A model generated the notes under the pieces. It was given only the letters and a program-made list of their open reading frames with translations, was not told where the DNA came from and made no database searches. From Thuidium tamariscinum (lineage: Eukaryota > Streptophyta > Bryopsida > Hypnales > Thuidiaceae), in NCBI GenBank assembly GCA_947034885.2, contig OX344755.2:26605052-26669051 (forward strand): a DNA stretch of 64,000 bases, in the 5' to 3' direction. Every line of letters begins with the position of its first letter. Position 1 is the first letter of the stretch. Shown in pieces: positions 1 through 64,000 of this stretch. A program made the position numbers and the translations under genes.

Positions 1-1340
1 TCAATCATAAAAACATGTACGGAATGAAATGAAAAGTCATTGAATTGGAGTGGAATTCATTTCCAATCTATGAAAAAAATTAGGTAAGGGAAAAAAACGT
101 CATTTAGTTGGAGTGAAAGTGCATTTTAGATGTTCTTAATAAAAGCAAACAAATGTGAAAGAGATATGTAACAAACATTGTGTTTGATTACCTATTTTAA
201 TAAACGAGAAATGGAAAGCGAATGGAAAGACTTCCATTTCTTACCATAAAAAACATTTATTATTGAGTTGGGATGGAAGAGTTTTCCTAATGAATAAAAA
301 AAATAGGAAAGGGACTGACGGGAAAAAAAATTACAATTTATTAAGACGGAAAAGATTTTGGTTCAGGGTTAAAAAATAAGGAACGAGAATGAGGGCGAAA
401 AAAAATTGGTATTGAGTTACATGGACAAGTTTTGCTAAACCATAAAGTAAAAAACATAATAAGAAATAGTAAAGAGGTTGGTTAGCTGGTGGTACAAAAG
501 AAATTCCCATTGACATTGGATGAAAGAGCTTTGCTAATCAATGAAGCCAAATACATTTAGGAAAGGCAATGCAATGATTCAACTAATAAATATTGGTATT
601 GCTAATTACGATAAAAGAGTTCTAGAAATTAATGAAGACCAATAGAAATGAAAATCTGAAAAGAAAATGGTGACAAAAAAAGATAGAATGATGCAACAAA
701 AAAAGGATGGCATACAGTTGGGGAATGAGAGCTTTGCTAATTAATGGGAAATAAATAGGAAAACGAATGACGTAAAAAAAAATTGGCATTCAATTTGAAT
801 GCAAGAGTTTTAGGAATGAAGTAAAAAAAAGGAGATAAAACGATTCAATACATAAGGAATGATGCCACAAAACAAGGGGGCTAAATAATTCAACAAAAAG
901 GAATGACAATGACTTTGCATAAAAGAATTTTTGCATTAGAGGCCAAAAATATAAGAGTTTCGCTAATTAATGAAGCAAAAGAAATGGACAAGGAATTGAA
1001 TTAAGAAATAAAAAGATGGCATTGACTTCGGATAAGATAGTTTTGCTTTCGATGCATAAAAAATTGGAAAGGGGATGATGAGATGAAAAATTGAAGTGGC
1101 GTACTGGAGGTCTACAATTTTTTGTTTAAATCTCTACTACTTCTTTCATTTTAAACAAATTAAGTTTTAGCCTTGTATCTAGTACACTACATTTCCTCTA
1201 TATTCCCTAAATATTTCCTCAAAATATCCGGAACATTTGCTAAATAGAAGAATTTAGACTTCTTTTTTTAAATCTAAAAATTCTTTTTAGTTCAAAGTAC
1301 TAGTTTCTTCTTGGGGACACAAATAAGGTTCAAAGTAGTT
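1..1340. repeat. AT-rich spacer with degenerate minisatellite
   Basis: No gene is visible here. From about 200 to 1090 a unit of roughly 80-100 bp recurs in degenerate form, recognisable by the core GAGTTTTGCTAATTAATGAAG followed by a purine-rich run and GGAAAGG-type motifs, for example near 272, 428, 524, 727, 953 and 1029. The copies are too diverged to give an exact period by eye. I see nothing in 1100-1340. Confidence 0.5.
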
Positions 1341-1344
1341 CGGA

Positions 1345-2735
1345 GTGTTAGAAGACATAAGGAACGACATGTTCCACCACAACAAAGGGTACATGCTCTT
1401 CCACGAAGTTTCTTCCAAACCTTAGTCCATTGAGCTCTTCAATTTGGCATCTTGCTTTCATGGTCTTGTCGGAATGTTGAACAAGTTGTTCTTCCTAAAA
1501 TTAAAGGTTCCCCCGCTCCAAGAAAAGGAAAGATTGAAGGATCTCATGCCCGATCGCACTTCAAAGTCCTCCCTCTTGTGCTGAATGCCCTGGCGTCCGC
1601 GCCCTGACTTCAAGTCCGCACCCTGACATGAAGTCCGCGCCACGTATTAGAATTGTCCGCCCTCAAGTCCGCGCCCTACGTCCACGCCCTGACATAGCCA
1701 ATGTCACGAAAACATTGGTGAGAGAAAGCTTTCTTGTCTCTCCATCACTATAAAGAATCTAAAAGAAGGCATGACTGAATTTAATGGTTCCTAGTTTCCA
1801 TGAAAGGAGGGACACAATCTTGTAAGATCAATAAATAGGAGCAAGGAGGGATCCCATGCAGGAAGTCAACCTCATTTGCAGTGCATGCACGTTTGCGCAC
1901 CAAGAATGGTCCGCGCCCAGGAGTCCGCGCCCTGTCCAGGAGTCCGCGCCCTGGCGTCCGCGCCCTGTGCAGGAGTCCGCGCCCTGACGTCCGCGCCCTC
2001 ACCTGACGTCCACGCCCTGAGTAGCGCCAATGCAAGCCTCCAACTCCTTGGCTTCCCGGTTCTCATGCCCGATCGCATTTCAAAGTCCTCCCTCTTGTGC
2101 TGTATGCCCTGGCGTCCGCGCCCTGGAGTCCGCGCCCTGTCCAGGAGTCCGCGCCCTGACGTCCACGCCCTGAGTAGCGCCAATGCAGTGAAGTTCAAGC
2201 CTCCGACTCCTTGGCTTCCCTGGTTCTCATGCCTGATCGCATTTCAAAGTCCTCTCTTGTGTTGTATCCGTGCCCTGACTTCAAGTCCGCGCCCTGGCGT
2301 CCGCGCCCTGACTTCAAGTCCGCGCCATGACACAGACAATGTAACGAAAACATTAGTGAGAGAAAGCGTTCGTGTCTCTCCATAATGTAGAAGACGGCAT
2401 GACTAAATTTAATGGTTCCCGGTTTCCATGAAAAGGAGGGACACCATCTTCCAAGAGCAATAAATAGGAGCAAGGAGGGATCCCATGCGGGAGGTCAACC
2501 TCTTCTTCTTTGCATGGACGTTTGCGCACCAAGAATGGTCCGCACCCTGGAGTCCGCGCCCTGGAGTCCCCGCCCTGTGCAGGAGTCCGCGCCCTGGAGT
2601 CCGCGCCCTGTGCAGGAGTCCGCGCCCTGTCCAGGAGTCCGCGCCCTGGAGTCCGCGCCCTGTGCTGGAGTCCACACCTTGAAGTCCACGCCCTGACCTG
2701 GCGTCCCTCCAACTCCTTGGCTTCTTTGGTTCAAA
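1345..2735 (+). repeat. Type A array block (GTCCGCGCCCTG), orphan
   Basis: Dense GC-rich copies of GTCCGCGCCCTG, with spacers such as TGCAGGA or TGACTTCAA, lie at about 1585-1690, 1915-2020, 2105-2175, 2270-2330 and 2540-2710, all in + orientation. They sit in a higher-order repeat: the leader-like stretch near 1783-1915 (containing CAATAAATAGGAGCAAGG) recurs at 2403-2540, about 620 bp away, and the segment containing CTCATGCCCGATCGCA recurs near 1545, 2064 and 2228. The start (1347-1570) resembles the DNA just upstream of the hAT pseudogene (4550-4780), so this is probably an upstream region detached from its gene. Apparent open frames across the block are by-products of the repeat. Confidence 0.75.
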
Positions 2736-2744
2736 GGTTTTAGG

Positions 2745-2800
2745 AGTGTAGGGTTTAGGGTTTGGAGTATTAGGGTTTAGGGTTTGAGTTTGGATTGTTT
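2745..2800 (+). repeat. Short interstitial TTTAGGG-like stretch
   Basis: Several copies of TAGGGTTTAGGGTTT-type sequence occur directly after the array block. This is the plant telomere heptamer in a short degenerate interstitial form. It supports a plant origin but is too short to mark a chromosome end. Confidence 0.5.
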
Positions 2801-2869
2801 GACTTCATTTCAGATGGTTTTAGGGTTGAATTAAAAAACAAATCAATGTATTCTAAACCTTCGGAAAAG

Positions 2870-4120
2870 AACCTATGTCATGCATCTGAAAAATATGTCT
2901 TCTAAGTTCATGTAAAAAAGATTTTATTGTAGCAATTATTTCTAATTGTGGATTCCATTTACAACCTTTCTACTTCAATTTAAGTTGTACGTTTTATTAA
3001 GGAAGAATCCATTGTAACAAGTATTTATAAAAATGGATCCTTTCACATTAAGAACAAAATATAACTTATAATTTTCCATTTCCCCACAATAAGTCAATAA
3101 CCCTTGTAGTTATTATGCAGAAAAAAAGAATCTTTGCTTATGAATAATGGATTTGAAGAAATGAAACTCATTTGTTCATTTAAAAAATGCATTCTATCAA
3201 TTATTCAAGAAAGTGAATCTTTTCATGTGAATCCAAAATAATGTAAAGTTCTCATTCAAAAGAAGAATATCTTGTACCTTTTATTTAGAAATGACTACCT
3301 TCTACGTGAATCTAAGAAACTGAACTTGGAAGTTTTAAAAAAATTATTTGTAACAAACATCCACAAAAACAATTCCCTTCACGTGAATCCAAGAGAATGG
3401 AAGATCTAAGTTCTCGTTCAAAAAGAATCCCTTGTAGTTAAAATGGTCAAAAATGCATCCCCTTATAAGAATAGTGAATTCAAGAGTATGATGCTCATAC
3501 CTTAGGCTACACGAATTAGTTGTAACAAGCATCCACAAAAACAATTCCCTTCACGTGAATCCAAGAGAATGGAAGATCTAAGTTCTCGTTCAAAAAGAAT
3601 CCCTTGTAGTTAAAATGGTCAAAAATGCATCTCCTTATAAGAATAGTGAATTCAAGAGTATGATGCTCATACCTTAGGCTACACGAATTAGTTGTAACAA
3701 GCATCCACAAAAACAATTCCCTTCACGTGAATCCAAGAGAATGGAAGATCTAAGTTCTCGTTTAAAAAGAATCCCTTGTAGAGTTGTAGTTAAAATGGTC
3801 AAAAGTGAATCCCTTCCATGTGATTGAAATAAAACAAAATAGTATTCATTTAATGCAATGGTTTGCCACTCGTTTTAAAAACAAACAAAGCAATAGAAAT
3901 TCATTTAAAAAAATCCCTTGTATGAAATATAAAACAAAAATGAATTTGTTTACGTAAATCCAAAAGAATGTAAGATTTAATTAATCGTAAACCAGAATTG
4001 TTCCCCTACAGCAATTGTTTAAGGAATTGAATGTGGTGAACATCAATCTACAAGAATTGAATAACTTTCATTTCATAAATAATCCCTTTTAGCATTACAA
4101 TAATACTTTAAACATTCAAC
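2870..4120. repeat. AT-rich degenerate satellite with 172-bp tandem units
   Basis: The region repeats a loose theme (GTGAATCCAAGAGAATG, then AGAATCCCTTGTAG) in diverged form. From about 3350 to 3800 there are two and a half nearly identical 172-bp units, starting near 3350, 3522 and 3694, recognisable by CATCCACAAAAACAATTCCC. The third unit has a small insertion near 3781. Open frames on the minus strand inside the units are repeat artefacts. No gene is seen. Confidence 0.75.
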
Positions 4121-4129
4121 AAAATTGAG

Positions 4130-4780
4130 CATAATTTATGAAACGTAGCCTTTACGCAAACAAAGAATTTGCTTGAGGAATGTTGAAAGTGAAAAACAAA
4201 ATATTTTGAGCTGTTTGTTTTCATCAGTACATATATTTCCCTTCAATGTTGTTTCTTTACAAAGTAAACAATGACATCTTCCAAATCAAAGAAGGGGACA
4301 TGGTTTTTCAAGAAGTTCCTTTGCAATCTCTTTTTGTTGATCTCTTAATTTTGGTATCTTCTTTTTTTAAAAGAAAAGAACCCTAAACCATTGCATTTAT
4401 TAAACAACAAAGCCAAAGGTTTTGTATGAATGATACGGTTTAAGTATGTCCTATACATTTATTAAGTATTTCCTAAACATTCCTAAATCAAAGAATTTGT
4501 GTGATTTTTTTGGGAAATAAAATATTTCTTGCTTCAAAGTGGTAAAATGGTTAGGAGAACTAAGGAATGACATCTTGCAACACAAGAAACGGGACATGCA
4601 CTTCCATAAATACCTTCCAAATCTTAGGCCGTTCAGCTCTTTAAGGTGGCATCTTGTTGTCATGGTGTTCTCTGAATTTAGAACAAGCTGTATTGGTTAC
4701 ATTAATGGTTCTCCCGCTCCAGTAAAAGGTGAATTCAAAAATCTCGTGCCCAAGTGCACTGCAAATAGTGCTGGACGAGG
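4130..4780 (+). other. Spacer and upstream region of the hAT pseudogene
   Basis: From 4130 to about 4500 there is AT-rich DNA without a recognisable feature. About 4550-4780 is a diverged duplicate of 1347-1570, sharing GCATCTTGTTGTCATGG-like and CTCCCGCTCCA motifs. It leads straight into the type A array in front of the transposase pseudogene. No supported coding sequence. Confidence 0.4.
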
Positions 4781-5325
4781 ACGTCCGCGCCCTGACTTCA
4801 AGTCCGCGCCCTGAAGTCGATGCCCTGTCTTCCTGTCCCCGCCCAGACTCAGGTGTGCATTTTGAACGTTGTCAAAGTTCACCGCCCTGAAGTCCCTGCC
4901 CTGACTTCCCATCCCTGCCCTGACGCCAAGGATTCAGGTGTGCATTTTGGAGGTTGTCAAAGTTCACAAATTCTCCGCCCTAAAGTCCGCGCCCTACCTT
5001 CTCGTCCCCGCCCTGAAGTCCACGCCCTGACTTCCCGTCCCCGCCCTGAAGTCCGCGCCCTGACTTCCCGTCCCCGCCCTGAAGTCCGCGCCCTGCCTTC
5101 CCGTCCCCGCCCAGACCGCTAGGGATTCAGGTGTGCATTTTGAACGTTGTCAAAGTTCACCGCCCTCAAGTCCACGCCCTGACTTCCCGTCCGCGCCCTG
5201 GAGTCCCCGCCCTGAAGTCGACGCCCTGACGGCAGGGATTTAGGTGTGCATAGACTTTGGGACTGAAGTCCGCGCCCTGTAACGGTGAAGTCCGCGCCCC
5301 TACCTTCCCCAAGTATATAAAGGAA
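4780..5325 (+). promoter_or_regulatory. Type A array and TATA box of the left hAT gene
   Basis: Many copies of GTCCGCGCCCTG, alternating with CGTCCCCGCCCTGA variants, occupy 4780-5305. Longer units ending in TTCAGGTGTGCATTTTG recur near 4850, 4935 and 5130. Directly after the array is TATATAAAGG at 5314-5323, a good pol II TATA box, about 250 bp before the ATG at 5575. The array faces the gene as at the other type A block. Its role as promoter or transposase-binding array is inferred from position. Confidence 0.7.
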
Positions 5326-5574
5326 ATCCTGAACCTTGTATTCCCTACATTTGTCACCTTGGCCTCTATCTCTTGGACTTCAATTCATTTTGAGCTCCTT
5401 GTGAGTCTACTTGGGTGGCAGATTGCCCTGGTTTGCTGCTGAGGTGATGTCAAAATCAGTTCAAGCAGTGGATTAGCGCTAACTGATGTTACTGATACTT
5501 TGCCCGTTAGATCTTCTGTCTTCTTAAATTCAGCACAAAGAAGGGGAAGGCATTTCAAATTATCTGTGAATGCA

Positions 5575-8500
5575 ATGGCAAGTCAGAGGAGGCAGACCAA
5601 GGACTGGGAACCGTGGCTGAACTTCACGGAGAATGGGACTAAAGTGACTTGTGTTTTCTGTACTGGGACCTTCTGTTACAAACGTGAGCGTGCTTTTGCA
5701 CATTTCGGATATGGCGCAAAATCGGAGAGGTCAATTTGTCCAAATATGCCTCGTGAAGTGCGACATAGGTTTGCCAATTGTGCAGGTTTTGTCCCACTAC
5801 GAGTGGATGCCGGGAACATGTGTGAAGGAGAACCAATTCACAGTGGACCGGCTAGAGCAATTCCACTTGCAAGTTCAAGCGAAGCCACTGAAAATGAGGT
5901 GACGGATGGGGTCACTGGTGGGAGAGCGGAAGAACGGGCAAACGTTCCTGAAGGAAATGAAATTCTACAAACGTCCAATAGTCTTGTAGGTTCAAATTCT
6001 ACAAGATCGGGATCATTACGTCAGAGACGCATGGCGGACGCATTCAACATTGCAAAGAGGAAGGAGTTGGATGACAAGTGGGCAAGTTTTTTCTATGAAG
6101 CAAATGTGCCATTTAATGTGGCAAGGCATCCAGCCTTCATTGAGGCTGTGAGGGCAACCTCAGTGGCGAGGTTTGAATATAGTCCGCCTTCTTACCATCA
6201 GTTTAGGACTAATTTAATTGAACCAAGGAGGTTGCAAATCGAGAAGAAGATTGAAGAGAAGGTTGGTTTTGCTGTCAAGCACTACGGGGTGACGATATGC
6301 ACCGATGGTTGGGATGATGTCAATCGGAGGCCCCTCATGAATGTGATGATGTCATGCCCCGCAGGTGATGTATTTTTGGGGTCAATTGACACTACCTTAC
6401 AAAAGAAAACCATGCGCTATATAGCAGACCAAATGAAAGTTTACATTGAGAAGGTGGGTTCCAAATATGTGACACAAGTTTGCACAGATAATGCAGCAAA
6501 CATGCTTGGGGCATTGAGAGACATTACTCTAACCTATCCGCACATATTTGCGTAAGGCTGCATGGCACATGCATTGGATTTGATGTTGGAAGATTGGGCC
6601 AAGATTCAGGAATTTTCCGATTTAATTGACAGGGCAAGAAGATTGTGCCAATACATTCGAAACCATCATGCAACCATGTCGGTTTTTCGTGAGTTGAGTC
6701 CAAACCTACAACTCGTAGTGCCTAGCGAAACTCGCTTTGCTTGTAATTTCCTCATGTTACAGCGAGTGATCAAACTCAGAGGAGTCTTGGAGCGGTTGAA
6801 TAACCACCCCCGTGTTATAAATTATTATGATACCCTACGAAACGAACAGAATGGACTACAGGCAACTACCGCTTCACGTAATGTCAGAAGAACCATTGAA
6901 GATGTGGCCTTTTGGCAACGATGTGTGAATTACGTGTACATGACTGAAGACGTATTGAAGGCTTTGCGTGTGTTTGATGGACGAGAACCAGCCATGGGTC
7001 GGGCGTGGCTCGTGATGCACAACTTGCGAGGACACGTGTATTCTTTGAGAGAACCACCTTTTAGCTTACGAGATGACATAGCAGTCACTTTGGAGAGATC
7101 TTTCAATGAAAGATGGGACATGATTTTTGAAGATACGCACTATGCCGCGGCCCTTTTGAATCCATACCTCTTGGATAACGTGGTGCTCAGGGTAGACGGA
7201 ACTGCGCTACGTGCATTGTACAGAGTCATCCACAAAATGGAAGATGTAGTGGGTGTCACTTTTGATGATGTGTTGGCGGAATTAACTCAATTTGAGGAGG
7301 GTAGTGGACCGTACAGTGCAGCTGAGACACCCAACATCCGTGTGACACAAATGCTTCCCCACCAATGGTGGCATAGGGTTGGAGATCGGGCTCTTTCAAA
7401 AATTGCCGTGCGTATTCTATCCCTCATGTGTTCGGCCAGCTCTTGTGAAAGGAATTGGAGTATGTATTCCTTTGTTCACAATAGGGTCCGAAATCGATTA
7501 GCCCCCGCGAAGGCAGAGTCATTGGTATATATTTATACTAATAGCCGTGTACTTCAGGAAAGACCAGGAGCCGATCCAGTTTGTTGGTATGATGCAAATA
7601 TCTACTCGGAGGATTCCGATCCAGATGCCCTTGGTCCGATCCCTTTGAATGAACGCAATCGGGAATTTGACGCAATGCAAGCAGAGGAAGAAGAAGAGGT
7701 TGGTGTGGAAGCCAATGAAGCACCTCAAGAGTATCCGGCGAACCTAGATCTTTGGAGGCGAGGTGCCGATCACCTCGAGGAAGCGAGAAACTACTATGGA
7801 GATGCTGACGATGGAGAGGAAGAACCCGTTGGTGGTCGTTGGGGTCCTTGGGTACCTAATCCTCGTCGCAGTCCTTCACCTCCTCCTCCTCAAAATGAAG
7901 GGGTCGCAGAAGTCCAAGCTTTGTCATCTTCTTCAGAGGCCGCCAATCCAAATGACGATGACGTGGATGATGGCATCTCCCATAACAACAACGACAATGA
8001 TGACGACCTCCCTCCAGGAAATGGCGGCGGAAATGGAAATGGAAGCAATAATGGAAGTGGCGGTGAAAATGAAAATCGCGGCGGAAATGGAAATGGTGGT
8101 GGAAATGGAAATGGAAATGGTGGCGGAAACATGGGGAGGACTGCAAATCCAAATTGTGGAGGATCTTCTCACAATCAAGATGGCAATACAGGGCCTACAA
8201 GAATGGGAGCATCAGTTCGTAGCAATATTGTTGTTGAACGACACCATGACAGAAACGTTAGAAATGCAAGAATGGCTCGCCCCATTGGAAGGAATCAATC
8301 GGCAAGTAATGTGAGAAGGCGTTTTGATCCAGAGCATGTAGACTACAATGATGTTTTTGCATTTATTGATGCACCATAAGACCTTGCGCGTGAACCCACT
8401 CCAGTTGGTTCTGACCAAACTAGCCAAGCGCCACATTCCCTAGACCCATCTTCACCAGCAACTTCCAATGCCATCCAAAGACCTTTTGAAGAAGGGTTAG

Positions 8501-9189
8501 GCTCTATGAGAAATGTTGATATGACTCCTCAAAACATTTCTCGTGGTACTGTTGGTGGTAGACCACCTACGGCACCTCGGCCCTCCATTCATCATGAAGT
8601 GGGTCAATATCAACAAGGTCGTGGAAGGATGGGAGGCCATGGAAGGACGGGAGGCCGTGGAAGGGCTGGAGGCCGAGGAGGGATTGGAGGCCGTGGAGGG
8701 ACTAGAGGTCGTGGAGGAAGAGAAGGTCCACATATTGGAGAAGCATCATCGTCAAGGCCTACTCATCGTCCACTCCTTGGAATAGGGGCAAGAGACTCAA
8801 ATAGGGTGGTAGAACCGTTCTTGGATACATACGTACCAGGACCTAGTAGGTCAACCCCGGCATTTGTTGTTCCTCGAGTTTCAAGTGGGCCCACTATAAA
8901 TTCTGATGCAGAAGACCCCAACGCACTGCGACATAAGAGGTTCAAGCGCAAACGTAGTCAAGGTCAAACTATTGTAGAGCTTCGAAATGAAAACTCAGAG
9001 ATTGAGGGACATTGGACCACAGATAGTGGTGAAGCAGAAGATGAATATGACAGCAACGAAGATGCCAATGACGAGGATGATCCAAACTGCGATGAGGCAC
9101 CACAGGATGATGATGTTGTTGTTCGAGATGCTAATGTAGTGGATCCTAGTGCCCAAGAAGTTCGTAGGTCGAGTCGTTTCAATAACTGA
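5575..9189 (+). pseudogene. hAT-family transposase with two in-frame stops
   Basis: A DNA transposase of the hAT superfamily, expected to bind element ends and cut and rejoin DNA in the nucleus. The frame starts at the ATG at 5575 (MASQRRQTKDWEPW). An N-terminal BED-like zinc finger has C26, C29, H43 and C55. A DUF659/RNase H-like region has TICTDGWDD and QVCTDNAAN, giving the two catalytic aspartates. The C-terminal dimerisation region has SASSCERNWSMYSF with the catalytic glutamate, then a long acidic, Asn/Gly-rich tail and an Arg/Gly-rich stretch. TAA codons interrupt the same frame at 6553-6555 and 8377-8379. The first aligns with a Gln in the intact copy at 34579-37959. Domain order and length (1204 codons) match that copy. 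As read it cannot make full-length protein unless the stops are suppressed. Confidence 0.9.
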
Positions 9190-10110
9190 GTTGCACCAAT
9201 GGTAGATCTCGTGTCTTTAAGAGTTGAATATAATTGTAGCAATTAAAAGAAAGATGGACGAGAAGCCAAAGGAATGGCTTAGATAACCGATGAGAAAGTG
9301 GGCATATTTAGGAAGTATAGATTCATTGTATTGTTATTGTACTTTGCAAATTGCAATGCATGAATTTTATAAATACTTTTGGTTATCATAAAGATTGAAG
9401 CCGACTAATATGTCTATAATGTTTTTGTATTTGACATTTTGACGTGCATGTTGGAAACATTGGTGAGTGCAATCATGTAATATATTTTGTAGGCTAATTC
9501 TATTTAATATGAGAGGCACTTTGACTTCAATGATGAATTGGGTTTGATAGTTGAATTTAATTTCAAGGTTTGTGATGTGGCTATTTTATTTTGTACAATG
9601 GGGTACCAATAAAGAAAAAGTCTTTTTCGAATTTGCAGTGAGAATTTTTTTGGTATGGCCAATTTTGAAAGCCTCCCGTGAGCTCAAAAAATAGTATTTA
9701 ACCACAAAATTTTTTCTACAGCATAACCTTGAAGTTAATTATATGTATGACAAATTTCAAGGCCAAAAGATTTAGGAAAGAAAAGTTATTCAAAATCTAC
9801 CAAGATGGATAGTAGTGAGAAACATTTCACTACTTTCAACTTTGACACCTTTTTAAGGAGTAAGGATTGAGTCTTGGTTTTTTTGCCGTGAAATTTTTGT
9901 CATGGAATAATCTCTATGTTCTTAATATGTTTTCAAACCATTTCAAGGTAAAAAAAGGTTTGGTGAAGAAGATATTTGAAATCTCTCAACAGGTGTAGTT
10001 CTTTGAAACTTTTGACAATTACCAATTTTGACACCCTACGAAGGGCTAAAAAATAAGTTTCTTACCATGATTTTTTTTTGGTGAAGTCATCCCTATATTC
10101 CCTTTTTTTT
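9190..10110. other. 3' flank of the left hAT pseudogene, no gene
   Basis: AT-rich DNA. Between about 9620 and 10120 a degenerate unit recurs, seen as TTTTTGCCGTGAAATTTTTG, TGAAGTCATCCCTATAT and similar phrases, with two close copies of GGTGAAGTCATCCCT at about 10080 and 10112. No coding signal. Confidence 0.4.
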
Positions 10111-10129
10111 TGGTGAAGTCATCCCTTAT

Positions 10130-10481
10130 GTTGAGGTCCGCGCCCTAACACTAACGGTGAAGTCCGCGCCCTCCCTATACGCGTCCGCGCCCTGACGTAC
10201 ACGTAGAAGTCCGCGCCCTACTTGTTCGAGTCCGCGCCCTGACGCTGACGGTGAAGTCCGCGCCCTACCTGTACGCGTCCGCGCCCTGACGGTGACACGA
10301 TGAAGTCCGCGCCCTGACGGAGACGTCCGCGCCCTGGATCTCGTTTTCTAAGCTGACGTGTCAACCCAAAAAAGTCCCACTACTTTGAAAAATGGAGCCG
10401 TCCGGTCCGTCCGGACACGTCCGCCTCGCCTGTCCATCCGGGACGTCCGGTGACCCTGACTCGTCCGTTATGACAACCCTG
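10130..10481 (-). mobile_element. Putative right terminus of the left hAT element
   Basis: Type A motif copies (GTCCGCGCCCTGA) fill 10130-10345, followed by GC-rich DNA ending in GACAACCCTG at 10472-10481. Read inwards from 10481 this is CAGGGTTGTC, sharing its first nine bases with the 13-bp end of the giant element, and it is followed inwards by type A repeats. That is how a hAT terminus with subterminal binding sites would look. It may close the element that carried the transposase pseudogene at 5575-9189. No matching left end or 8-bp duplication was found in the window. Confidence 0.45.
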
Positions 10482-10617
10482 GCGACAATGCGACATCGCG
10501 ACAACCAGACGTCACGCGACGTCCAATAGAGTCAAAGTTACCTTTGACTTTTAAAAAGTTTACCCCCTTTTACCAAGGCCACCTGGATGCCATGTGGCGT
10601 CCGCGTGGCAAATTCAG
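10482..10617 (+). mobile_element. Subterminal DNA of a second giant-element copy
   Basis: This stretch is homologous to the right subterminal region of the giant element read inwards from 62497. Shared features are GCGACATCGCGACA, GACGTCACG, TTACCTTTGACTTTT and GCCACCTGGATGCC, in the same order. The outermost 20 bp or so, including the CAGGG end, are missing at the junction with the preceding terminus. As at the right end of the giant element, an array and then a RING-H2 gene follow inwards. Confidence 0.7.
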
Positions 10618-11093
10618 AGGCGACCACGGGTCCAGCGGAGGCGACCGCGTAAGAAGGCGACCGCGCCTGGGGGCGACATCGGGAGAGGGCGACCGCGGGA
10701 GAGGGCGACTGCGCGTGGAGGGCGACCATGTAAGGCGACCGCGCGTAGAGGGCGACCACGCTTTGCACAGGGACGACCCGAAGTCGCCTCTTCCTACCCA
10801 TGGTCGCCTCCAACATGTACGTAGTCGCCCCACCGCGACCCGCAGTCGCCCTACCGAGACCCGCAGTCGCCCCACCGAGACCCGCAATCGCCTCACCGCG
10901 ACCCGAGGTCGCCCCACTGCAACCCGCGGTCGCCCTACCAGACCCGCGGTCGCCTACCTCCGACTTCGGCATTCGCCCTGTACCCGTGGTCGCACCACCT
11001 ATAAATGCAGTCGCCCCCTCATGTTACCTTCATTCTCCGTCGAGGCTTCTCGTCTTGCAACCTTCATTGGCTGCATGCATTAACCTTTGGATG
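10618..11093 (+). promoter_or_regulatory. Type B array, TATA box and leader of the left RING-H2 gene
   Basis: GC-rich array in two halves. About 10618-10770 reads GGGCGACCGCG, while 10800-10990 reads in the opposite sense as ACCCGCAGTCGCCC, facing the gene. TATAAATG at 11000-11007 follows. The leader at about 11031-11093 (CATTCTCCGTCGAGGCTTCT, then CATTGGCTGCATGCATTAA) is closely shared with the leader of the other RING gene, read on the minus strand at about 61948-62001. The arrangement of array, TATA, leader and ATG at 11161 is the standard one for this window. Confidence 0.75.
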
Positions 11094-11160
11094 AATATTG
11101 ACTATTTTCTCTATTCGGCTACGTTTTCGTGATTCCTTGTTATCGAGTGCAACAAATCCC

Positions 11161-13644
11161 ATGGCTTCCGAAGGCAACAATCTTGTGCCACTCCCGGTTT
11201 CGACCAACACACGCGCCCCTCGTGCGGTCAGGAAGGCTGTCATCGACAAGGGTCGTAAGCGTAGAGGCAACACTCATAGAAAGCGATGGCATGTGTTGAG
11301 AAATCCAAACCACCCTGCTTTTAAAGGGTGGGATGAGGAAGAAGAACCATGGACAATGCAGACTTGTGAAGAATACATTGAATGGTGTCACATTGATAAG
11401 TTGTTTCCACCATGGCGTCATCATTTCAATCGACACACCAACAAAGCGAACTTGAAGTATTGTGAAAATGCACCTTACGTTCAAAGGTGCATCGAATTGT
11501 GGCAAGTCCTCTACAAAACCCCTTTTGTAGAGAGGAATGAAGTGACTCTTTTCATTGCCCGAGGAGCATATATTGAGCTTGTTTTGAAGAAAGAAGTGGA
11601 TTGGTCCACTATCAAAGAAACTGCCTACGTGGAACGTCCAGAGACTGGATTAATACCAAGAGGGGTATTGAAATTTCCAGAAGGTGGACTTGGACCAATT
11701 CGAAGTGATCCTCAAAACAAGGTAACAGAACCTGAAACTGAAGAATCTGAAGAGGACAATGACTCTGATGGCACACGACCTCCAAGAAAAGAGCGAGTCA
11801 AGCAACAAATTGTCACTCCCACTCAAGTGCAAGTTCCAAATGTTGAGGGGGCTTTTGCATCACGAGGATCGAGACCAAAACGTCCTACCAAGGTTCGACG
11901 TTCGACCATTCAAATCGGACCTTCATCAAACTCAACAACACTTCCCACGCGCCCGTTGCCAACTGGTAACACAATCGATGTCTTCGAGTTTGGTGCGGCT
12001 GATGATCCCCCCGTGGAAGTTTCTGCGAATGTTCCTATTCACATTCCTCCATCTCAAGAAAATTCAACTATGGCTCTATCTGAGGCTCTGGACCTCTTGA
12101 AGACCAAAGACGCCACAATCGCTTCAATGCAATTGGACCTGAAGAAATTGCAGTCTGATTTGGACCATAAAAACGCTCTTCTTTCACAGCAGTCCAAAGA
12201 TCTTCAACGTCTTCGACAAAAAGAACGTGAGACGATCACTTTGTCGGATATGGATGATGGCTTTGGTGAACAGGATCCACATCATTTGGACAAGGTTGTG
12301 GCAGATGTCACTAGCGGTCTCCTCCATTGTTCTCCACCTGTTGCTAAGCGTACAAAGCGTTCTTCAATTATTCCAACCACGTTTCTTCCTACCATCATGG
12401 AAAATCATACCGTCAACCCCAACGATGTCGAGGAAACTCAAGATTCTCTTTCATTTCCTACGCCTATGCATCTCTTATCTTCAACAAAGAAATTGGATCT
12501 TCGAGAAGAAAACAATATACTGCAAGCACAGTTGGCTCAATTGGCAGCCACATACTATCATTGGAAAGTTGCTTGTATTCTCACCGTGGATAGATCACAA
12601 CAAATAGCTCAAGAATTGGACAAAGTTGCGAAGAACTTCGTTGCAAAGGCCCCAAAACGTGAGAATGGAATGACATCGTGGCCATTGTTGGAGGACATGT
12701 TTCCTGAGAACCTACCCATGGTGAACGCAGAAAATGGAGGAATCAATTGGGCACAACTTGGTTGGGACTACGAAAAACAGATGTCGTGCCACTTGGATGA
12801 GAAAGAACGACAACTTCTGTGGCCAAAGCCAGCAAGCTTTGTTTTGGACCATACAAAATGTCCTATCTGTCTGGAATCCTTTGGCCCTGAAGGAGGTTGG
12901 GCATTGGGATCATGCACGCACGTTTACCATCCTCAATGTCTCATTGTGCAATGCCTAATAAGGCGACGTTGCGTGATTTGTTCGGCACCATTTCATGATT
13001 GTTTGTATGCCATGTTCAACCTAATGACATACATGCCACCTTCATGGGAACACAATGGTGAAACAACTATGGATACAAGATTTTGGGGGCGAGATTTGTT
13101 GTGGAGCTGGCGTGAAGGCCAACATGATCAAGAAAAAGGACCTGCTAGCTCTCAGTTGAATTGGGAAATTGATCCTGATGAAATTCTTCGAGTTGCACCT
13201 CGGCTCATGGGAGCAGGCCCACGTAACGAGGGGAGGAGGGCATTTTTTTTCCAATGTCTCGGTGGATATTTTGATAAGACCTCTGCAACCTTCAAGTGGG
13301 GCCCTCATCCACTGAAACATCGTTGGGATTTAGAAGGGAATAGAGTGGCCAACCAGGACTCAAACGCCTCTCTTGAAGACTTAACTAGTATGGCGTACCT
13401 TGACTCTACATATGGGCCATACTACACAAGTCAAGCCCTCGACTTTCTATTGGAACAACACTCTCCACAAACTGCAAGGACTCTTGAAGCTTTGAAGGAT
13501 TCCAATGTTTTAGAGTCCATTTTGAGTGCAGATGGTCCAACTTCTCGTACTCGTGCGAAGCGTAAGCTTGACGTTGAGGAATCATCCAATTATGAGCATG
13601 GTGAGGCAAGTGGTGCCCAAGATAATGCACATGTTGTCACCTAA
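11161..13644 (+). CDS. WCHIDKLFP-domain RING-H2 protein
   Basis: An intact 827-residue protein, probably a RING-type E3 ubiquitin ligase or a zinc-binding partner of one. I chose the ATG at 11161 (MASEGNN) because it aligns with the paralogue at 61872; the frame is open upstream. Residues about 40-160 hold the WCHIDKLFP domain shared with four other proteins here, with YIEWCHIDKLFPPWRHH and later KKEVDWSTIK. A heptad-like coiled coil lies near 310-380. The RING-H2 finger at about 567-612 has CPIC, GSCTHVYH, PQC and CVIC, fitting C-x2-C, C-x-H, H-x2-C and C-x2-C metal pairs. A conserved C-terminal part contains LDSTYGPYYTSQ. It is the first gene of the putative second element copy, as its paralogue is terminal in the giant element. 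Substrates are unknown. Confidence 0.85.
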   Translation: MASEGNNLVPLPVSTNTRAPRAVRKAVIDKGRKRRGNTHRKRWHVLRNPNHPAFKGWDEEEEPWTMQTCEEYIEWCHIDKLFPPWRHHFNRHTNKANLKYCENAPYVQRCIELWQVLYKTPFVERNEVTLFIARGAYIELVLKKEVDWSTIKETAYVERPETGLIPRGVLKFPEGGLGPIRSDPQNKVTEPETEESEEDNDSDGTRPPRKERVKQQIVTPTQVQVPNVEGAFASRGSRPKRPTKVRRSTIQIGPSSNSTTLPTRPLPTGNTIDVFEFGAADDPPVEVSANVPIHIPPSQENSTMALSEALDLLKTKDATIASMQLDLKKLQSDLDHKNALLSQQSKDLQRLRQKERETITLSDMDDGFGEQDPHHLDKVVADVTSGLLHCSPPVAKRTKRSSIIPTTFLPTIMENHTVNPNDVEETQDSLSFPTPMHLLSSTKKLDLREENNILQAQLAQLAATYYHWKVACILTVDRSQQIAQELDKVAKNFVAKAPKRENGMTSWPLLEDMFPENLPMVNAENGGINWAQLGWDYEKQMSCHLDEKERQLLWPKPASFVLDHTKCPICLESFGPEGGWALGSCTHVYHPQCLIVQCLIRRRCVICSAPFHDCLYAMFNLMTYMPPSWEHNGETTMDTRFWGRDLLWSWREGQHDQEKGPASSQLNWEIDPDEILRVAPRLMGAGPRNEGRRAFFFQCLGGYFDKTSATFKWGPHPLKHRWDLEGNRVANQDSNASLEDLTSMAYLDSTYGPYYTSQALDFLLEQHSPQTARTLEALKDSNVLESILSADGPTSRTRAKRKLDVEESSNYEHGEASGAQDNAHVVT

Positions 13645-16600
13645 ATATTAGCACTATTTTGTGACATGAACTTCATTTTTGTAATGGTATAAATAGCAAA
13701 AGGCCCATAGTACGCACTTATATGATATCCATAGTGAATACTCCCCACTTGCATTGTGGATCAATAGAATTTCCTTCAATTTGCTTTGGAGAATTTGATT
13801 CTACAACTTTGCTTTTTGTTAATATAAACTATAAAGCAATTTCATATTGCTTATATTTTTAATATAAACCACCTTTGCCTTTCTACAAGAAAATTGTATT
13901 CTTTCCTAGTTTCCTTGTTTCCATAAAAAATATCATTGTCATGGATTTTGTTTATTCTGAAAGGCCCATGGCCATTTTCCCATCCAGAACCACTAAGAAC
14001 TGCCATTTTGGTTGCATTTATCCAAAAGACCCAAAAAAATGTATTTTTATAAAATTTAACCATACGATCTTGTATTTTGTTTGTCTGAGATCATGTGGTC
14101 AAAATTTCATGAAGTTTGACCATATACATTAGAAGATTTAAGCATTGAAAGTTGGAAAACATAATCTTCTTAAACACTATCTTGCATTCCTACAATTCCA
14201 AATGACTTTGACTGCCATTTGCTGAATTTTATTCTACTATGGACTTTAAATTTAAATTTGTAGATATTTAAGAATTGAGTAGAAAGTCTAATAAAAGAAT
14301 TCCCAAAAAAGAATGCTTGTTTTTCATTCTTTACAAAAACATAAAATAAAAATAAGTCCAAGATTGAAAAATTATAAAGTAAAAGTAGGTCCAACATTTT
14401 TTCAAATACCTCACTGTAGGATGTTCTACTTAGGTGGCTTGAAAATATGTGGACAAAAAATCCGAAATTTTCACAGTCTACATTACAAGATTTGAATATT
14501 TGAACTACCAAAAATCTTTTTTTATTCCTCTTAAAATTTGAGCTAATGTTCTTGGTAAGGTCACATTTGTATGAAAAAATACTAAAGATGATGGTAAGTC
14601 TTTGAATTCATTTTCCAATGCAAATTCACTATATATTCAAAACATTTGAAATCGTTTGGGAATTGGGATAGTAAAACATAGAGAAAAAAATAGTTAGTAC
14701 TTAGTAGTTAGTAGAGAGAAGTAGAAAATGCTTCAATATACTATAGTGTGAATGATTTCTTTTTTAAAATGAAAAATGCTAATCGTACATGGCTAAACCT
14801 TCAAATATAGTTATAAACTGTAAACAATCTTCACCCAATAATTGATTTTTTTCTTCAAAAATATTAAAAATTGAATTAAGTAAATCATTTCAGCCTTTTT
14901 TTATAATATATAGTATACAAATTCGATATCTACCCGCAAACTACCTCTAACTGCAATTCATCATAACTTCTGCGAGTTTGAAATGGAATGATTCCAAGCT
15001 TTCGACATAAATAGAAGTCTAATAAACAAAGGTTACTTATTTACTTCCACTTCCTAATTGTTCCGGAGATGGAAATGTCTAGATTTAGACTGGCAACAAG
15101 TAGGAACATTAGTATACACCGCTTATAGAATCGTATAATTTTCTGAAATTGTTGTTCAAAGATTGTTGTACATAAAAAGAAAATTTAAGACATATCAAGT
15201 GAAGAATAAATTATTGTAAAGAAATGTTTAACTATGAGAATTTTACAAATATAATTACATAAATATTAATATGTTCTAATTATTGAGTCATAAGAATTTG
15301 GATATAATTATGCAAGTAATGCAACAATTTATTGATTTTAGAAACCAAAAAAATGTAACAATTATTCTAAATTTGTTATAAAATCATCATATTAAAATAT
15401 TAACAAAATGTGCTCACTTCAGTCACTTGATAATGGATTCTCATTTTTCAATTTACGGTTAGGGTTCAAATATAATCTACATAAGAAAAATTTATCAATT
15501 TTAATCCCTAAAGGACCAAGTTGCATCTTCTATCAATCACAAAATTTCAGGCATTCATGGTTCATGAGAAAACTTTTTGATTTTGTATTTTTTAGAAAAA
15601 AATCTTTTTTGCTAATAAATTCTCTTTAAAGTTTTAACATTTTTTTAAATTAATGGACAAATGGTCAACTACAAAAAAATTGAGAGTATCTTGAGTATAA
15701 AAATAGATTGGTAATTTGACATTAAGTCATTTGCATTTTGCAATACACCTAGTCAAGTTGCCAACAAAGGTTTTGCACATTTAACCTTTTGAAGATAATT
15801 GAAAACCATATCTGAAATATTTAAATTTTTTTGAAGGGGGACATAAAATGTTTTAATGTAATAATCAAAAGAAAGGGTGCTCAAGGTCTTATTAGATAAT
15901 GATAGAACCTTATAAGGGAAGAGTTTAGGAATTACCGAAATAGGATTTTCCAACAAAAATTTCAACTTCCAATACTAGTTTAAAAAAATAACATGTAAAA
16001 TGAATTTAGATTTCTTGTAATATTAAAAATGAATGACTTTCAATAAATAATAAGAACTATTTTGAATTTTATGAACACTACATTTGACAAGATTAAGAAA
16101 ATTAAACAAAGGTGGATGCAATTAATTCATTTGCTATTTTGTCTCATTTGGCATGTGATGATCTATCCCTTGGCGATTACTTTTGTGTTTTAATTTTAAA
16201 TGACGCAAAATTTTTAGACAACGTGCTCATCACTATTATACAATTTGTCTAATTTTTATATTACTTTTAAAAATATTTCACTATTTCAAAATAGACCCGA
16301 TCTAAAAGTCCGAAATGCCATTTTGGAGGTTTTAGTACTATTGAGTCCCTTTTTTTAATGATTTTGAGCTCAAATTTGGATTAAATGGTCTTCTAGTAGA
16401 CTTGTAGCTATATAGAGAAGGAATTTAGGATAAATTATTTTTATGTGATGTAGTGGTGTACAAGTCTATAAAGCAAACCTCCTTCTATGTCTTTTGGGAA
16501 ACATGTGAAAAATGATTTTATGTGATTATATTAATGAATAACCACCTCCAAAAAGTTTTTGAAAATTATAAAAATGTTGTTTTTTTATAAATTTAATTTT

Positions 16601-17476
16601 CTATATTTTACTAATTAGAACATTGAGACATATTTTTTCATGAGGTTTGGTACTTCTCAAATTCTCCTACTTAGAGATTTCCTTAACAAATATCCTTTCA
16701 TGTTTTCCTTCATCTTCAAGGTGTTTACAATAGTCATATTTTTTTTTAATTCAAAATTATTTTAATAATTTTAAAGTACTCCACTACTCCCCAAAAAAGA
16801 AACCAAATGCAACAAATGGTTCAAAGGTTTAAGGTATTTGCCCACATCTCTTTCCATTCTCATACCAAAATTAGTCGATGATATAAAATTGTGAGTGGTT
16901 ACTCATATTTTAAAATACTAGACTCTATGAGCCCATTAGAATTCTTGTTTTGTTCTCTCACTTTGAAAATGAATTTCAAACTTTTAACTTCCGCAATTTA
17001 TAGTGAAGTACCATAGAAATAGAATTTACATGTGAAATTGTGAATAATAAGGAGTAGCACTTTCGCTGTCATATGATGGTACAACATTCTTGTAGAAATT
17101 TTTAATTCCAATTCATGATGTCCATTGGTCAAACAATAATTATTATAAACATTCAAGTTTGCTTATGGGTGCTTTAGTGTATTACACAATGTTTATAATT
17201 TAAAATATATCTTCATTTTATTATAAACATTTTGTTTCAAATTTCAAACTATTATAGGAAATTGAAATCATCCATTCTTTGAAGTTGGAAATAGCGCACA
17301 ACCTTGGTATTCAACAATTTTTCCACATCTTTACAAAAGACTCATGCACATTGAAATGACAAAACTTAATATTTTCTATTCATTTGAAGGAAGTGACATC
17401 TCAAAAAGTAGGCCTACAAGGCTACAACCAAAAACGGCCAAGAAGGGGTTTTTTAGTAGTTTAATAGGTGCTTCCT
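13645..17476. other. AT-rich spacer between convergent genes, with MITE remnants
   Basis: No gene is seen. About 13950-14600 resembles an eroded TTAA-type MITE: its start reads like TTAACCCCTAAAGGGCCATGG in decayed form, and 13990-14165 matches 57115-57300 and, inverted, 63540-63740. A left-end-like TTAATCCCTAAAGGACCA lies at 15501-15518 without a clear partner. About 16135-16840 is an eroded copy of the TA-type MITE at 58788-59523, sharing GTAGACTTGTAGCTA- and TTAGTACTATTGAG-type phrases. The remainder is low-complexity DNA. Confidence 0.5.
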
Positions 17477-18967
17477 CTATTGCTCAAAAAAATCACTCTC
17501 TTTGGGTTCTGGCCCCATCTTCTGTATATCTACACGTTTAGCGCCTTTAGCTGTAGTACGTAGGCTCCAATGCCGCCATGCACTCTCAAAACGGATTTAT
17601 GACTGCAATTTTGACGACTCTTGTTGTAAGACAAGAGTTTTCTGTTCGTGCAGTTTAACAAGCTTTAGAAGTGTTGATAACTCTTCTGGTGTGTTGCCAT
17701 ATTCAGGAGCTATAGCTGAGACATCTAGTGTCGAGGCACATTGTATTGCAGCATTGTAGTACTCTCTTTCTTTTGCATCTACTTGCAAATTGACCCCTCT
17801 CCTTTCATTCTACACCCGCCCATGTTTATGTTCCAAAATCTTCATTTTTAGTTGAAGAACAGCACACTCATCCATTGGATATAAACGACCCTCTGCTTTC
17901 TTTTTCCAGTAATTATCTCTGCTTCTCTTCAAAGTAGCAAAGCGCGAGTCATTTTCCGAGATGCCGTTTTGTAATATCTTCAACTCTTCTCTCAACCCAT
18001 GTATCCCAGCTGCATCTGATGAAGTTGATAAACGAAAGTTTTGTATTTTTTGGAGAGCTTCAATTTCCTCCTTTGTTTCTTGCAAACCAAAAATTGCACT
18101 CTGTATTTTAGCGAACAATACATCTGCATCGTCTTCAAAGTCGCTTTCACTTCCACCGCAGTGACCCACCAAAACATTATGGTCTACTTCCATAGGTTGT
18201 ACTGCATGTATACGTTGTGTACCTTCATTGTGGATATTTTCACCAACTACAAATTCTTCAACCTTCTCTTTTCCCTTGTTGGCAATTTCCACTTCCAAGG
18301 CCACCTTTCTTTCTCCCATAACATCATCTTCAGTGTCGCTTTGGAAATCATATCCATCATATTCGTGGGTATGCTCATCTGAGCTAGAATTTGGCGACCA
18401 CACAATTTCGGCATTAGAAACGGCCAGCCTTCCCAATTTCACAGGCATTAGTGTGTTCTTGACATCTGCTAATGCAACTTCATTCACAATCGATGTTTCT
18501 TCAGGACGATCTCCGATGGGGTGCCCCTTCAAGGTACTCCAGTCCACGTTCTTCTTGAGTATGCATTCAGCATATACCATTTGGACAAGATACAAAGAGA
18601 AATTGTCATTACGATAAGGCTTAGGCTCATCGTACAACCTCGTCCATACAACTAGACATCTTTGCTTGAAAGCCTCGTTGGTGCAATATCCAAGATTTGC
18701 CTTGTTTTGTGTCAAGTGTATCTTGTGACGCCATAGCGGAAACAACTTATCAATGTGGCACCAATCCACGTATTTGTTTACCGTTTCGTAACTCCAAGGC
18801 TCAGGTTCTGCTCTCCAACCTAAAAAAGCCTTTATCTTTGGATGCAAAAGCAAAGGCACACGCTTCTTGCGACTTTTTCCACCCCTCTTACGACTCTTGT
18901 CACGAACCGCCTTATTCTTCAATCCAAGTACTAGTTTACATGGGGCAGGTGGAGGCTTGGCATCCAT
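17477..18967 (-). pseudogene. WCHIDKLFP coiled-coil protein with two in-frame stops
   Basis: Homologue of the intact gene at 55283-56779 over its whole length (about 496 codons against 498). The start is the ATG at 18967 (MDAKPPPAPCK). A basic patch (DKSRKRGGKSRKKR) precedes the WCHIDKLFP domain (YVDWCHIDKLFPLWRHKIH), then an acidic spacer with SPNSSSDEHTHEYDGY, then a long coiled coil. Two stops interrupt one frame: TAG at 17810-17812, aligning with His in the paralogue, and TAA at 17597-17599, aligning with Gln. The same frame then runs on to a natural end, PEPKESDFFEQ, at the TAG at 17477-17479, aligning with PEPKEEDFCNTTR. Function is unknown; it may bind DNA or another element protein. 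Confidence 0.85.
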
Positions 18968-19244
18968 GATGATCAATCTGTACGTAGGATGCTGAACAAT
19001 GTACTTTCTCTAAACTTCTAAGAGTGTAAGACTAAGGTAGTACTATAAAAGTGTAAAATCCTAGAATCGTTGTACTTCACATTTACAGAAGTCTTTCCAT
19101 TACAAAAAATGTACCTTAAACTATTCACATTTACAAAAATGTTTACATTTACAAAAAATCAATCTTCAATAGTGCTCGTGATGTAGTGTGGGCGACCGGA
19201 GCAATATGGAAGACCAAAAGTTCAAAACGAACCATAACTCCTAA

Positions 19245-19505
19245 CTCATAGGCACGCAATCAGCCACGTCTAGGTGGGTGATTCTCAATGCGCTGAGAAG
19301 GAGTGGCGACTGCGGGTAAGGCGACTGCGGTATATAGCCGCAGTCGCCTAGGGGCGCATGCGGGTAGGGGCGAGTGCGGGTCCACCTGAGAGGCGACCGC
19401 GGGTAAATTCACGAAGGGCGACCGCGGGACTGGCGACCGCGGGTCCTGCAAGGGAGGGCGACTGCGGGTCCCAAAAGACTAGTGACTGCGGCTCTGGCCT
19501 TCGTG
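19245..19505 (-). promoter_or_regulatory. Type B array, TATA box and leader of the left coiled-coil gene
   Basis: On the minus strand the order is array (ACCCGCAGTCGCC copies, 19500 to about 19300), TATATA at 19331-19337 embedded in it, then the leader module at about 19292-19250 (CACCCACCTAGACGTGGC, then TGATTGCGTGCC). The same module precedes the kinase genes and the other two coiled-coil genes. The ATG lies about 280 bp further on. Confidence 0.7.
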
Positions 19506-19519
19506 GCTTTCTTACTTTT

Positions 19520-19770
19520 TTCATACCCCTAAATGCCCAAGTCACCCAAATGTGGTGTCAAAGACACTTTGAAGTTCATGAAAACCTTACCAAAAGTTCA
19601 TTTTCAGTGGTTTATGTTTTTGGAAGGCTTTTTTCGAAGTCTAGTTTTACCATCCATAATCCAATTTTGAAAATGAATGATTATGATTTTTCTATTTAAA
19701 AATTAGTTCAAGGGTATCCATTTCAATCTTGACTTTTCATAGTCATTAGAGAAATTATGAACTCTCCAAA
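19520..19770 (+). mobile_element. Truncated TTAA-type MITE (family 2)
   Basis: Starts with an end-like TACCCCTAAATGCCCAAG and continues as a copy of 31147 read inwards (ACCCAAATGTGGTGTCAAAG, then GTTTTTGGAAGGC). Short open frames in this stretch and at 30929-31171 translate alike only because the two DNAs are homologous. The right end is not recognisable. Confidence 0.6.
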
Positions 19771-20030
19771 GGGCTTCTAGAATGGCCTCAATTGGGGTCC
19801 TCAAATTGGATTTAAATGCGTACTTGTCAAATGAAGGACAACTTTTTTCCCCTATTTCCACCCATTTTGACATCACGATGTTTATAAAGGTACATGTTCT
19901 TTTATTGGAGAATGGGACATTAGGTACTTCTTGTCATTCAAATTTTAAATACACTGAGGAATTATTTTATTTGGAGAAGAGCAAATTTGGTGCAATTAAG
20001 TACTAATGACATGGCTCAGTGAATGGGGAA

Positions 20031-21505
20031 GGGTGAAAGGGTTTAGGGTCTCTACCGCAAATCCTAAACCCTAGTTAGGGACTTGTGAGGTGACACTTGG
20101 GTGATTCAATCAAGTGGTGGAAGAAATAAAAAAAAATGGGGAAGTCAATGACTTCCCCATTCATTAAGGTTGGGTGAATGGGGGTGATTCAATGCTAAGT
20201 GTGGGAGTTGGGAATAAAAAATAAATAAATGAATTAATGATGGGGAAGTACAATTATATTTCCCCATTCATTAATGAAGGAAGGGCTAAGTGAATGGGGA
20301 AGTTGGAGTAAAATAAAAAAATGGGGAATTAATGTGTTGGGGTAAAATTAAAAAAGAAATAAAAATGGGGAAGGGTGAAAGGATTTAGGGTCTCCACCAC
20401 AAACCCTAAACCCTAGTTAGGGTCTTGTGAGGTGACACTTGGGTGATTCAATCAAGTGGTGGAAGGAATTAAAAAAATGGGGAAGTCAATGACTTCCCCA
20501 TTCATTAACCCCTAAAGGACCAAACTGTGTTTTTTGGCAACATAGCAATTTCGGGCAGCTCATTACAGATAGAGTTTTTGGTTTTTATTTTTGAAATTTT
20601 TGCACAACATGTGTCCAAGGAGTACCTTCAAGGTCCAACAATTTTCATAACTTTTGACTACATAGTGAAAAAGTTATTGGCTAATATGTAATTTGCTCTA
20701 CTCGGAGGGCAGTCTGGGCAGCAAAAAAATTTTCTTCAAAAATTACTTTTTTAAGAAATTAAAATTTTAAATTGGTTTCTTTGATTTTTATAGAAGTGGA
20801 AACCTTTGAATCATTCCATTTTGATTAATGAGTGAAAAGTTATGAGGATTTTTAGTTTGAGGTAGTTTACGCTAGATATAAAATTTCTACACTACAAAAA
20901 AAGTTTGTAAATCTTTATTAAATTCAATTCTTTATATTTTTGAAAAAAAATAAAAACATTGGGTGTATAGTGTTTAACCCAACATTACAACCGTTGGGAT
21001 TGTCTTCTTTTAACTCTATAAATAAATTGTTAATAATTTAACGTTTTGGCTCATTTTCTACTTCTTTCTACTTACTATTTTTTTCCTACATGTTGTACAA
21101 TTTCAAATGATCTAAAAATTTTTAAGCATGTGTCCAACTTCACTTGAAAAATGAATCCAAAGAGTTACAATCATTTTGGACATTTTTCCACACAAATAAG
21201 GTCTTTTGAAGTGCAGCTGCCCGGATTTCCGCAGTGGTAAAAAAATGATTTTTGTCACTTCAAACACTAATATCTTGCAATCTACACGGCAAAAATTGCT
21301 GAAATTTTTTCCACATATTCTTAAACTTGTTCTCTAAAAGATCCAACGGTTATTTTTTTCAAAAAATGTTTTTTTCTAAAAATTTTATAGTTGTCTAAAA
21401 AATGACAGTTTTGAAGCAGTTTTGGTGAAAACATAGTCAACAACCTTTAGGGGTTAAGGTTGGGTGAATGGGGTGATTCAATGCTAAGTGTGGGAGTTGG
21501 GAATG
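20031..21505 (+). repeat. Imperfect tandem duplication of about 340 bp, second copy split by a MITE
   Basis: Unit 1 begins at 20031 (GGGTGAAAGGGTTTAGGGTC). Unit 2 begins at about 20371 with the same phrases: CCTAAACCCTAGTTAGGG, TTGGGTGATTCAATCAAGTG, and GGAAGTCAATGACTTCCCC. Unit 1 runs without a break through CCATTCATTAAGGTTGGG at 20157-20173. In unit 2 the same sequence is split at TTAA by the element 20505-21457 and resumes at 21458. The GGAAGTCAATGACTTCC palindrome lies in both. Confidence 0.85.
20505..21457. mobile_element. TTAA-flanked MITE (family 1), with empty site in the window
   Basis: 953 bp including TTAA at each end (20505-20508 and 21454-21457). The inverted ends are CCCCTAAAGG (20509-20518) and CCTTTAGGGG (21444-21453). 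The neighbouring duplicate at 20164-20167 has a single TTAA and no element, so the TTAA duplication is directly visible. TTAA duplication and CCC-starting ends are the signature of piggyBac-type elements. No transposase is encoded. A diverged relative lies at 33427-34365. Confidence 0.9.
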
Positions 21506-21774
21506 ATGGTAGGATTTATCAATTGATTCTGCAAAAAATTTAATATAATTTCAATTTTAATATGGCAATTTGGAGGTAGTTTTGGAAAAAGGACCCTTTA
21601 GACATTTAGGATTTAAAGATTTGCATTGTTAGGATAAAATATAAAAGTCTATGATTATACCACCAATTGTCAAAACCCTTTTTAAACATTATGTTTCATT
21701 TCCATACTACTCAAGAGAAAAAAAATTGATGATTTTATGTTTTCGAAGTCAAAAAAATAAAAAGCTAGAAAAGC
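21506..21774. other. Spacer, nothing recognised
   Basis: AT-rich stretch between the MITE-split repeat and the SRA-YDG remnant. No gene, repeat or regulatory signal that I can support. Confidence 0.3.
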
Positions 21775-22573
21775 CAGTTCAATCCATTGCTTCAGTCCGT
21801 CTAGCCTTGTTCCATATAGATGGCGACGGTCCTATTGCCACGCGAGATTTTCCTGAGGGTTGTGTGAGATTGCTGAGGAAAGTCACGAAGAACACCACAA
21901 GGCCACAATCAGCGGGAACTCTTGAGGGAGAGGCAACTTCAGACCCTAATGGAGCGGGAGCCTATGCGGTAGATGGAGAACTACCAAGAGATTTTGACCA
22001 GGTCAGTGTCAGGGTTCAATTTTTGCAGCACTGTGCTCTGTAGTCCCGGATCTTACAACATTATCAAAAACTCAAGACGAGGGGTCAGTTGCTTGGTAAT
22101 CGGCCTGACTTGCAGGCAATGAAGCAGATGAATGAAGAAAGAAAATCTAATGAGTTTCAAAAGTTTGGTCACGTTCCCGGAATCGTAGTCGGTGATCAAT
22201 TTGAATTTTGGTCCGAAATGTTTGCCTTTGGGCTTTGGGTTGCACCGGCAAGTGCAAGGAGGGATTGTATGGGTTGAAGATCGAGGGGAGAAGGTGGCTT
22301 GCAGCGTGGTGATCTCAGGTGGTTACCGAGATGATGATGACCATGGGGAGACAGTCAAATACACTGGCCAGGGTGGAAACGATTACAGAGGTGACAAGCG
22401 GCAATTGGAGGATCCGAAGCCCAAGAAAGGGAACAAAGCGCTTATTAACTCTTACAAACGTGGGGAAGTTGTTCGTTTGATTAGGGGCCATGATGTGGAC
22501 GCTGGATGGAACAAAATCTATTCCTATGATGGATTGTACAAGGTGAAGCGTTACAACCTTGAGGTGGCATGAG
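21775..22573 (+). pseudogene. SRA-YDG domain fragment of a SUVH-type histone methyltransferase
   Basis: Plant SUVH proteins read methylated cytosine through an SRA-YDG domain and methylate histone H3K9 through a SET domain. Here the SRA part is clear: FGHVPGIVVGDQFEF, then, after a shift of reading frame near 22222-22235, GLHRQVQGGI, VISGGYRDDDDHGETVKYTG, GQGGND, NSYKRGEVVRLIRG and the namesake YSYDGLYKV. The preceding frame with RPDLQAMKQMNEER matches the usual linker before the SRA domain, and 21775-22041 may be an upstream part. The frame ends soon after YNLEVA, and no pre-SET or SET domain follows. This is a broken fragment, perhaps captured by the neighbouring element copy, perhaps a host gene remnant. 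Confidence 0.8.
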
Positions 22574-22788
22574 ATGGTCACAAGGTGTAAACATTGTCAC
22601 AATTTAATTTTTGTTCATTATTTTTGAATACCATGAAACCAAGAAATCAAAAATCAATAAATCATAGTGACGTTTCCAACATGCGCATGAAAACTTGTAT
22701 TACTTTCAAAGGTTCAGACAAACCATTTCCATTACAAGCTCCATGTACTATGAATATCTAAACATCTAAGTCTACATTCCTTGAATTT

Positions 22789-23361
22789 CTAAGGCTTGTA
22801 ATCAACGTCTCCTCTCACCTCAGCTGCACTGCTATGACCTCTTGAATCCCGTTCCGAGTCTTCTTCATTACTTGTGCTGTCCATACTATCGGATGAAGAC
22901 TGTAGAGCTCGCTCTTTTCTTCCGGATATTTGCTTTGATGCAAGCGATCTCTTGCGTCTACCCTTCTTTTTCTCTTTCACCATGTCTCTACCTCCTAGTG
23001 TAGACTTCCCAATCCCTTGTTCAAGACCATTAACCGGTTTCACTTTGCTTTGTGAGAAAGGTTCACATACATGAAGGGGGGTTCGACCTAGACTTTGCCG
23101 CTTCGATGGTGATCTTGCAAAGGCCTCCAGTATTCTTTTATTTCTAGCTTTCTTGGACTCTTTCATTGCTGGTTGTCTTGCTTTTGATTCGTTTGGAATG
23201 ATGATCTCATTTGCGCCCAAAGAAAGTGATCGATCCGATGACTTCACCGAACGTAGACCAAACATGGACCTCAACGTTTCATCTTCTTGTGGATCCTTAT
23301 TTCCGTTGCATAAACTACCGAGACCACCTAAACTTGCATTGCCGAAGTCAGAAAAATACAA
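22789..23361 (-). CDS. Unknown basic Ser-rich protein, possible 3' exon
   Basis: An open frame of about 190 codons ending at RGDVDYKP. I recognise no family. It has Ser/Lys-rich sequence, a strong nuclear-localisation-like cluster (KEKKKGRRKRS) and an acidic Ser-rich tail (SSSDSMDSTSNEEDSERDS). There is no ATG at its 5' edge, where a TGA precedes the frame, so it could be a terminal exon with a splice acceptor near 23325-23350, or a truncated gene. It lies head to head with the kinase pseudogene across the type B array, but the array faces the kinase. Confidence 0.45.
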   Translation of the reverse strand: MYFSDFGNASLGGLGSLCNGNKDPQEDETLRSMFGLRSVKSSDRSLSLGANEIIIPNESKARQPAMKESKKARNKRILEAFARSPSKRQSLGRTPLHVCEPFSQSKVKPVNGLEQGIGKSTLGGRDMVKEKKKGRRKRSLASKQISGRKERALQSSSDSMDSTSNEEDSERDSRGHSSAAEVRGDVDYKP

Positions 23362-23534
23362 AATTCATTTCTTAAACTAAAATATCCTATTTAAAAAGAT
23401 TTGTGATTCAAAAGTATTTTGGTTTTTTCGAATAAAATTTTTAAGTAAAATTTTATAATGCAAAAGAAAACAAAAGATTAGTTTCTAATCTATTTGACAT
23501 TTCCTAACTCTTTTTTTCTATGACCTAGTGAAGC

Positions 23535-23856
23535 CCAGACGCGGTCGCCCCAAGAGACGCGGTCACCCCCAGAGGCGCGGTCGGCCCCGAAGAGGCGCGG
23601 TCGCCCCCCCCCCCCCCCCCGATCCGCGGTCGCCCTACAGATACCCGCTGTCGCCCCCCCCCCCCCCCGAGCCGCGGTCGCCCTGAACCTACCCGAAGTT
23701 GCCTCCATGCCGACCCGCAGTCGCCCCTCCCGATCCGCGGTCGCCTCGCACCCGCTGTCCGGTACTTAAGCGTTCTCCATTACCCGCAGTCGCCACTCTT
23801 GGCCATGCGCACTGTCTTTCACCCACCTCTGAGTGGCTGAATGCGTGCCCGTTGGT
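23535..23856 (+). promoter_or_regulatory. Type B array, TATA-like box and leader of the left kinase gene
   Basis: CGCGGTCGCCCC/ACCCGCAGTCGCC copies from about 23535 to 23800 face the gene, broken by two long C runs near 23606 and 23656. GGTACTTAAG at 23761-23770 sits where the other genes have a TATA box, and TACTTAAG occurs at the same place in front of 48658 and 55283. The leader module CTTTCACCCACCTCTGAGTG then GCTGAATGCGTGCCCGT lies at about 23816-23852. The ATG is at 23941. Confidence 0.75.
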
Positions 23857-23940
23857 CCAGGTTTATTTTTTGGGGGGCGGACTTTTTGCATTTTTCTCCT
23901 ACGAAATTAGAAGTTGGTGTTATTTCTTTGAAGGAGCACC

Positions 23941-25521
23941 ATGTCCAATCCACGTGAAGGCACTAGCATGAGGCGGAGGTCAATTTGGGATCTAGATGAT
24001 CCTAAGCATTTTGAAGTCCCTATAGCTACAGGCGTGACAACTGGGAGTGCAACCGAAACCAAGCCAAAGAAGCCTAGGACAGCTAATGAGAAGGACCCGA
24101 CGTACCCACCTCCAAGTTATACAAAGTTTGCATATGAGGTGTCCTTACAATGGTATGCAAGAAAAAGTGTGCAATTTCTGGAGGCAAGCTATTTCAGAGA
24201 TCCCTTGACAGGTGCTCTAAAATTGGTGGATGATTTGGAGGCTAGGATTTTGAGCAAGTGCTATGAATCTGATGATTTCAAAGACGTGGATTTGACATAC
24301 AATTCAAGCCTTCAACGTTGGCTTACCGACACTATTCAGTCTATAATTTTTAATACCAAGAGATTGATGGCTGATCTTCGACCACAAGTGGCTGGGCAAC
24401 CACTAGATGATGAAGCAAAGGAGTTCTGTGAGAAGATGGAATGGTGGCAAACAGCTGTGAAGAAATTATCAAAGTCAGGATCAAGGGGTTTCAAGTGGAA
24501 AAACGATGCTGTGAAGGCTGCATTTGCAAGAGATGGTGGACTATGTATTACTTGGATACCACCTTCAGCAAAGGTGGAGCCCCTTAGTGGATTCTGTCGT
24601 GAAGGTGGGCATGGCAAGGTGCGCAAAGTGTGTATTCTAGGGTTAGATACGTTCCCTGAATATATCACTTTGGCTGGGAAAATGCCAAAAACCAAGAACT
24701 TGCGCGATGCAAGGGTGGAACGATCCGTAGAAGCCTTTGTATGTCCCCTAAATCATGCTGGCATAATAAAGTTTTGTGCCATGAATTCAAAAACCATGGA
24801 GGCGTATACTCTATGGTGGAATGGAGGTCATTTGGGTGAATTGCTCGATTTGAACAACAAGGTGTCACCAACCGTGGAATGGCACAAGGTGAATCAGATT
24901 AGACAATTGCCTGAGGAGAAACAAAAAGAAGTCAACCTTTTTCGAAGGCACAAGGCCAAATTAGCATGGGCTCTTGTGTACGTGACTCATCTTATGCATC
25001 AGTCATTGGTGTTGCACAACGACTTGTCTCCAAGGAATATATTGTTGCATTTTCCTGATTATTCCAACGAGATCATCAACATCGGGATTTGTGATTGGGG
25101 AATTGCAAGTCATATGGATGAGAAAGCCCCATCGCACTATGGATACCGTACCAATGAAGAGATGGAGAGACAACAACTAGGGCGTTGGTGGGTGGCCCCA
25201 GAGTTGTTCTACACATTTGGGCCACAAAATTCCGATACAAGCCTATCCATTATGCAAGCAACGCATCGATATACCGTGTAATCGGATTCATATTCTATTG
25301 GAAAATTGGCAGAAAGCATGAAGATTGAGTGGACTGGCGACTTTGATGAAGACATCTTCAAAAATCGAGATGCATGTAGGTACTTTGCCTTGAAGTTGGA
25401 TCAATTGACTAGAAAAGATCCAAAAGACAGACCAACGTGTACGGAGGTGGTAAGTTTGCTCATGGGGCCTCCATGGTGCATGAAACCCCCCGAATTAGTT
25501 TTCCGTGACTCACCTCTGTAG
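23941..25521 (+). pseudogene. Protein-kinase-like gene with one in-frame stop
   Basis: 526 codons from MSNPREGTSMRRRSIWDLDD. The kinase fold is recognisable: a glycine-rich loop (EGGHGKVRKV), a candidate ATP-binding lysine in LAGKMPKTK, a catalytic loop VLHNDLSPRNILLH with HND and the downstream Asn, a DWG triplet in ICDWGIA in place of DFG, and VAPELF for APE. A TAA at 25279-25281 interrupts the frame where the paralogue has Gln (YTKQSDSYSIGKL). The frame then continues through KDRPTCTEVVSLL, the usual C-lobe Arg region, to TAG at 25519-25521. Substrate and pathway are unknown. Domain-wise it is closest to divergent Ser/Thr-type kinases; it lacks membrane segments and a signal peptide. Confidence 0.85.
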
Positions 25522-28500
25522 TAGTGAGTGTATGAGGGAGTATGATTTAGTAGAAAGTATTTTAGTACAAGGAAGCTGATGGCCACGTTGTGTGCCTTTC
25601 ATTTTGTAATAGGATTTATGTATATATAAAAATATTTTATATTATGAACAATGTGTTCACACTACTAAAATACTAAATCAAACATATTGAAAGTTGAATG
25701 AAAAAATATTTGATTACTTGGATGAATTTCCAAATGTTTGAAATTCATATGTAATTTGAGTTATTGAGTATTAGACATGCGGGCTATCAAATTATTTTGT
25801 GGTAAGAATTAACCAAGTAAAATTTGTAGTTTAAGATAGTAAATGATGTAGCATTGATTGCATTTGTTATTTACGATTTGATACAAAAATTTGAAAATCA
25901 AATCATCGAAGTCAAATCTTTCACTGAAATAATGAATATACTTTTGTGTCCACTGAATTATTCAAACAATTGATTTTCTGTGCCACATTTTTGTAGACAA
26001 TATCAATTTTGATTTCTTTTAAGAGACTTCTAAACAAAATATTTACCTCACACAACTATTTCACTTTCTAATGTTCACTGAATTATGGAAGAAATCCTCT
26101 TCTACCAATGTACTAGTAGGTCGTGGAAGTCTCTTATAAATCTTTAATCAATAAATTACTAAATGCCTAAGGCACCTAACTTTGGTGTTTGCATAATTTT
26201 GAAGTTAAATTAAAACTAACAAAGTTGTTATTTTTAGTGGTTCTTATTTTTCGGAAAGTCCTCTAAGAAGTCTTATTTTAATGTCAACATTCCAATTTAG
26301 AAAATGATTGATAGTGATTTTTCTATTCAAGATTTTGCAATGTTAATCAACTATCCATTACATTCTTCACTTTACGTAGTGTTGAGAGTTTTTGAAAATG
26401 AGCCTCAAATACGCTTATATGCTCAATTTAGGAGAAAAATGCACGTTCAAAATTCATTTAAACAAATTGTAGATTAGATTTTGAAAAGGCATAAATTGAT
26501 TGGAATCATGCATGTTAAGCCCTTTAACCTCATATTTCTTTGGTCACCAACTTTCAAATTTTACTTGTGAAAAGAGAATACAAAGACTTCACATCACTTT
26601 TTATTTATGTCTATTGTTGAAAAATGTACTTGAATTACAAACTTCAATTGTATAGGAATTTATAGACTTCAATAAGGCTACTAATTTTAAATTAGAAGTA
26701 TATTTGAGTCATTTTCATCTAATATTATTTCATCCTTGGTAGATGACTTTTTTTAATTTTTGCTTTAAACAAATGTTAGAATGGTATACATGCATAGACC
26801 CTTATAACCCTTTAGGGAACAACTTTTATTTTATTTCTTGGATGCTGCATCTCCAATTGTGGTGTGATGTTTTCAAATTTTGTTGAATTAAAATAAGAAT
26901 AGGGTCATAGGGAGATTCATAGAAAGATTGTTAATATTAAAATGAATTTTTTCCAAATTACCAGTCCATTGATTCCAACAAACAAGAGCGGCTCTAAAGT
27001 TTGTTGCAAAGAAGTGTAAGTGATGAACAACAAATACATGCAATGATTTAATATTTGTAAGACTATTCAATCTCAAGGGCTATAGTGAGTGGAAGAAGTA
27101 GCTATATATGTATGAACAAATGTAGGATGCCAAATAATCATTTTGATAAAAATTACAATTTGATTTTAAAATTTTATATACTACAATATATAGAAAATGA
27201 TATAGGGTGTTTTTAAATATTGTAGGGTACAAATTAAAGGTGTGCATTAGAAAAAAATTGAGTTGGGTCTTGGGGTATCTCCTTTAATATTCCATTATTG
27301 AACCAATACTCTTAATTAGTGTTGTTATTTTGTGAGTTGGTCTGGTGGTCGCATCATCAATTAGTCTCGTCGTTAATTACCACGTCACTAATTTGTAGAT
27401 ATTAGATAGGTTGTACTAGGAATGTAATACTAGTCTACCAATCCCATTCCATCTTTCCTTACAGTGAATGTGTTAATAGTCTCAAAAGTTTCATGTCATG
27501 TTTGCAATTAGTGTATTTAGAAGAGGAATGTGTATTTAGAAGAGGAATTTCTTAAATAAATTTTTTCTATATATACTTAAATTATTTGATTCGGTGTATG
27601 TTTAAGGAGAATCTAATTAGGTGTATGTTTGAAAAGGATCTTATATTCTGTAAAAATTGGAATTGGCAAAACGAGATATTATGAGAGGATCAATTTCATA
27701 CAAGCTAATGAGCACAAGTGCGATACTAATTAAATCAATTGCACTTCATCACAATAGATTATTTTCATCTGGCTTAGTAGTTTGAATATGTTCGAATCTT
27801 TAATTTTTTAAATGGATTAGTTGATATCATGTAATACCACATTTTATTTGGCAATATTCAAACCGAATTCAAAACATTAACTTATATAGATTTGATACAA
27901 GGAAGTCCTTAGACCTGGGAAAACATGATGAAAAAAAGAAAAGTTCATTTGCTAATTTGAAACACCTCCATCATGAAACATTTATATCTTTCAATCCATA
28001 AGAAATATCGTGTATTATGTTTTTCCTATTTGATCTAAGACATGTCTACTTTTTATTTGTTGGATGACTTATAGAAAAGCATAAGAGGCTTTTTGAGATC
28101 TATATAAGGCCCTTAGAGATAGACATGCACACCTATTTAATGAAGACAAAAACTAGTAGTTGAAATATTGTGTGAAGTAAAAGTAGAGACTACAAAAACA
28201 AGGTACTATTACCAAATATTAAATTTGGATAGTATAACATTATATTGATGGTTGTAAAAGAAAATCCACTAGTGGAGTCAATGTACAATACTATATTATT
28301 ATCTTAATGGTTGTACAAAATAGTGTTCCTGATTGGATAGTTTGGTGTCATCTTCATGTCCTAAACCCAAATTTTAAATGACAAAGCTTCATCATGGTCT
28401 CCGTGATCCACCCAATGAAAGCTATTGTCACATGGAAGTACACATTGGAAAAAAATCTTTTCCAATGAGCACGTATAGGGAAGTAGTCATCCTCAAGGAG

Positions 28501-29396
28501 AATATTTAAATACAAAAGCATCCTTCCAAACACCTCTTAGCGGCCCTCTTTAGAACTCAAAAATCCTCTAAGGCTCTAATGAATGGATTAAGGTTACCAA
28601 AGGATTGGTCTATTGTTCAATTATAAATATTTCCCTAAAACTATTAAAGAAGTACTCCGGACATTTACATGGTAATCCCTAAATGCCTAAGCCTTTTCAA
28701 TTTTTATTTATTTTTTCATATTTTTCAAGTGTATTTTGAATATGAAAAAAATATATGAGCTTGTAGTCATCCCTAGTGAAGCAAATTGATTTTCTTCCCA
28801 AATTATACCACATGGATGTTTAAAGAACTTGTTTATTAGTAAGTACACAAATTTTGAGTACAAAATTGCATAGGAGTTGTGAGATTATAACAAGTGAGTA
28901 GTACATCTTTTATACTTTGTATATTGCTCTTTACCACAAAGTTTCTCAAATTTGCATATGAATTGTGTTGGGGGTTGGAGGGGACATAATTAACTACAAA
29001 GAGTGTTAGCACACTAAAATGCATTTCTAAAAAAATTAGTTTCACATGAAAAGCTATTGAATTCATTAGACAATCCACCTTGCAATTGTTGAAATGCAAT
29101 TATTTTTTTAAAGTAGAATTTGGAAATAACTCCAAGTCAATAGTTGTATGATTAAATTTTCAATGTTGAATCATGGAAACACTTTCTTCTTTCCATTCTA
29201 ACCATTCTCAAAGCAAATGGATATGTACTATTTCTTAGATCTCAAATCAAGTGAAATTGCATAAATCTAGGAAATGAAGTAAAATTGGCAAGCTTTACAC
29301 TTCACTTATGGAACATGTATGCCTTTGAAGACCTCTCAATAATCAAATATATACTTTTTACAGTGAAAAATGAAAGTTCTCTATCGTTAACCCTTA
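25522..29396. other. Long AT-rich spacer with repeat remnants
   Basis: No gene seen in almost 3.9 kb. About 26160-26760 is an eroded copy of the family 2 TTAA MITE (starts AAATGCCTAAGGCACC; contains GAGCCTCAAATACGC). About 27905-28085 (GACCTGGGAAAACATGATG to GGATGACTTATAGAAAAG) is repeated at 62658-62832. TCCCTAAATGCCTAAGCC near 28676 is another end-like fragment. The rest is low complexity. Confidence 0.5.
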
Positions 29397-29506
29397 AAAG
29401 TGACTAATTTTTTTTTTTAATGTTCAAGGAATGTAACTGCCTATTCAGATATGGGCCTTTAATTTCAGATCGACCATATATGGTCGGTTGGGTAGGTAGG
29501 GGTTAA
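29397..29506. mobile_element. Possible very short TTAA-flanked element
   Basis: 110 bp bounded by TTAACCCTTAAAAG and GTAGGGGTTAA, resembling the ends of the TTAA MITEs. It contains the perfect palindrome CGACCATATATGGTCG at 29471-29486. The inverted match is only about seven bases, so this is tentative. Confidence 0.35.
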
Positions 29507-29509
29507 TAC

Positions 29510-30118
29510 CTTCAATAATCTTGGTTGGATCCAGCCAGCTGCTTCCATAATTTTAGGTGGCCAAGGGGGGGAGGGGGGAATTTCAAATTAATTCCTTTCC
29601 TTACCAGTAGGTGCGGTCGCTGTTCTTCTGGAGGCTTTTTAATTGTCGGACCCGCGGTCGCCCACCCGATGTCGCACCCAAGGGCGGTCGCTGTGTCCCA
29701 GGATCCCCGCCAGGACCCGAGGTCGCCCCTACGCGCGGTCGCACCCACCCGATGTCGCACCCACCCGCGGTCGCTGTGTTCCGTGAGCGTGGAGTGTTGA
29801 ACTTCCCGCAAGGACCCGAGGTCGCCCCACGCGAGGTTGCACCAACCCGCTGTCGCACCCACCCGCGGTTGCAGTGCCAAGATCGGGGCTTCTGAACTTC
29901 CCCGCACGACCCGCAGTCGCCACCACGCGCAGTCGCCCCACCCGCGGTCGCTGTGTGCCAGGATTCGAAGGACTTGAACATGGCGCCAGGACCCGAGGTC
30001 GCCTCACGCGCTGTCGCGCCAACCCGCTGTCGCCCACTCACGGGCGCGCGTTCGTAGTGCCAGATTGGGGGTTCAGAAATTCCGCCAAGACCCGCGGTCG
30101 CTCGAGGCACGGTCGTGC
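29510..30118 (+). promoter_or_regulatory. Type B array without an intact gene
   Basis: ACCCGCGGTCGC-type copies fill about 29610-30118 in + orientation and are organised in longer units of roughly 105 bp that carry phrases such as AACTTCCCGCAAGGACCCGA and GTCGCTGTGTTCCGTGAGC. The lead-in at 29520-29615 (ATCCAGCCAGCTGC, TTTTAGGTGGCCAA) is shared with 63870-63965 at the window end, so this is a distinct class of upstream region. No clear TATA box or intact gene follows. Confidence 0.65.
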
Positions 30119-30147
30119 CTTTATTTTTTCTATTTTTTTTTCTTTTT

Positions 30148-30342
30148 GAACAAATGGAGAAAATTCAACTGGCACAGGAACCAGTACATTCAGACCAGGG
30201 GCATCAAGCCTTTTGCAGAATTAGGCAGGATTACTCACCTACCTCAAATGGGTTGTGTTCCTATTTGGAGGTGCTAGAATATGATTTGACTTTTCATTAT
30301 TTGAAGAGTATTGATCTTATTCAAACAAAAAGGGGAAATTAA
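30148..30342 (+). CDS. Small ORF after an orphan array
   Basis: A 64-codon frame starting MEKIQLAQEPVHSDQ, 30 bp after the last array motif, in the orientation the array faces. No family recognised and no homologue elsewhere in the window. It may be the truncated start of the gene class that this array type serves, or chance. Confidence 0.25.
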   Translation, partial: EQMEKIQLAQEPVHSDQGHQAFCRIRQDYSPTSNGLCSYLEVLEYDLTFHYLKSIDLIQTKRGN

Positions 30343-30493
30343 TATTTAAAATCCTAAGGCCTGAAATTAAAACATTTAACCCTTTTTGAATTATTTGCCA
30401 TGAATCATTTTTTTCCCAACTCTGTACAATTAAGACATAACTTATAAGAGACCATGTCTTCAACTAGTGATAAACAAATGAATACAAAAGTGT

Positions 30494-31147
30494 TTAACCC
30501 CTGAATGCCTAAGGCTTACTTTGAATTTCTTAGAATTTGCTCTAAATTGGAACAAGATGCAACATTCTTGATAAGTTGAATAAATTTTCTTTTAATTGAA
30601 ACTTTAGAAATTTGAAGTAGACATGTTAAAGATCACCTAGAAAAAGAAAACACAAGTATATCACTTCTGGATTGAAAGATTGTAATGTTTGATCATGAGG
30701 GTGTAGAAAGTATGAAAATCTTTGAGTTCTCTTTTTGCATGTCAAATCTAAAAAGGTGGTCACCAAAACAAGACTAGGTGTTAGGGCCTAAGAAGCATAG
30801 CCACAATCAATTTATGGCTTCTCAAAATGTAGTCTAAAATTTTTTGAAATGAATTTTTTGTGTGATTTGTTCTCTAAGATCTAGTGTATTTGAGGCTCAT
30901 TTCCAAGAGTCTTTAACACTATGGATTGTCAAGATTGCAATGGGTACCCTTGCATTAAAATTTGAATAGAAAAATCATAATCATAATTCAAAATTGGATT
31001 ATTGATGGTAAATCTAGACTTTGAAAAAAGCCTTCCAAAAATATAAACCACTAAAAATAAATTTTTGGTAAGGCTTTCATGAACTTCAAAGTTTCTTTGA
31101 CACCACATTTGAGAACCATGGGCATTTAGGGGGTTAAAAAACACACA
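30494..31147. mobile_element. TTAA-flanked MITE (family 2)
   Basis: 654 bp with TTAA at both edges. Left end TTAACCCCTGAATGCCTAAGG, right end (inverted) TTAACCCCCTAAATGCCCAT, matching apart from one inserted C and few changes. Eroded copies occur at 19520, 26160 and 54524, and the split copy at 32165-32310 / 62506-62660 was the target of the giant element. Non-coding. Confidence 0.75.
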
Positions 31148-32164
31148 ATTCTTCATTTCTGCAGACATCAAAACACTTGTAGATTATTGTGTTGTTTTTA
31201 TTTCATTTTTTTAATTTAGATTTTCATGAATACTCTTGCAAATCTTTTGTACTTAAGAAAATAAAGTATGTTTGAAATTGTGAACAAACTTTTGAATTCA
31301 AGAAATTACCATTCCAAAACGATGTGAATAAATAAGTAAAATAAAAACCATAAATAATAATTACAATCTAAACATACTATATTGAACATAAAGAAAATTC
31401 TTGTAAGAAGATAGTTACAATTATTCTATTTGTACTTTACTTTACAGTGATTTTAAAGGTTCAAATTTAATTGAAAAATAAGTCATAATGTCATAGTGAT
31501 AGTGTACCAATTATCTAGCTATAGGGATATATTATGTAGATAATCACTTTTGATTGAATTATGTGATTAAATTGTTATCCTATATTTCATTTTATAGTAT
31601 ATCATTATAATTTTCAAAATTTGAATGAACCCTTGATCCCTTTAGGAATTAAACCTCAAATCTTAAAAAAATTTACCTTGGCTAACCTCAAAGTTTACAA
31701 TTTTCATTTACACATTTCTATACTATCTACTTTGAGATCTTATAGTTAGCTAGGTGACTAAATCGAATTTTAGACTTAAACTACACTTTGTTTCCAAAGA
31801 TGACATTTAGTAAGATTTTAGTAAAGTATAGTTATGAAATTATAGTGATTAATTGTACATTTGTACTCACTTTTTCTAGAATATATTAGTAATATTGATT
31901 TTACATTCCATCCAACTAAGCACAACATAAATGACCAACATCGTTAGTGAAGGGGTCTCAAAGAATTGGTAAGGATATTTTTTCATGTTTCCCTCTACAA
32001 CATCATGGCATGATTTTTATTTACATGAAGAGTAATTAGGGGAGGGAATGCGGTATGAATGTGTTTCTCATTCTTTTAACCCGTAGAATTCGGAGGCACA
32101 TAAATTTGATTTTTCCTCAATTGCAATGCAAAATAGATTTGATTGAAATTCCTATTTTTACTAG
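31148..32164. other. AT-rich spacer, nothing recognised
   Basis: About 1 kb of low-complexity AT-rich DNA left of the giant element. No gene, array or paired terminal repeats seen. Confidence 0.35.
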
Positions 32165-32318
32165 TTCATATTAATGAGAAAATTACTAAAGGATGTCTAG
32201 TTTAAGCATCACAATACCGATCTGGAAATGATTGGTTATGTTTTTTGGGTTGAAGATTTACTGTAAAGATGTCTATTGCAATCTTGCCTTTTTTAAGTCC
32301 TTAAATAGGTATCACGAA
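32165..32318. mobile_element. Left part of the target MITE and 8-bp target duplication
   Basis: About 32165-32310 matches the family 2 MITE (GATGTCTAGTTTAAGCATC, GGAAATGATTGGTTATG, TCTATTGCAATCTTG; compare 19635-19735). The matching continuation of the same MITE is found only beyond 62505. ATCACGAA at 32311-32318 is the left target-site duplication of the giant element, identical to 62498-62505. Confidence 0.8.
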
Positions 32319-32331
32319 CAGGGTTGTTCTG

Positions 32332-32768
32332 TTAGACATATTTTTGGGTTTCGGCGTCGTGTTAGACGTCCGATGTCGCGTGTCGTATAAGACAACCTGT
32401 CGCTACCCTGTCCCGTCCCGTCGCGCAAGGGTAAATTTTTTTACCGCGAAGTAAGAAGTTTTTGCCTACGTGGCAGGCTGTCCACGCTGACGTGGAAAGC
32501 GAGGCAGGGCGACTACGGGTGGGGCGACCGCGCATCCGATTTTCAGGGCGACAGCGGGTGCAGAGGTGACCGCGGGTACCGGGCTCAGGCGCGACCGCGG
32601 GTTAAAAATCCAGCGCGACTGCGTCTCTTTTGCGACCGCGGGTGCAATGGAAGGGCGACTTCGGGTATAGGGCGACCTCGGGTACAAGAGAAGGGCGACT
32701 TCTGGTTAGGGGCGACCTCGGGTGCAGGGCGACCACGCCTCTGTCTTTGATGGCGACCGCGGGTGTTT
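32332..32768 (-). promoter_or_regulatory. Left subterminal region and type B array of the giant element
   Basis: 32332-32490 is GC-rich with CGTCG/GTCGCG phrases and ACGTGGCA- and GACGTGG-type motifs, resembling the right subterminal region in composition and in the order (GTAAATTTTTTTACC, then CTACGTGGCAGG). GCGACCGCGGGT-type copies follow at about 32505-32768, reading inwards. No gene lies between the array and the terminus, so the array here is best explained as transposase-binding DNA, not as a promoter. Confidence 0.7.
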
Positions 32769-33426
32769 TTTACCCCTAAATGCTCAAGGCCTTTGGGGGA
32801 GTTTCTAGGAATTTGTTCTAATTTCTAAAGTGAAGAAAAAAATTACTTCATGATGAGCTTTAAGAAAGAAAATTTTAAATGTAACCATTCTAATTCAAAC
32901 TAGACATGTCAGAGATCATTTAGGAGAACAAAACATATATCACTTATGGATTGAAAGATTATAATGTTTAATCACTATAGTGTCCAAATTGCCAAAGAGA
33001 TTTGAAGTCATTCAACCCTCCGTTTACAAGTCTAATCTAAAAAGTTTATGATTAAAAAAAACGGGATGAAAGGGCTTTACAAGCATAACCCCGGTCAATT
33101 TATCGCTTCTCAAAATGTACTCTACAATCTTTTTCCTATATAATGTACAATTCCAATAGACTTTAATTTTGTTTGAAGCGTATACCGAGCTTGCCTTATA
33201 GAATGGTTTTAAAATATAACTACCATTTTCAAAGTTTATTTATAGCATTGTGACCTTTTAAACTACAATCCTTGATTATTACTACAGGTCTACACTTCAT
33301 TGTAGTTTTCATTTTAAATAACAACAATATATTATACATTTTGAATTTTTTTCTTGTAGGGGTGTGAGGGTGTGCCTCTAAAGGACCTTTGTGTTTGTGG
33401 TGTATTGAATTGAATTGACACAATCA
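32769..33426. mobile_element. Eroded family 2 MITE and spacer
   Basis: Directly after the array, TTTACCCCTAAATGCTCAAGG resembles a family 2 end. Similarity to 30530-30800 continues (GAGATCATTTAGGAGAACAA; CACTTATGGATTGAAAG). The other end is not clear. 33130-33426 shows nothing further. Confidence 0.5.
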
Positions 33427-34365
33427 TTAACCCGTAAAGCCCTGAATTGCATTTCTAGGGATCTCACTACCTATTGAATTTCATTTTCTTTTCTTTGAAA
33501 TTTTGACACAACATGTGCCCGCAACTTAGGGGAAAAGGACCAACAATATAATCCCTTTTGACTACACGATCATAAAGTTAGGACATGACGTGTTGTTTCC
33601 TTTAAAATTGTGCGTAGCCCGGGCACCAAAAAAAAACTTCTTTAGAAATTGTGACATTAAGAAATAAAAATTTGAAATATCTTTATTAGATTTTTATCTA
33701 TGTGTAAACCTTCGAATCATTCCATTTCAATACATGAGTCAAAAGTTATGAGGAATTTTAGTTTGGGGTAGTCAATGGGTACTTATAGAATCTCTACTCT
33801 ACCAAAAAAGTTTGAAATTCTTTATTCCATTCAATTTTTTATATTTTTGAAAAAAAAGTGAAACATTGGATGAAGATTGTTTCTTACAATACTTTAACTA
33901 AAGTAATTGGCATTTGTCATTTTTATAAATAATTTGTTGACAACTTAGTATTTTCAAGCATTTTCTATTTTTTTGTTGGTTTCTAACTTAATGTTTTTTC
34001 TCCCATATGTTGAACAATTCCAAATGATTACAAATTTGTAGAATGTAGAGCATACATACCACTTTGATTCTAATATGAGTTTAAAGAATAACCATCAATT
34101 TTGAGTGTTTTTTATACTAATGTCACCTTGTCAAGGGCAATTGGCCAATTGCCGGAAAAAAAGGGGTTTTGCTAGTACAAATGTTAATATCTTGCAATGT
34201 ACATGGTGAAGATTTTCTCCACATCTTCTGAAACCATCCCACAAGAATATCTCACCATTTCATATGTGACAACAAAAATTTCAAAAACATTGCACTTGTA
34301 TTACAAAACGCAATTTTGGAGCAATTTGGGTAGAAATATACTTAGTTAAAAATCTGTGAGGTTAA
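33427..34365. mobile_element. Diverged TTAA-flanked MITE (family 1)
   Basis: 939 bp, bounded by TTAA at 33427-33430 and 34362-34365. The interior follows 20505-21457 in order: GACACAACATGTGCCC, GACCAACAAT, TTTTGACTAC, then near the right end GCAATTTGGGTAGAAATATA. The terminal repeats have decayed (TTAACCCGTAAAGCCC on the left, GTGAGGTTAA on the right), so this copy is older than 20505-21457. Confidence 0.7.
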
Positions 34366-34578
34366 CTAACTAAACCAAAGGCTAGAAAATAATAAAATAA
34401 CCCCAAAGTTAACATGACGAAATACGATGAAAATGCCTAGTAAGGTGCTACAACATATCAATATGTAAGGTACTAAACTACTAGGCTATAAACTTCCGCT
34501 AGAAATCTTTTCAAAAAAACATTTTTGGAAGATACAGTGGGACTAATTTACCTTCCAAACAATTGGACTAATATCTAG
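34366..34578. other. 3' flank of the transposase gene
   Basis: AT-rich, likely containing the 3' untranslated region and polyadenylation site of the transposase gene. No distinctive signal. Confidence 0.3.
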
Positions 34579-37500
34579 TTACAAACAAAAATCTGAATCG
34601 TTCTGCACTTCGTCAGCATCAGGGTCCATATCTTCGCGCGATGCGTAACCAGCGTCTGTGTCGCTATCGTGGCTTGAGCTGTCATTCTCGTCCTCTTCTC
34701 TTGTTATTGGTTCTGGTCGTATTTCTCTTTCCACCTCCGAGGTCAAATTCCGCACAACTATGTCTTGACCACCAGGAATCGCAGTCTGGACTAGTCGTTT
34801 TGTGGGACGCGTTCCATCAATAATTCCATCAACTACAGATTCAGGACCTGCTTGAACCGCTATTGATTGGCTTGATTGCTGGACCGCTTGCGTGGAGCAC
34901 CCTGCCCCAAGCCTACAAGGTTCCACAATTTGATTTGCGCGCTTCGGATGTCTGTGTGTCCTTTCATCTACTCTTCTAATGCGCCTTTTTTTACTTCTGT
35001 CTCTATTGTTGCTGTTGCGTAGTCGTTCTTCCAACGATATTTCTCTTGGCTCAGACACTGGAGTTGGTTGGGTGGCTTGTGGAGCGGACTCGGGGACTTC
35101 TTCATTGATGCTGGATAGTGGACCTCCATCTAAAGGCGTCCTTGTCGATGAACTAGGGGCCGGTCTTCTGACTCTACCTTGGCTTGTATCTTCCCCTCTG
35201 GGCACACGGCCCCTTATAGAAGGAGTTGTGACTGACCTTCTGACTGTAGTCTGCCCTGTATGTCCACCTCGAGTCAAGGAAACGTTCCGACTACGGTTGA
35301 GGATGGTATTCAGTGGCGCATCTGAATCATACTCAGCTGCCTCCGTTGTTTGTATGGTCGGTGAATTCATTGCTACCGAAATAGGAGTTACTTCTTCTAC
35401 AACCTCTTCAATGTGATCCACCTCTTCTTCTGCTTCAATTCCCGCATTGATTGGTGCAATGTTTCCAATATTCATTGCTCTGCTTGAAGGAATACGTGTT
35501 GGTACTGGAGATGTTGGTACTGGAGATGTTTCTTGAACATCTGAGGCAGGCATTTGATTATCTGCTTGTTCGTTGTTGTCAGAAGGTGTTCTTGCCGCAG
35601 TTCGTGGTGAAACTGTGCCCCAATTTCCGACCCACGCATCATCAGGGTTCCACTCTGGAGAACGAAAAAGTTCTTCCTCAGCAACACCTTCCGCATCATT
35701 GCCACTTGCAAATGTGTTTCCATATCGATATGGCGGTGGACTTGGTGGAGGTAGGACCATATCTGCCCATTCATTGTGATCGCGCAAGAGATCTTCTTCT
35801 CTTCGGACTAAATTATCTTCGATAAAATCAAAATAACCCTCGTCCTCCGATCCTGAAGGATTAGGCTCGTCCCTCTCTTCATCAGTGTCTCCATCCACGA
35901 GGACCCTTTCATAAAATTGAGCAGCATTGTACCTACGCTTTTGACGTTCCAAGTGGCAGTTAGCATAAATGTACACCAAATCTTGAGCCTTCTTTGTGGT
36001 CAAACGATTTCGCGTTTTACTGTGCACGAATGAATACATGCTCCAGTTTCGTTCACATGAAGATGCTGAACAAGTCAACCCTAGAATTCTCTTTGCAATC
36101 TTCGGAAGAGCATCGCCGCCTACATGATTCCACCATTGATGAGGTTCTAAATTGGTCTCTGTGATGTCGAGAACCTCTTCTCGGGGATCAAATGGCCCTG
36201 TCTTCTCCTCAAATTGGACAAGCTCTTGCATTGCCACGACCACTGAAACTCCTAATGATGGAGCTAGTTTTCGTATGACTCGATTCAAAGCTGCTTTGGC
36301 CGCCCCATCGTTTTGAATTTCTTCTACTCCTACCAAAAATGGATTCAAGAGTGCTCCTGCATAGTGGAGGTCTGTTCGCATTAACTTCCAACGAGCTTCA
36401 AATTTCTTCTTGTAACGCGTTGCAACCACAGGGTCTAAAAGAAATGGAGGATCCCTGAGAGCATACACGTGTTTCTTCAACTCGAACATTATCAACCAAG
36501 CTTTTGGCATTGCTGGTTTTTTGCCATCAAAGTGTCGTAGAGCAACGAGTACTGGCTCTATCATAAACACGAAATTCTTGCATTTTGACCAAAACCTTTC
36601 AGAATGAATGTTTAGCCGAACATCCATTGCTTTGCGCCTAATGGTACCTCCATTAGTCCGATTCTGCAAACTGAACTCGAAGGTCATGTAAGCGTCATCT
36701 GCAACCACGGTTTGCAAAGCTTGTTTGCAAACGAGCAGGCGGTCTACCATAAGGAAATTGGTGGCAAACCATGTCAAAGTAGGCAGCCTAAGCATTTTGT
36801 TTGGAGAATGTTTCCGAAACAAAGCCATAGTGAAATGGTATTTCCTGATATGCTTCACCATTGTCCTACACTCGCTTACCAAATCCTTCATCGTTTGAGA
36901 CTTTTCCCAATCTTCCAAAAGCAAATCCAAGATGTGAGCCGCACACCCTTGTTTGTACATGTGGGGATATTTCAGTAACAAACATGACATAGTTCCAATC
37001 ATTACTGAAGCATTGTCTGTACACAATTGCACAATATTTGAAGGACCGGCCTTGTCTATGTACTTCGACATTAAAGCTGTCGTGTAGGCAATGTCCTTCT
37101 TCGCTCCCGTACTGTCCTCTGATCCCAAAAACACATCCCCTGCTGGACAAACGAGCATCACATTCATCAACGGTCGCCTATTGGTATCTGACCACCCATC
37201 TGAACAAATAGTTGCTCCATATTGCGCAATAGAGTTCTTTGTCCGGTCATTGACCATTTTTTGGACAACTTCTTTCTTCACATCAATCATCCTGGTACGC
37301 AACGCGTTGAATGCTGGTGGACGATATAAAATTCTAGCTGCTGCAGTTTCCTTCACTACATTTATAAATGCAGGGTGTCGCGTGACGTTGAATGCAATAT
37401 TGGCTTCATAAAAAAATGAAGCCCACGTCGCATCCAACTTTTGTCTCAAGCCTATTTGTAATGCTTCATCCATACTTCTTTGACGAGAAACCACAGGGCG

Positions 37501-37959
37501 GCTTCCTGTTCTGTCAACCGTACTTGGAGTAGAATCCACTAAATCTGGGGTAGGGTTTGTCGGGCCGGTTGGACCCGTTGGATTTGAAGAACCACCCACC
37601 TCACCACCCTCTACCTCTTGAATGAGGGATTGTGCCGCACCAATGGCCTCATTGCCCACAAATGGTGTTTCAAACAATTCTTCAAAGCTCATGGCTTTTG
37701 GAACGTTTCCGCCGCAAGTCATAAACTTTTCACGTGCACTTCTAAGGATTTTTGGACAACGGTCTGCTGTTGCCGAGCCACCATATCCAAAGTGACTAAA
37801 TGCCCTTTTCCACACAAAGACTTTGCTCCACCCGCAAAACACGCATTTCCGAGCATAGGATGAATTATCATTTGGAACGCACGGTACAAGCCAAGGGTCC
37901 CAATCTTTTGTAGCCCTACGCGTATCGTTCCGACCTTGACCGCCACCTGGGACAACCAT
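34579..37959 (-). CDS. Intact hAT-family transposase of the giant element
   Basis: A single uninterrupted frame of about 1126 residues from the ATG at 37959 (MVVPGGGQGRN); an in-frame ATG lies five codons upstream. Counted from that upstream ATG, a BED-like zinc finger has C44, C47, H61 and C73. The RNase H-like core has D259 (TICSDGWSD) and D320 (QLCTDNAS), then the family's C/H motif GCAAHILD (C344, H347), and E641 in SASSCERNWSMYSF within the dimerisation region ending RNRLTTKKAQDLVYIY. About 450 residues follow that are acidic and Ser/Thr/Pro-rich with a basic cluster (RSKKRRIRR), an unusually long tail for a hAT protein. All catalytic residues are present, so this is a plausible mover of the whole 30-kb element and of related non-autonomous DNA. 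Confidence 0.93.
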   Translation of the reverse strand: MVVPGGGQGRNDTRRATKDWDPWLVPCVPNDNSSYARKCVFCGWSKVFVWKRAFSHFGYGGSATADRCPKILRSAREKFMTCGGNVPKAMSFEELFETPFVGNEAIGAAQSLIQEVEGGEVGGSSNPTGPTGPTNPTPDLVDSTPSTVDRTGSRPVVSRQRSMDEALQIGLRQKLDATWASFFYEANIAFNVTRHPAFINVVKETAAARILYRPPAFNALRTRMIDVKKEVVQKMVNDRTKNSIAQYGATICSDGWSDTNRRPLMNVMLVCPAGDVFLGSEDSTGAKKDIAYTTALMSKYIDKAGPSNIVQLCTDNASVMIGTMSCLLLKYPHMYKQGCAAHILDLLLEDWEKSQTMKDLVSECRTMVKHIRKYHFTMALFRKHSPNKMLRLPTLTWFATNFLMVDRLLVCKQALQTVVADDAYMTFEFSLQNRTNGGTIRRKAMDVRLNIHSERFWSKCKNFVFMIEPVLVALRHFDGKKPAMPKAWLIMFELKKHVYALRDPPFLLDPVVATRYKKKFEARWKLMRTDLHYAGALLNPFLVGVEEIQNDGAAKAALNRVIRKLAPSLGVSVVVAMQELVQFEEKTGPFDPREEVLDITETNLEPHQWWNHVGGDALPKIAKRILGLTCSASSCERNWSMYSFVHSKTRNRLTTKKAQDLVYIYANCHLERQKRRYNAAQFYERVLVDGDTDEERDEPNPSGSEDEGYFDFIEDNLVRREEDLLRDHNEWADMVLPPPSPPPYRYGNTFASGNDAEGVAEEELFRSPEWNPDDAWVGNWGTVSPRTAARTPSDNNEQADNQMPASDVQETSPVPTSPVPTRIPSSRAMNIGNIAPINAGIEAEEEVDHIEEVVEEVTPISVAMNSPTIQTTEAAEYDSDAPLNTILNRSRNVSLTRGGHTGQTTVRRSVTTPSIRGRVPRGEDTSQGRVRRPAPSSSTRTPLDGGPLSSINEEVPESAPQATQPTPVSEPREISLEERLRNSNNRDRSKKRRIRRVDERTHRHPKRANQIVEPCRLGAGCSTQAVQQSSQSIAVQAGPESVVDGIIDGTRPTKRLVQTAIPGGQDIVVRNLTSEVEREIRPEPITREEDENDSSSHDSDTDAGYASREDMDPDADEVQNDSDFCL

Positions 37960-38185
37960 TGTGTGAATCCACAATGAGTTTCACCCCCAAAAAATCGATC
38001 CAAGAATCCAGTAATGAGGAAAAAGTTATGACAATGCTACCTACTGTGAGAGGGTTTTTAAACCCCCTCAAAGCAAGGCTCTTGCCCTCCAATGAACCAA
38101 AACATCCGCAAGAAGCCTCTTTCGAAGGTTCAAGGCTAGAGTCTAATCACTGAAGCAAGGTAATCCCTCAGTGTTTCAGCTGCAG

Positions 38186-38800
38186 CTTTATACTCTGTCG
38201 CCACAGGGGCGACTGCGGGTACAGGGCGACTTCGGGTGAATAGGGCGACCGCGGGTGCAGGGCGACTGCGGGTAATGGACGACCGCGGGTAATGGGGGCG
38301 ACGGCGCCTGCAAGGACGACCGCACGTACGAGGGCGACCGCGGGTAGTGGGGCGACCGCGCATGGACGGGCGACCACGCATGGAGGTGGCGGTTCAGGTT
38401 CTGGCACCGGAGGTCGCCCCTGACCCGCGGTTGCCCCAAGCGCGGTCGCACTCCCCGGACGGGCGACCGCGCATGGACGGGTGACCGCGCTTGGAGGTGT
38501 CGGGCGGCAGTTCTGGCACCCGAGGTCGCCCCTGACCCGCGGTCGCCCCAAGCGCGGTCGCACTCCCCGGACGGGCGACCGCGCATGGACGGGCGACCGC
38601 GCTTGGAGGTGTCGGGCGGCAGTTCTAGCACCCGAGGTCGCCCCTGACCCGCGGTCGCACTCCCCGGACAGGCGACTGCGCATGGAGGTGGCGGGCGGCA
38701 GTTCTGGCACCCGAAGTCGCCCCTGACCCGCAGTCGCACCTTTGCAGGTTTTCAATTTTTGGAAAGCGCGGTTGCTGTACACGCGGTCGCCTTACAGGAC
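38186..38800 (-). promoter_or_regulatory. Type B array and TATA box of the transposase gene
   Basis: TATAAAG on the minus strand at 38192-38186, about 230 bp before the ATG. Upstream (38200-38395) the array reads ACCCGCAGTCGCCC towards the gene. Further out (38396-38750) come about three longer units near 115 bp with TTCTGGCACCCGAGGTCGCC and CTCCCCGGACGGGCGACC, in which the motif occurs in both orientations. Confidence 0.75.
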
Positions 38801-39155
38801 CAGCTGGCCTGAGCAAGGTGGACAGTTATTAACCTAGCTGTAACAGGTATTATTTGAGAAATTCGGAGATTCCTCCTAGTTCCACATTATATCCCACTTC
38901 ATTCTCATTAAAAGCAGCATCTAAATTACTATGTAGCAATAGTTATTCCAAAGTGATTTACCATTTCATGCACATAGAAGCTTTTAAAGGTATTTCCAAC
39001 CCCTTCACCACCAAGCCCTATTGGCTCTTTCTCCAAGAAATCATGAACCTTCAAACCTCAATAAAAAATATCATACTTTTACTTAGGAATGTTGAGTTCT
39101 ATGAGAGCTCAATTATGGAGGAGGACAACCCTCAATTTCATGATATTTCAAATGC
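38801..39155. other. Spacer, nothing recognised
   Basis: 355 bp of AT-rich DNA between the array and the next MITE-like element. An open frame of 101 codons across it has no recognisable features and I do not call it a gene. Confidence 0.3.
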
Positions 39156-40832
39156 TTAATCCCTAAAGGACTAAGAAGATACAATGTGTCATCTTCAAAG
39201 TTTTCAATGGCAATTTCTTGTAAGGGTGAAGCAAATCTCAATATGAAACAAAGGGAATGTTATATTTTTGGGATCTCAGTATTAGACTTAGATTAGTGGG
39301 AAAAAAAATGGGAAGACAAAATTTTAAAAAATGACAGTTATTCAAAAATGTATACTTGAACTTCTACCAAAACATTATGGAGATAGAGTTTCTATTAAAA
39401 TTCAATGGAACCCCGCCCCTAGTACTTTAAAAAAAAAGGAAATGTAATATTTTTGAGATCTCAATATTAGACTTAGATTATTGGGGAAAAAAATGGGAAG
39501 ACAAAATTTTTAAAAATGACACTTATTCAAAAATGTAAACTTGAACTTCTACCAAAACATTATGGACATAGAGTTTCTATTAAAATTCAATGGATCCCCC
39601 CCCCTAGTACTTTAAAAAAAAAGGAAATGTAATATTTTTGAGATCTCAAAATTAGACTTCGATCATTTGAAAAAAAAATGGGAAGACAGAATTTTAAAAA
39701 ATGATACTTATCCCAAAATGTATACTTGAACTACTACCAAAACATTATGGAGATAGAGTTTCTATTAAAATTCAATGGATACCCCCCCCCTAGTACTTTA
39801 AAAAAAAGAAGGGAATGTAATATTTTTGAGATTTCAATATTAGACTTAGATTAGTTGAAGAAAAATGGGAAGACAAAATTGAAAAAATATGGCACTTATC
39901 CAAGAATGTGGAAATAGAAGGACATTTACAAATAAAATATTAGAAATTTAAGTTACCTTTTTAGCTCTAACATGGACCTTAATGACATTGATCTAAGCAA
40001 TTAGATAGTATCCTAAAGAGGATATCTTAGCCTCCAAAATTTATGTGGATTTAGTTGCAATAATGGATTATGTTGAATGCATCTTAAGGACAAGTATTGA
40101 TTGTAAAGATGCTTGCATTGACCAAATGATAACAATGTTGTGTACAATTTGAGAAGAACTTTACTCCAAGTCAAATGAGTAGGAGGTTTCCATAAAAATG
40201 AATCCAATCTCATGTCATAGTATTTTGTGTTTAATCCTTATTTGAAGCCTTTGTGTAGGCTTCTCATGATTTAAGGGTTTAGGTAAATGGTTTTTTTTTT
40301 GCTATATAACTTCCATTCTAAAGTTGTAATTGAAATATCAATTATATTTCTAGATAAATAACATTCCAAAGTAGAGGGACAATGGAAGTTTAGGGATAAT
40401 TAAGGATTTCGGTTTTATTGAATATAATACTCCAAGAACATATAATTTAAGATCTAAAAAATGTTCAACAAAAGATCTTTAGGAATAATTAAGGGTGAAG
40501 CAAATCTCAATATGGTAATACTAAATTATCTTTAGACTCCAAATAAATTTTTCTAAGGGGTTAAAAAATCTATATTCATCTTTTTATAAATTTGTTTCTC
40601 CCAAAACTACGTTTGTGGCCCATGATGTTGATCATCAAGAATTGCTATAATGTAAAGATCTAACCATTGAAATGTTCTACAATTAATTCCATACATGCTA
40701 GATATAATAATTTTTACTTTTGTACAGTTAAAATTTTAAAAAATGATAACACCTATGTGCCCAAAAATATGGAAGGATAGAATTGATTGAAATCCTCCAT
40801 TGTCAAAACCGTTTTAGTCTTGTAGGGATTAA
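39156..40832. mobile_element. TTAA-flanked MITE-like element with internal 185-bp tandem
   Basis: Ends TTAATCCCTAAAGGACT (39156-39172) and AGTCTTGTAGGGATTAA (40816-40832) are inverted with 14 of 17 bases matching. Inside, four tandem units of 185-188 bp run from about 39250 to 39900; AATGTAATATTTTTGAGATC starts near 39441 and its equivalents near 39256, 39626 and 39814. Each unit ends in a C-rich run then TAGTACTTTAAAAAAA. A similar left end lies unpaired at 52436. Confidence 0.6.
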
Positions 40833-40849
40833 AGGAATGCAATATTACT

Positions 40850-42330
40850 ATTGCATAAAAAATTTGTAGTTAATAGACACTTGAGCAGAATGCTACTTCA
40901 ATGTTGCAAAATTAAAAATTAAAAATTGAAGTTATACATATATCTTTTAGTAAATGGCAAACACCATTGTATTAGAAATGAACATTTAGACCAAAAACAT
41001 TTGAGCCAGAAGGGGTGAACAATAAAAATAAGTTATACTATAGTGAAACTAATCCAAATATTTGAATGCAATTCAATGGACACACTCCAAAAATGAATTT
41101 TAAGCCTTTAGGTGATTTGAATCAGGTAGTTTTGACAATTGCTATTTTTAATTCAAGTAATAGATTTTAGGAAAAAATATGAATTTAGGCACATATAATT
41201 GTAAGATCCTATATTACACTAGTTTGAGAAGATGTGGAGGAAAGTTAACCAATTTTCTACTATGAAAATTTCCAAGATATTAACATTTGAATTGATTGTA
41301 ATTCTTTTGAGGGCCTTGTGATGTATGAAAACCTAGGAAGTTGCACTTCATACAATCACATTTGTATAAAATAATTGTCGTAAATGGTGTTTCTTTTCTA
41401 TACCAAATTACCAATGTTCAAAGGCAATTCATAAGATGCTTGAAATTTTTTTTAGGCAAACTACAAGTGTATAACATTTTTGGAAAATATATGTCAGTAC
41501 ATAGGAATATAGAATGATTTCAAATAGTAAGTTGTTAAGAGTTGAATTATATAGAATTGAAATGCCAATTCCAATGGTAATTATTATCCTGCATCTAATA
41601 TTTCAATTTTTGTTATAGATTTTGAATATTGAATTAAATGAAGAACTTTACAGAATTTATTGTGCATTTGTTGATTAGAAAACTAGGAAATCCCTAACAA
41701 CCCTTAATCAAAATCCCTCTTAACGATCATGACAGATGCTACTATATGAGTCTAAAAATGTGAATCCCCAAGACTATTCACCTATAGTATAGGTGTTTAA
41801 ATCATAGAAACTTTTTATAATTAGAGATTTCTAGTGTGATTATACTATACACACTTATATTATTGGTGCATATGTTATAAACACATTGAAATATTCAATA
41901 GTTGTGGGATACCTACTTATATCTATAATCAAGGCTTACATACTTGCATTTCTATCTTCTCATGCTAGCATTTTAGTAACAAAATCAAATTAAGAAATTC
42001 ACATTTTAAATTTATTTTGAAAATTTGTAGAGCACTTATTTCAAAGCCCAAAACTTATTGGGGTTATGCGTCTCCAATGTATGCATCTCCAATGTTTGTA
42101 TCTCATTTTTTCGGTGACCAAATTTTTTAAATTGAACATATGAAAAGAGGATTGTAAGACTGTGCATGTGTTTTGTAAATTTAACACACTCGTGAAGTCG
42201 TGATCAAACATTATAATCTGTCATCCATAAGTGATAATATTCTATTTTCTTTACCTTCATAACCTCTAATATGCACAGTTTAAATTTATATGCTTATAAT
42301 TTAAAGAAAATTGATGAAGCATATGAAATA
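40850..42330 (+). repeat. Left arm of a large inverted repeat
   Basis: Non-coding DNA of about 1.2-1.4 kb that recurs in opposite orientation at about 46520-47745. Matching landmarks include ATGAACATTTAGACC / GGCTCAAATGCTTTG, TTCTTTTGAGGGCC / GGCCCTCAAAAGAA, and TACTATATGAGTCTAA / CTTAGGCTCATATAGTA. The arms are diverged, with small indels. The 4.2 kb between them holds the coiled-coil gene 42727-44124 with its array. Confidence 0.7.
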
Positions 42331-42726
42331 TTATCCTATTCCTAAAAACTAAAAAGGAATATGAAAGTTGCATGTACAAAAATGTATTAATTGAAAGAAA
42401 CATCTATTTTATGAAATTTAGATATGGACACTTTCTTCATAAAAATTTGAAATGTCTACATATTACATATTGAGCATTTTATGGAGATGCTTTTTGAAAG
42501 ATTGAATGAGCATTTTGGATGTTTAAAAAAAACCCGTCAACATGCAAACAAAGGAATATGAATTCTTTTGCATCCATACACATCAATGATAGAAATGAAA
42601 CACCCCAAGTTTGCAAAATAATACGAAAAAATAATAGTAGCCTTTTTATATATAGATGTTTACAAAAGTCATAAGTCCTCCAAAAAATGCTAGCATTGCT
42701 AGCCCCCCAAAAGATCATACAACATT

Positions 42727-44124
42727 CTACTTGCTTTGTTCATCTGTCTTTAGCCTTTTCTTAGCTTCTAAGTCTTTCTTCGCCTCCTTGTAGGCACTAT
42801 CCAAATTGGATTGAAGAGGAAAATCCCACCATTTATTTTTCATGTACTCTTTCTTCAAATTCTGTGCATTGAGCAAATTCATCTTCTTCTTCTCCACTTC
42901 CCCGGCCACATCACTTTCCAATGCGAGAGCATGGGCTAACTTCTTCTTTAGGTCCTCTGCTTCCAACTTCAATGTCTCATGTTGCCTCTCATGATCTTCA
43001 GAATCTTGTATATCAACAATACGATCAAGAGGGGCTTTGTCCTTCATTTTCTGAAGGTCACGTAATTTTGATTGTGCACCTTCAAGAGATCTTTTTTCAT
43101 TTTCCAAGCAGTCAGCTTCGATGTGACAATCTTCCTTGAGTTTAGCCAATCATTCTTCTACAAATTTGTTAGTTGAAGAACTAGAACCTTCACCCCCTGA
43201 AACGGAGAAGTTCAGATAGAATGCTTCCAAGTTCAAGATTTGCTCATGTTGCTTGGACAACTGAATTCGTCCCGATTCAATGAGGGCTTGAAGGGTTGGA
43301 ACATCATCAGAAGTATCAGTCACTGCCCCTTCCTCCAAAGTCCTTTTCTCTTCATTTGCTCTATCCAACTCTTCAAGCACACTCTTCAATTGAACTTTAT
43401 AAAAGTCGTTCAATGGAATATCTTCGTTGGCCTCCACACTTGCAGCTTCAACAGATCCTTCAATTCTTGGCATCCCTTCCAATGAAGGCAATGTCAACGT
43501 GGGGCCCGCCTCCACTTCCCCCTCCTCCAAAGGCTCCAAATTAGCCAATGTCTCACCCATATGTGGCAGTCCAACATCCATCAACTCATCTTCACTACTT
43601 TCGTGATCCGACCACACGAATTCATTGTTCGGAACTTCATTCTTGATGAAAATCTTTTTCCCTAAACCTTCACGTGGGTTTTGGGAGGGACCCGCCCTAG
43701 GAATGTCCTTGGTTGACGGTTTTTGGACAAGCTTTGCTCCCTTAATGGTGCTCCAATCCACCCTTCGTCGAAGAATAACTTCCGCGTACACCATCTCACA
43801 CAGAAACAAGGGAATTTCATTCCGAGGCACACTTCGTGTCTTGTACAAGTATCGATATACTTCGATACATCTTTGTACAAATCCATCGTGAGTGCAAGCA
43901 TGAAGATTTGCCATATTTGACTTCAAGTGGATTTTGTGTCGATGATAGGGGAAAAGCTTATCGATGTGGCACCATTGTACAAATGCCCTACAAGTGGTCG
44001 CGGTCCAAAAGCCTTCGATCCTCTCCCAACCTCCATGAGCCACGACATTAGAGTCCACAAGGACGTGTTGTTGTCTTTTTTGCATCTTGCCTTTGGCTTT
44101 ACGGTTCCTCCGGGTGGCGTCCAT
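42727..44124 (-). pseudogene. WCHIDKLFP coiled-coil protein, shorter type, one in-frame stop
   Basis: 466 codons from the ATG at 44124 (MDATRRNRKAKGKMQKR). The WCHIDKLFP domain is at about residues 25-140 (FVQWCHIDKLFPYHRHKIH; RRRVDWSTIKGAK). An acidic middle and two long coiled-coil stretches rich in Glu and Lys follow, ending KKRLKTDEQSK at 42727. TGA at 43150-43152 interrupts the frame after STNKFVEE; the same frame continues immediately (LAKLKEDCHIE). It is a distinct paralogue, not an allele, of 55283-56779: the domain is similar but the coiled-coil part differs. Unless the stop is read through, the product would be a 324-residue protein keeping the domain. Function unknown. Confidence 0.8.
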
Positions 44125-44199
44125 TGGATTGAAGTAGATGGAGGTATTAAGAAATACCAAAATGCGACAATAGCTGCCCCAATAGATGCACGAACCACA

Positions 44200-44615
44200 C
44201 AATCACAGTAAAAAAAAACCAAGTACTGGACACGCAGTCAGCCACGAGAAGCGGGTGACAGAGCAGTGTGCAGTGCTGGAATTGCAAGTGGGCGAATGCG
44301 GATGGGGCGACCACTTATAAACCCGATGTCGCCTGGGGCGCGTGCGTTCCGTGCGAGGGCAACTACGGGTGGGGCGAGTGCGGGAAGGGCGACCGCACGA
44401 GGGCGACCGCGGGTCCTTTGAAGGACCTGTTTTGCGGTCTGGGCGACCGCGCCTGGGCGAGTGCGCGAAGGGCGACCACGGGAAGGGCGACCGCGGGTCC
44501 TTCACAACAGTGGCGACCGCGGCTGGGCGACCGCGGGTAGGGCGACCGCGGGTCCTTTTACGAGGTCATTTATTTCTGAATTTCCCGCCTTCTGACTTGG
44601 GCGACCACAGGTTGT
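44200..44615 (-). promoter_or_regulatory. Type B array, TATA box and leader of the shorter coiled-coil gene
   Basis: On the minus strand: array ACCCGCGGTCGCCC from 44615 to about 44330, TTTATAAG at 44321-44314, then the shared leader module at about 44272-44229 (TGTCACCCGCTTCTCGTGGC, then TGACTGCGTGTCC). The ATG follows about 105 bp on. The module is the same as in front of the two kinase genes and the other two coiled-coil genes. Confidence 0.75.
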
Positions 44616-46519
44616 TCACCAAGGAAATCTGAATTTTGGATTTCACCCTCTGAAAAATAGTTGTAGAAATGAAAAGGAAGCCGATGTGAACTAAAAAAAG
44701 GATTCATGGGAAGAAATGGTGTGTAAAAGAACAAGGAAATGCCCATTTTTTCAAAAAATAAAAGTTTATAAAAATAAAAAGGGAAATCATATTAACTAAA
44801 GAATGCTCATTTGGAGAAAATTCCATGAGAAAATAAATATAAAAATAACACAATCAATGAAAGGCTTGAAAGAAAAATGCATTGTAGGAATGAAAAGAAA
44901 AATCTCAGTATCAATAAAAAAAATCATGAATTCAACTACAATAGTGCAGTAATGACCTAAAGTATGTCAAAGCTAAATGCTCAATAATGTAATTGAATGC
45001 CTATATAAGTTAAAATGCAATGGTATACATTTCCACCAATATTTGGTGTGTAATTTTTGAGCATAGGAAGCTGAGATTCATTTTATATAGATTAATAATG
45101 ATGTCCAAAGTTGTACACCATCTAATTTGGTGGGAAAAATATCTAACTAAAGAAATTGTTGCAAAAGTATTCTATATAAAAATAACTACCAAGTGGACTA
45201 CTAAGTATTATTCAACCTTCTTTTTTGGATCCATATTGCTTACATAAAAAAATATGGAAGCATGTCTATTCTTTATTGTTTTTTTATTTAAGTTGAAGGT
45301 GACATTTGAGAGCCATTGTAAATACAAAATCACATCATTTCTTTGTTTTCCTTACGACCCCCAATCAACATCCAAGAGCATAATAAAACATGAATTTCTT
45401 TTTTGGGTTTTAGAATATGATGATTATGGTGTGAAAGACCCTGAATCCAAAAGCACATTAGCCTTGTTTTTGTGGGAGGTTTCTATTGGGAACCTCATTT
45501 AATTCTAAGACATATTTTTTTATTTTTTTAGAAAGTTTCCCATCATAACTTCATTAAATTCAAAAGTGCATTTTCTTTTAAGAGGTTCACATCAGAAACC
45601 TCATTTAATTATAAAACTAATATCTTAATTATTTAGTAAGGGTTTTCATTAGGAACCTTATTTAATTCAAAAACATATTTATCTTGAACCCCTTTTTTTT
45701 AAAGGGTTCCCACTGAGAACTTCATTGCACTCAAAAACACATTTTTTTGGATGTGGTTCCCATTGGAAACCTCATTTATTTCAAAAACACAATTCCCTCT
45801 TTTTTTGGCGTGGTTTACATTGCAAACCTCATTTCATAAAAAACAACAATTTCCCTCTTTTTCAAAAGAGGTTTGCATTGGGAACCTCATTCAATCCAAT
45901 AATTTGTTTTATTTTATAAAAAATTTGGTTCTTGTTGTGCATAAACTCATATGCATTAAATTCTGTGATGCCTTATTTGGAATACTCATTCAAAAGATAT
46001 TAAGTGATATAACCTCACCTTTGGAATTCTCGGAAAAAAATTAAATTTTTAAGCTATTAGTAGTTGAGGTTAGGGGTCAACTTTAAATCAACCTCTACTT
46101 AAATAACTATTTAGAGAGAACAAAACATTATTTTCTTTAGGGTGAAATCGTAGATCAAATATTGAAAGATTCCTTAGTTATTGGTCACAGGATTGATGAT
46201 ATCATCATTTGGAACATGAAGGGGGGGGATTTTAGTGCTCAATTTCCTTTTCTATCTAGCCTTTCGGCCCTTTTCAAGCTTGGCCGCTTTGTATATTGGA
46301 TTCATCTTAATGCAATAGTTCTTCCATTTTTTCAAATACATATTTTATTTTATTTTTTGCAAATTCATTTCAAAAATAAAGTATTACAAAATCTAAATTC
46401 AAAGTGGAAAAATTTTAGGATCTAAATATTCTAAAACGTAGGTATTGTATATGGTATTATTGTCCAACAATATGTTATAATCTTATTAAAATATCAAGGA
46501 TTATTTTGAGTTTTCTTCT
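44616..46519. repeat. AT-rich spacer with a 60-75 bp minisatellite
   Basis: About 45470-45910 is a degenerate tandem repeat of six or seven units with the pattern GGTTCCCATTGGGAACCTCA then TTTAATTCAAAAACA. Each unit carries an imperfect palindrome (GGTTCCCATTGGGAACC). Open frames through it are repeat artefacts. I see nothing in 44620-45460 or 45920-46520. Confidence 0.65.
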
Positions 46520-47745
46520 ATTCTAATCCTTGCCTTTATCCTTTACAAATTAATATCAATCCTCTTTAGTTTTTTGAGATAGGACAAGTTCTTATACACT
46601 TTAACAATTCCTTAAAATTATAAGCGTACAAGTTCTAACTAGGTAAATGCAGAGATTATCAAGGTAAAGAAAATATAATATTATCACTTATGGAATTATG
46701 GATCAAGAGAGTATAAATAGGTATGCCACAACTATAGAATATTTCAACGTGTTTATAACATATACCCTATAATATAAGTGTGTATAACATAAGTGTACTA
46801 GAAATCTCTTTTCTATGATCCAGACACGTATATTATAAGTGAATTGTCTTCTAGTCTTAGGGACTCACATTCTTAGGCTCATATAGTAGCATCCGTCACG
46901 AGTTTTAAGAAGGATTTGGGATGCAATAGATCTCCCATTTGTTCAAAAAATAAAAAATAAAAAATTGTACAATGGTTTGTAAAGTTCTTCATTTAATTCA
47001 ATATTCAAAATTTATTACAATAATTAAAATATAATGTGTAGGATAATTCTTTGAAATTTGAACCATTGAAATTAGCATTTTCAATTCTAGAATTGAACTA
47101 CTAACAACTTAGTCTTTGAAATCATTCAATATTCCTATCTACTTGCTATGTTTTCCCAAAATGTTATACACTTCCAAATGGTTAAAAAGTTCTCAAGTAT
47201 TAAAGTATATTATCAATTGCCTCTAAACATTGGTATAAATAAGCACCACCATTTATGGCAATTGTTTTATATAAATGTGATTGTATGAAGGGCAACTTCC
47301 AGATTTTCTTACATGTCACGGCCCTCAAAAGAATTTCAACCAATTCAAATGTTAATAGCAAGGTAATTCTCATGGTAGAAAAATTTGAAATTTCCTCCAC
47401 CACTTTTCAAACTAGCATAATATAGGATACTACAACTATATGTGCCTCAATTCATTTTTTTCCTCAAAATCTACTACTTGTATTCAAAAGAGCAATTATG
47501 GATAAAACAAAATTCAAATCACTTAGAGGTTTAAAATTCATAGTTGGAGAATGTTCATTGAATTGCATTCAAAGATTTGCATTAGTTTGGCAAAGGTATA
47601 ACCTCTTCTAATTCTTCACTCCATTTGGCTCAAATGCTTTGTTCTATTAAATGTTAGATTTTAGTACAATGAGATTTTCCATTTACTAAAAAACTAGGAT
47701 ACAATACATTAAACTATTCCCTAATGACAAATTTTTAGTTGTCAT
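46520..47745 (-). repeat. Right arm of a large inverted repeat
   Basis: Inverted, diverged copy of about 40850-42330 (see that entry). It ends a few bases before the type B motif at 47750, and the left arm begins just after the MITE-like element ending 40832. It is non-coding and AT-rich. Confidence 0.7.
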
Positions 47746-47747
47746 GT

Positions 47748-47962
47748 AAAGCGACCGCCTTTAGAGCGACCACGCTTCACAATTTATTTATTTATTTTGA
47801 ACCAAAGGGGCAAGCCCTCTGCATGAAGAAGCTTAACAAAATTTGCAAACCCTGAAAGTAAGGCGACCGCGGGTAAGGGGCGACCGCGCCTCAAGGGCGA
47901 TCGCCAGTGCCACAAGTTGCGTCAGAACACACTACCATTCCAGGCTCGGTCGCCCCTTAAGA
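47748..47962 (-). promoter_or_regulatory. Small scattered type B array
   Basis: A few type B motif copies at 47750-47775, 47860-47905 (GGCGACCGCGGGTAAGGGGC) and 47945-47955, separated by AT-rich DNA containing GGGGCAAGCCCTCTGCATGA. Mixed orientation. It lies at the 3' side of the minus-strand ORF 47957-48310, so it is not that ORF's promoter. Confidence 0.5.
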
Positions 47963-48310
47963 GAATATTCTATTTACTAAATAGGTTTCATCCAGTGTCC
48001 CGCAATGCTCTATCAGCAGGGTTGAAGTTCGAGTTTCAACGAGACATTTCTCGATTTTATCCATCTTCAGAAGTTTTTTGTTGTAGACATCATAAACTCG
48101 ATTGAAAACATGATGAGCACTTTTCACTTGCAGCTCCGACGACACGGGATTATCTCGACACTTGGCAGTGCACAGCACAATTGCCTTCCCGAGCAAAACT
48201 TCCACCACATTCTCATTCTCAACTCCCTTGATACTGCCTTGCGATATAAACACCTCCTTCCCGCCCTTGCGTGGAGGAAGCTCTTTCTTCAGAGTAAGGG
48301 AGCTCCTCAA
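47957..48310 (-). CDS. Partial gene of unknown family
   Basis: A 117-codon frame with protein-like composition (ENVVEVLLGKAIVLCTAKC, SAHHVFNRVYDVYNKK, TSTLLIEHCGTLDETYLV). No family recognised and no homologue in the window. It begins without an ATG next to the array of the kinase gene and ends amid array motifs at both sides, so it is probably a truncated exon caught between arrays. It parallels the unknown minus-strand ORF at 22789-23361 beside the left kinase gene, but the two are not similar in sequence. Confidence 0.35.
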   Translation of the reverse strand: MRSSLTLKKELPPRKGGKEVFISQGSIKGVENENVVEVLLGKAIVLCTAKCRDNPVSSELQVKSAHHVFNRVYDVYNKKLLKMDKIEKCLVETRTSTLLIEHCGTLDETYLVNRIFS

Positions 48311-48565
48311 CCGCGGTCGCCCCCCATCCGCGGTTGCCCCCCAGCCGCTGTCGCCCTCCAGTCGCAGTCGCCCCCAGTCGCGGTCGCCCTACCCGCGGTC
48401 GCCCTACGCACCCGAGGTCGCCTACCCGCGGTCGCGTCTGGATCCGCACGTGCTTGGGGCGACTTCGGGTACTTAAGCAGTCTCCGGGACCGCATTCGCC
48501 ATCTTGCCTCAGCCTTGCACATTGTCTTTCACCCGCCTTGGAGTGGCTGAATGCATGCCCGTGGG
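48305..48565 (+). promoter_or_regulatory. Type B array, TATA-like box and leader of the right kinase gene
   Basis: ACCCGCGGTCGCCC-type copies at 48310-48440 face the kinase. GGGTACTTAAGCAG at 48468-48480 takes the TATA position. The shared leader module CTTTCACCCGCCTTGGAGTG then GCTGAATGCATGCCCGTG lies at about 48526-48563. The ATG is at 48658. Confidence 0.75.
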
Positions 48566-48657
48566 CCGGGGTCCTTTATTCGATTTTGGGGGGATTTTTT
48601 TGTCATTTTGATCTATAAAATTCCTCAAAGCTACGATGAAGCTTTCGATTACACGCA

Positions 48658-50311
48658 ATGTCCAACCCAATAGAAGATGGCGACGTGAGGCACAAAGGTG
48701 TTTTGGATACTCATCCAATATTCTCAGAAATGCCTAATCCCACAGAGGGTACCAGTACCTTGAGGCGAAAATCCCTTTGGGATTTGGATGATCCACAACA
48801 CTTTCTAGAGCCTATATTTACAAGCGAAACAACAGGGAATGAAGCTCGATTGAAGAAAAAGAAGTCCAGGTCTGCTCATGATAAGGATCCAACATATCCC
48901 CTTCAAGTTATACGAAGTATGCATACGAGGTGTGCCTTCAATGGTACGCTGGCAAAAGTGTACAATTTTTGGAGGCAAACTATTTGAGGGATGCTGGAAC
49001 AGGCACGGAGAAGCTGACGGGGGATTTGGAGGCCCGAATCTTAAGCAAGTGTTATGAATCAGAGGACTTCAAAGACGTGGACTTAACGTACAATTCCAGA
49101 TTTTGTGATTGGATGACTGATACTATTCAGGCAGTAACTTTTAATACCAAGAAATTGATGATAGAGTTCCGTGCACCAACCACAAGACGAGTGGAAGATG
49201 AAGAGGCAAAGGAATTCCGTGCGAAGATGGAGTGGTGGCATACTGCGTCCAAGAGATTGTCAAAGTTTGGATCGAGGGGTTTCAAGTGGAAAAATGACGC
49301 TGTGAAGGCTGCATTTGCAAGAGATGGTGGAGTGAGTATCATATGGATTCCACCCACGGCAAAGGTTGAGTCCCTCGGTGGTTTTTCTCGTGAAGGTGGC
49401 CACGGAAAGGTGCGAAAGGTTCGAATAACAGGTCTAGATACCATTCCACCAAATATTGCTCTTGCGGGGAAAATGCCAAAAACGAAGGACTTGCGTGATC
49501 AACGGGTGGAGCGGTCCGTAGAGGCCTTGGCATGCCCTTTAAATCATGGAGGCTTAATTAAGTTTTTTGCCTTAAACTCAATTACCATGGAAGCGTATAC
49601 ATTGTGGTGGAATGGAGGTCATTTGGGTGACTTACTGAATGTGGATAAGCTGGTGTCACCAAGTACTGAATGGCACGAAGTGCATCGAATTAGACAACTT
49701 CCTAAAGAGAAACAAAAGGAAGTTAGCCTTTTTCGAAGGCATAAGGCAAAGTTGGCATGGACCTTGGTGTATGTGACTCACCTCATGCACCAATCATTAG
49801 TGCTACACAACGATTTATCTCCGAGAAATGTATTGTTGCACTATCCTGATTATTCAAATGAAATAATCAACATTGGGATTTATGATTTCGGAATTACAAG
49901 CCGTGTAAACGAAAAAGCCCCATCGCATTATGGATATCCTACCAAGGAAGAGACACGGAAGCAACAAGAGGGACGATGGTGGGTGGCTCCAGAGTTGTTT
50001 TATACATTTGGATTACCTAATTCGGATACAAGCATACCAATTATGCAATCGAGGCATAAATATACAAAGCAGTCAGACTCGTATTCTATTGGAAAGCTGG
50101 TGGAAGCTATGAAGATTGGGGATATGTATCCTTTTGACAAAGAGACATTCACAACGATGGATGCATGTAGGTATTTTGCTATGAAGGTGGGCCAACTCAA
50201 AATGAAGATCTGAAGGAGAGACCAACATGTACAGAGGTGGTGAATTTGGTCCTGGGGCCTCCATGGTATATGAAGCCTCCAACATTTGTATTGCGCGATT
50301 CCCCCCTGTAG
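48658..50311 (+). pseudogene. Protein-kinase-like gene with two frameshifts
   Basis: Paralogue of 23941-25521 over its full length, with a longer N-terminus (MSNPIEDGDVRHKG) before the shared WDLDDP segment. Kinase motifs: REGGHGKVRKV, LAGKMPKTK, VLHNDLSPRNVLLHY, a canonical DFG in IYDFGIT where the other copy has DWG, and VAPELF. A one-base deletion near 48900, against the other copy's CCACCTCCAAGT, shifts the frame before the LQWYAGKSVQFLEA stretch. A second one-base deletion near 50205 shifts it again before KERPTCTEVV; the restored end is LRDSPL with TAG at 50309-50311. The central 427-codon frame covers the whole kinase core. Both shifts lie in short homopolymer-like stretches, so sequencing error is possible for either. 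Confidence 0.82.
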
Positions 50312-50605
50312 TGATGAATGCATTAGTTGAAGGCAAATTGTTGAGCTATTAGAAGAAATTGTTGGCAACAATGTGAGCCTATCATTTTGTATTACTATAC
50401 ACGAATATATAAATTTTTCTTTGGCAAAACAAAGTGTACATACCATTACCTTCCATGCATTGTATTTTAAAAGTTAAAATATAATTTATCTTGGAGTCAA
50501 ATTTGTCTTCACTGTGAGTTGAAATGTCATATGACATGTTTGTATCAAGTCCATAAGATCACCTTTTTGGGGAGTATGGGGAAATAATATATTACGCAGG
50601 CTTTA
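50312..50605. other. 3' flank of the right kinase gene
   Basis: AT-rich DNA likely to contain the 3' untranslated region. Nothing specific recognised. Confidence 0.3.
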
Positions 50606-51698
50606 TGGGTGATTGCATGAAACACTTGTACTGCTGTGTTGCATCATGTTTTGTGGTGACTAGTTTTTTAGCCATAACTTATGTTTTTTAGCTCCAAATG
50701 ATTCAAATTTTTAAAAATGGATACTCATAACTATTATACATCATTTAGAATTTTTGAAGATTTAAAAAAAATATTTTACTATTTTTAAATAGCCCCCAAT
50801 TTTTTGTCACATATTCCAATTTAGGGGTTTTTAGTACTATTTAGAACCCAAAAAAAAGAATTTTGAGCTGAAATTTTGAGAGAATGTTTTTTTAGTAGAA
50901 TTATAGCTTACCTCCAAAGGAATTATAAAAATAGTCATTTTTTGGATGTATAGAAGTCCACAAAGAGACCTTCTTTCTACTTGCTTTTTGAAACATATTA
51001 AACATTTTTTTGGTGATTTTCTTGGTCAAGCCTTATCACCAAAAAATCTTCTCAAATGGCCAATTTTTATTTTTATTTTCAAAAATGTTTTTTATTTTTT
51101 ATTAATTAGAACATTGAAGTATGTATTTTCTTCACCAGAATTCTATGTGTTCTATGTCCAAAATCCTAGTGAAGAAAAATACAACTTCAACATTTTAATT
51201 TGTAAAAAATAGAAAAAACAAATTTAATGAAATCTAAAAATTGGCCATTTGAGAAGACTTTTTGGTGATAAGGCTTGACCAAGAAAATCACCAAAAAAAT
51301 GTTTAATATGTTTCAAAAAGCAAGTAGAAAGAAGGTCTCTTTGTGCACTTCTATACATCCAAAAAATGACTATTTTTATAATTCCTTTGGAGATAAGCTA
51401 CAAGTCTACAAATAGAATATCCACTCAAATATTCAACTCAAAATTCGGTTTTCTGGGTTCTAAATAGTACTAAAAACCCCACAATGTCAAAGTGTGACAA
51501 ATTAACAAAATTGAATTTTAAATATCAAATGTTTTTTTTTAATTTGTAAGAAATAAGAATAATAATTTGAGTCAAGATATCGAGGAAGTGTTTTTTTATT
51601 TTGGACACTTAGTTTTTTATTCAAAAGTTAGAGCCATCTTAAAGCGGTCAACCCAAAAAAATGCAACAAATAGTACAAGTGTTTCGTGCATTCACCCT
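50606..51698. mobile_element. TA-flanked MITE carrying a 245-bp-arm hairpin
   Basis: TA at 50604-50605 and 51699-51700 flanks ends TGGGTGATTGCATGAAACAC and, inverted, AGGGTGAATGCACGAAACAC, a TIR of about 30 bp shared with 58788-59523. Inside, 50824-51068 and 51236-51480 are inverted copies of each other with few changes (GGCCATTTGAGAAGACTTTT against AATCTTCTCAAATGGCC), so transcribed RNA would fold into a long hairpin. The arms duplicate the half of the family containing GTCCACAAAGAGACCTTC. No protein is encoded. Confidence 0.85.
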
Positions 51699-51700
51699 TA

Positions 51701-54523
51701 ATATGCTCACAAATTTCATGCTCATGCCTCATGGAGTCATGGCTCTTAGCTCACAAGCTCTTTGTTGCAAGCTCTCATACTAGTGTCGTTGAAAGTGAAC
51801 GTGTTCAAATTACTTGTTAAATTGTGTTAAAGGATTTTCATTATTTTGTCATTTTTTATTTTTATTTTTTTTAAAAATATTTTATCATATTTTTAAATAG
51901 TCACTTGATTGCTTGAAGTCAATGACATTGACATGTTTGTTGGCCCTTTAGTGTGCAATTTTTTTTCCCAATAATAGACAATATTGAGTAAAATTACAAT
52001 TCCCAAAATGTTATAGGTTTTTTTTGTCCATAGTACTCTATAGTATAAGGGATTTTTTTCCTCTAGTAATTTACATCCTTAAAGATTTAAAATAGACTTA
52101 AGAGATATGGGACTTCAAGCAACAAAGGACCCAAACATTTGAGACTTCATTCACTTCAAGAGTTCAAGTTGGTAGTAATTAAATAAAATATGATGAGCCT
52201 TTATCCGTATAGTGAAACTAAAAAGTCCTTGATAATTGTATCCTCCATTTCTTTGCTCCTCAATCCTTACGTGCAAAGATTTTTAGGTGATTTTTTAGAT
52301 TAGAGATGAATTAGAGATGAATTGACATGATTGACTAGTGCATGTATTCAGAATTTGAATTTTCTAGTCAAAATTTCCGATCATTATGAAATATGAATTT
52401 ATGAAGAAAGCTTAAAAGAAACTAATATTCAATACTTAATCCTTGAAGGGCAAAGGGGGACATAATGTACTTACTCGAAATTTTCAATGACAAATTCCCG
52501 ATAGGGCAAAACTAATTTAAGTCTTCATTCTTAATACATAAAGAAAACTTTAATTTTATTTTCAAATTTTATTTATTATAAATCTGAAAAATATTACCCT
52601 AAACCTAGAGTTCTAGAATTATAGTGTGAATGTGTGATAGAAAATACCAAATAATTAGAATGATTCCAATTTTCTGGGAAGATGTTTCTATTTATGGAAT
52701 GATAATAAAAGATTTATAAAAATTGAAAATTTACACATATATAGTTTTTATAAAAATGTTAAGATCCAATTTGGCCAATTTCCCTATTTTTTACAAATTG
52801 AAAAATAAAAGTGCCTATTTCCATGAGCCATTTGTATTTTTTTAGTTCACCACATCACCTACTTAGAAACCTTTTCTACACTTTTCCTTCATCGGATATC
52901 TTCTTCTAGAAGAAATATACATTCTCTATATTTTTTATATTTTTTAAAAATTGTTTTTGTATTTTGAAAGTACTCCCGGAAAATCAAGAGTACTATGGCC
53001 AAAGTGTACCAAAACCGGTCAACCCTCCTATGAAGATAGGCTGTTTGTTTGTTTGGATGTTTGTTACGTTGAGATCTCCCGGACCGTGAGTCCCCCGGGT
53101 GCGTGTTTGGTACCATTGGAAAGCCCTCGACGAGGAGGGGTGCACGGGCTTTGATTCATGGTGTTCTGACCTACGGCATGAAAGTTATTGAATTTTGAAG
53201 TTTCTATATGTTACATTGAGATCTCCCGGACCGTGAGTCCCCCGGGTGCCTGTTTGGTACCGTCGGAAAGCCCTTGGCGAGGAGGGGTGCACGGGCTTTG
53301 ATTCACGGTGTTCCAACCTACGAAATGAAAGTTATTGAATTTTGAAGTTTTTATACATTTATAAAAATATTTTTTTCTTTTCTTTTAGACCGTGGCAACG
53401 GCACGGGCCACCCTAGTCTTTCTTGAACTTACGATAAATGGTCTACAACATAAAATTCTTTGAAAGATCTAACATGTTGAATACTTGAATTAGAATTTGA
53501 ACAATTTTAATTAAAAGAAAGTTGTCGAACTTGTCAAAATGTAGACAATTTTTTCAATTTACAACAAATTCCAAGAAGCTCAAAATAGGCCTTGGCGCCT
53601 TGTCATTAAGGAGTTAATGGCTTTACGTGTGGAGAAGTTTCTTGTGCCATTCCATGTTTGATAGTTTTGCTATAGATCTTGAATAAAGTACAAGATTTCA
53701 ATTTAGAAATTTTGAATGGAAACGAAATTTAATTCCAAATATTCGGTTTTGTTACCTTTTATGAATAGCTAATTGGTTAAGTTTGAATGTCAAAATGAAG
53801 TTATAAATTTGTAATGGGAGAAACCAAGAAAATATTGAAAGGCACTATATTTTTTTATTTTCTTTAATGATTTTAGATTGGCTTACTGACATATTGGATA
53901 TTTGGATGAGGAAATGGAGTTTGTCATCATGCTTTACAATAATTTGTTTATTACATTTTGGAAGAATGGATGTGAATTCATTTATTCATGGTATATTTAA
54001 CTTCTTTATCTTATATACTATTATAGATTGAATTCCTTTATTTTGTTTTGTTTGCAATATTTTCAAAGAAGGAAGAAAATGATAGATAGTACTGAACTAT
54101 GTTGTTTAGAAATCATTTAAACCATAGGGATGGTCAATTATGTTATTCCATCAACACTTTTTTGCCATTTTGGCATGTACAATAATTTTCTACCTTTGCC
54201 TATTTACAATTTATTTCCCTTATCATATATAATTTGAATAGTTTTAAAACCTTTTAATACAGTATCAAATTTGTTTTTTTCGTAAATATAGAAGAAGACT
54301 ACTATTTTTTAACTACTTGCGAAACCATTTCTAGATACATGAGAGGTTCCTCAGAAATAAATTATTGAAAATAGATATCTTTTTTTTGGTGAACTATTAT
54401 CTTCAAAGATTATAGAAAGTTACAACACAAAGGATTTTTCAATTTCAACCATACAAAATTCTTACAAATTTGGGACTTCACGACTTTAGGGGATGCTAAC
54501 TTCGTAGAAGTCATTGAACTAAT
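51701..54523. repeat. Spacer with a 147-bp GC-rich tandem duplication
   Basis: Mostly AT-rich and gene-free. Two tandem units of about 147 bp at 53063-53356 stand out for GC content: both contain GAGATCTCCCGGACCGTGAG, then CCCCCGGGTGC and GGGGTGCACGGGCTTTGATT. A left-end-like TTAATCCTTGAAGGGC lies at 52436, and a family 2 end, inverted, at about 53590-53617 (GGCCTTGGCGCC to GGAGTTAA). I cannot pair them with confidence. Short open frames over the tandem units have no family features. Confidence 0.6.
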
Positions 54524-54725
54524 CATTAACCAGTAAATGGCCAGGGCCTATTTTGAGCTCCTTCGAATTTGCTTTCATTAAAACGGAATGTAAACATTTT
54601 CATAAGTTTTTATTATTTCACTCTTGATTAGAAATGACAAACATTATCATCAAAGGTTGCATAGGAAAAAAAATATATCACTTATAGAGTGAAAGACTAT
54701 AATATTTGATAATGAAGGTGTTAAA
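54524..54725. mobile_element. Truncated family 2 MITE
   Basis: Starts TTAACCAGTAAATGGCCAGG and follows 30494 inwards (GAGCTCCTTCGAATTTGC; TATCACTTATAGAGTGAAAG), stopping where the next array begins. Confidence 0.55.
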
Positions 54726-54749
54726 ACAACAAAAGAACTAGAAGCCCCA

Positions 54750-55035
54750 AACCCGAAGGCGCGGTTGCCCATCCCGCAAACGCGCACCCGTGGTCGCGCA
54801 CCTGCGGTCGCCCATCCCGCGAACGCGCACCCGTAGTCGCCCAGCCGCGGTCGCACCCCACGAACGCGCACCTTCCTGGACCCGCGGTCGCCTTGAATGC
54901 GCAGGCGCCCTTGCGCACGCGCCCTAGGCGACTGCGGGTACTTAAGCAGTCACCCCGACCCGTAGTCCACCTCCCTTGCTTTGCGCATTGACCTTCACCC
55001 ACTTAGATGTGGCTGATTGCGTGCCCGTGAGCAAG
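54750..55035 (+). promoter_or_regulatory. Type B array, TATA-like box and leader of the intact coiled-coil gene
   Basis: Array variants (CGCGGTCGCCC, GAACGCGCACCCGTGGTCGC) at about 54760-54940 face the gene. GGGTACTTAAGCAG is at 54936-54949. The shared leader module CTTCACCCACTTAGATGTGG then CTGATTGCGTGCCCGTGAG is at about 54993-55031. The ATG at 55283 is 250 bp further, in AT-rich DNA where a 5' intron is possible. Confidence 0.75.
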
Positions 55036-55282
55036 GGATTCCATACTTCACACCGGGATTTGCCATTTTTGCGCTCGAGCTCTGCACATGCTTGGCATAC
55101 TGTTATGTATGAGTATGTGCCTTTTTTTTTTTATAAAAAAAACATTTTGTAAATGCATATAGGTTTGTAAATGTGTAGTTTGCTTGTTCTAGGGATTTAG
55201 GTTTTTAGAAAAGAACATTTTAGTCGTAGAACAATTAGTTAAGTTAACCATAGAGTAGCATAGTACTCAGGTAGCAATAGTT

Positions 55283-56779
55283 ATGGAGGATGAGACTGGA
55301 GCAGCCCAGCCTAGTACAGGCAAACCATTGACTTCACCACAGAAGAGGGCAGCTCGAGACAAGGACCGTAAAAGGAAGGGGAAATGTCACAAGAAGCGAG
55401 TGCCTCTCCTTCAACATCCAAAAATCAAGGCTTTTTTGGGTTGGAGGACTGAACCTGAGCCTTGGACTTACAAAACAGTCAACAAATATGTTGATTGGTG
55501 CCACATCAACAAGTTGTTTCCACATTGGCGCCACAAGATTCATTTGGGGCAAAACAAGGCCAATCTTGCATATTGCAAAGATGAAGACTTCACACTCAGA
55601 TGCTTGGAAGTATGGATGAGGTTGTATGGGGAGACCAAGCCATATAGAAACGACAATTTCTGTTTCTTCCTGGTCCAAATGGTGTATGCTGAAAACATAT
55701 TGAAGAAAAAAGTGGACTGGTCAACATTGAAGGAGCTTCTAGTTGGAGACCATGTGGAAGAAGCATCTATTGTGGCAGAAGGTGAAACAATTGATGTGAA
55801 GAAGTCATTGGCACGAGTGAAGCCTAGGAAGTTAGCTGTTTTGGATGAAGACGTAGTATGGTCGCCTAATTCTAGCTCGGATGAACACACCCATGAATAC
55901 GATGGGTATAATTTCCAAAGCGACGATGAGGATGTTGGCATGGGCGACCAAAAAAAGGCCTTGGAGTTGGAACTTGCCAAGAAAGGCAAAAGAAAGGTGG
56001 AGGACCGAGGGACTCCATCAAACATCCCAAAACAAGTCAGGGAGGGTCATGAGCATATGGAAGTAGGCCAAAAAATTGTTGAAGGCCTCCAAGATGGGAG
56101 AGTAGGTGATGGAGAAGAGAGTGTGGACATTATCCAAGCTCAATTAGATTCAACAATTGAGGCCTTGGATTTGGTGAAAAGACATGTGTTAGAATTGCGC
56201 CAAATAAGAGCATTGGAACTTAGTGCTGGCACAACTGCACACACCATCCCTATGTTGAAGGAAGAGATGAAGGCCATACATAGGGCCATCTCTGAAAATG
56301 ACGAGCGCCTAGCTTCTATGAAAAAAAGTAGAGATCTTTATTACAAGAAGAAACAAGAGAAGCGTGGACACCCAATGGACGTGTATGCCATACTTCAACA
56401 AAAATTGAGAATTCTTGAACGCGAACGTTGGCGAGTGCACAATGACGTAAGAGTCCTCAATCGGCAAATAGATGAGGAAGAAAAGACCAACTACGTTGCT
56501 GCTCTACAATGTGCCTCAGAGCTAGATTTTCTCGCTATGGCTCCTCAATACGGTACCACAGAAGAAGAAGTATCAGTATTGCGGAAGCTTGTAAAGCTAC
56601 ATGAGAAGAAATTTGTGGAATCAGTGAAAGAGGTGGGACAATTGGATTCACAAATTCAATTTGAGCGCGCTTGGATAAAGTGGAAAGTGCGTACTACAGC
56701 TCGAGGTGTTACTCGTAAAGACCTTGAAGAGATAGGTCCAGAACCCAAAGAAGAAGATTTTTGTAATACCACACGTTGA
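55283..56779 (+). CDS. WCHIDKLFP coiled-coil protein, intact
   Basis: 498 residues in one frame from MEDETGAAQPSTGKP. A basic nuclear-type patch (RDKDRKRKGKCHKKR) precedes the WCHIDKLFP domain at about residues 45-165 (YVDWCHINKLFPHWRHKIH; KKKVDWSTLKELL). Then comes an acidic spacer with SPNSSSDEHTHEYDGY and a long coiled coil from about 285 to 470 with two helical stretches. The C-terminus is PEPKEEDFCNTTR. It is the intact version of 17477-18967. It lies convergent with the RING-H2 gene 58660-61872, as its homologue does with 11161-13644. A nuclear DNA- or chromatin-binding scaffold is a reasonable guess from the basic patch and coiled coil, but no known family confirms it. Confidence 0.85.
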   Translation: MEDETGAAQPSTGKPLTSPQKRAARDKDRKRKGKCHKKRVPLLQHPKIKAFLGWRTEPEPWTYKTVNKYVDWCHINKLFPHWRHKIHLGQNKANLAYCKDEDFTLRCLEVWMRLYGETKPYRNDNFCFFLVQMVYAENILKKKVDWSTLKELLVGDHVEEASIVAEGETIDVKKSLARVKPRKLAVLDEDVVWSPNSSSDEHTHEYDGYNFQSDDEDVGMGDQKKALELELAKKGKRKVEDRGTPSNIPKQVREGHEHMEVGQKIVEGLQDGRVGDGEESVDIIQAQLDSTIEALDLVKRHVLELRQIRALELSAGTTAHTIPMLKEEMKAIHRAISENDERLASMKKSRDLYYKKKQEKRGHPMDVYAILQQKLRILERERWRVHNDVRVLNRQIDEEEKTNYVAALQCASELDFLAMAPQYGTTEEEVSVLRKLVKLHEKKFVESVKEVGQLDSQIQFERAWIKWKVRTTARGVTRKDLEEIGPEPKEEDFCNTTR

Positions 56780-58659
56780 AGTGAAGTATTATAGGGTTGT
56801 GCTTTGATTTTGCGTTTTGGACAAGTGTGTCTAATTTTAGGATGTAATTTTTTGGTAATTAATGTAAAAAGCAATTTTCGGAAAAAATGTGCAAGTCGTG
56901 AGGATATTTTATTGAAGATGTGAAATAGTATTATGATAGTTTAGGACATAACCACTTGAATAATTGTTCCACCAATTGAAAACCCTACCCAAATCAATAT
57001 AAAATCAATTATTTTCTGTTGTTTAGGAGTTAGGACATTGTAATGACAAATGTTTATCTATAAAAAAGAACCAATAATGATTAACTTCTAAAGGAAGAAT
57101 GTCAAATTTTTCGAAAAATTACTTTGTGGTGCCATTTCTGTTGCATTCATCCAAAAGAAGACTTTTTTTTCCATAATATCCAACCGTAGGATCTTGTACT
57201 TTGCTTGCCTAAGATCATGTGGTGAAATGTTTAGGAAGTTTGACCGGACAGATTGAAAGATATGGCCATCGAAAGTTCGAAATAAAGTTTTCCGAGATGC
57301 AATGCCTATAAATGGAGAATACAAAATACTAATTACATTCATTTGCTAGAAGAAATACTTCATGTTTTTATGGTGGAATGAAAGTGGAGTTTTAAGAAAA
57401 ATAGATTAGGTACATTTCCAATTTCCAATTGTGGTAATAATTAAAAAGTTATGATATTTTTTAGCAAACTTTGATAATCTTTTTGGCATAGTAAATTAAC
57501 ATTGATAAAAAGAGAACTTTCTAAACAAAATTGTGTGACAAAGTTTACTTATTTTTTCCAAAGATCCGTTTGAGAATTGAGATTTCAAGCTTCTAATCAA
57601 AAATAATGTGCAAAAATCATAGAAGGCTTCGAAGGCCAAAAAATTACCAAAATCTTCAACATTATTTCTCCTTTTTATCCATAAATTTTGAAATAAAGAT
57701 CCAAATGTCAAATCAATTTTTGGACATTTAATTGAACTTCAATTCAACCCTTTTTTTGGTTTAGAAATTTCCTTCAAAAATTCATTTATTATACCTAATG
57801 GATGTCCGAAGTGTGTTGATTTGGTTTCAAATTATATGGTTTCTAATTATAACATGGATTCTAGACTTTGTAGAGAATTCAAATAATACGTGATTTTTTG
57901 AAAAATGAATCTATATTTGTACAATCCTAGGTTTACAAATACATTTGCCTATGGTTTTCAAAGAACATAAAATTAGGAAAATAAATTTTCCTCTAATATG
58001 TCAATGAACAATGAATTATGGAAAAACAAAATTCATGAGACATATTTTGTCTATATTATTCCATAAAAGTATGTATGTAAAAAAAATTTGAACCTTCAAC
58101 TTCTCTCATTGTTCATTTTTTGATATTTATCATATAAATTATTAGAATAAAAAAATGCGGTCTTCTTGTATGGGATTTAATGATCGAAGTACCTTTCTTT
58201 CATTCAAAAATAAAACCGACGTAGGCTACTTCTTTCCATGATCCAACATGAAAGAGTACTTTGTTATAAAACAAGAATAAAAAACAAATCAATTTCCTTA
58301 ATACAAAGATTCAATTCGTATTTATAAAAATGAAGCCATTCACTATTTAGACAAGTGCAAACAATAGAATTTCTATACAGTAAGGTAAAGCCAAAAAAAA
58401 AGTATATATTAAAAAGAGATAAACACAAAATTGTTATGAAATAACAATTAATGAAAAACCTACTAGAATCCATCAAATAAAACTATAACAATAACACATA
58501 GGCTAATACTTCACAATGCAAATAGTGATGAAGTTCCATCGTATTATCGTATAAGAAGACTCTAAGAGCCTTCTTTTATATATATAGTATGACGAAAAGT
58601 CACAAGTGACCTAGATGATTACGAGGCTAGCTATAGAACCATAGTTAGCATCTTAAACC
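56780..58659. other. Spacer between convergent genes, with MITE remnant
   Basis: No gene. An eroded TTAA MITE starts at 57078 (TTAACTTCTAAAGGAAG); 57115-57300 matches 13990-14165 and, inverted, 63540-63740 (CTTGTACTTTGCTTGCC, GATCATGTGGTGAAATG). The shared position between the RING and coiled-coil genes in both element copies suggests it may have been present before the copies separated. Confidence 0.5.
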
Positions 58660-61600
58660 CTAAACATTTGGGTCTTCATGTGCATTGCTTGATTCACCAC
58701 GCTCGTGGTTGGATGATTCTCCAACCACAAGTTTGCGCTTGGCGCGAGTGCGTGAAGCTGGTCCATTCGCATTTAGAATGGATTCTAGGGTAAATGCAAG
58801 AAACACTTGTACTATTTCCCGTCACCACCTAAGTGCTGATCTGTTTTTTGGCCATAACTTTTGCATTTTTGTTCGAAATGACTTAAGATTTCTAGAGAAG
58901 GTACTCATGACTATCATACACCTTACATAATTTTTTCATAATTTTCAAAAATAATTTAATACTAAAATAGTACTAGTGATTGAATGTCACATTTGGCAGT
59001 TTAGGGGTTTTTAGTCACTAAGGAGTACCTTTTTTTAATGATTTTTAGATGAAATTTGGATGAGATGGTCTTCTAATAGACTTATAGCTCTCCACATGAG
59101 GAATTTTGAAAAAAGTTATTTTTATGACCTGTAGAAGTCCACAAAGTGAGCTTCCTTCTGGTTGCATTTTGAAACATATAAAGTATTATTTTAGTGATTT
59201 TTTTGATGGATGACCATCTCCATAAAGTTGTTTCAAATGGCTACTTTTTGTTTTTTGTATTTACTTATTTTTACTAATTTTCCCGAATTAAAACATGAAG
59301 GTATGTATTTTCTTGAGATTTGGCGCTTTTTAAGTTCTCCTACTTAGAGAATTTTTCTATCAATTTCCTTCGGTGAAAACCTTCATCTTAGAGGTCTATA
59401 CATTGTTCATATTTTTCATATTTTTTTCAAATTAATTTTCTAATTTTAAAGTACTCCAGAAAAAGTCATGAGTACTGTAGTAAAACGCAACAAATAGTAC
59501 AGGTGTTTCTTGCATTCACCCTGTAAGACGTTGGAATCCTTCAAGGCTTGGAGGGTCCTCATGGTCTGTAGAGAGTGTTTCTCCAACAAATAGTCAACAG
59601 TTTGACTCGTGTAGTAGGGCCCATATGTAGAGTCCAGCAATGCCATACTAGTAAGATCTTCTTCAGAGGCATTTGCATTCTGGTCGCACACTCTTTTTCC
59701 TTCAAAATCCCAACGGTGACATTCCGGATGACGTCCCCACATGAAGCTTTGTGATTGTTTATCGAAAAATCCACCAAGGCATTGGAAAAAAAATGCCCTC
59801 CGTCCCTCGTTCTGTGGACCGTTTCCCATGAGCTTGGATGCAACTTGCACGATCTCTTCTGGGTCAGTTTCCCAATTCAATTGAGAACTATCTATGCCCT
59901 TTTCTTGATCATGTTGGCCTTGTCGCCAACTCCAAATCAGGTCTCGGCCCCATAATCTGGTCTCCGGAGTTGTGTCACCTGTGTATTCCCAAGAGGGCGG
60001 CATATATGTCATCAAGTTGAACAAGGTGTATAAACGATCATGGAATGGGGCTGAACAAATAACACAACGTCTCCGTATGAGGCATTGTGTAATTAGACAT
60101 TGAGGATGGTATACGTGCACGCATGATCCAAGTGCCCATCCTCCTTCAGGGCCGAAGGATTCTTGACATATAGGACATTTTGTATGGTCCAAAACAAAAG
60201 TTGCTGGCTTTGGCCACAAAAGTTGTCGTTGTTTCTCATCTACGTGGCACGACATCTGGTTTTTGTGGTCCCAACCAAGCTGTGTCCAATTGATTCCTTC
60301 ATTTCCAGGGGTGTTCAACATAGGCATATTCTCAGGAAACATGTCCTCCATAAATGCCCACGATGTGAGTCCATTCTCACGTTTAGGGGCATTTGCGACG
60401 AAGTTCTTTGAAATTTTGTCCAACTCCTTTGCAACTTGTTGTGATCTGTCCACGGAGAGAATGCACGCAACCTTCCAGTGATAGTATGTTGCTGCCAACT
60501 CATTCAATCGTGCACGAAGCATCTTGTTTTCCTCTCGAAGGCCTAGTTTCTTCGGAGATGGTACCGGTACGGGGAGTGGAAGTGATGGAAATGAAAGTGA
60601 ATCTTGAGTCTCGTGAACACCATCTGCCCCCACGATAGCATCTTCCGTGACGGTAGGCAAAATCGTAGCTGGCAATACTGAAGAACGTTTGACATGCTTG
60701 CCAGGAGGAGTACACTCAATGAGACCGCTAGTGAGGTCTTCCACGACCCTCTCCAAATGATGAGGATCATGTTCAATGAAACCTTCGTCCATATCTGACA
60801 AAGTAATCGTCTCATGTTGTTTTTGTCGAAGGCGTTGAAGTTCTTTGGCTTGTTCTAAAATGAGAGCATTCTTCTGGTCCAAATTTGATTGCAATTTCTT
60901 CACATCAGATTGGAGTGAAGCAATTGTCGTGTCTTTGGTCTTCAAGAGGTCAAGAGCCTTATTGAGAGCCGTGGTTGAATCCCCTTGAGCTAAAAGAACA
61001 GGAACGCTCGCATCCACAGGCGTTTCATCATTTGGTTCGAAGTCGAAGACATCGGTCGCATTTTGCAGTGGTAATGATGGACTGCGAACTGTTGCTGAGG
61101 TCGATCCAAGTCCGATTTGATTCGGCGAGCGTGGAACCTTAGAGGGGCGTCTAGGTTTCCGTCCTCGTGATGATGAAGCTCCTCTGACAGCTGGATCTTG
61201 AATTACTGGTAGAGGGGCAATTTGTGGAGCAATCCGTATTGGCCTTGGAGCATGTGTGCCATCGGAATCGCTATCTTCTTCAGATTCCGATGTGATAACT
61301 TCGATGACACTCTTATCGAAAGGATCTTTTCGAATTGGTCCAAGTCCACCCTCCGGAAACTTCAAGACTCCTCTTGGTATTGATCCAATTTCTGGAGGTG
61401 AAACATACATACTTTCCTTGATGGTGGACCAATCCACTTCTTTTTTTAGAACCACCTCAGCATACGCTCCTCGAGCAATGGAAAGCGTGACTTCATTCCT
61501 TTCTACAAAAGGAGTGTTGTAGAGGACTTGCCAAATTTCGATGCACCTTTGAACAAAAGCTGGATTTTCACAATATTTCAAGTTCGCCTTGTTTGTGTGC

Positions 61601-61872
61601 CGATTGTGATGATGGCGCCATGCCGGAAACAATTTCCCAATGTGACACCATTCAATGTAGTCTTCGCACATTTGAATTGACCAAGGCTCCTCCTCCTCGC
61701 TCCAGCCTATAAATGCGGGGTGATCAGGATTGTTCAGCACGTGTAATCGCTTGCGATGAGTATTGCCTCTGCGCTTCCGATTTTTGTCTAGTATAGACTT
61801 CCTCGCAGCATAAGTGATTCATGTATTGCGTGGAACAACGGGGGGCACCTCCGGGGTCTGCTCTGTAGCCAT
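58660..61872 (-). pseudogene. WCHIDKLFP RING-H2 gene with early stop and MITE insertion
   Basis: Paralogue of 11161-13644, with the same length once the insertion is set aside (824 against 827 residues). The start ATG is at 61872 (MATEQTPEVPPVV). TGA at 61819-61821 replaces codon 18, where the other copy has Arg. From there the frame is open through the WCHIDKLFP domain (YIEWCHIGKLFPAWRHHHN, with Gly for Asp), a coiled coil and the RING-H2 finger (CPIC, GSCVHVYH, PQC, CVIC) up to DSNVL at 59524. There a TA-flanked MITE (58788-59523) interrupts it; the coding sequence resumes at 58785 with ESILNANGPASRTRAKRK and ends at TAG 58660-58662. Without splicing of the MITE the product would lose its last 41 residues and gain 26 MITE-encoded ones. 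Confidence 0.88.
58788..59523. mobile_element. TA-flanked MITE inserted in the RING-H2 coding sequence
   Basis: TA at 58786-58787 and 59524-59525 flanks the element. The homologous gene at 11161-13644 has a single TA at the matching place, so the empty site is known. The ends are GGGTAAATGCAAGAAACACT and, inverted, CAGGGTGAATGCAAGAAACA, about 30 bp with few mismatches. TA duplication suggests a Tc1/mariner-type origin. No transposase inside. Relatives lie at 50606-51698 and, eroded, at 16135-16840. Confidence 0.88.
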
Positions 61873-61929
61873 GAGATAAGTTGGTGTTCAAAACACCAAT
61901 AAGGAAACGTGGATGGATGAAGAAAGAAG

Positions 61930-62345
61930 TAATTATTCAACCCGAAGTTAATGCATGCAGCCAATGAAGGATGCAAGACGAAGAGCCTCGATGGAGAATT
62001 AAGGTACCAATGCCTTGTGCGAGCACGGCTTTATAGGCGCGAGTACGGGTAAAATCCAGGGCGCGTGCGAATCAGAGGCAACCACGAGTGGCGCCAGGGC
62101 GACTGCGGCTAGAGGCGACTGCGGCTTAGGGCGACCGCGTATTGGAAGGGGGCGACCTCGGGTGCGGATGGGGTGACCGCGGATGTGGGGGGGCGACCGC
62201 GGGTCCTTGAAGGGCGACCGCGGCTGCGCATGGGGCGACTTCGGGTGAGCCGCGGTCGCCTAATGCTGCAGTCGCCCCTAGCGCGGTCGCCCCCACGCTA
62301 AACCGCTACCCGCGGTCGCCCTACCCGCATGCGCCCTAATTTTTG
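61930..62345 (-). promoter_or_regulatory. Type B array, TATA box and leader of the right RING-H2 gene
   Basis: On the minus strand: array at 62345 to about 62040, outer part reading GCGACCGCGGGT and inner part ACCCGAAGTCGCCC towards the gene, the same two-part inverted design as at 10618-10990. TATAAAG follows at 62035-62029, then the leader CATTGGCTGCATGCATTAA shared with the left RING gene. ATG at 61872. The outer part also serves as the right subterminal array of the giant element. Confidence 0.75.
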
Positions 62346-62505
62346 CCACGCGGGCATCCAGGTGGCATTATTTTCCACGTGGTAATTTTTAAAAAGTCAA
62401 AGGTAAATTTGACTTTTATGGACGTCGCGGAGGGTCTACTGGACGTTTCGTGACGTCGCAATGTCGCGATGTCGTAATGTCCGGCAGAACAACCCTGATC
62501 ACGAA
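62346..62505. mobile_element. Right terminus of the giant element and target duplication
   Basis: Subterminal DNA with GCCACGCGGGCATCCAGGTG and AAAAGTCAAAGGTAAATTTG, matched in inverse order at 10482-10617. The terminal CAGAACAACCCTG is at 62485-62497. ATCACGAA at 62498-62505 repeats 32311-32318 exactly. Confidence 0.85.
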
Positions 62506-62840
62506 GATGACTTGTAATTACATTAAAGGCTTAAGGAAAAATGAACTGAAAATTTCTTTTCTATAATTTGTACATAGAAGATTCAGAGAAGGCAAAAATT
62601 GATTAGAATTATGTATATGAAACCCTCTGCCTTTTTTTTCCCACTAACTACTTCTTAAGATTAGACCTAGGAAAACATGATGAAAAGAAGAGAAGTTCAT
62701 TTGGCAATTTGAATGCTTCTATCATGAAACATTTAAATCTATCAATCTATAAGAGATATCGTGTATTATGTTTTTCCTAGTTGGTCTAAGACATGTCTAT
62801 TTTTAATTTGTTGGATGACTTATAGAAAAGAATGGATAAT
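62506..62840. other. Right part of the target MITE, then dispersed repeat
   Basis: About 62506-62640 continues the family 2 MITE split by the giant element (GCAAAAATTGATTAGAATTATG; compare GCATAAATTGATTGGAATCATG near 26490). 62658-62832 repeats 27905-28085. No gene. Confidence 0.6.
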
Positions 62841-63772
62841 TTAACCCCTAAAGGACCATTGTCCCCTCGGAGGACAATTTGGAGTTTGGGCAGGTTCCGT
62901 AGACCTCAATTTTTAATGAATCTTGTTGAAACTTTCTCAAAAGATAGGAAAATTGAGTACCTTCATGGGAATGTAATTTTTATTTCAATTGGTGACCGGG
63001 AGCAAAAGTTATACCACAAAAAGCCCAAATTTTCATTCGGCGGGCAGAAATTTCTTTTTGCAAAAACTCAAAATTCCATTTAAATTTTTTTTTCTTCTAA
63101 AATAACATATTTTTGCCTACATGTGAAGCTTTGATTCACTCTATTTGGACTTATAATGAGAAAGTTATGGACAATCTTGTTTTTTGGGCAATCTAAACAA
63201 TTTCTTGAAAAAATAACTTATAGGATTCATTTTAGAATGCAATTTTTACAATTTAAAAAAATAAAAATTTGGACAAGGTTATGTTTACTTTCTAGAACAA
63301 TCTCACCATTGGGATTATTGTATTTCAATCCCATCTTAGAGTTATTAACCATTTAGTTTTTCTTTCAATCTTGGACCTACATCTACTTAACAATTTTTTA
63401 AAGAATGAAAATCAAGTGTTTTTTGAGTGAATTTTTTTTCCTAGACTCTCAACTCAATTTCTTAACACAAAAAATTATAAATTCAAAGTCTATAGTGCAG
63501 TCTTTTGATACCAATTCTAGTCAAAGTCATCTGAAATTGCAAACCACAGTTCAAAAAAACTTGTATTTCCAACTTTGAATGTTCATATCTTCCAATCTGT
63601 ACGGTCAAACTTCATGAAATTTTTACCACTTCATATCAATAAAGTTAAGTACAAGATCCTACGGTTAGATTCTTAAATAAATATATTTTTTGTTTTCTTG
63701 GATGAATGCAATAGAAATGGCAGTTTTGAGAGTTTTTTGACAGAAAAAAGGCCTTGGCCCTTTAGGGGTTAA
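62841..63772. mobile_element. TTAA-flanked MITE (family 3)
   Basis: 932 bp with TTAA at 62841-62844 and 63769-63772. Ends CCCCTAAAGGACCA and, inverted, CCCCTAAAGGGCCA match at 13 of 14 bases. The right end continues GGCC into AAGGCC, as in the eroded copies near 13950. Part of the interior recurs inverted at 57115-57300. Non-coding apart from chance open frames. Confidence 0.85.
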
Positions 63773-64000
63773 GCTTATGAAAGGATTTGCTTATTGTTGA
63801 ACAAAAACTATTTTTCTCAAACAATTTAAGAAATGATTTGGGCATTTACATGTCAATATCTTCAAGAGTCTTTGGTGGATTCAGCCAGCTGCCTCCAAAG
63901 TTTTAGGTGGCCAAATAATTTTTGGGGGCAATTTCAAAGCCCTTTATTTTCTTACCAGGAGGCGCGGTCGCCTGACGCGCGGTCGCTGGAGGAGGGAAGT
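63773..64000 (+). promoter_or_regulatory. Start of a further type B array, cut by the window end
   Basis: 63870-63965 matches the lead-in at 29520-29615 (TTCAGCCAGCTGCCTCC, TTTTAGGTGGCCAA, TTACCAGGAGGCGCGGTCGC), followed by the first motif copies at 63960-63990. By analogy a gene of a class not intact in this window may lie to the right. Confidence 0.6.

Follow-up and report, generated by a model that had tools for sequence, protein, structure and literature searches.

We analyzed a 64,000-nt window of Thuidium tamariscinum contig OX344755.2 and found that an element of 30,179 bp within it (E2, 32319-62497) very probably belongs to a giant hAT DNA transposon that is present in many copies and whose usual unit, ~29.4-30 kb long, has its own set of five genes. 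Besides a hAT transposase of the DUF659 type, this set encodes a protein kinase, a WCH protein with a RING finger (WCH-RING), and two more coiled-coil proteins of the WCH type. E2 is itself inserted in a second giant hAT element, E1. All coordinates refer to the window (i.e., the whole stretch of DNA under analysis), with negative values and values above 64,000 denoting flanks outside it (Table 1).

Table 1. Positions of the elements, their ends, genes, and word arrays
Feature	Position	Strand	Remark
H1 right part	1..10481	+	H1 left part outside window
H1 hAT transposase gene	5443..9189	+	40-45% identical to E2 hAT in local alignments
H1 right subterminal array	10140..10329	+	different word, TCAGGGCGCGGAC
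E1 left part	10482..32318	+	interrupted by E2 at right
E1 WCH-RING gene	11164..13644	+	open frame; 70.5% aa identity to E2
E1 WCH2 gene	17488..18967 (start approximate)	-	tblastn stretch 18922-17489, 54% identical to P0001
E1 SRA-domain gene fragment (methyl-cytosine-reader type)	22173..22569	+	PF02182 E 5.8e-30
E1 basic ORF	22792..23364	-	191 aa; faces kinase across shared array
E1 kinase gene	23941..25521 (bounds approximate)	+	in-frame stop, open frame ending at 25281
E2 left TSD copy ATCACGAA	32311..32318	+	exact 8 bp
E2 left 13-bp TIR CAGGGTTGTTCTG	32319..32331	+	
E2 left subterminal GGGCGACCGCGGGT array	32508..32752	+	9 GGCGAC sites
E2 hAT transposase gene	34579..37980	-	open frame, 1133 aa stop to stop
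GGGCGACCGCGGGT array upstream of E2 hAT gene	38197..38786	-	19 sites
E2 WCH3 gene (WCHIDKLFP domain and coiled coil)	42730..44124	-	72% identical to P0094 over 467 aa
GGGCGACCGCGGGT array upstream of E2 WCH3	44306..44600	-	11 sites
GGGCGACCGCGGGT array upstream of E2 kinase gene	47862..48679	+	11 sites
E2 protein-kinase gene	48730..50310 (bounds approximate)	+	PF00069 E 1.7e-10
GGGCGACCGCGGGT array upstream of E2 WCH2	54807..54927	+	4 sites
E2 WCH2 gene	55283..56779	+	open, 498 aa; 78% identical to P0001 over its length
E2 WCH-RING gene (WCHIDKLFP domain and RING-H2-like finger)	58663..61872	-	
GGGCGACCGCGGGT array, E2 right subterminal and upstream of WCH-RING	62098..62315	-	11 sites
E2 right 13-bp TIR	62485..62497	-	exact reverse complement of CAGGGTTGTTCTG
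E2 right TSD copy ATCACGAA	62498..62505	+	exact 8 bp
E1 resumes right of E2	62498..64000	+	motif array, then WCH3 and hAT beyond window
E1 WCH3 gene	64337 onward		right of window
E1 hAT gene	70987-74181		right of window

Ends, copies, and empty sites of E2

The exact 13-bp inverted ends and the exact 8-bp direct repeats directly outside them, on which the original prediction had been built, were both re-found at the positions given for them. Nowhere else in the window do an inverted 13-bp pair separated by more than 500 bp and an immediately adjoining exact 8-bp repeat occur together, and this combination was absent from all 20 first-order shuffles; 13-bp inverted pairs alone are common in the window (2,500 in a both-directions count).

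We searched the window's own genome (363 Mb). The 13-bp TIR occurs exactly at 270 places, compared with 26 for the reversed control. The end-pair check covered 100 listed places from among these 270, and 27 of the 32 neighbouring pairs less than 100 kb apart converge (shuffled-strand mean, 7.9; maximum, 16). At the 27 convergent pairs, the TSD is exact in 23 cases, has one mismatch in 2, and has two mismatches in 2, with all 23 exact duplications differing in sequence. Several flanked copies with different 8-bp repeats, which the original prediction had proposed to look for, are thus present. Three of the copies (A, B, and C; ~29.5 kb each) align with E2 over 29.2-29.3 kb at 98.2-98.4% identity and carry its five genes in an unchanged order. 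All five frames are open in none of the four complete copies examined (E2, A, B, and C), so that any single copy would be no more than a candidate for autonomy.

The 26-bp left end of E2 has 96 exact genome matches (control, 0). At 39 of them, an E2-type RING gene (from among 50 considered) lies in the expected orientation within 120 kb, and 32 of these 39 genes sit 26.7-30.4 kb from the left end. A RING search that scored 55 of 1307 candidates placed no E2-type RING gene at the expected position for 57 of the 96 left ends. Two gene-less relatives of ~10 kb keep the ends together with 35 and 61 array sites.

We also looked for the empty site, i.e., the joined flanks with one TSD copy. The search, which scored 40 places among 196 candidates, found the full 234 bp at 97-100% identity at all 40. 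The majority (36) lie 21.8-59.4 kb inside a same-strand E1-type end, and 4 have no listed E1-type end nearby. E2 was therefore precisely inserted into a sequence that is present uninterrupted elsewhere. Collectively, the flanked near-identical copies, their shared five genes, and the empty sites bear out the earlier claim that transposase and cargo moved as one unit.

Could the block instead have been copied by recombination or misassembly as a ~30-kb segmental duplication, with end repeats that match by coincidence? The region is indeed repeat-rich, and E2 has E1 sequence to its left and to its right. Against this stand the 23 of 27 end pairs with exact yet different duplications, the 40 scored empty sites, and the absence of an exact 13 + 8 match from the shuffles, and we give this explanation very little credence. 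Equally hard to sustain is a macrotransposon, in which two small hAT elements flank unrelated host DNA, moved together once with incidental cargo. In maize, Ac macrotransposons measuring 10.3 and 28 kb have been described (PMC9910405, excerpt), and one match to the end with 2 mismatches does occur inside E2, at 61725. However, that match falls within the RING gene, such matches are no more frequent than expected by chance (2 in the window versus 1-5 in six shuffles), and no exact or 1-mismatch internal hAT end, of the kind that such a composite would have, was found in E2. The constant content and order of the five genes across four copies, the recurrence of the set in the sister family E1, the purifying selection on the cargo, and the element-specific arrays before the genes (see below) likewise argue against a composite, which we regard as highly improbable.

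Genes of E2 and selection on the five-gene kit

The predicted intact hAT transposase is present: its ORF is full length and open, and it matches DUF659 (PF04937; E 1.2e-31) and Dimer_Tnp_hAT (PF05699; E 2.6e-7). The latter, the hAT C-terminal dimerization domain, lies above the gathering score in both the E2 and H1 transposases, and a weak match to Hermes (E 0.03) covers the same region. The motifs CSDGW, LCTDNA, and CSASSCERNWS, which we take to be candidate DDE catalytic motifs, occur in that order in E2. In the genome, 41 full-length places were scored among 904 candidates, and 18 of the 41 (including the query's own place) are stop-free. A quick, midpoint-rooted tree, from which 6 of 64 homologues were omitted because they were partial, joins the E2 and H1 transposases with Physcomitrium and Ceratodon rows in one group of 24 rows (support 100) and leaves the two angiosperm rows outside it. 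Judging from this tree, the host of E2 is probably a moss.

The kinase-like, RING-H2, and WCHIDKLFP genes lie where they had been predicted, but the expected number of two WCHIDKLFP proteins must be raised to three, because the RING protein has this domain too. Its finger matches zf-RING_2 with an E value of 5.2e-4, RING matches being under the Pfam gathering scores. The E2 copy itself is partly decayed, with lesions in three cargo genes. WCH3 has one in-frame stop at 43150-43152 (the same frame is open in copies B and C), the kinase gene has two 1-bp frameshifts relative to E1, near 48900 and 50204 (copy A has an open frame of ~500 aa; PF00069 E 1.7e-12), and WCH-RING has an in-frame stop at codon 18 and an inverted-repeat insert of ~736 bp (58787-59522) near the C-terminus. 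WCH2 is 97.6-98.6% identical between E2 and copies A, B, and C. No relatives of the kinase were found in the prokaryote genome contigs scanned with it.

A comparison of the five genes between E1 and E2 gave dN/dS values of 0.13-0.25, with the WCH3 value covering 183 codons only, and dS values from 0.82 (RING) to 1.31 (WCH2). The transposase value of 0.25 is similar to the cargo range. Such ratios indicate that purifying selection has acted on each of the five between E1 and E2 and that they form a conserved kit. Sequence comparison likewise shows the gene set to be conserved in the sister family E1 and, in smaller form, in the more distant family H1.

The size and gene load of E2 might also suggest an endogenized virus or a Teratorn-like virus-transposon hybrid. 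Among the 23 ORFs and proteins scanned (larger ORFs only), three Pfam families with viral or phage names, Equine_IAV_S2 (E 0.011), Phlebovirus_NSM (E 0.043), and ORF6N (E 0.21), gave matches that were all under gathering scores, no viral domain reached its gathering score, and the viral contigs scanned with the RING protein held no relative of it. On the ORFs and proteins scanned, a viral origin is thus most improbable.

E2 is nested in E1, into which H1 has also inserted

A reading of the left half of the window as one decayed relative was rejected; with both flanks included, it resolves into a third hAT element, H1, inserted in E1. Without its inserts, E1 measures 35.5 kb, and its ends at -6587 (left) and 76123 (right) both lie outside the window. 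Its TIR reads CAGGGTTTTCT.., with the first 11 bp forming the inverted repeat, and the exact TSD GTGGGGAC occurs at -6595 and 76124. The gene order in E1 (RING, WCH2, kinase, WCH3, and hAT) is that of E2 reversed, with the kinase gene flipped. E1 WCH2 has at least one in-frame stop, with an open frame ending at 17810. The SRA gene, whose best solved relative is SUVH4, is split over two frames and thus broken in the single E1 copy read; an SRA gene was looked for in E2 and not found.

H1 spans 17,047 bp (-6565..10481), and its insertion point is 14 bases from the left end of E1, before the duplicated 8. It has the 13-bp TIR CAGGGTTGTCATA at both ends, and its TSD copies (GCGACAAC/GCGACAAT) agree at 7 of 8 bases. 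The H1 gene set is smaller (hAT, kinase, and WCH-RING), and the hAT gene has an in-frame stop at 6553; a second one, at 8377, counts only if the last frame is part of the gene. Genome-wide, the ends themselves were counted, giving 98 of the E1 type and 177 of the H1 type.

Family-specific arrays of GC-rich words

GC-rich words are arrayed before genes and near the ends of these elements, one word being common to E1 and E2 and a different one found in H1. The word switches at 10481/10482, which is the H1/E1 border. For the GGCGAC sites, 99 of 114 lie within 14% of the sequence (circular-shift P of 0.009 for array zones defined after the clusters were seen). Nine of the 10 array clusters are located at gene starts or ends; the clusters at 29657-30029 (E1) and 8161-9217 (H1) have no gene assigned, and the H1 left end has no array within 2.5 kb. 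The CpG o/e ratio is 1.13 in arrays versus 0.41 in other noncoding DNA, a richness that could come from selection on the word rather than absence of methylation. The gene-less ~10-kb relatives also keep large arrays, including a central one without a gene.

E2 would move by cut-and-paste via its hAT transposase, as expected from hAT biochemistry. From the position of the arrays, we consider it somewhat probable that the family-specific word is a putative binding site of an element protein (i.e., the transposase or a WCH protein); such binding would tie end recognition to cargo transcription. More tentatively, and by analogy, the cargo (kinase, RING, WCH, and the SRA of E1) may help the element's expression or its escape from host silencing, in which case it would act as VANC does for VANDAL elements, and its retention would be explained.

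Alternatively, the arrays may be promoters or CpG islands only, with no part in transposition or anti-silencing, and the kinase, RING, and WCH genes may be selfish passengers or serve the host. The position of nearly all clusters at gene starts or ends agrees with this reading. On the other hand, the two gene-less relatives keep large arrays, one of them central and without a gene, the word changes with the transposase family, and the cargo resembles the transposase in dN/dS. We therefore regard this alternative as rather unlikely, though it deserves serious weight.

More broadly, and with less than even confidence, we postulate that in mosses a giant hAT lineage may have given rise to self-contained multigene entities comprising a transposase, kinase, RING ligase, WCH proteins, and sometimes an SRA methyl-DNA reader. 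One element-specific DNA word would flag the ends to be transposed as well as the genes to be expressed, forming the element's own regulon; host chromatin or protein turnover would be manipulated to escape silencing; and families would split by changing word and transposase together.

Comparison with known systems

Among eukaryotes, the best-known giant transposons with cargo come from fungi and fish, and ordinary hAT members are a few kb in size with a transposase alone. E2 and its relatives share with the hAT superfamily (Ac/Ds, Hermes, and Tol2) the 8-bp TSD, a short TIR starting with CAGGG, the hAT dimerization domain, subterminal repeated motifs, and gene-less relatives with the same ends. 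They differ in their unit of ~29-35 kb with five or more genes; Ac, for example, measures 4.6 kb (PMC3260210, excerpt). The TIRs of E2 (13 bp), H1 (13 bp), and E1 (11 bp) are all within the hAT range of 5-27 bp (PMC12506042, excerpt). A literature search that covered neither preprints nor most subscription papers found no description of hAT elements of this giant, multigene type from plants or mosses, and the accessible portions of a liverwort study (PMC13182070) and a brown alga study (PMC12477816) hold nothing on such elements.

The maize Ac/fAc macrotransposons likewise comprise large DNA between hAT ends with 8-bp duplications, but they are composites of host DNA, whereas the present elements repeat one fixed set of genes, together with arrays of their own, in many copies. 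The likeness to Starships or Teratorn that had been proposed holds for size and gene load, and is limited to these because transposition is encoded by a hAT-type enzyme and neither a DUF3435 tyrosine recombinase nor a herpesvirus domain was found among the 23 ORFs and proteins scanned. Fungal Starships, which are also giant cargo-bearing mobile elements, have a DUF3435 tyrosine recombinase as their first gene (PMC12506042, excerpt), in contrast to the hAT transposase and inverted repeats seen here. Teratorn of medaka is also giant, with a DDE transposase and inverted repeats, but is a piggyBac-herpesvirus fusion of 41-182 kb (PMC6431247, excerpt). ToxhAT/ToxTA (14 kb, fungal) was formerly cited as a large cargo-bearing hAT; its authors now place ToxTA with Tc1/mariner because of its TA duplication (PMC12506042, excerpt). 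According to a review, cut-and-paste transposition drops markedly above 6 kb of cargo (PMC6431247), and E2-type elements bear on how tightly size limits this process. With a kit of five genes, numerous near-identical copies, relatives without genes, and words that differ by family, they constitute a natural experiment on the requirements of a giant element for moving and persisting.

The VANDAL elements of Arabidopsis (Mutator-like) have element-specific motif arrays in noncoding and upstream regions, motifs that differ between families, and extra genes (PMC5735166, excerpt). In the VANDAL/VANC system, an element protein binds the short arrayed motifs and brings about hypomethylation. Arrayed element-specific motifs, family-specific words, and genes beyond the transposase are shared with the elements described here, which differ in having a hAT rather than a Mutator-type transposase, no recognized VANC homologue, and a cargo of kinase, RING, and WCH genes to which anti-silencing may be ascribed by analogy only. 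E2 and its relatives thereby add a second system, independent of VANDAL elements, in which anti-silencing through motif arrays can be tested.

Ends, target duplication, and gene content of E2

The original prediction described a 30-kb hAT-like transposon with exact 13-bp inverted ends and exact 8-bp direct repeats, and both features were recovered. The repeat ATCACGAA adjoins both ends of E2. No other place in the window has 13-bp inverted copies separated by more than 500 bp and directly bordered by a perfect 8-bp repeat, and no such arrangement arose in 20 first-order shuffles. Inverted 13-bp pairs by themselves are common in this repeat-rich window (2,500, counted in both directions). The transposase frame is open, as had been claimed, and so is that of WCH2. 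We use "WCH" for a region of ~130 residues with WCHI(D/N)KLFP, which matched no Pfam family among the proteins scanned. Two such genes had been proposed; WCH2 and WCH3 are indeed present, but the RING protein also carries the region, making it common to three proteins.

The E2 WCH3 frame contains one in-frame stop, yet it aligns with its homologue P0094 along the whole 467 residues. Two 1-bp frameshifts interrupt the kinase gene when it is compared with that of E1. The RING gene is stopped in frame at codon 18, and an insert of ~736 bp, bounded by inverted ends of 31 bp, lies near its C-terminus. For both E1 and E2, the Pfam match of the RING finger is below the gathering score. Smaller repeats in and around E2 are listed in the table.

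Features of the elements and their relatives. Positions of E1 and H1 beyond the window are window coordinates extended, position 0 included; C1, C2, and C3 are contigs of the same genome (G000)
Feature	Position	Length	Ends or content
E2	32319-62497	30,179 bp	Inverted ends 32319-32331 and 62485-62497; hAT transposase (-), WCH3 (-), kinase (+), WCH2 (+), WCH-RING (-)
E1, left end	-6587		CAGGGTTTTCTCT
E1, right end	76123 (last base)		CAGGGTTTTCTTG, inverted partner, first 11 bases identical to left
E1, whole		82,711 bp including both inserts; 35,469 bp without	RING (+), WCH2 (-), kinase (+), WCH3 (+), hAT (+)
H1	-6565..10481	17,047 bp	CAGGGTTGTCATA at both ends
Copy A	C1:7134478-7163927	~29.5 kb	
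Copy B	C1:49765205-49794608	~29.5 kb	
Copy C	C2:523552-553152	~29.5 kb	
Near-equal end pairs	C2:13392366-13443958; C2:8496968-8548247; C3:20984598-21036221	51.3-51.6 kb	
Inverted repeat bracketing E2 WCH3	40945-42358; 46560-47691		Arms about 77% identical, ~4.2 kb apart
Insert in E2 RING gene	58787-59522		AGGGTGAATGCAAGAAACAC-type inverted ends
Related insertion	about 50600-51700		AGGGTGAATGCAAGAAACAC-type inverted ends; near-palindrome, 340-nt arms, 86% complementary
Relative of these insertions	16155-16783		
TTAA-bounded elements	20505-21457 (in E1); 62841-63772 (E1 continuation right of E2)	~0.95 kb	CCCCTAAAG/CTTTAGGGG ends
Tandem repeats in H1 and E2	3342-3781; 39246-39909; 53062-53355		172 bp; 185 bp; 147 bp

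E2 is inserted in a second giant element

The host element, E1, is bordered on each side by GTGGGGAC, a perfect 8-bp duplication (fetched flanks), and its gene order is the reverse of that of E2, with the kinase flipped. E1 also contains a basic ORF and an SRA domain (PF02182, E 5.8e-30) that is split over two frames in the copy read and whose best solved relative is the histone methyltransferase SUVH4. WCH2 and kinase have in-frame stops in this copy, and the hAT gene has a 1065-codon open frame without its first ~14 residues, which aligned upstream. E1-type left ends were found at 98 places in the genome at ≤1 mismatch (control, 0). The two TTAA-bounded elements are, by appearance, piggyBac-like MITEs.

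Joining both E2 flanks across a single ATCACGAA gave a 234-bp empty-site query. Of 196 candidate places, 40 were scored, and these match the query along its whole length at 97-100% identity. The target is uninterrupted at these places, and therefore the insertion of E2 was precise and made the duplication. Since 36 of the 40 lie 21.8-59.4 kb inside a same-strand E1-type end (the other 4 have no listed E1-type end nearby), the target of E2 is itself a repeated element.

The third element, H1, lies 14 bases from the left end of E1 and is flanked by GCGACAAC/GCGACAAT (7/8 bases matching). Its kinase (564 aa; PF00069, E 1.2e-10) and WCH-RING (773 aa; RING match below gathering score) frames are open, and one or more in-frame stops interrupt its hAT frame. 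We counted 177 H1-type ends in the genome (control, 0); among 100 listed ends, 28 neighbors within 100 kb were convergent, 0.2 to 55 kb apart, and 9 were not. Eight of the 28 listed convergent pairs measure about 3.8-4.0 kb (e.g., G000:C3:26687549-26691458) and four 6.8-7.0 kb, which suggests short relatives of H1.

E2-type elements are numerous and probably move as a unit

We searched the window's own assembly (363 Mb, 19 contigs) and found the exact 13-bp end of E2 at 270 places (142 forward, 128 reverse; reversed control, 11 and 15). Among 100 listed places of the 270, there were 32 neighboring pairs less than 100 kb apart, 27 convergent and 5 not, as compared with a mean of 7.9 and a maximum of 16 convergent pairs in strand shuffles. 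When both flanks of all 27 were compared, 23 had an exact 8-bp duplication, every one different, and the others had one (n = 2) or two (n = 2) mismatches; flanked copies with differing repeats, which the original prediction had named as confirming evidence, thus exist. The pairs measure 10.4-12.5 kb (n = 10), 26.9-31.0 kb (n = 13), 51.3-51.6 kb (n = 3), and 63.8 kb (n = 1). The nearly equal length of the three 51-kb pairs may reflect chance or a second size class; the one that was read is E2-like with long inserts.

Exact 26-bp E2-type left ends number 96 (control, 0), all confined to 11 of the 19 contigs. For 39 of them, an E2-type RING gene with the orientation expected lies no more than 120 kb away, at 26.7-30.4 kb in 32 cases. 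The remaining 57 lack such a gene at the expected place in a RING search that scored 55 of 1307 candidates; possible reasons are copies that are gene-less or truncated and candidates that went unscored.

Cargo and transposase had been proposed to move together, and three further complete copies (A, B, and C) bear this out, with the same five genes in one common order. Over 29.2-29.45 kb, their identity is 98.2-98.4% with E2 and 98.5-98.7% among themselves. Across E2 and these three copies, the hAT frame is open in all four, WCH2 in three (E2, A, B), WCH3 in two (B, C), RING in C, and kinase in A; all five are open together in none of the four. Copy D (51 kb) aligns to copy A piecewise (85-97% identity), with long inserts between pieces and several frames broken. 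Genome-wide, 41 hAT places were scored of 904 candidates, all full-length at 94-100% identity, and 18, counting that of the query itself, have no stop. The 55 scored RING candidates comprise 50 E2-type (14 without a stop) and 5 E1-type (4 without a stop).

A conserved gene kit

The kit is under purifying selection. Between E1 and E2, dS and dN/dS are 0.82 and 0.23 for RING (779 codons), 1.31 and 0.25 for WCH2 (376 codons), 1.16 and 0.13 for kinase (389 codons), 1.07 and 0.25 for hAT (1061 codons), and 1.00 and 0.20 for WCH3 (183 codons). Within hAT, the tail is less constrained (dN/dS, 0.42) than the core (0.17). The hAT, kinase, and RING proteins of H1 are about 33-39% identical to their counterparts in E1/E2 or to P0080. 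Elements with such a kit might have been assembled by repeated independent gene capture, a scenario that predicts these sequence data less well than joint descent of a functional kit.

In a transposase tree (quick method, midpoint root), the E2 and H1 hAT proteins fall in a 24-row group with Physcomitrium and Ceratodon sequences, which makes a moss the likely host. The transposase homologue P0076 carries a Ceratodon purpureus locus tag that starts with KC19_V. Its 110.5-Mb contig is presumably the V sex chromosome, where relatives of these elements may occur. The homologue P0018, which shares 82% identity with the E2 transposase across 57% of the query region, was deposited from a Bacilli metagenome-assembled genome and is probably misbinned plant DNA. 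The longest contigs of P0008 (WCH2 homologue) and P0082 (WCH-RING homologue) are each 4937 bp; possibly they are one contig, on which another organism has this gene pair.

Word arrays and gene-less relatives

A clustered word, with consensus GGGCGACCGCGGGT, occurs in E1 and E2. With zones set after the clusters had been seen (900 bp upstream of the approximate start of each gene and 450 bp at the ends, 14.4% of 10482-62497), 99 of the 114 GGCGAC sites in this stretch and 9 of 10 clusters fall within zones (circular shift mean, 1.45; P = 0.009). The tenth cluster (29657-30029, E1) is outside the zones and has no assigned gene. It resembles the promoter-like E1 array at 63852-64166, which precedes WCH3, and perhaps belongs to a paralogue that was lost. 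The CpG observed/expected ratio in arrays is 1.13, versus 0.41 in the rest of the noncoding DNA.

The word of H1 differs (TCAGGGCGCGGAC): in the window, 36/36 of its core sites lie at or before 10481, and 115/116 GGCGAC sites after it. The whole of H1 contains its own word 40 times and GGCGAC once. Its sites lie upstream of hAT, in the interval where the kinase and RING genes face each other, and close to the right end; no cluster was found within 2.5 kb of the left end, and one of four (8161-9217) is without an assigned gene.

Two of the ten ~10-12-kb copies, C1:33253341 and C1:24023048, were read and are 86-98% alike. At its left end the former matches copy A over 280 bp (89%), and at its right end over about 210 bp (82%); its shorter, weaker matches (39-218 bp, 70-92%) are to the arrays and to noncoding DNA elsewhere. 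Outside the arrays, neither contains an ORF reaching 120 codons, and the sole protein match in C1:33253341 is to kinase (48 residues, 37.5%, E 6e-4). The two retain 35 and 61 GGCGAC sites, some of them in a central array remote from both ends. These relatives can be regarded as a natural deletion experiment in which ends and arrays were retained.

Mechanism and comparison with known systems

E2 has the duplication, ends, and dimerisation domain of hAT elements; our assignment of its catalytic triad is presumptive. hAT transposases act by cut-and-paste, and from this biochemistry it follows that E2-type elements would move in this way through their own transposase. The kinase, RING, and SRA proteins could plausibly act on chromatin or on protein turnover. 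On the features tested, E2 is not a Starship, a MULE, or a macrotransposon.

In the parts available, a review of giant eukaryotic transposons lacks the word "hAT" (PMC6431247), a review from 2026 on gene capture in plants lacks "hAT" and "giant" (PMC13317346), and fungal ToxhAT is moved to Tc1/mariner by its own authors (PMC12506042). Our literature searches, of sources available in part, found no description of giant multigene hAT elements in plants.

We infer that the arrays are putative binding sites, to which an element protein would bind. According to the available part of the VANDAL study, the transposon protein VANC binds tandem arrays of short motifs, noncoding and upstream, and brings about a loss of methylation, and motifs differ between related families (PMC5735166). 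VANDAL/VANC is the closest precedent for array binding.
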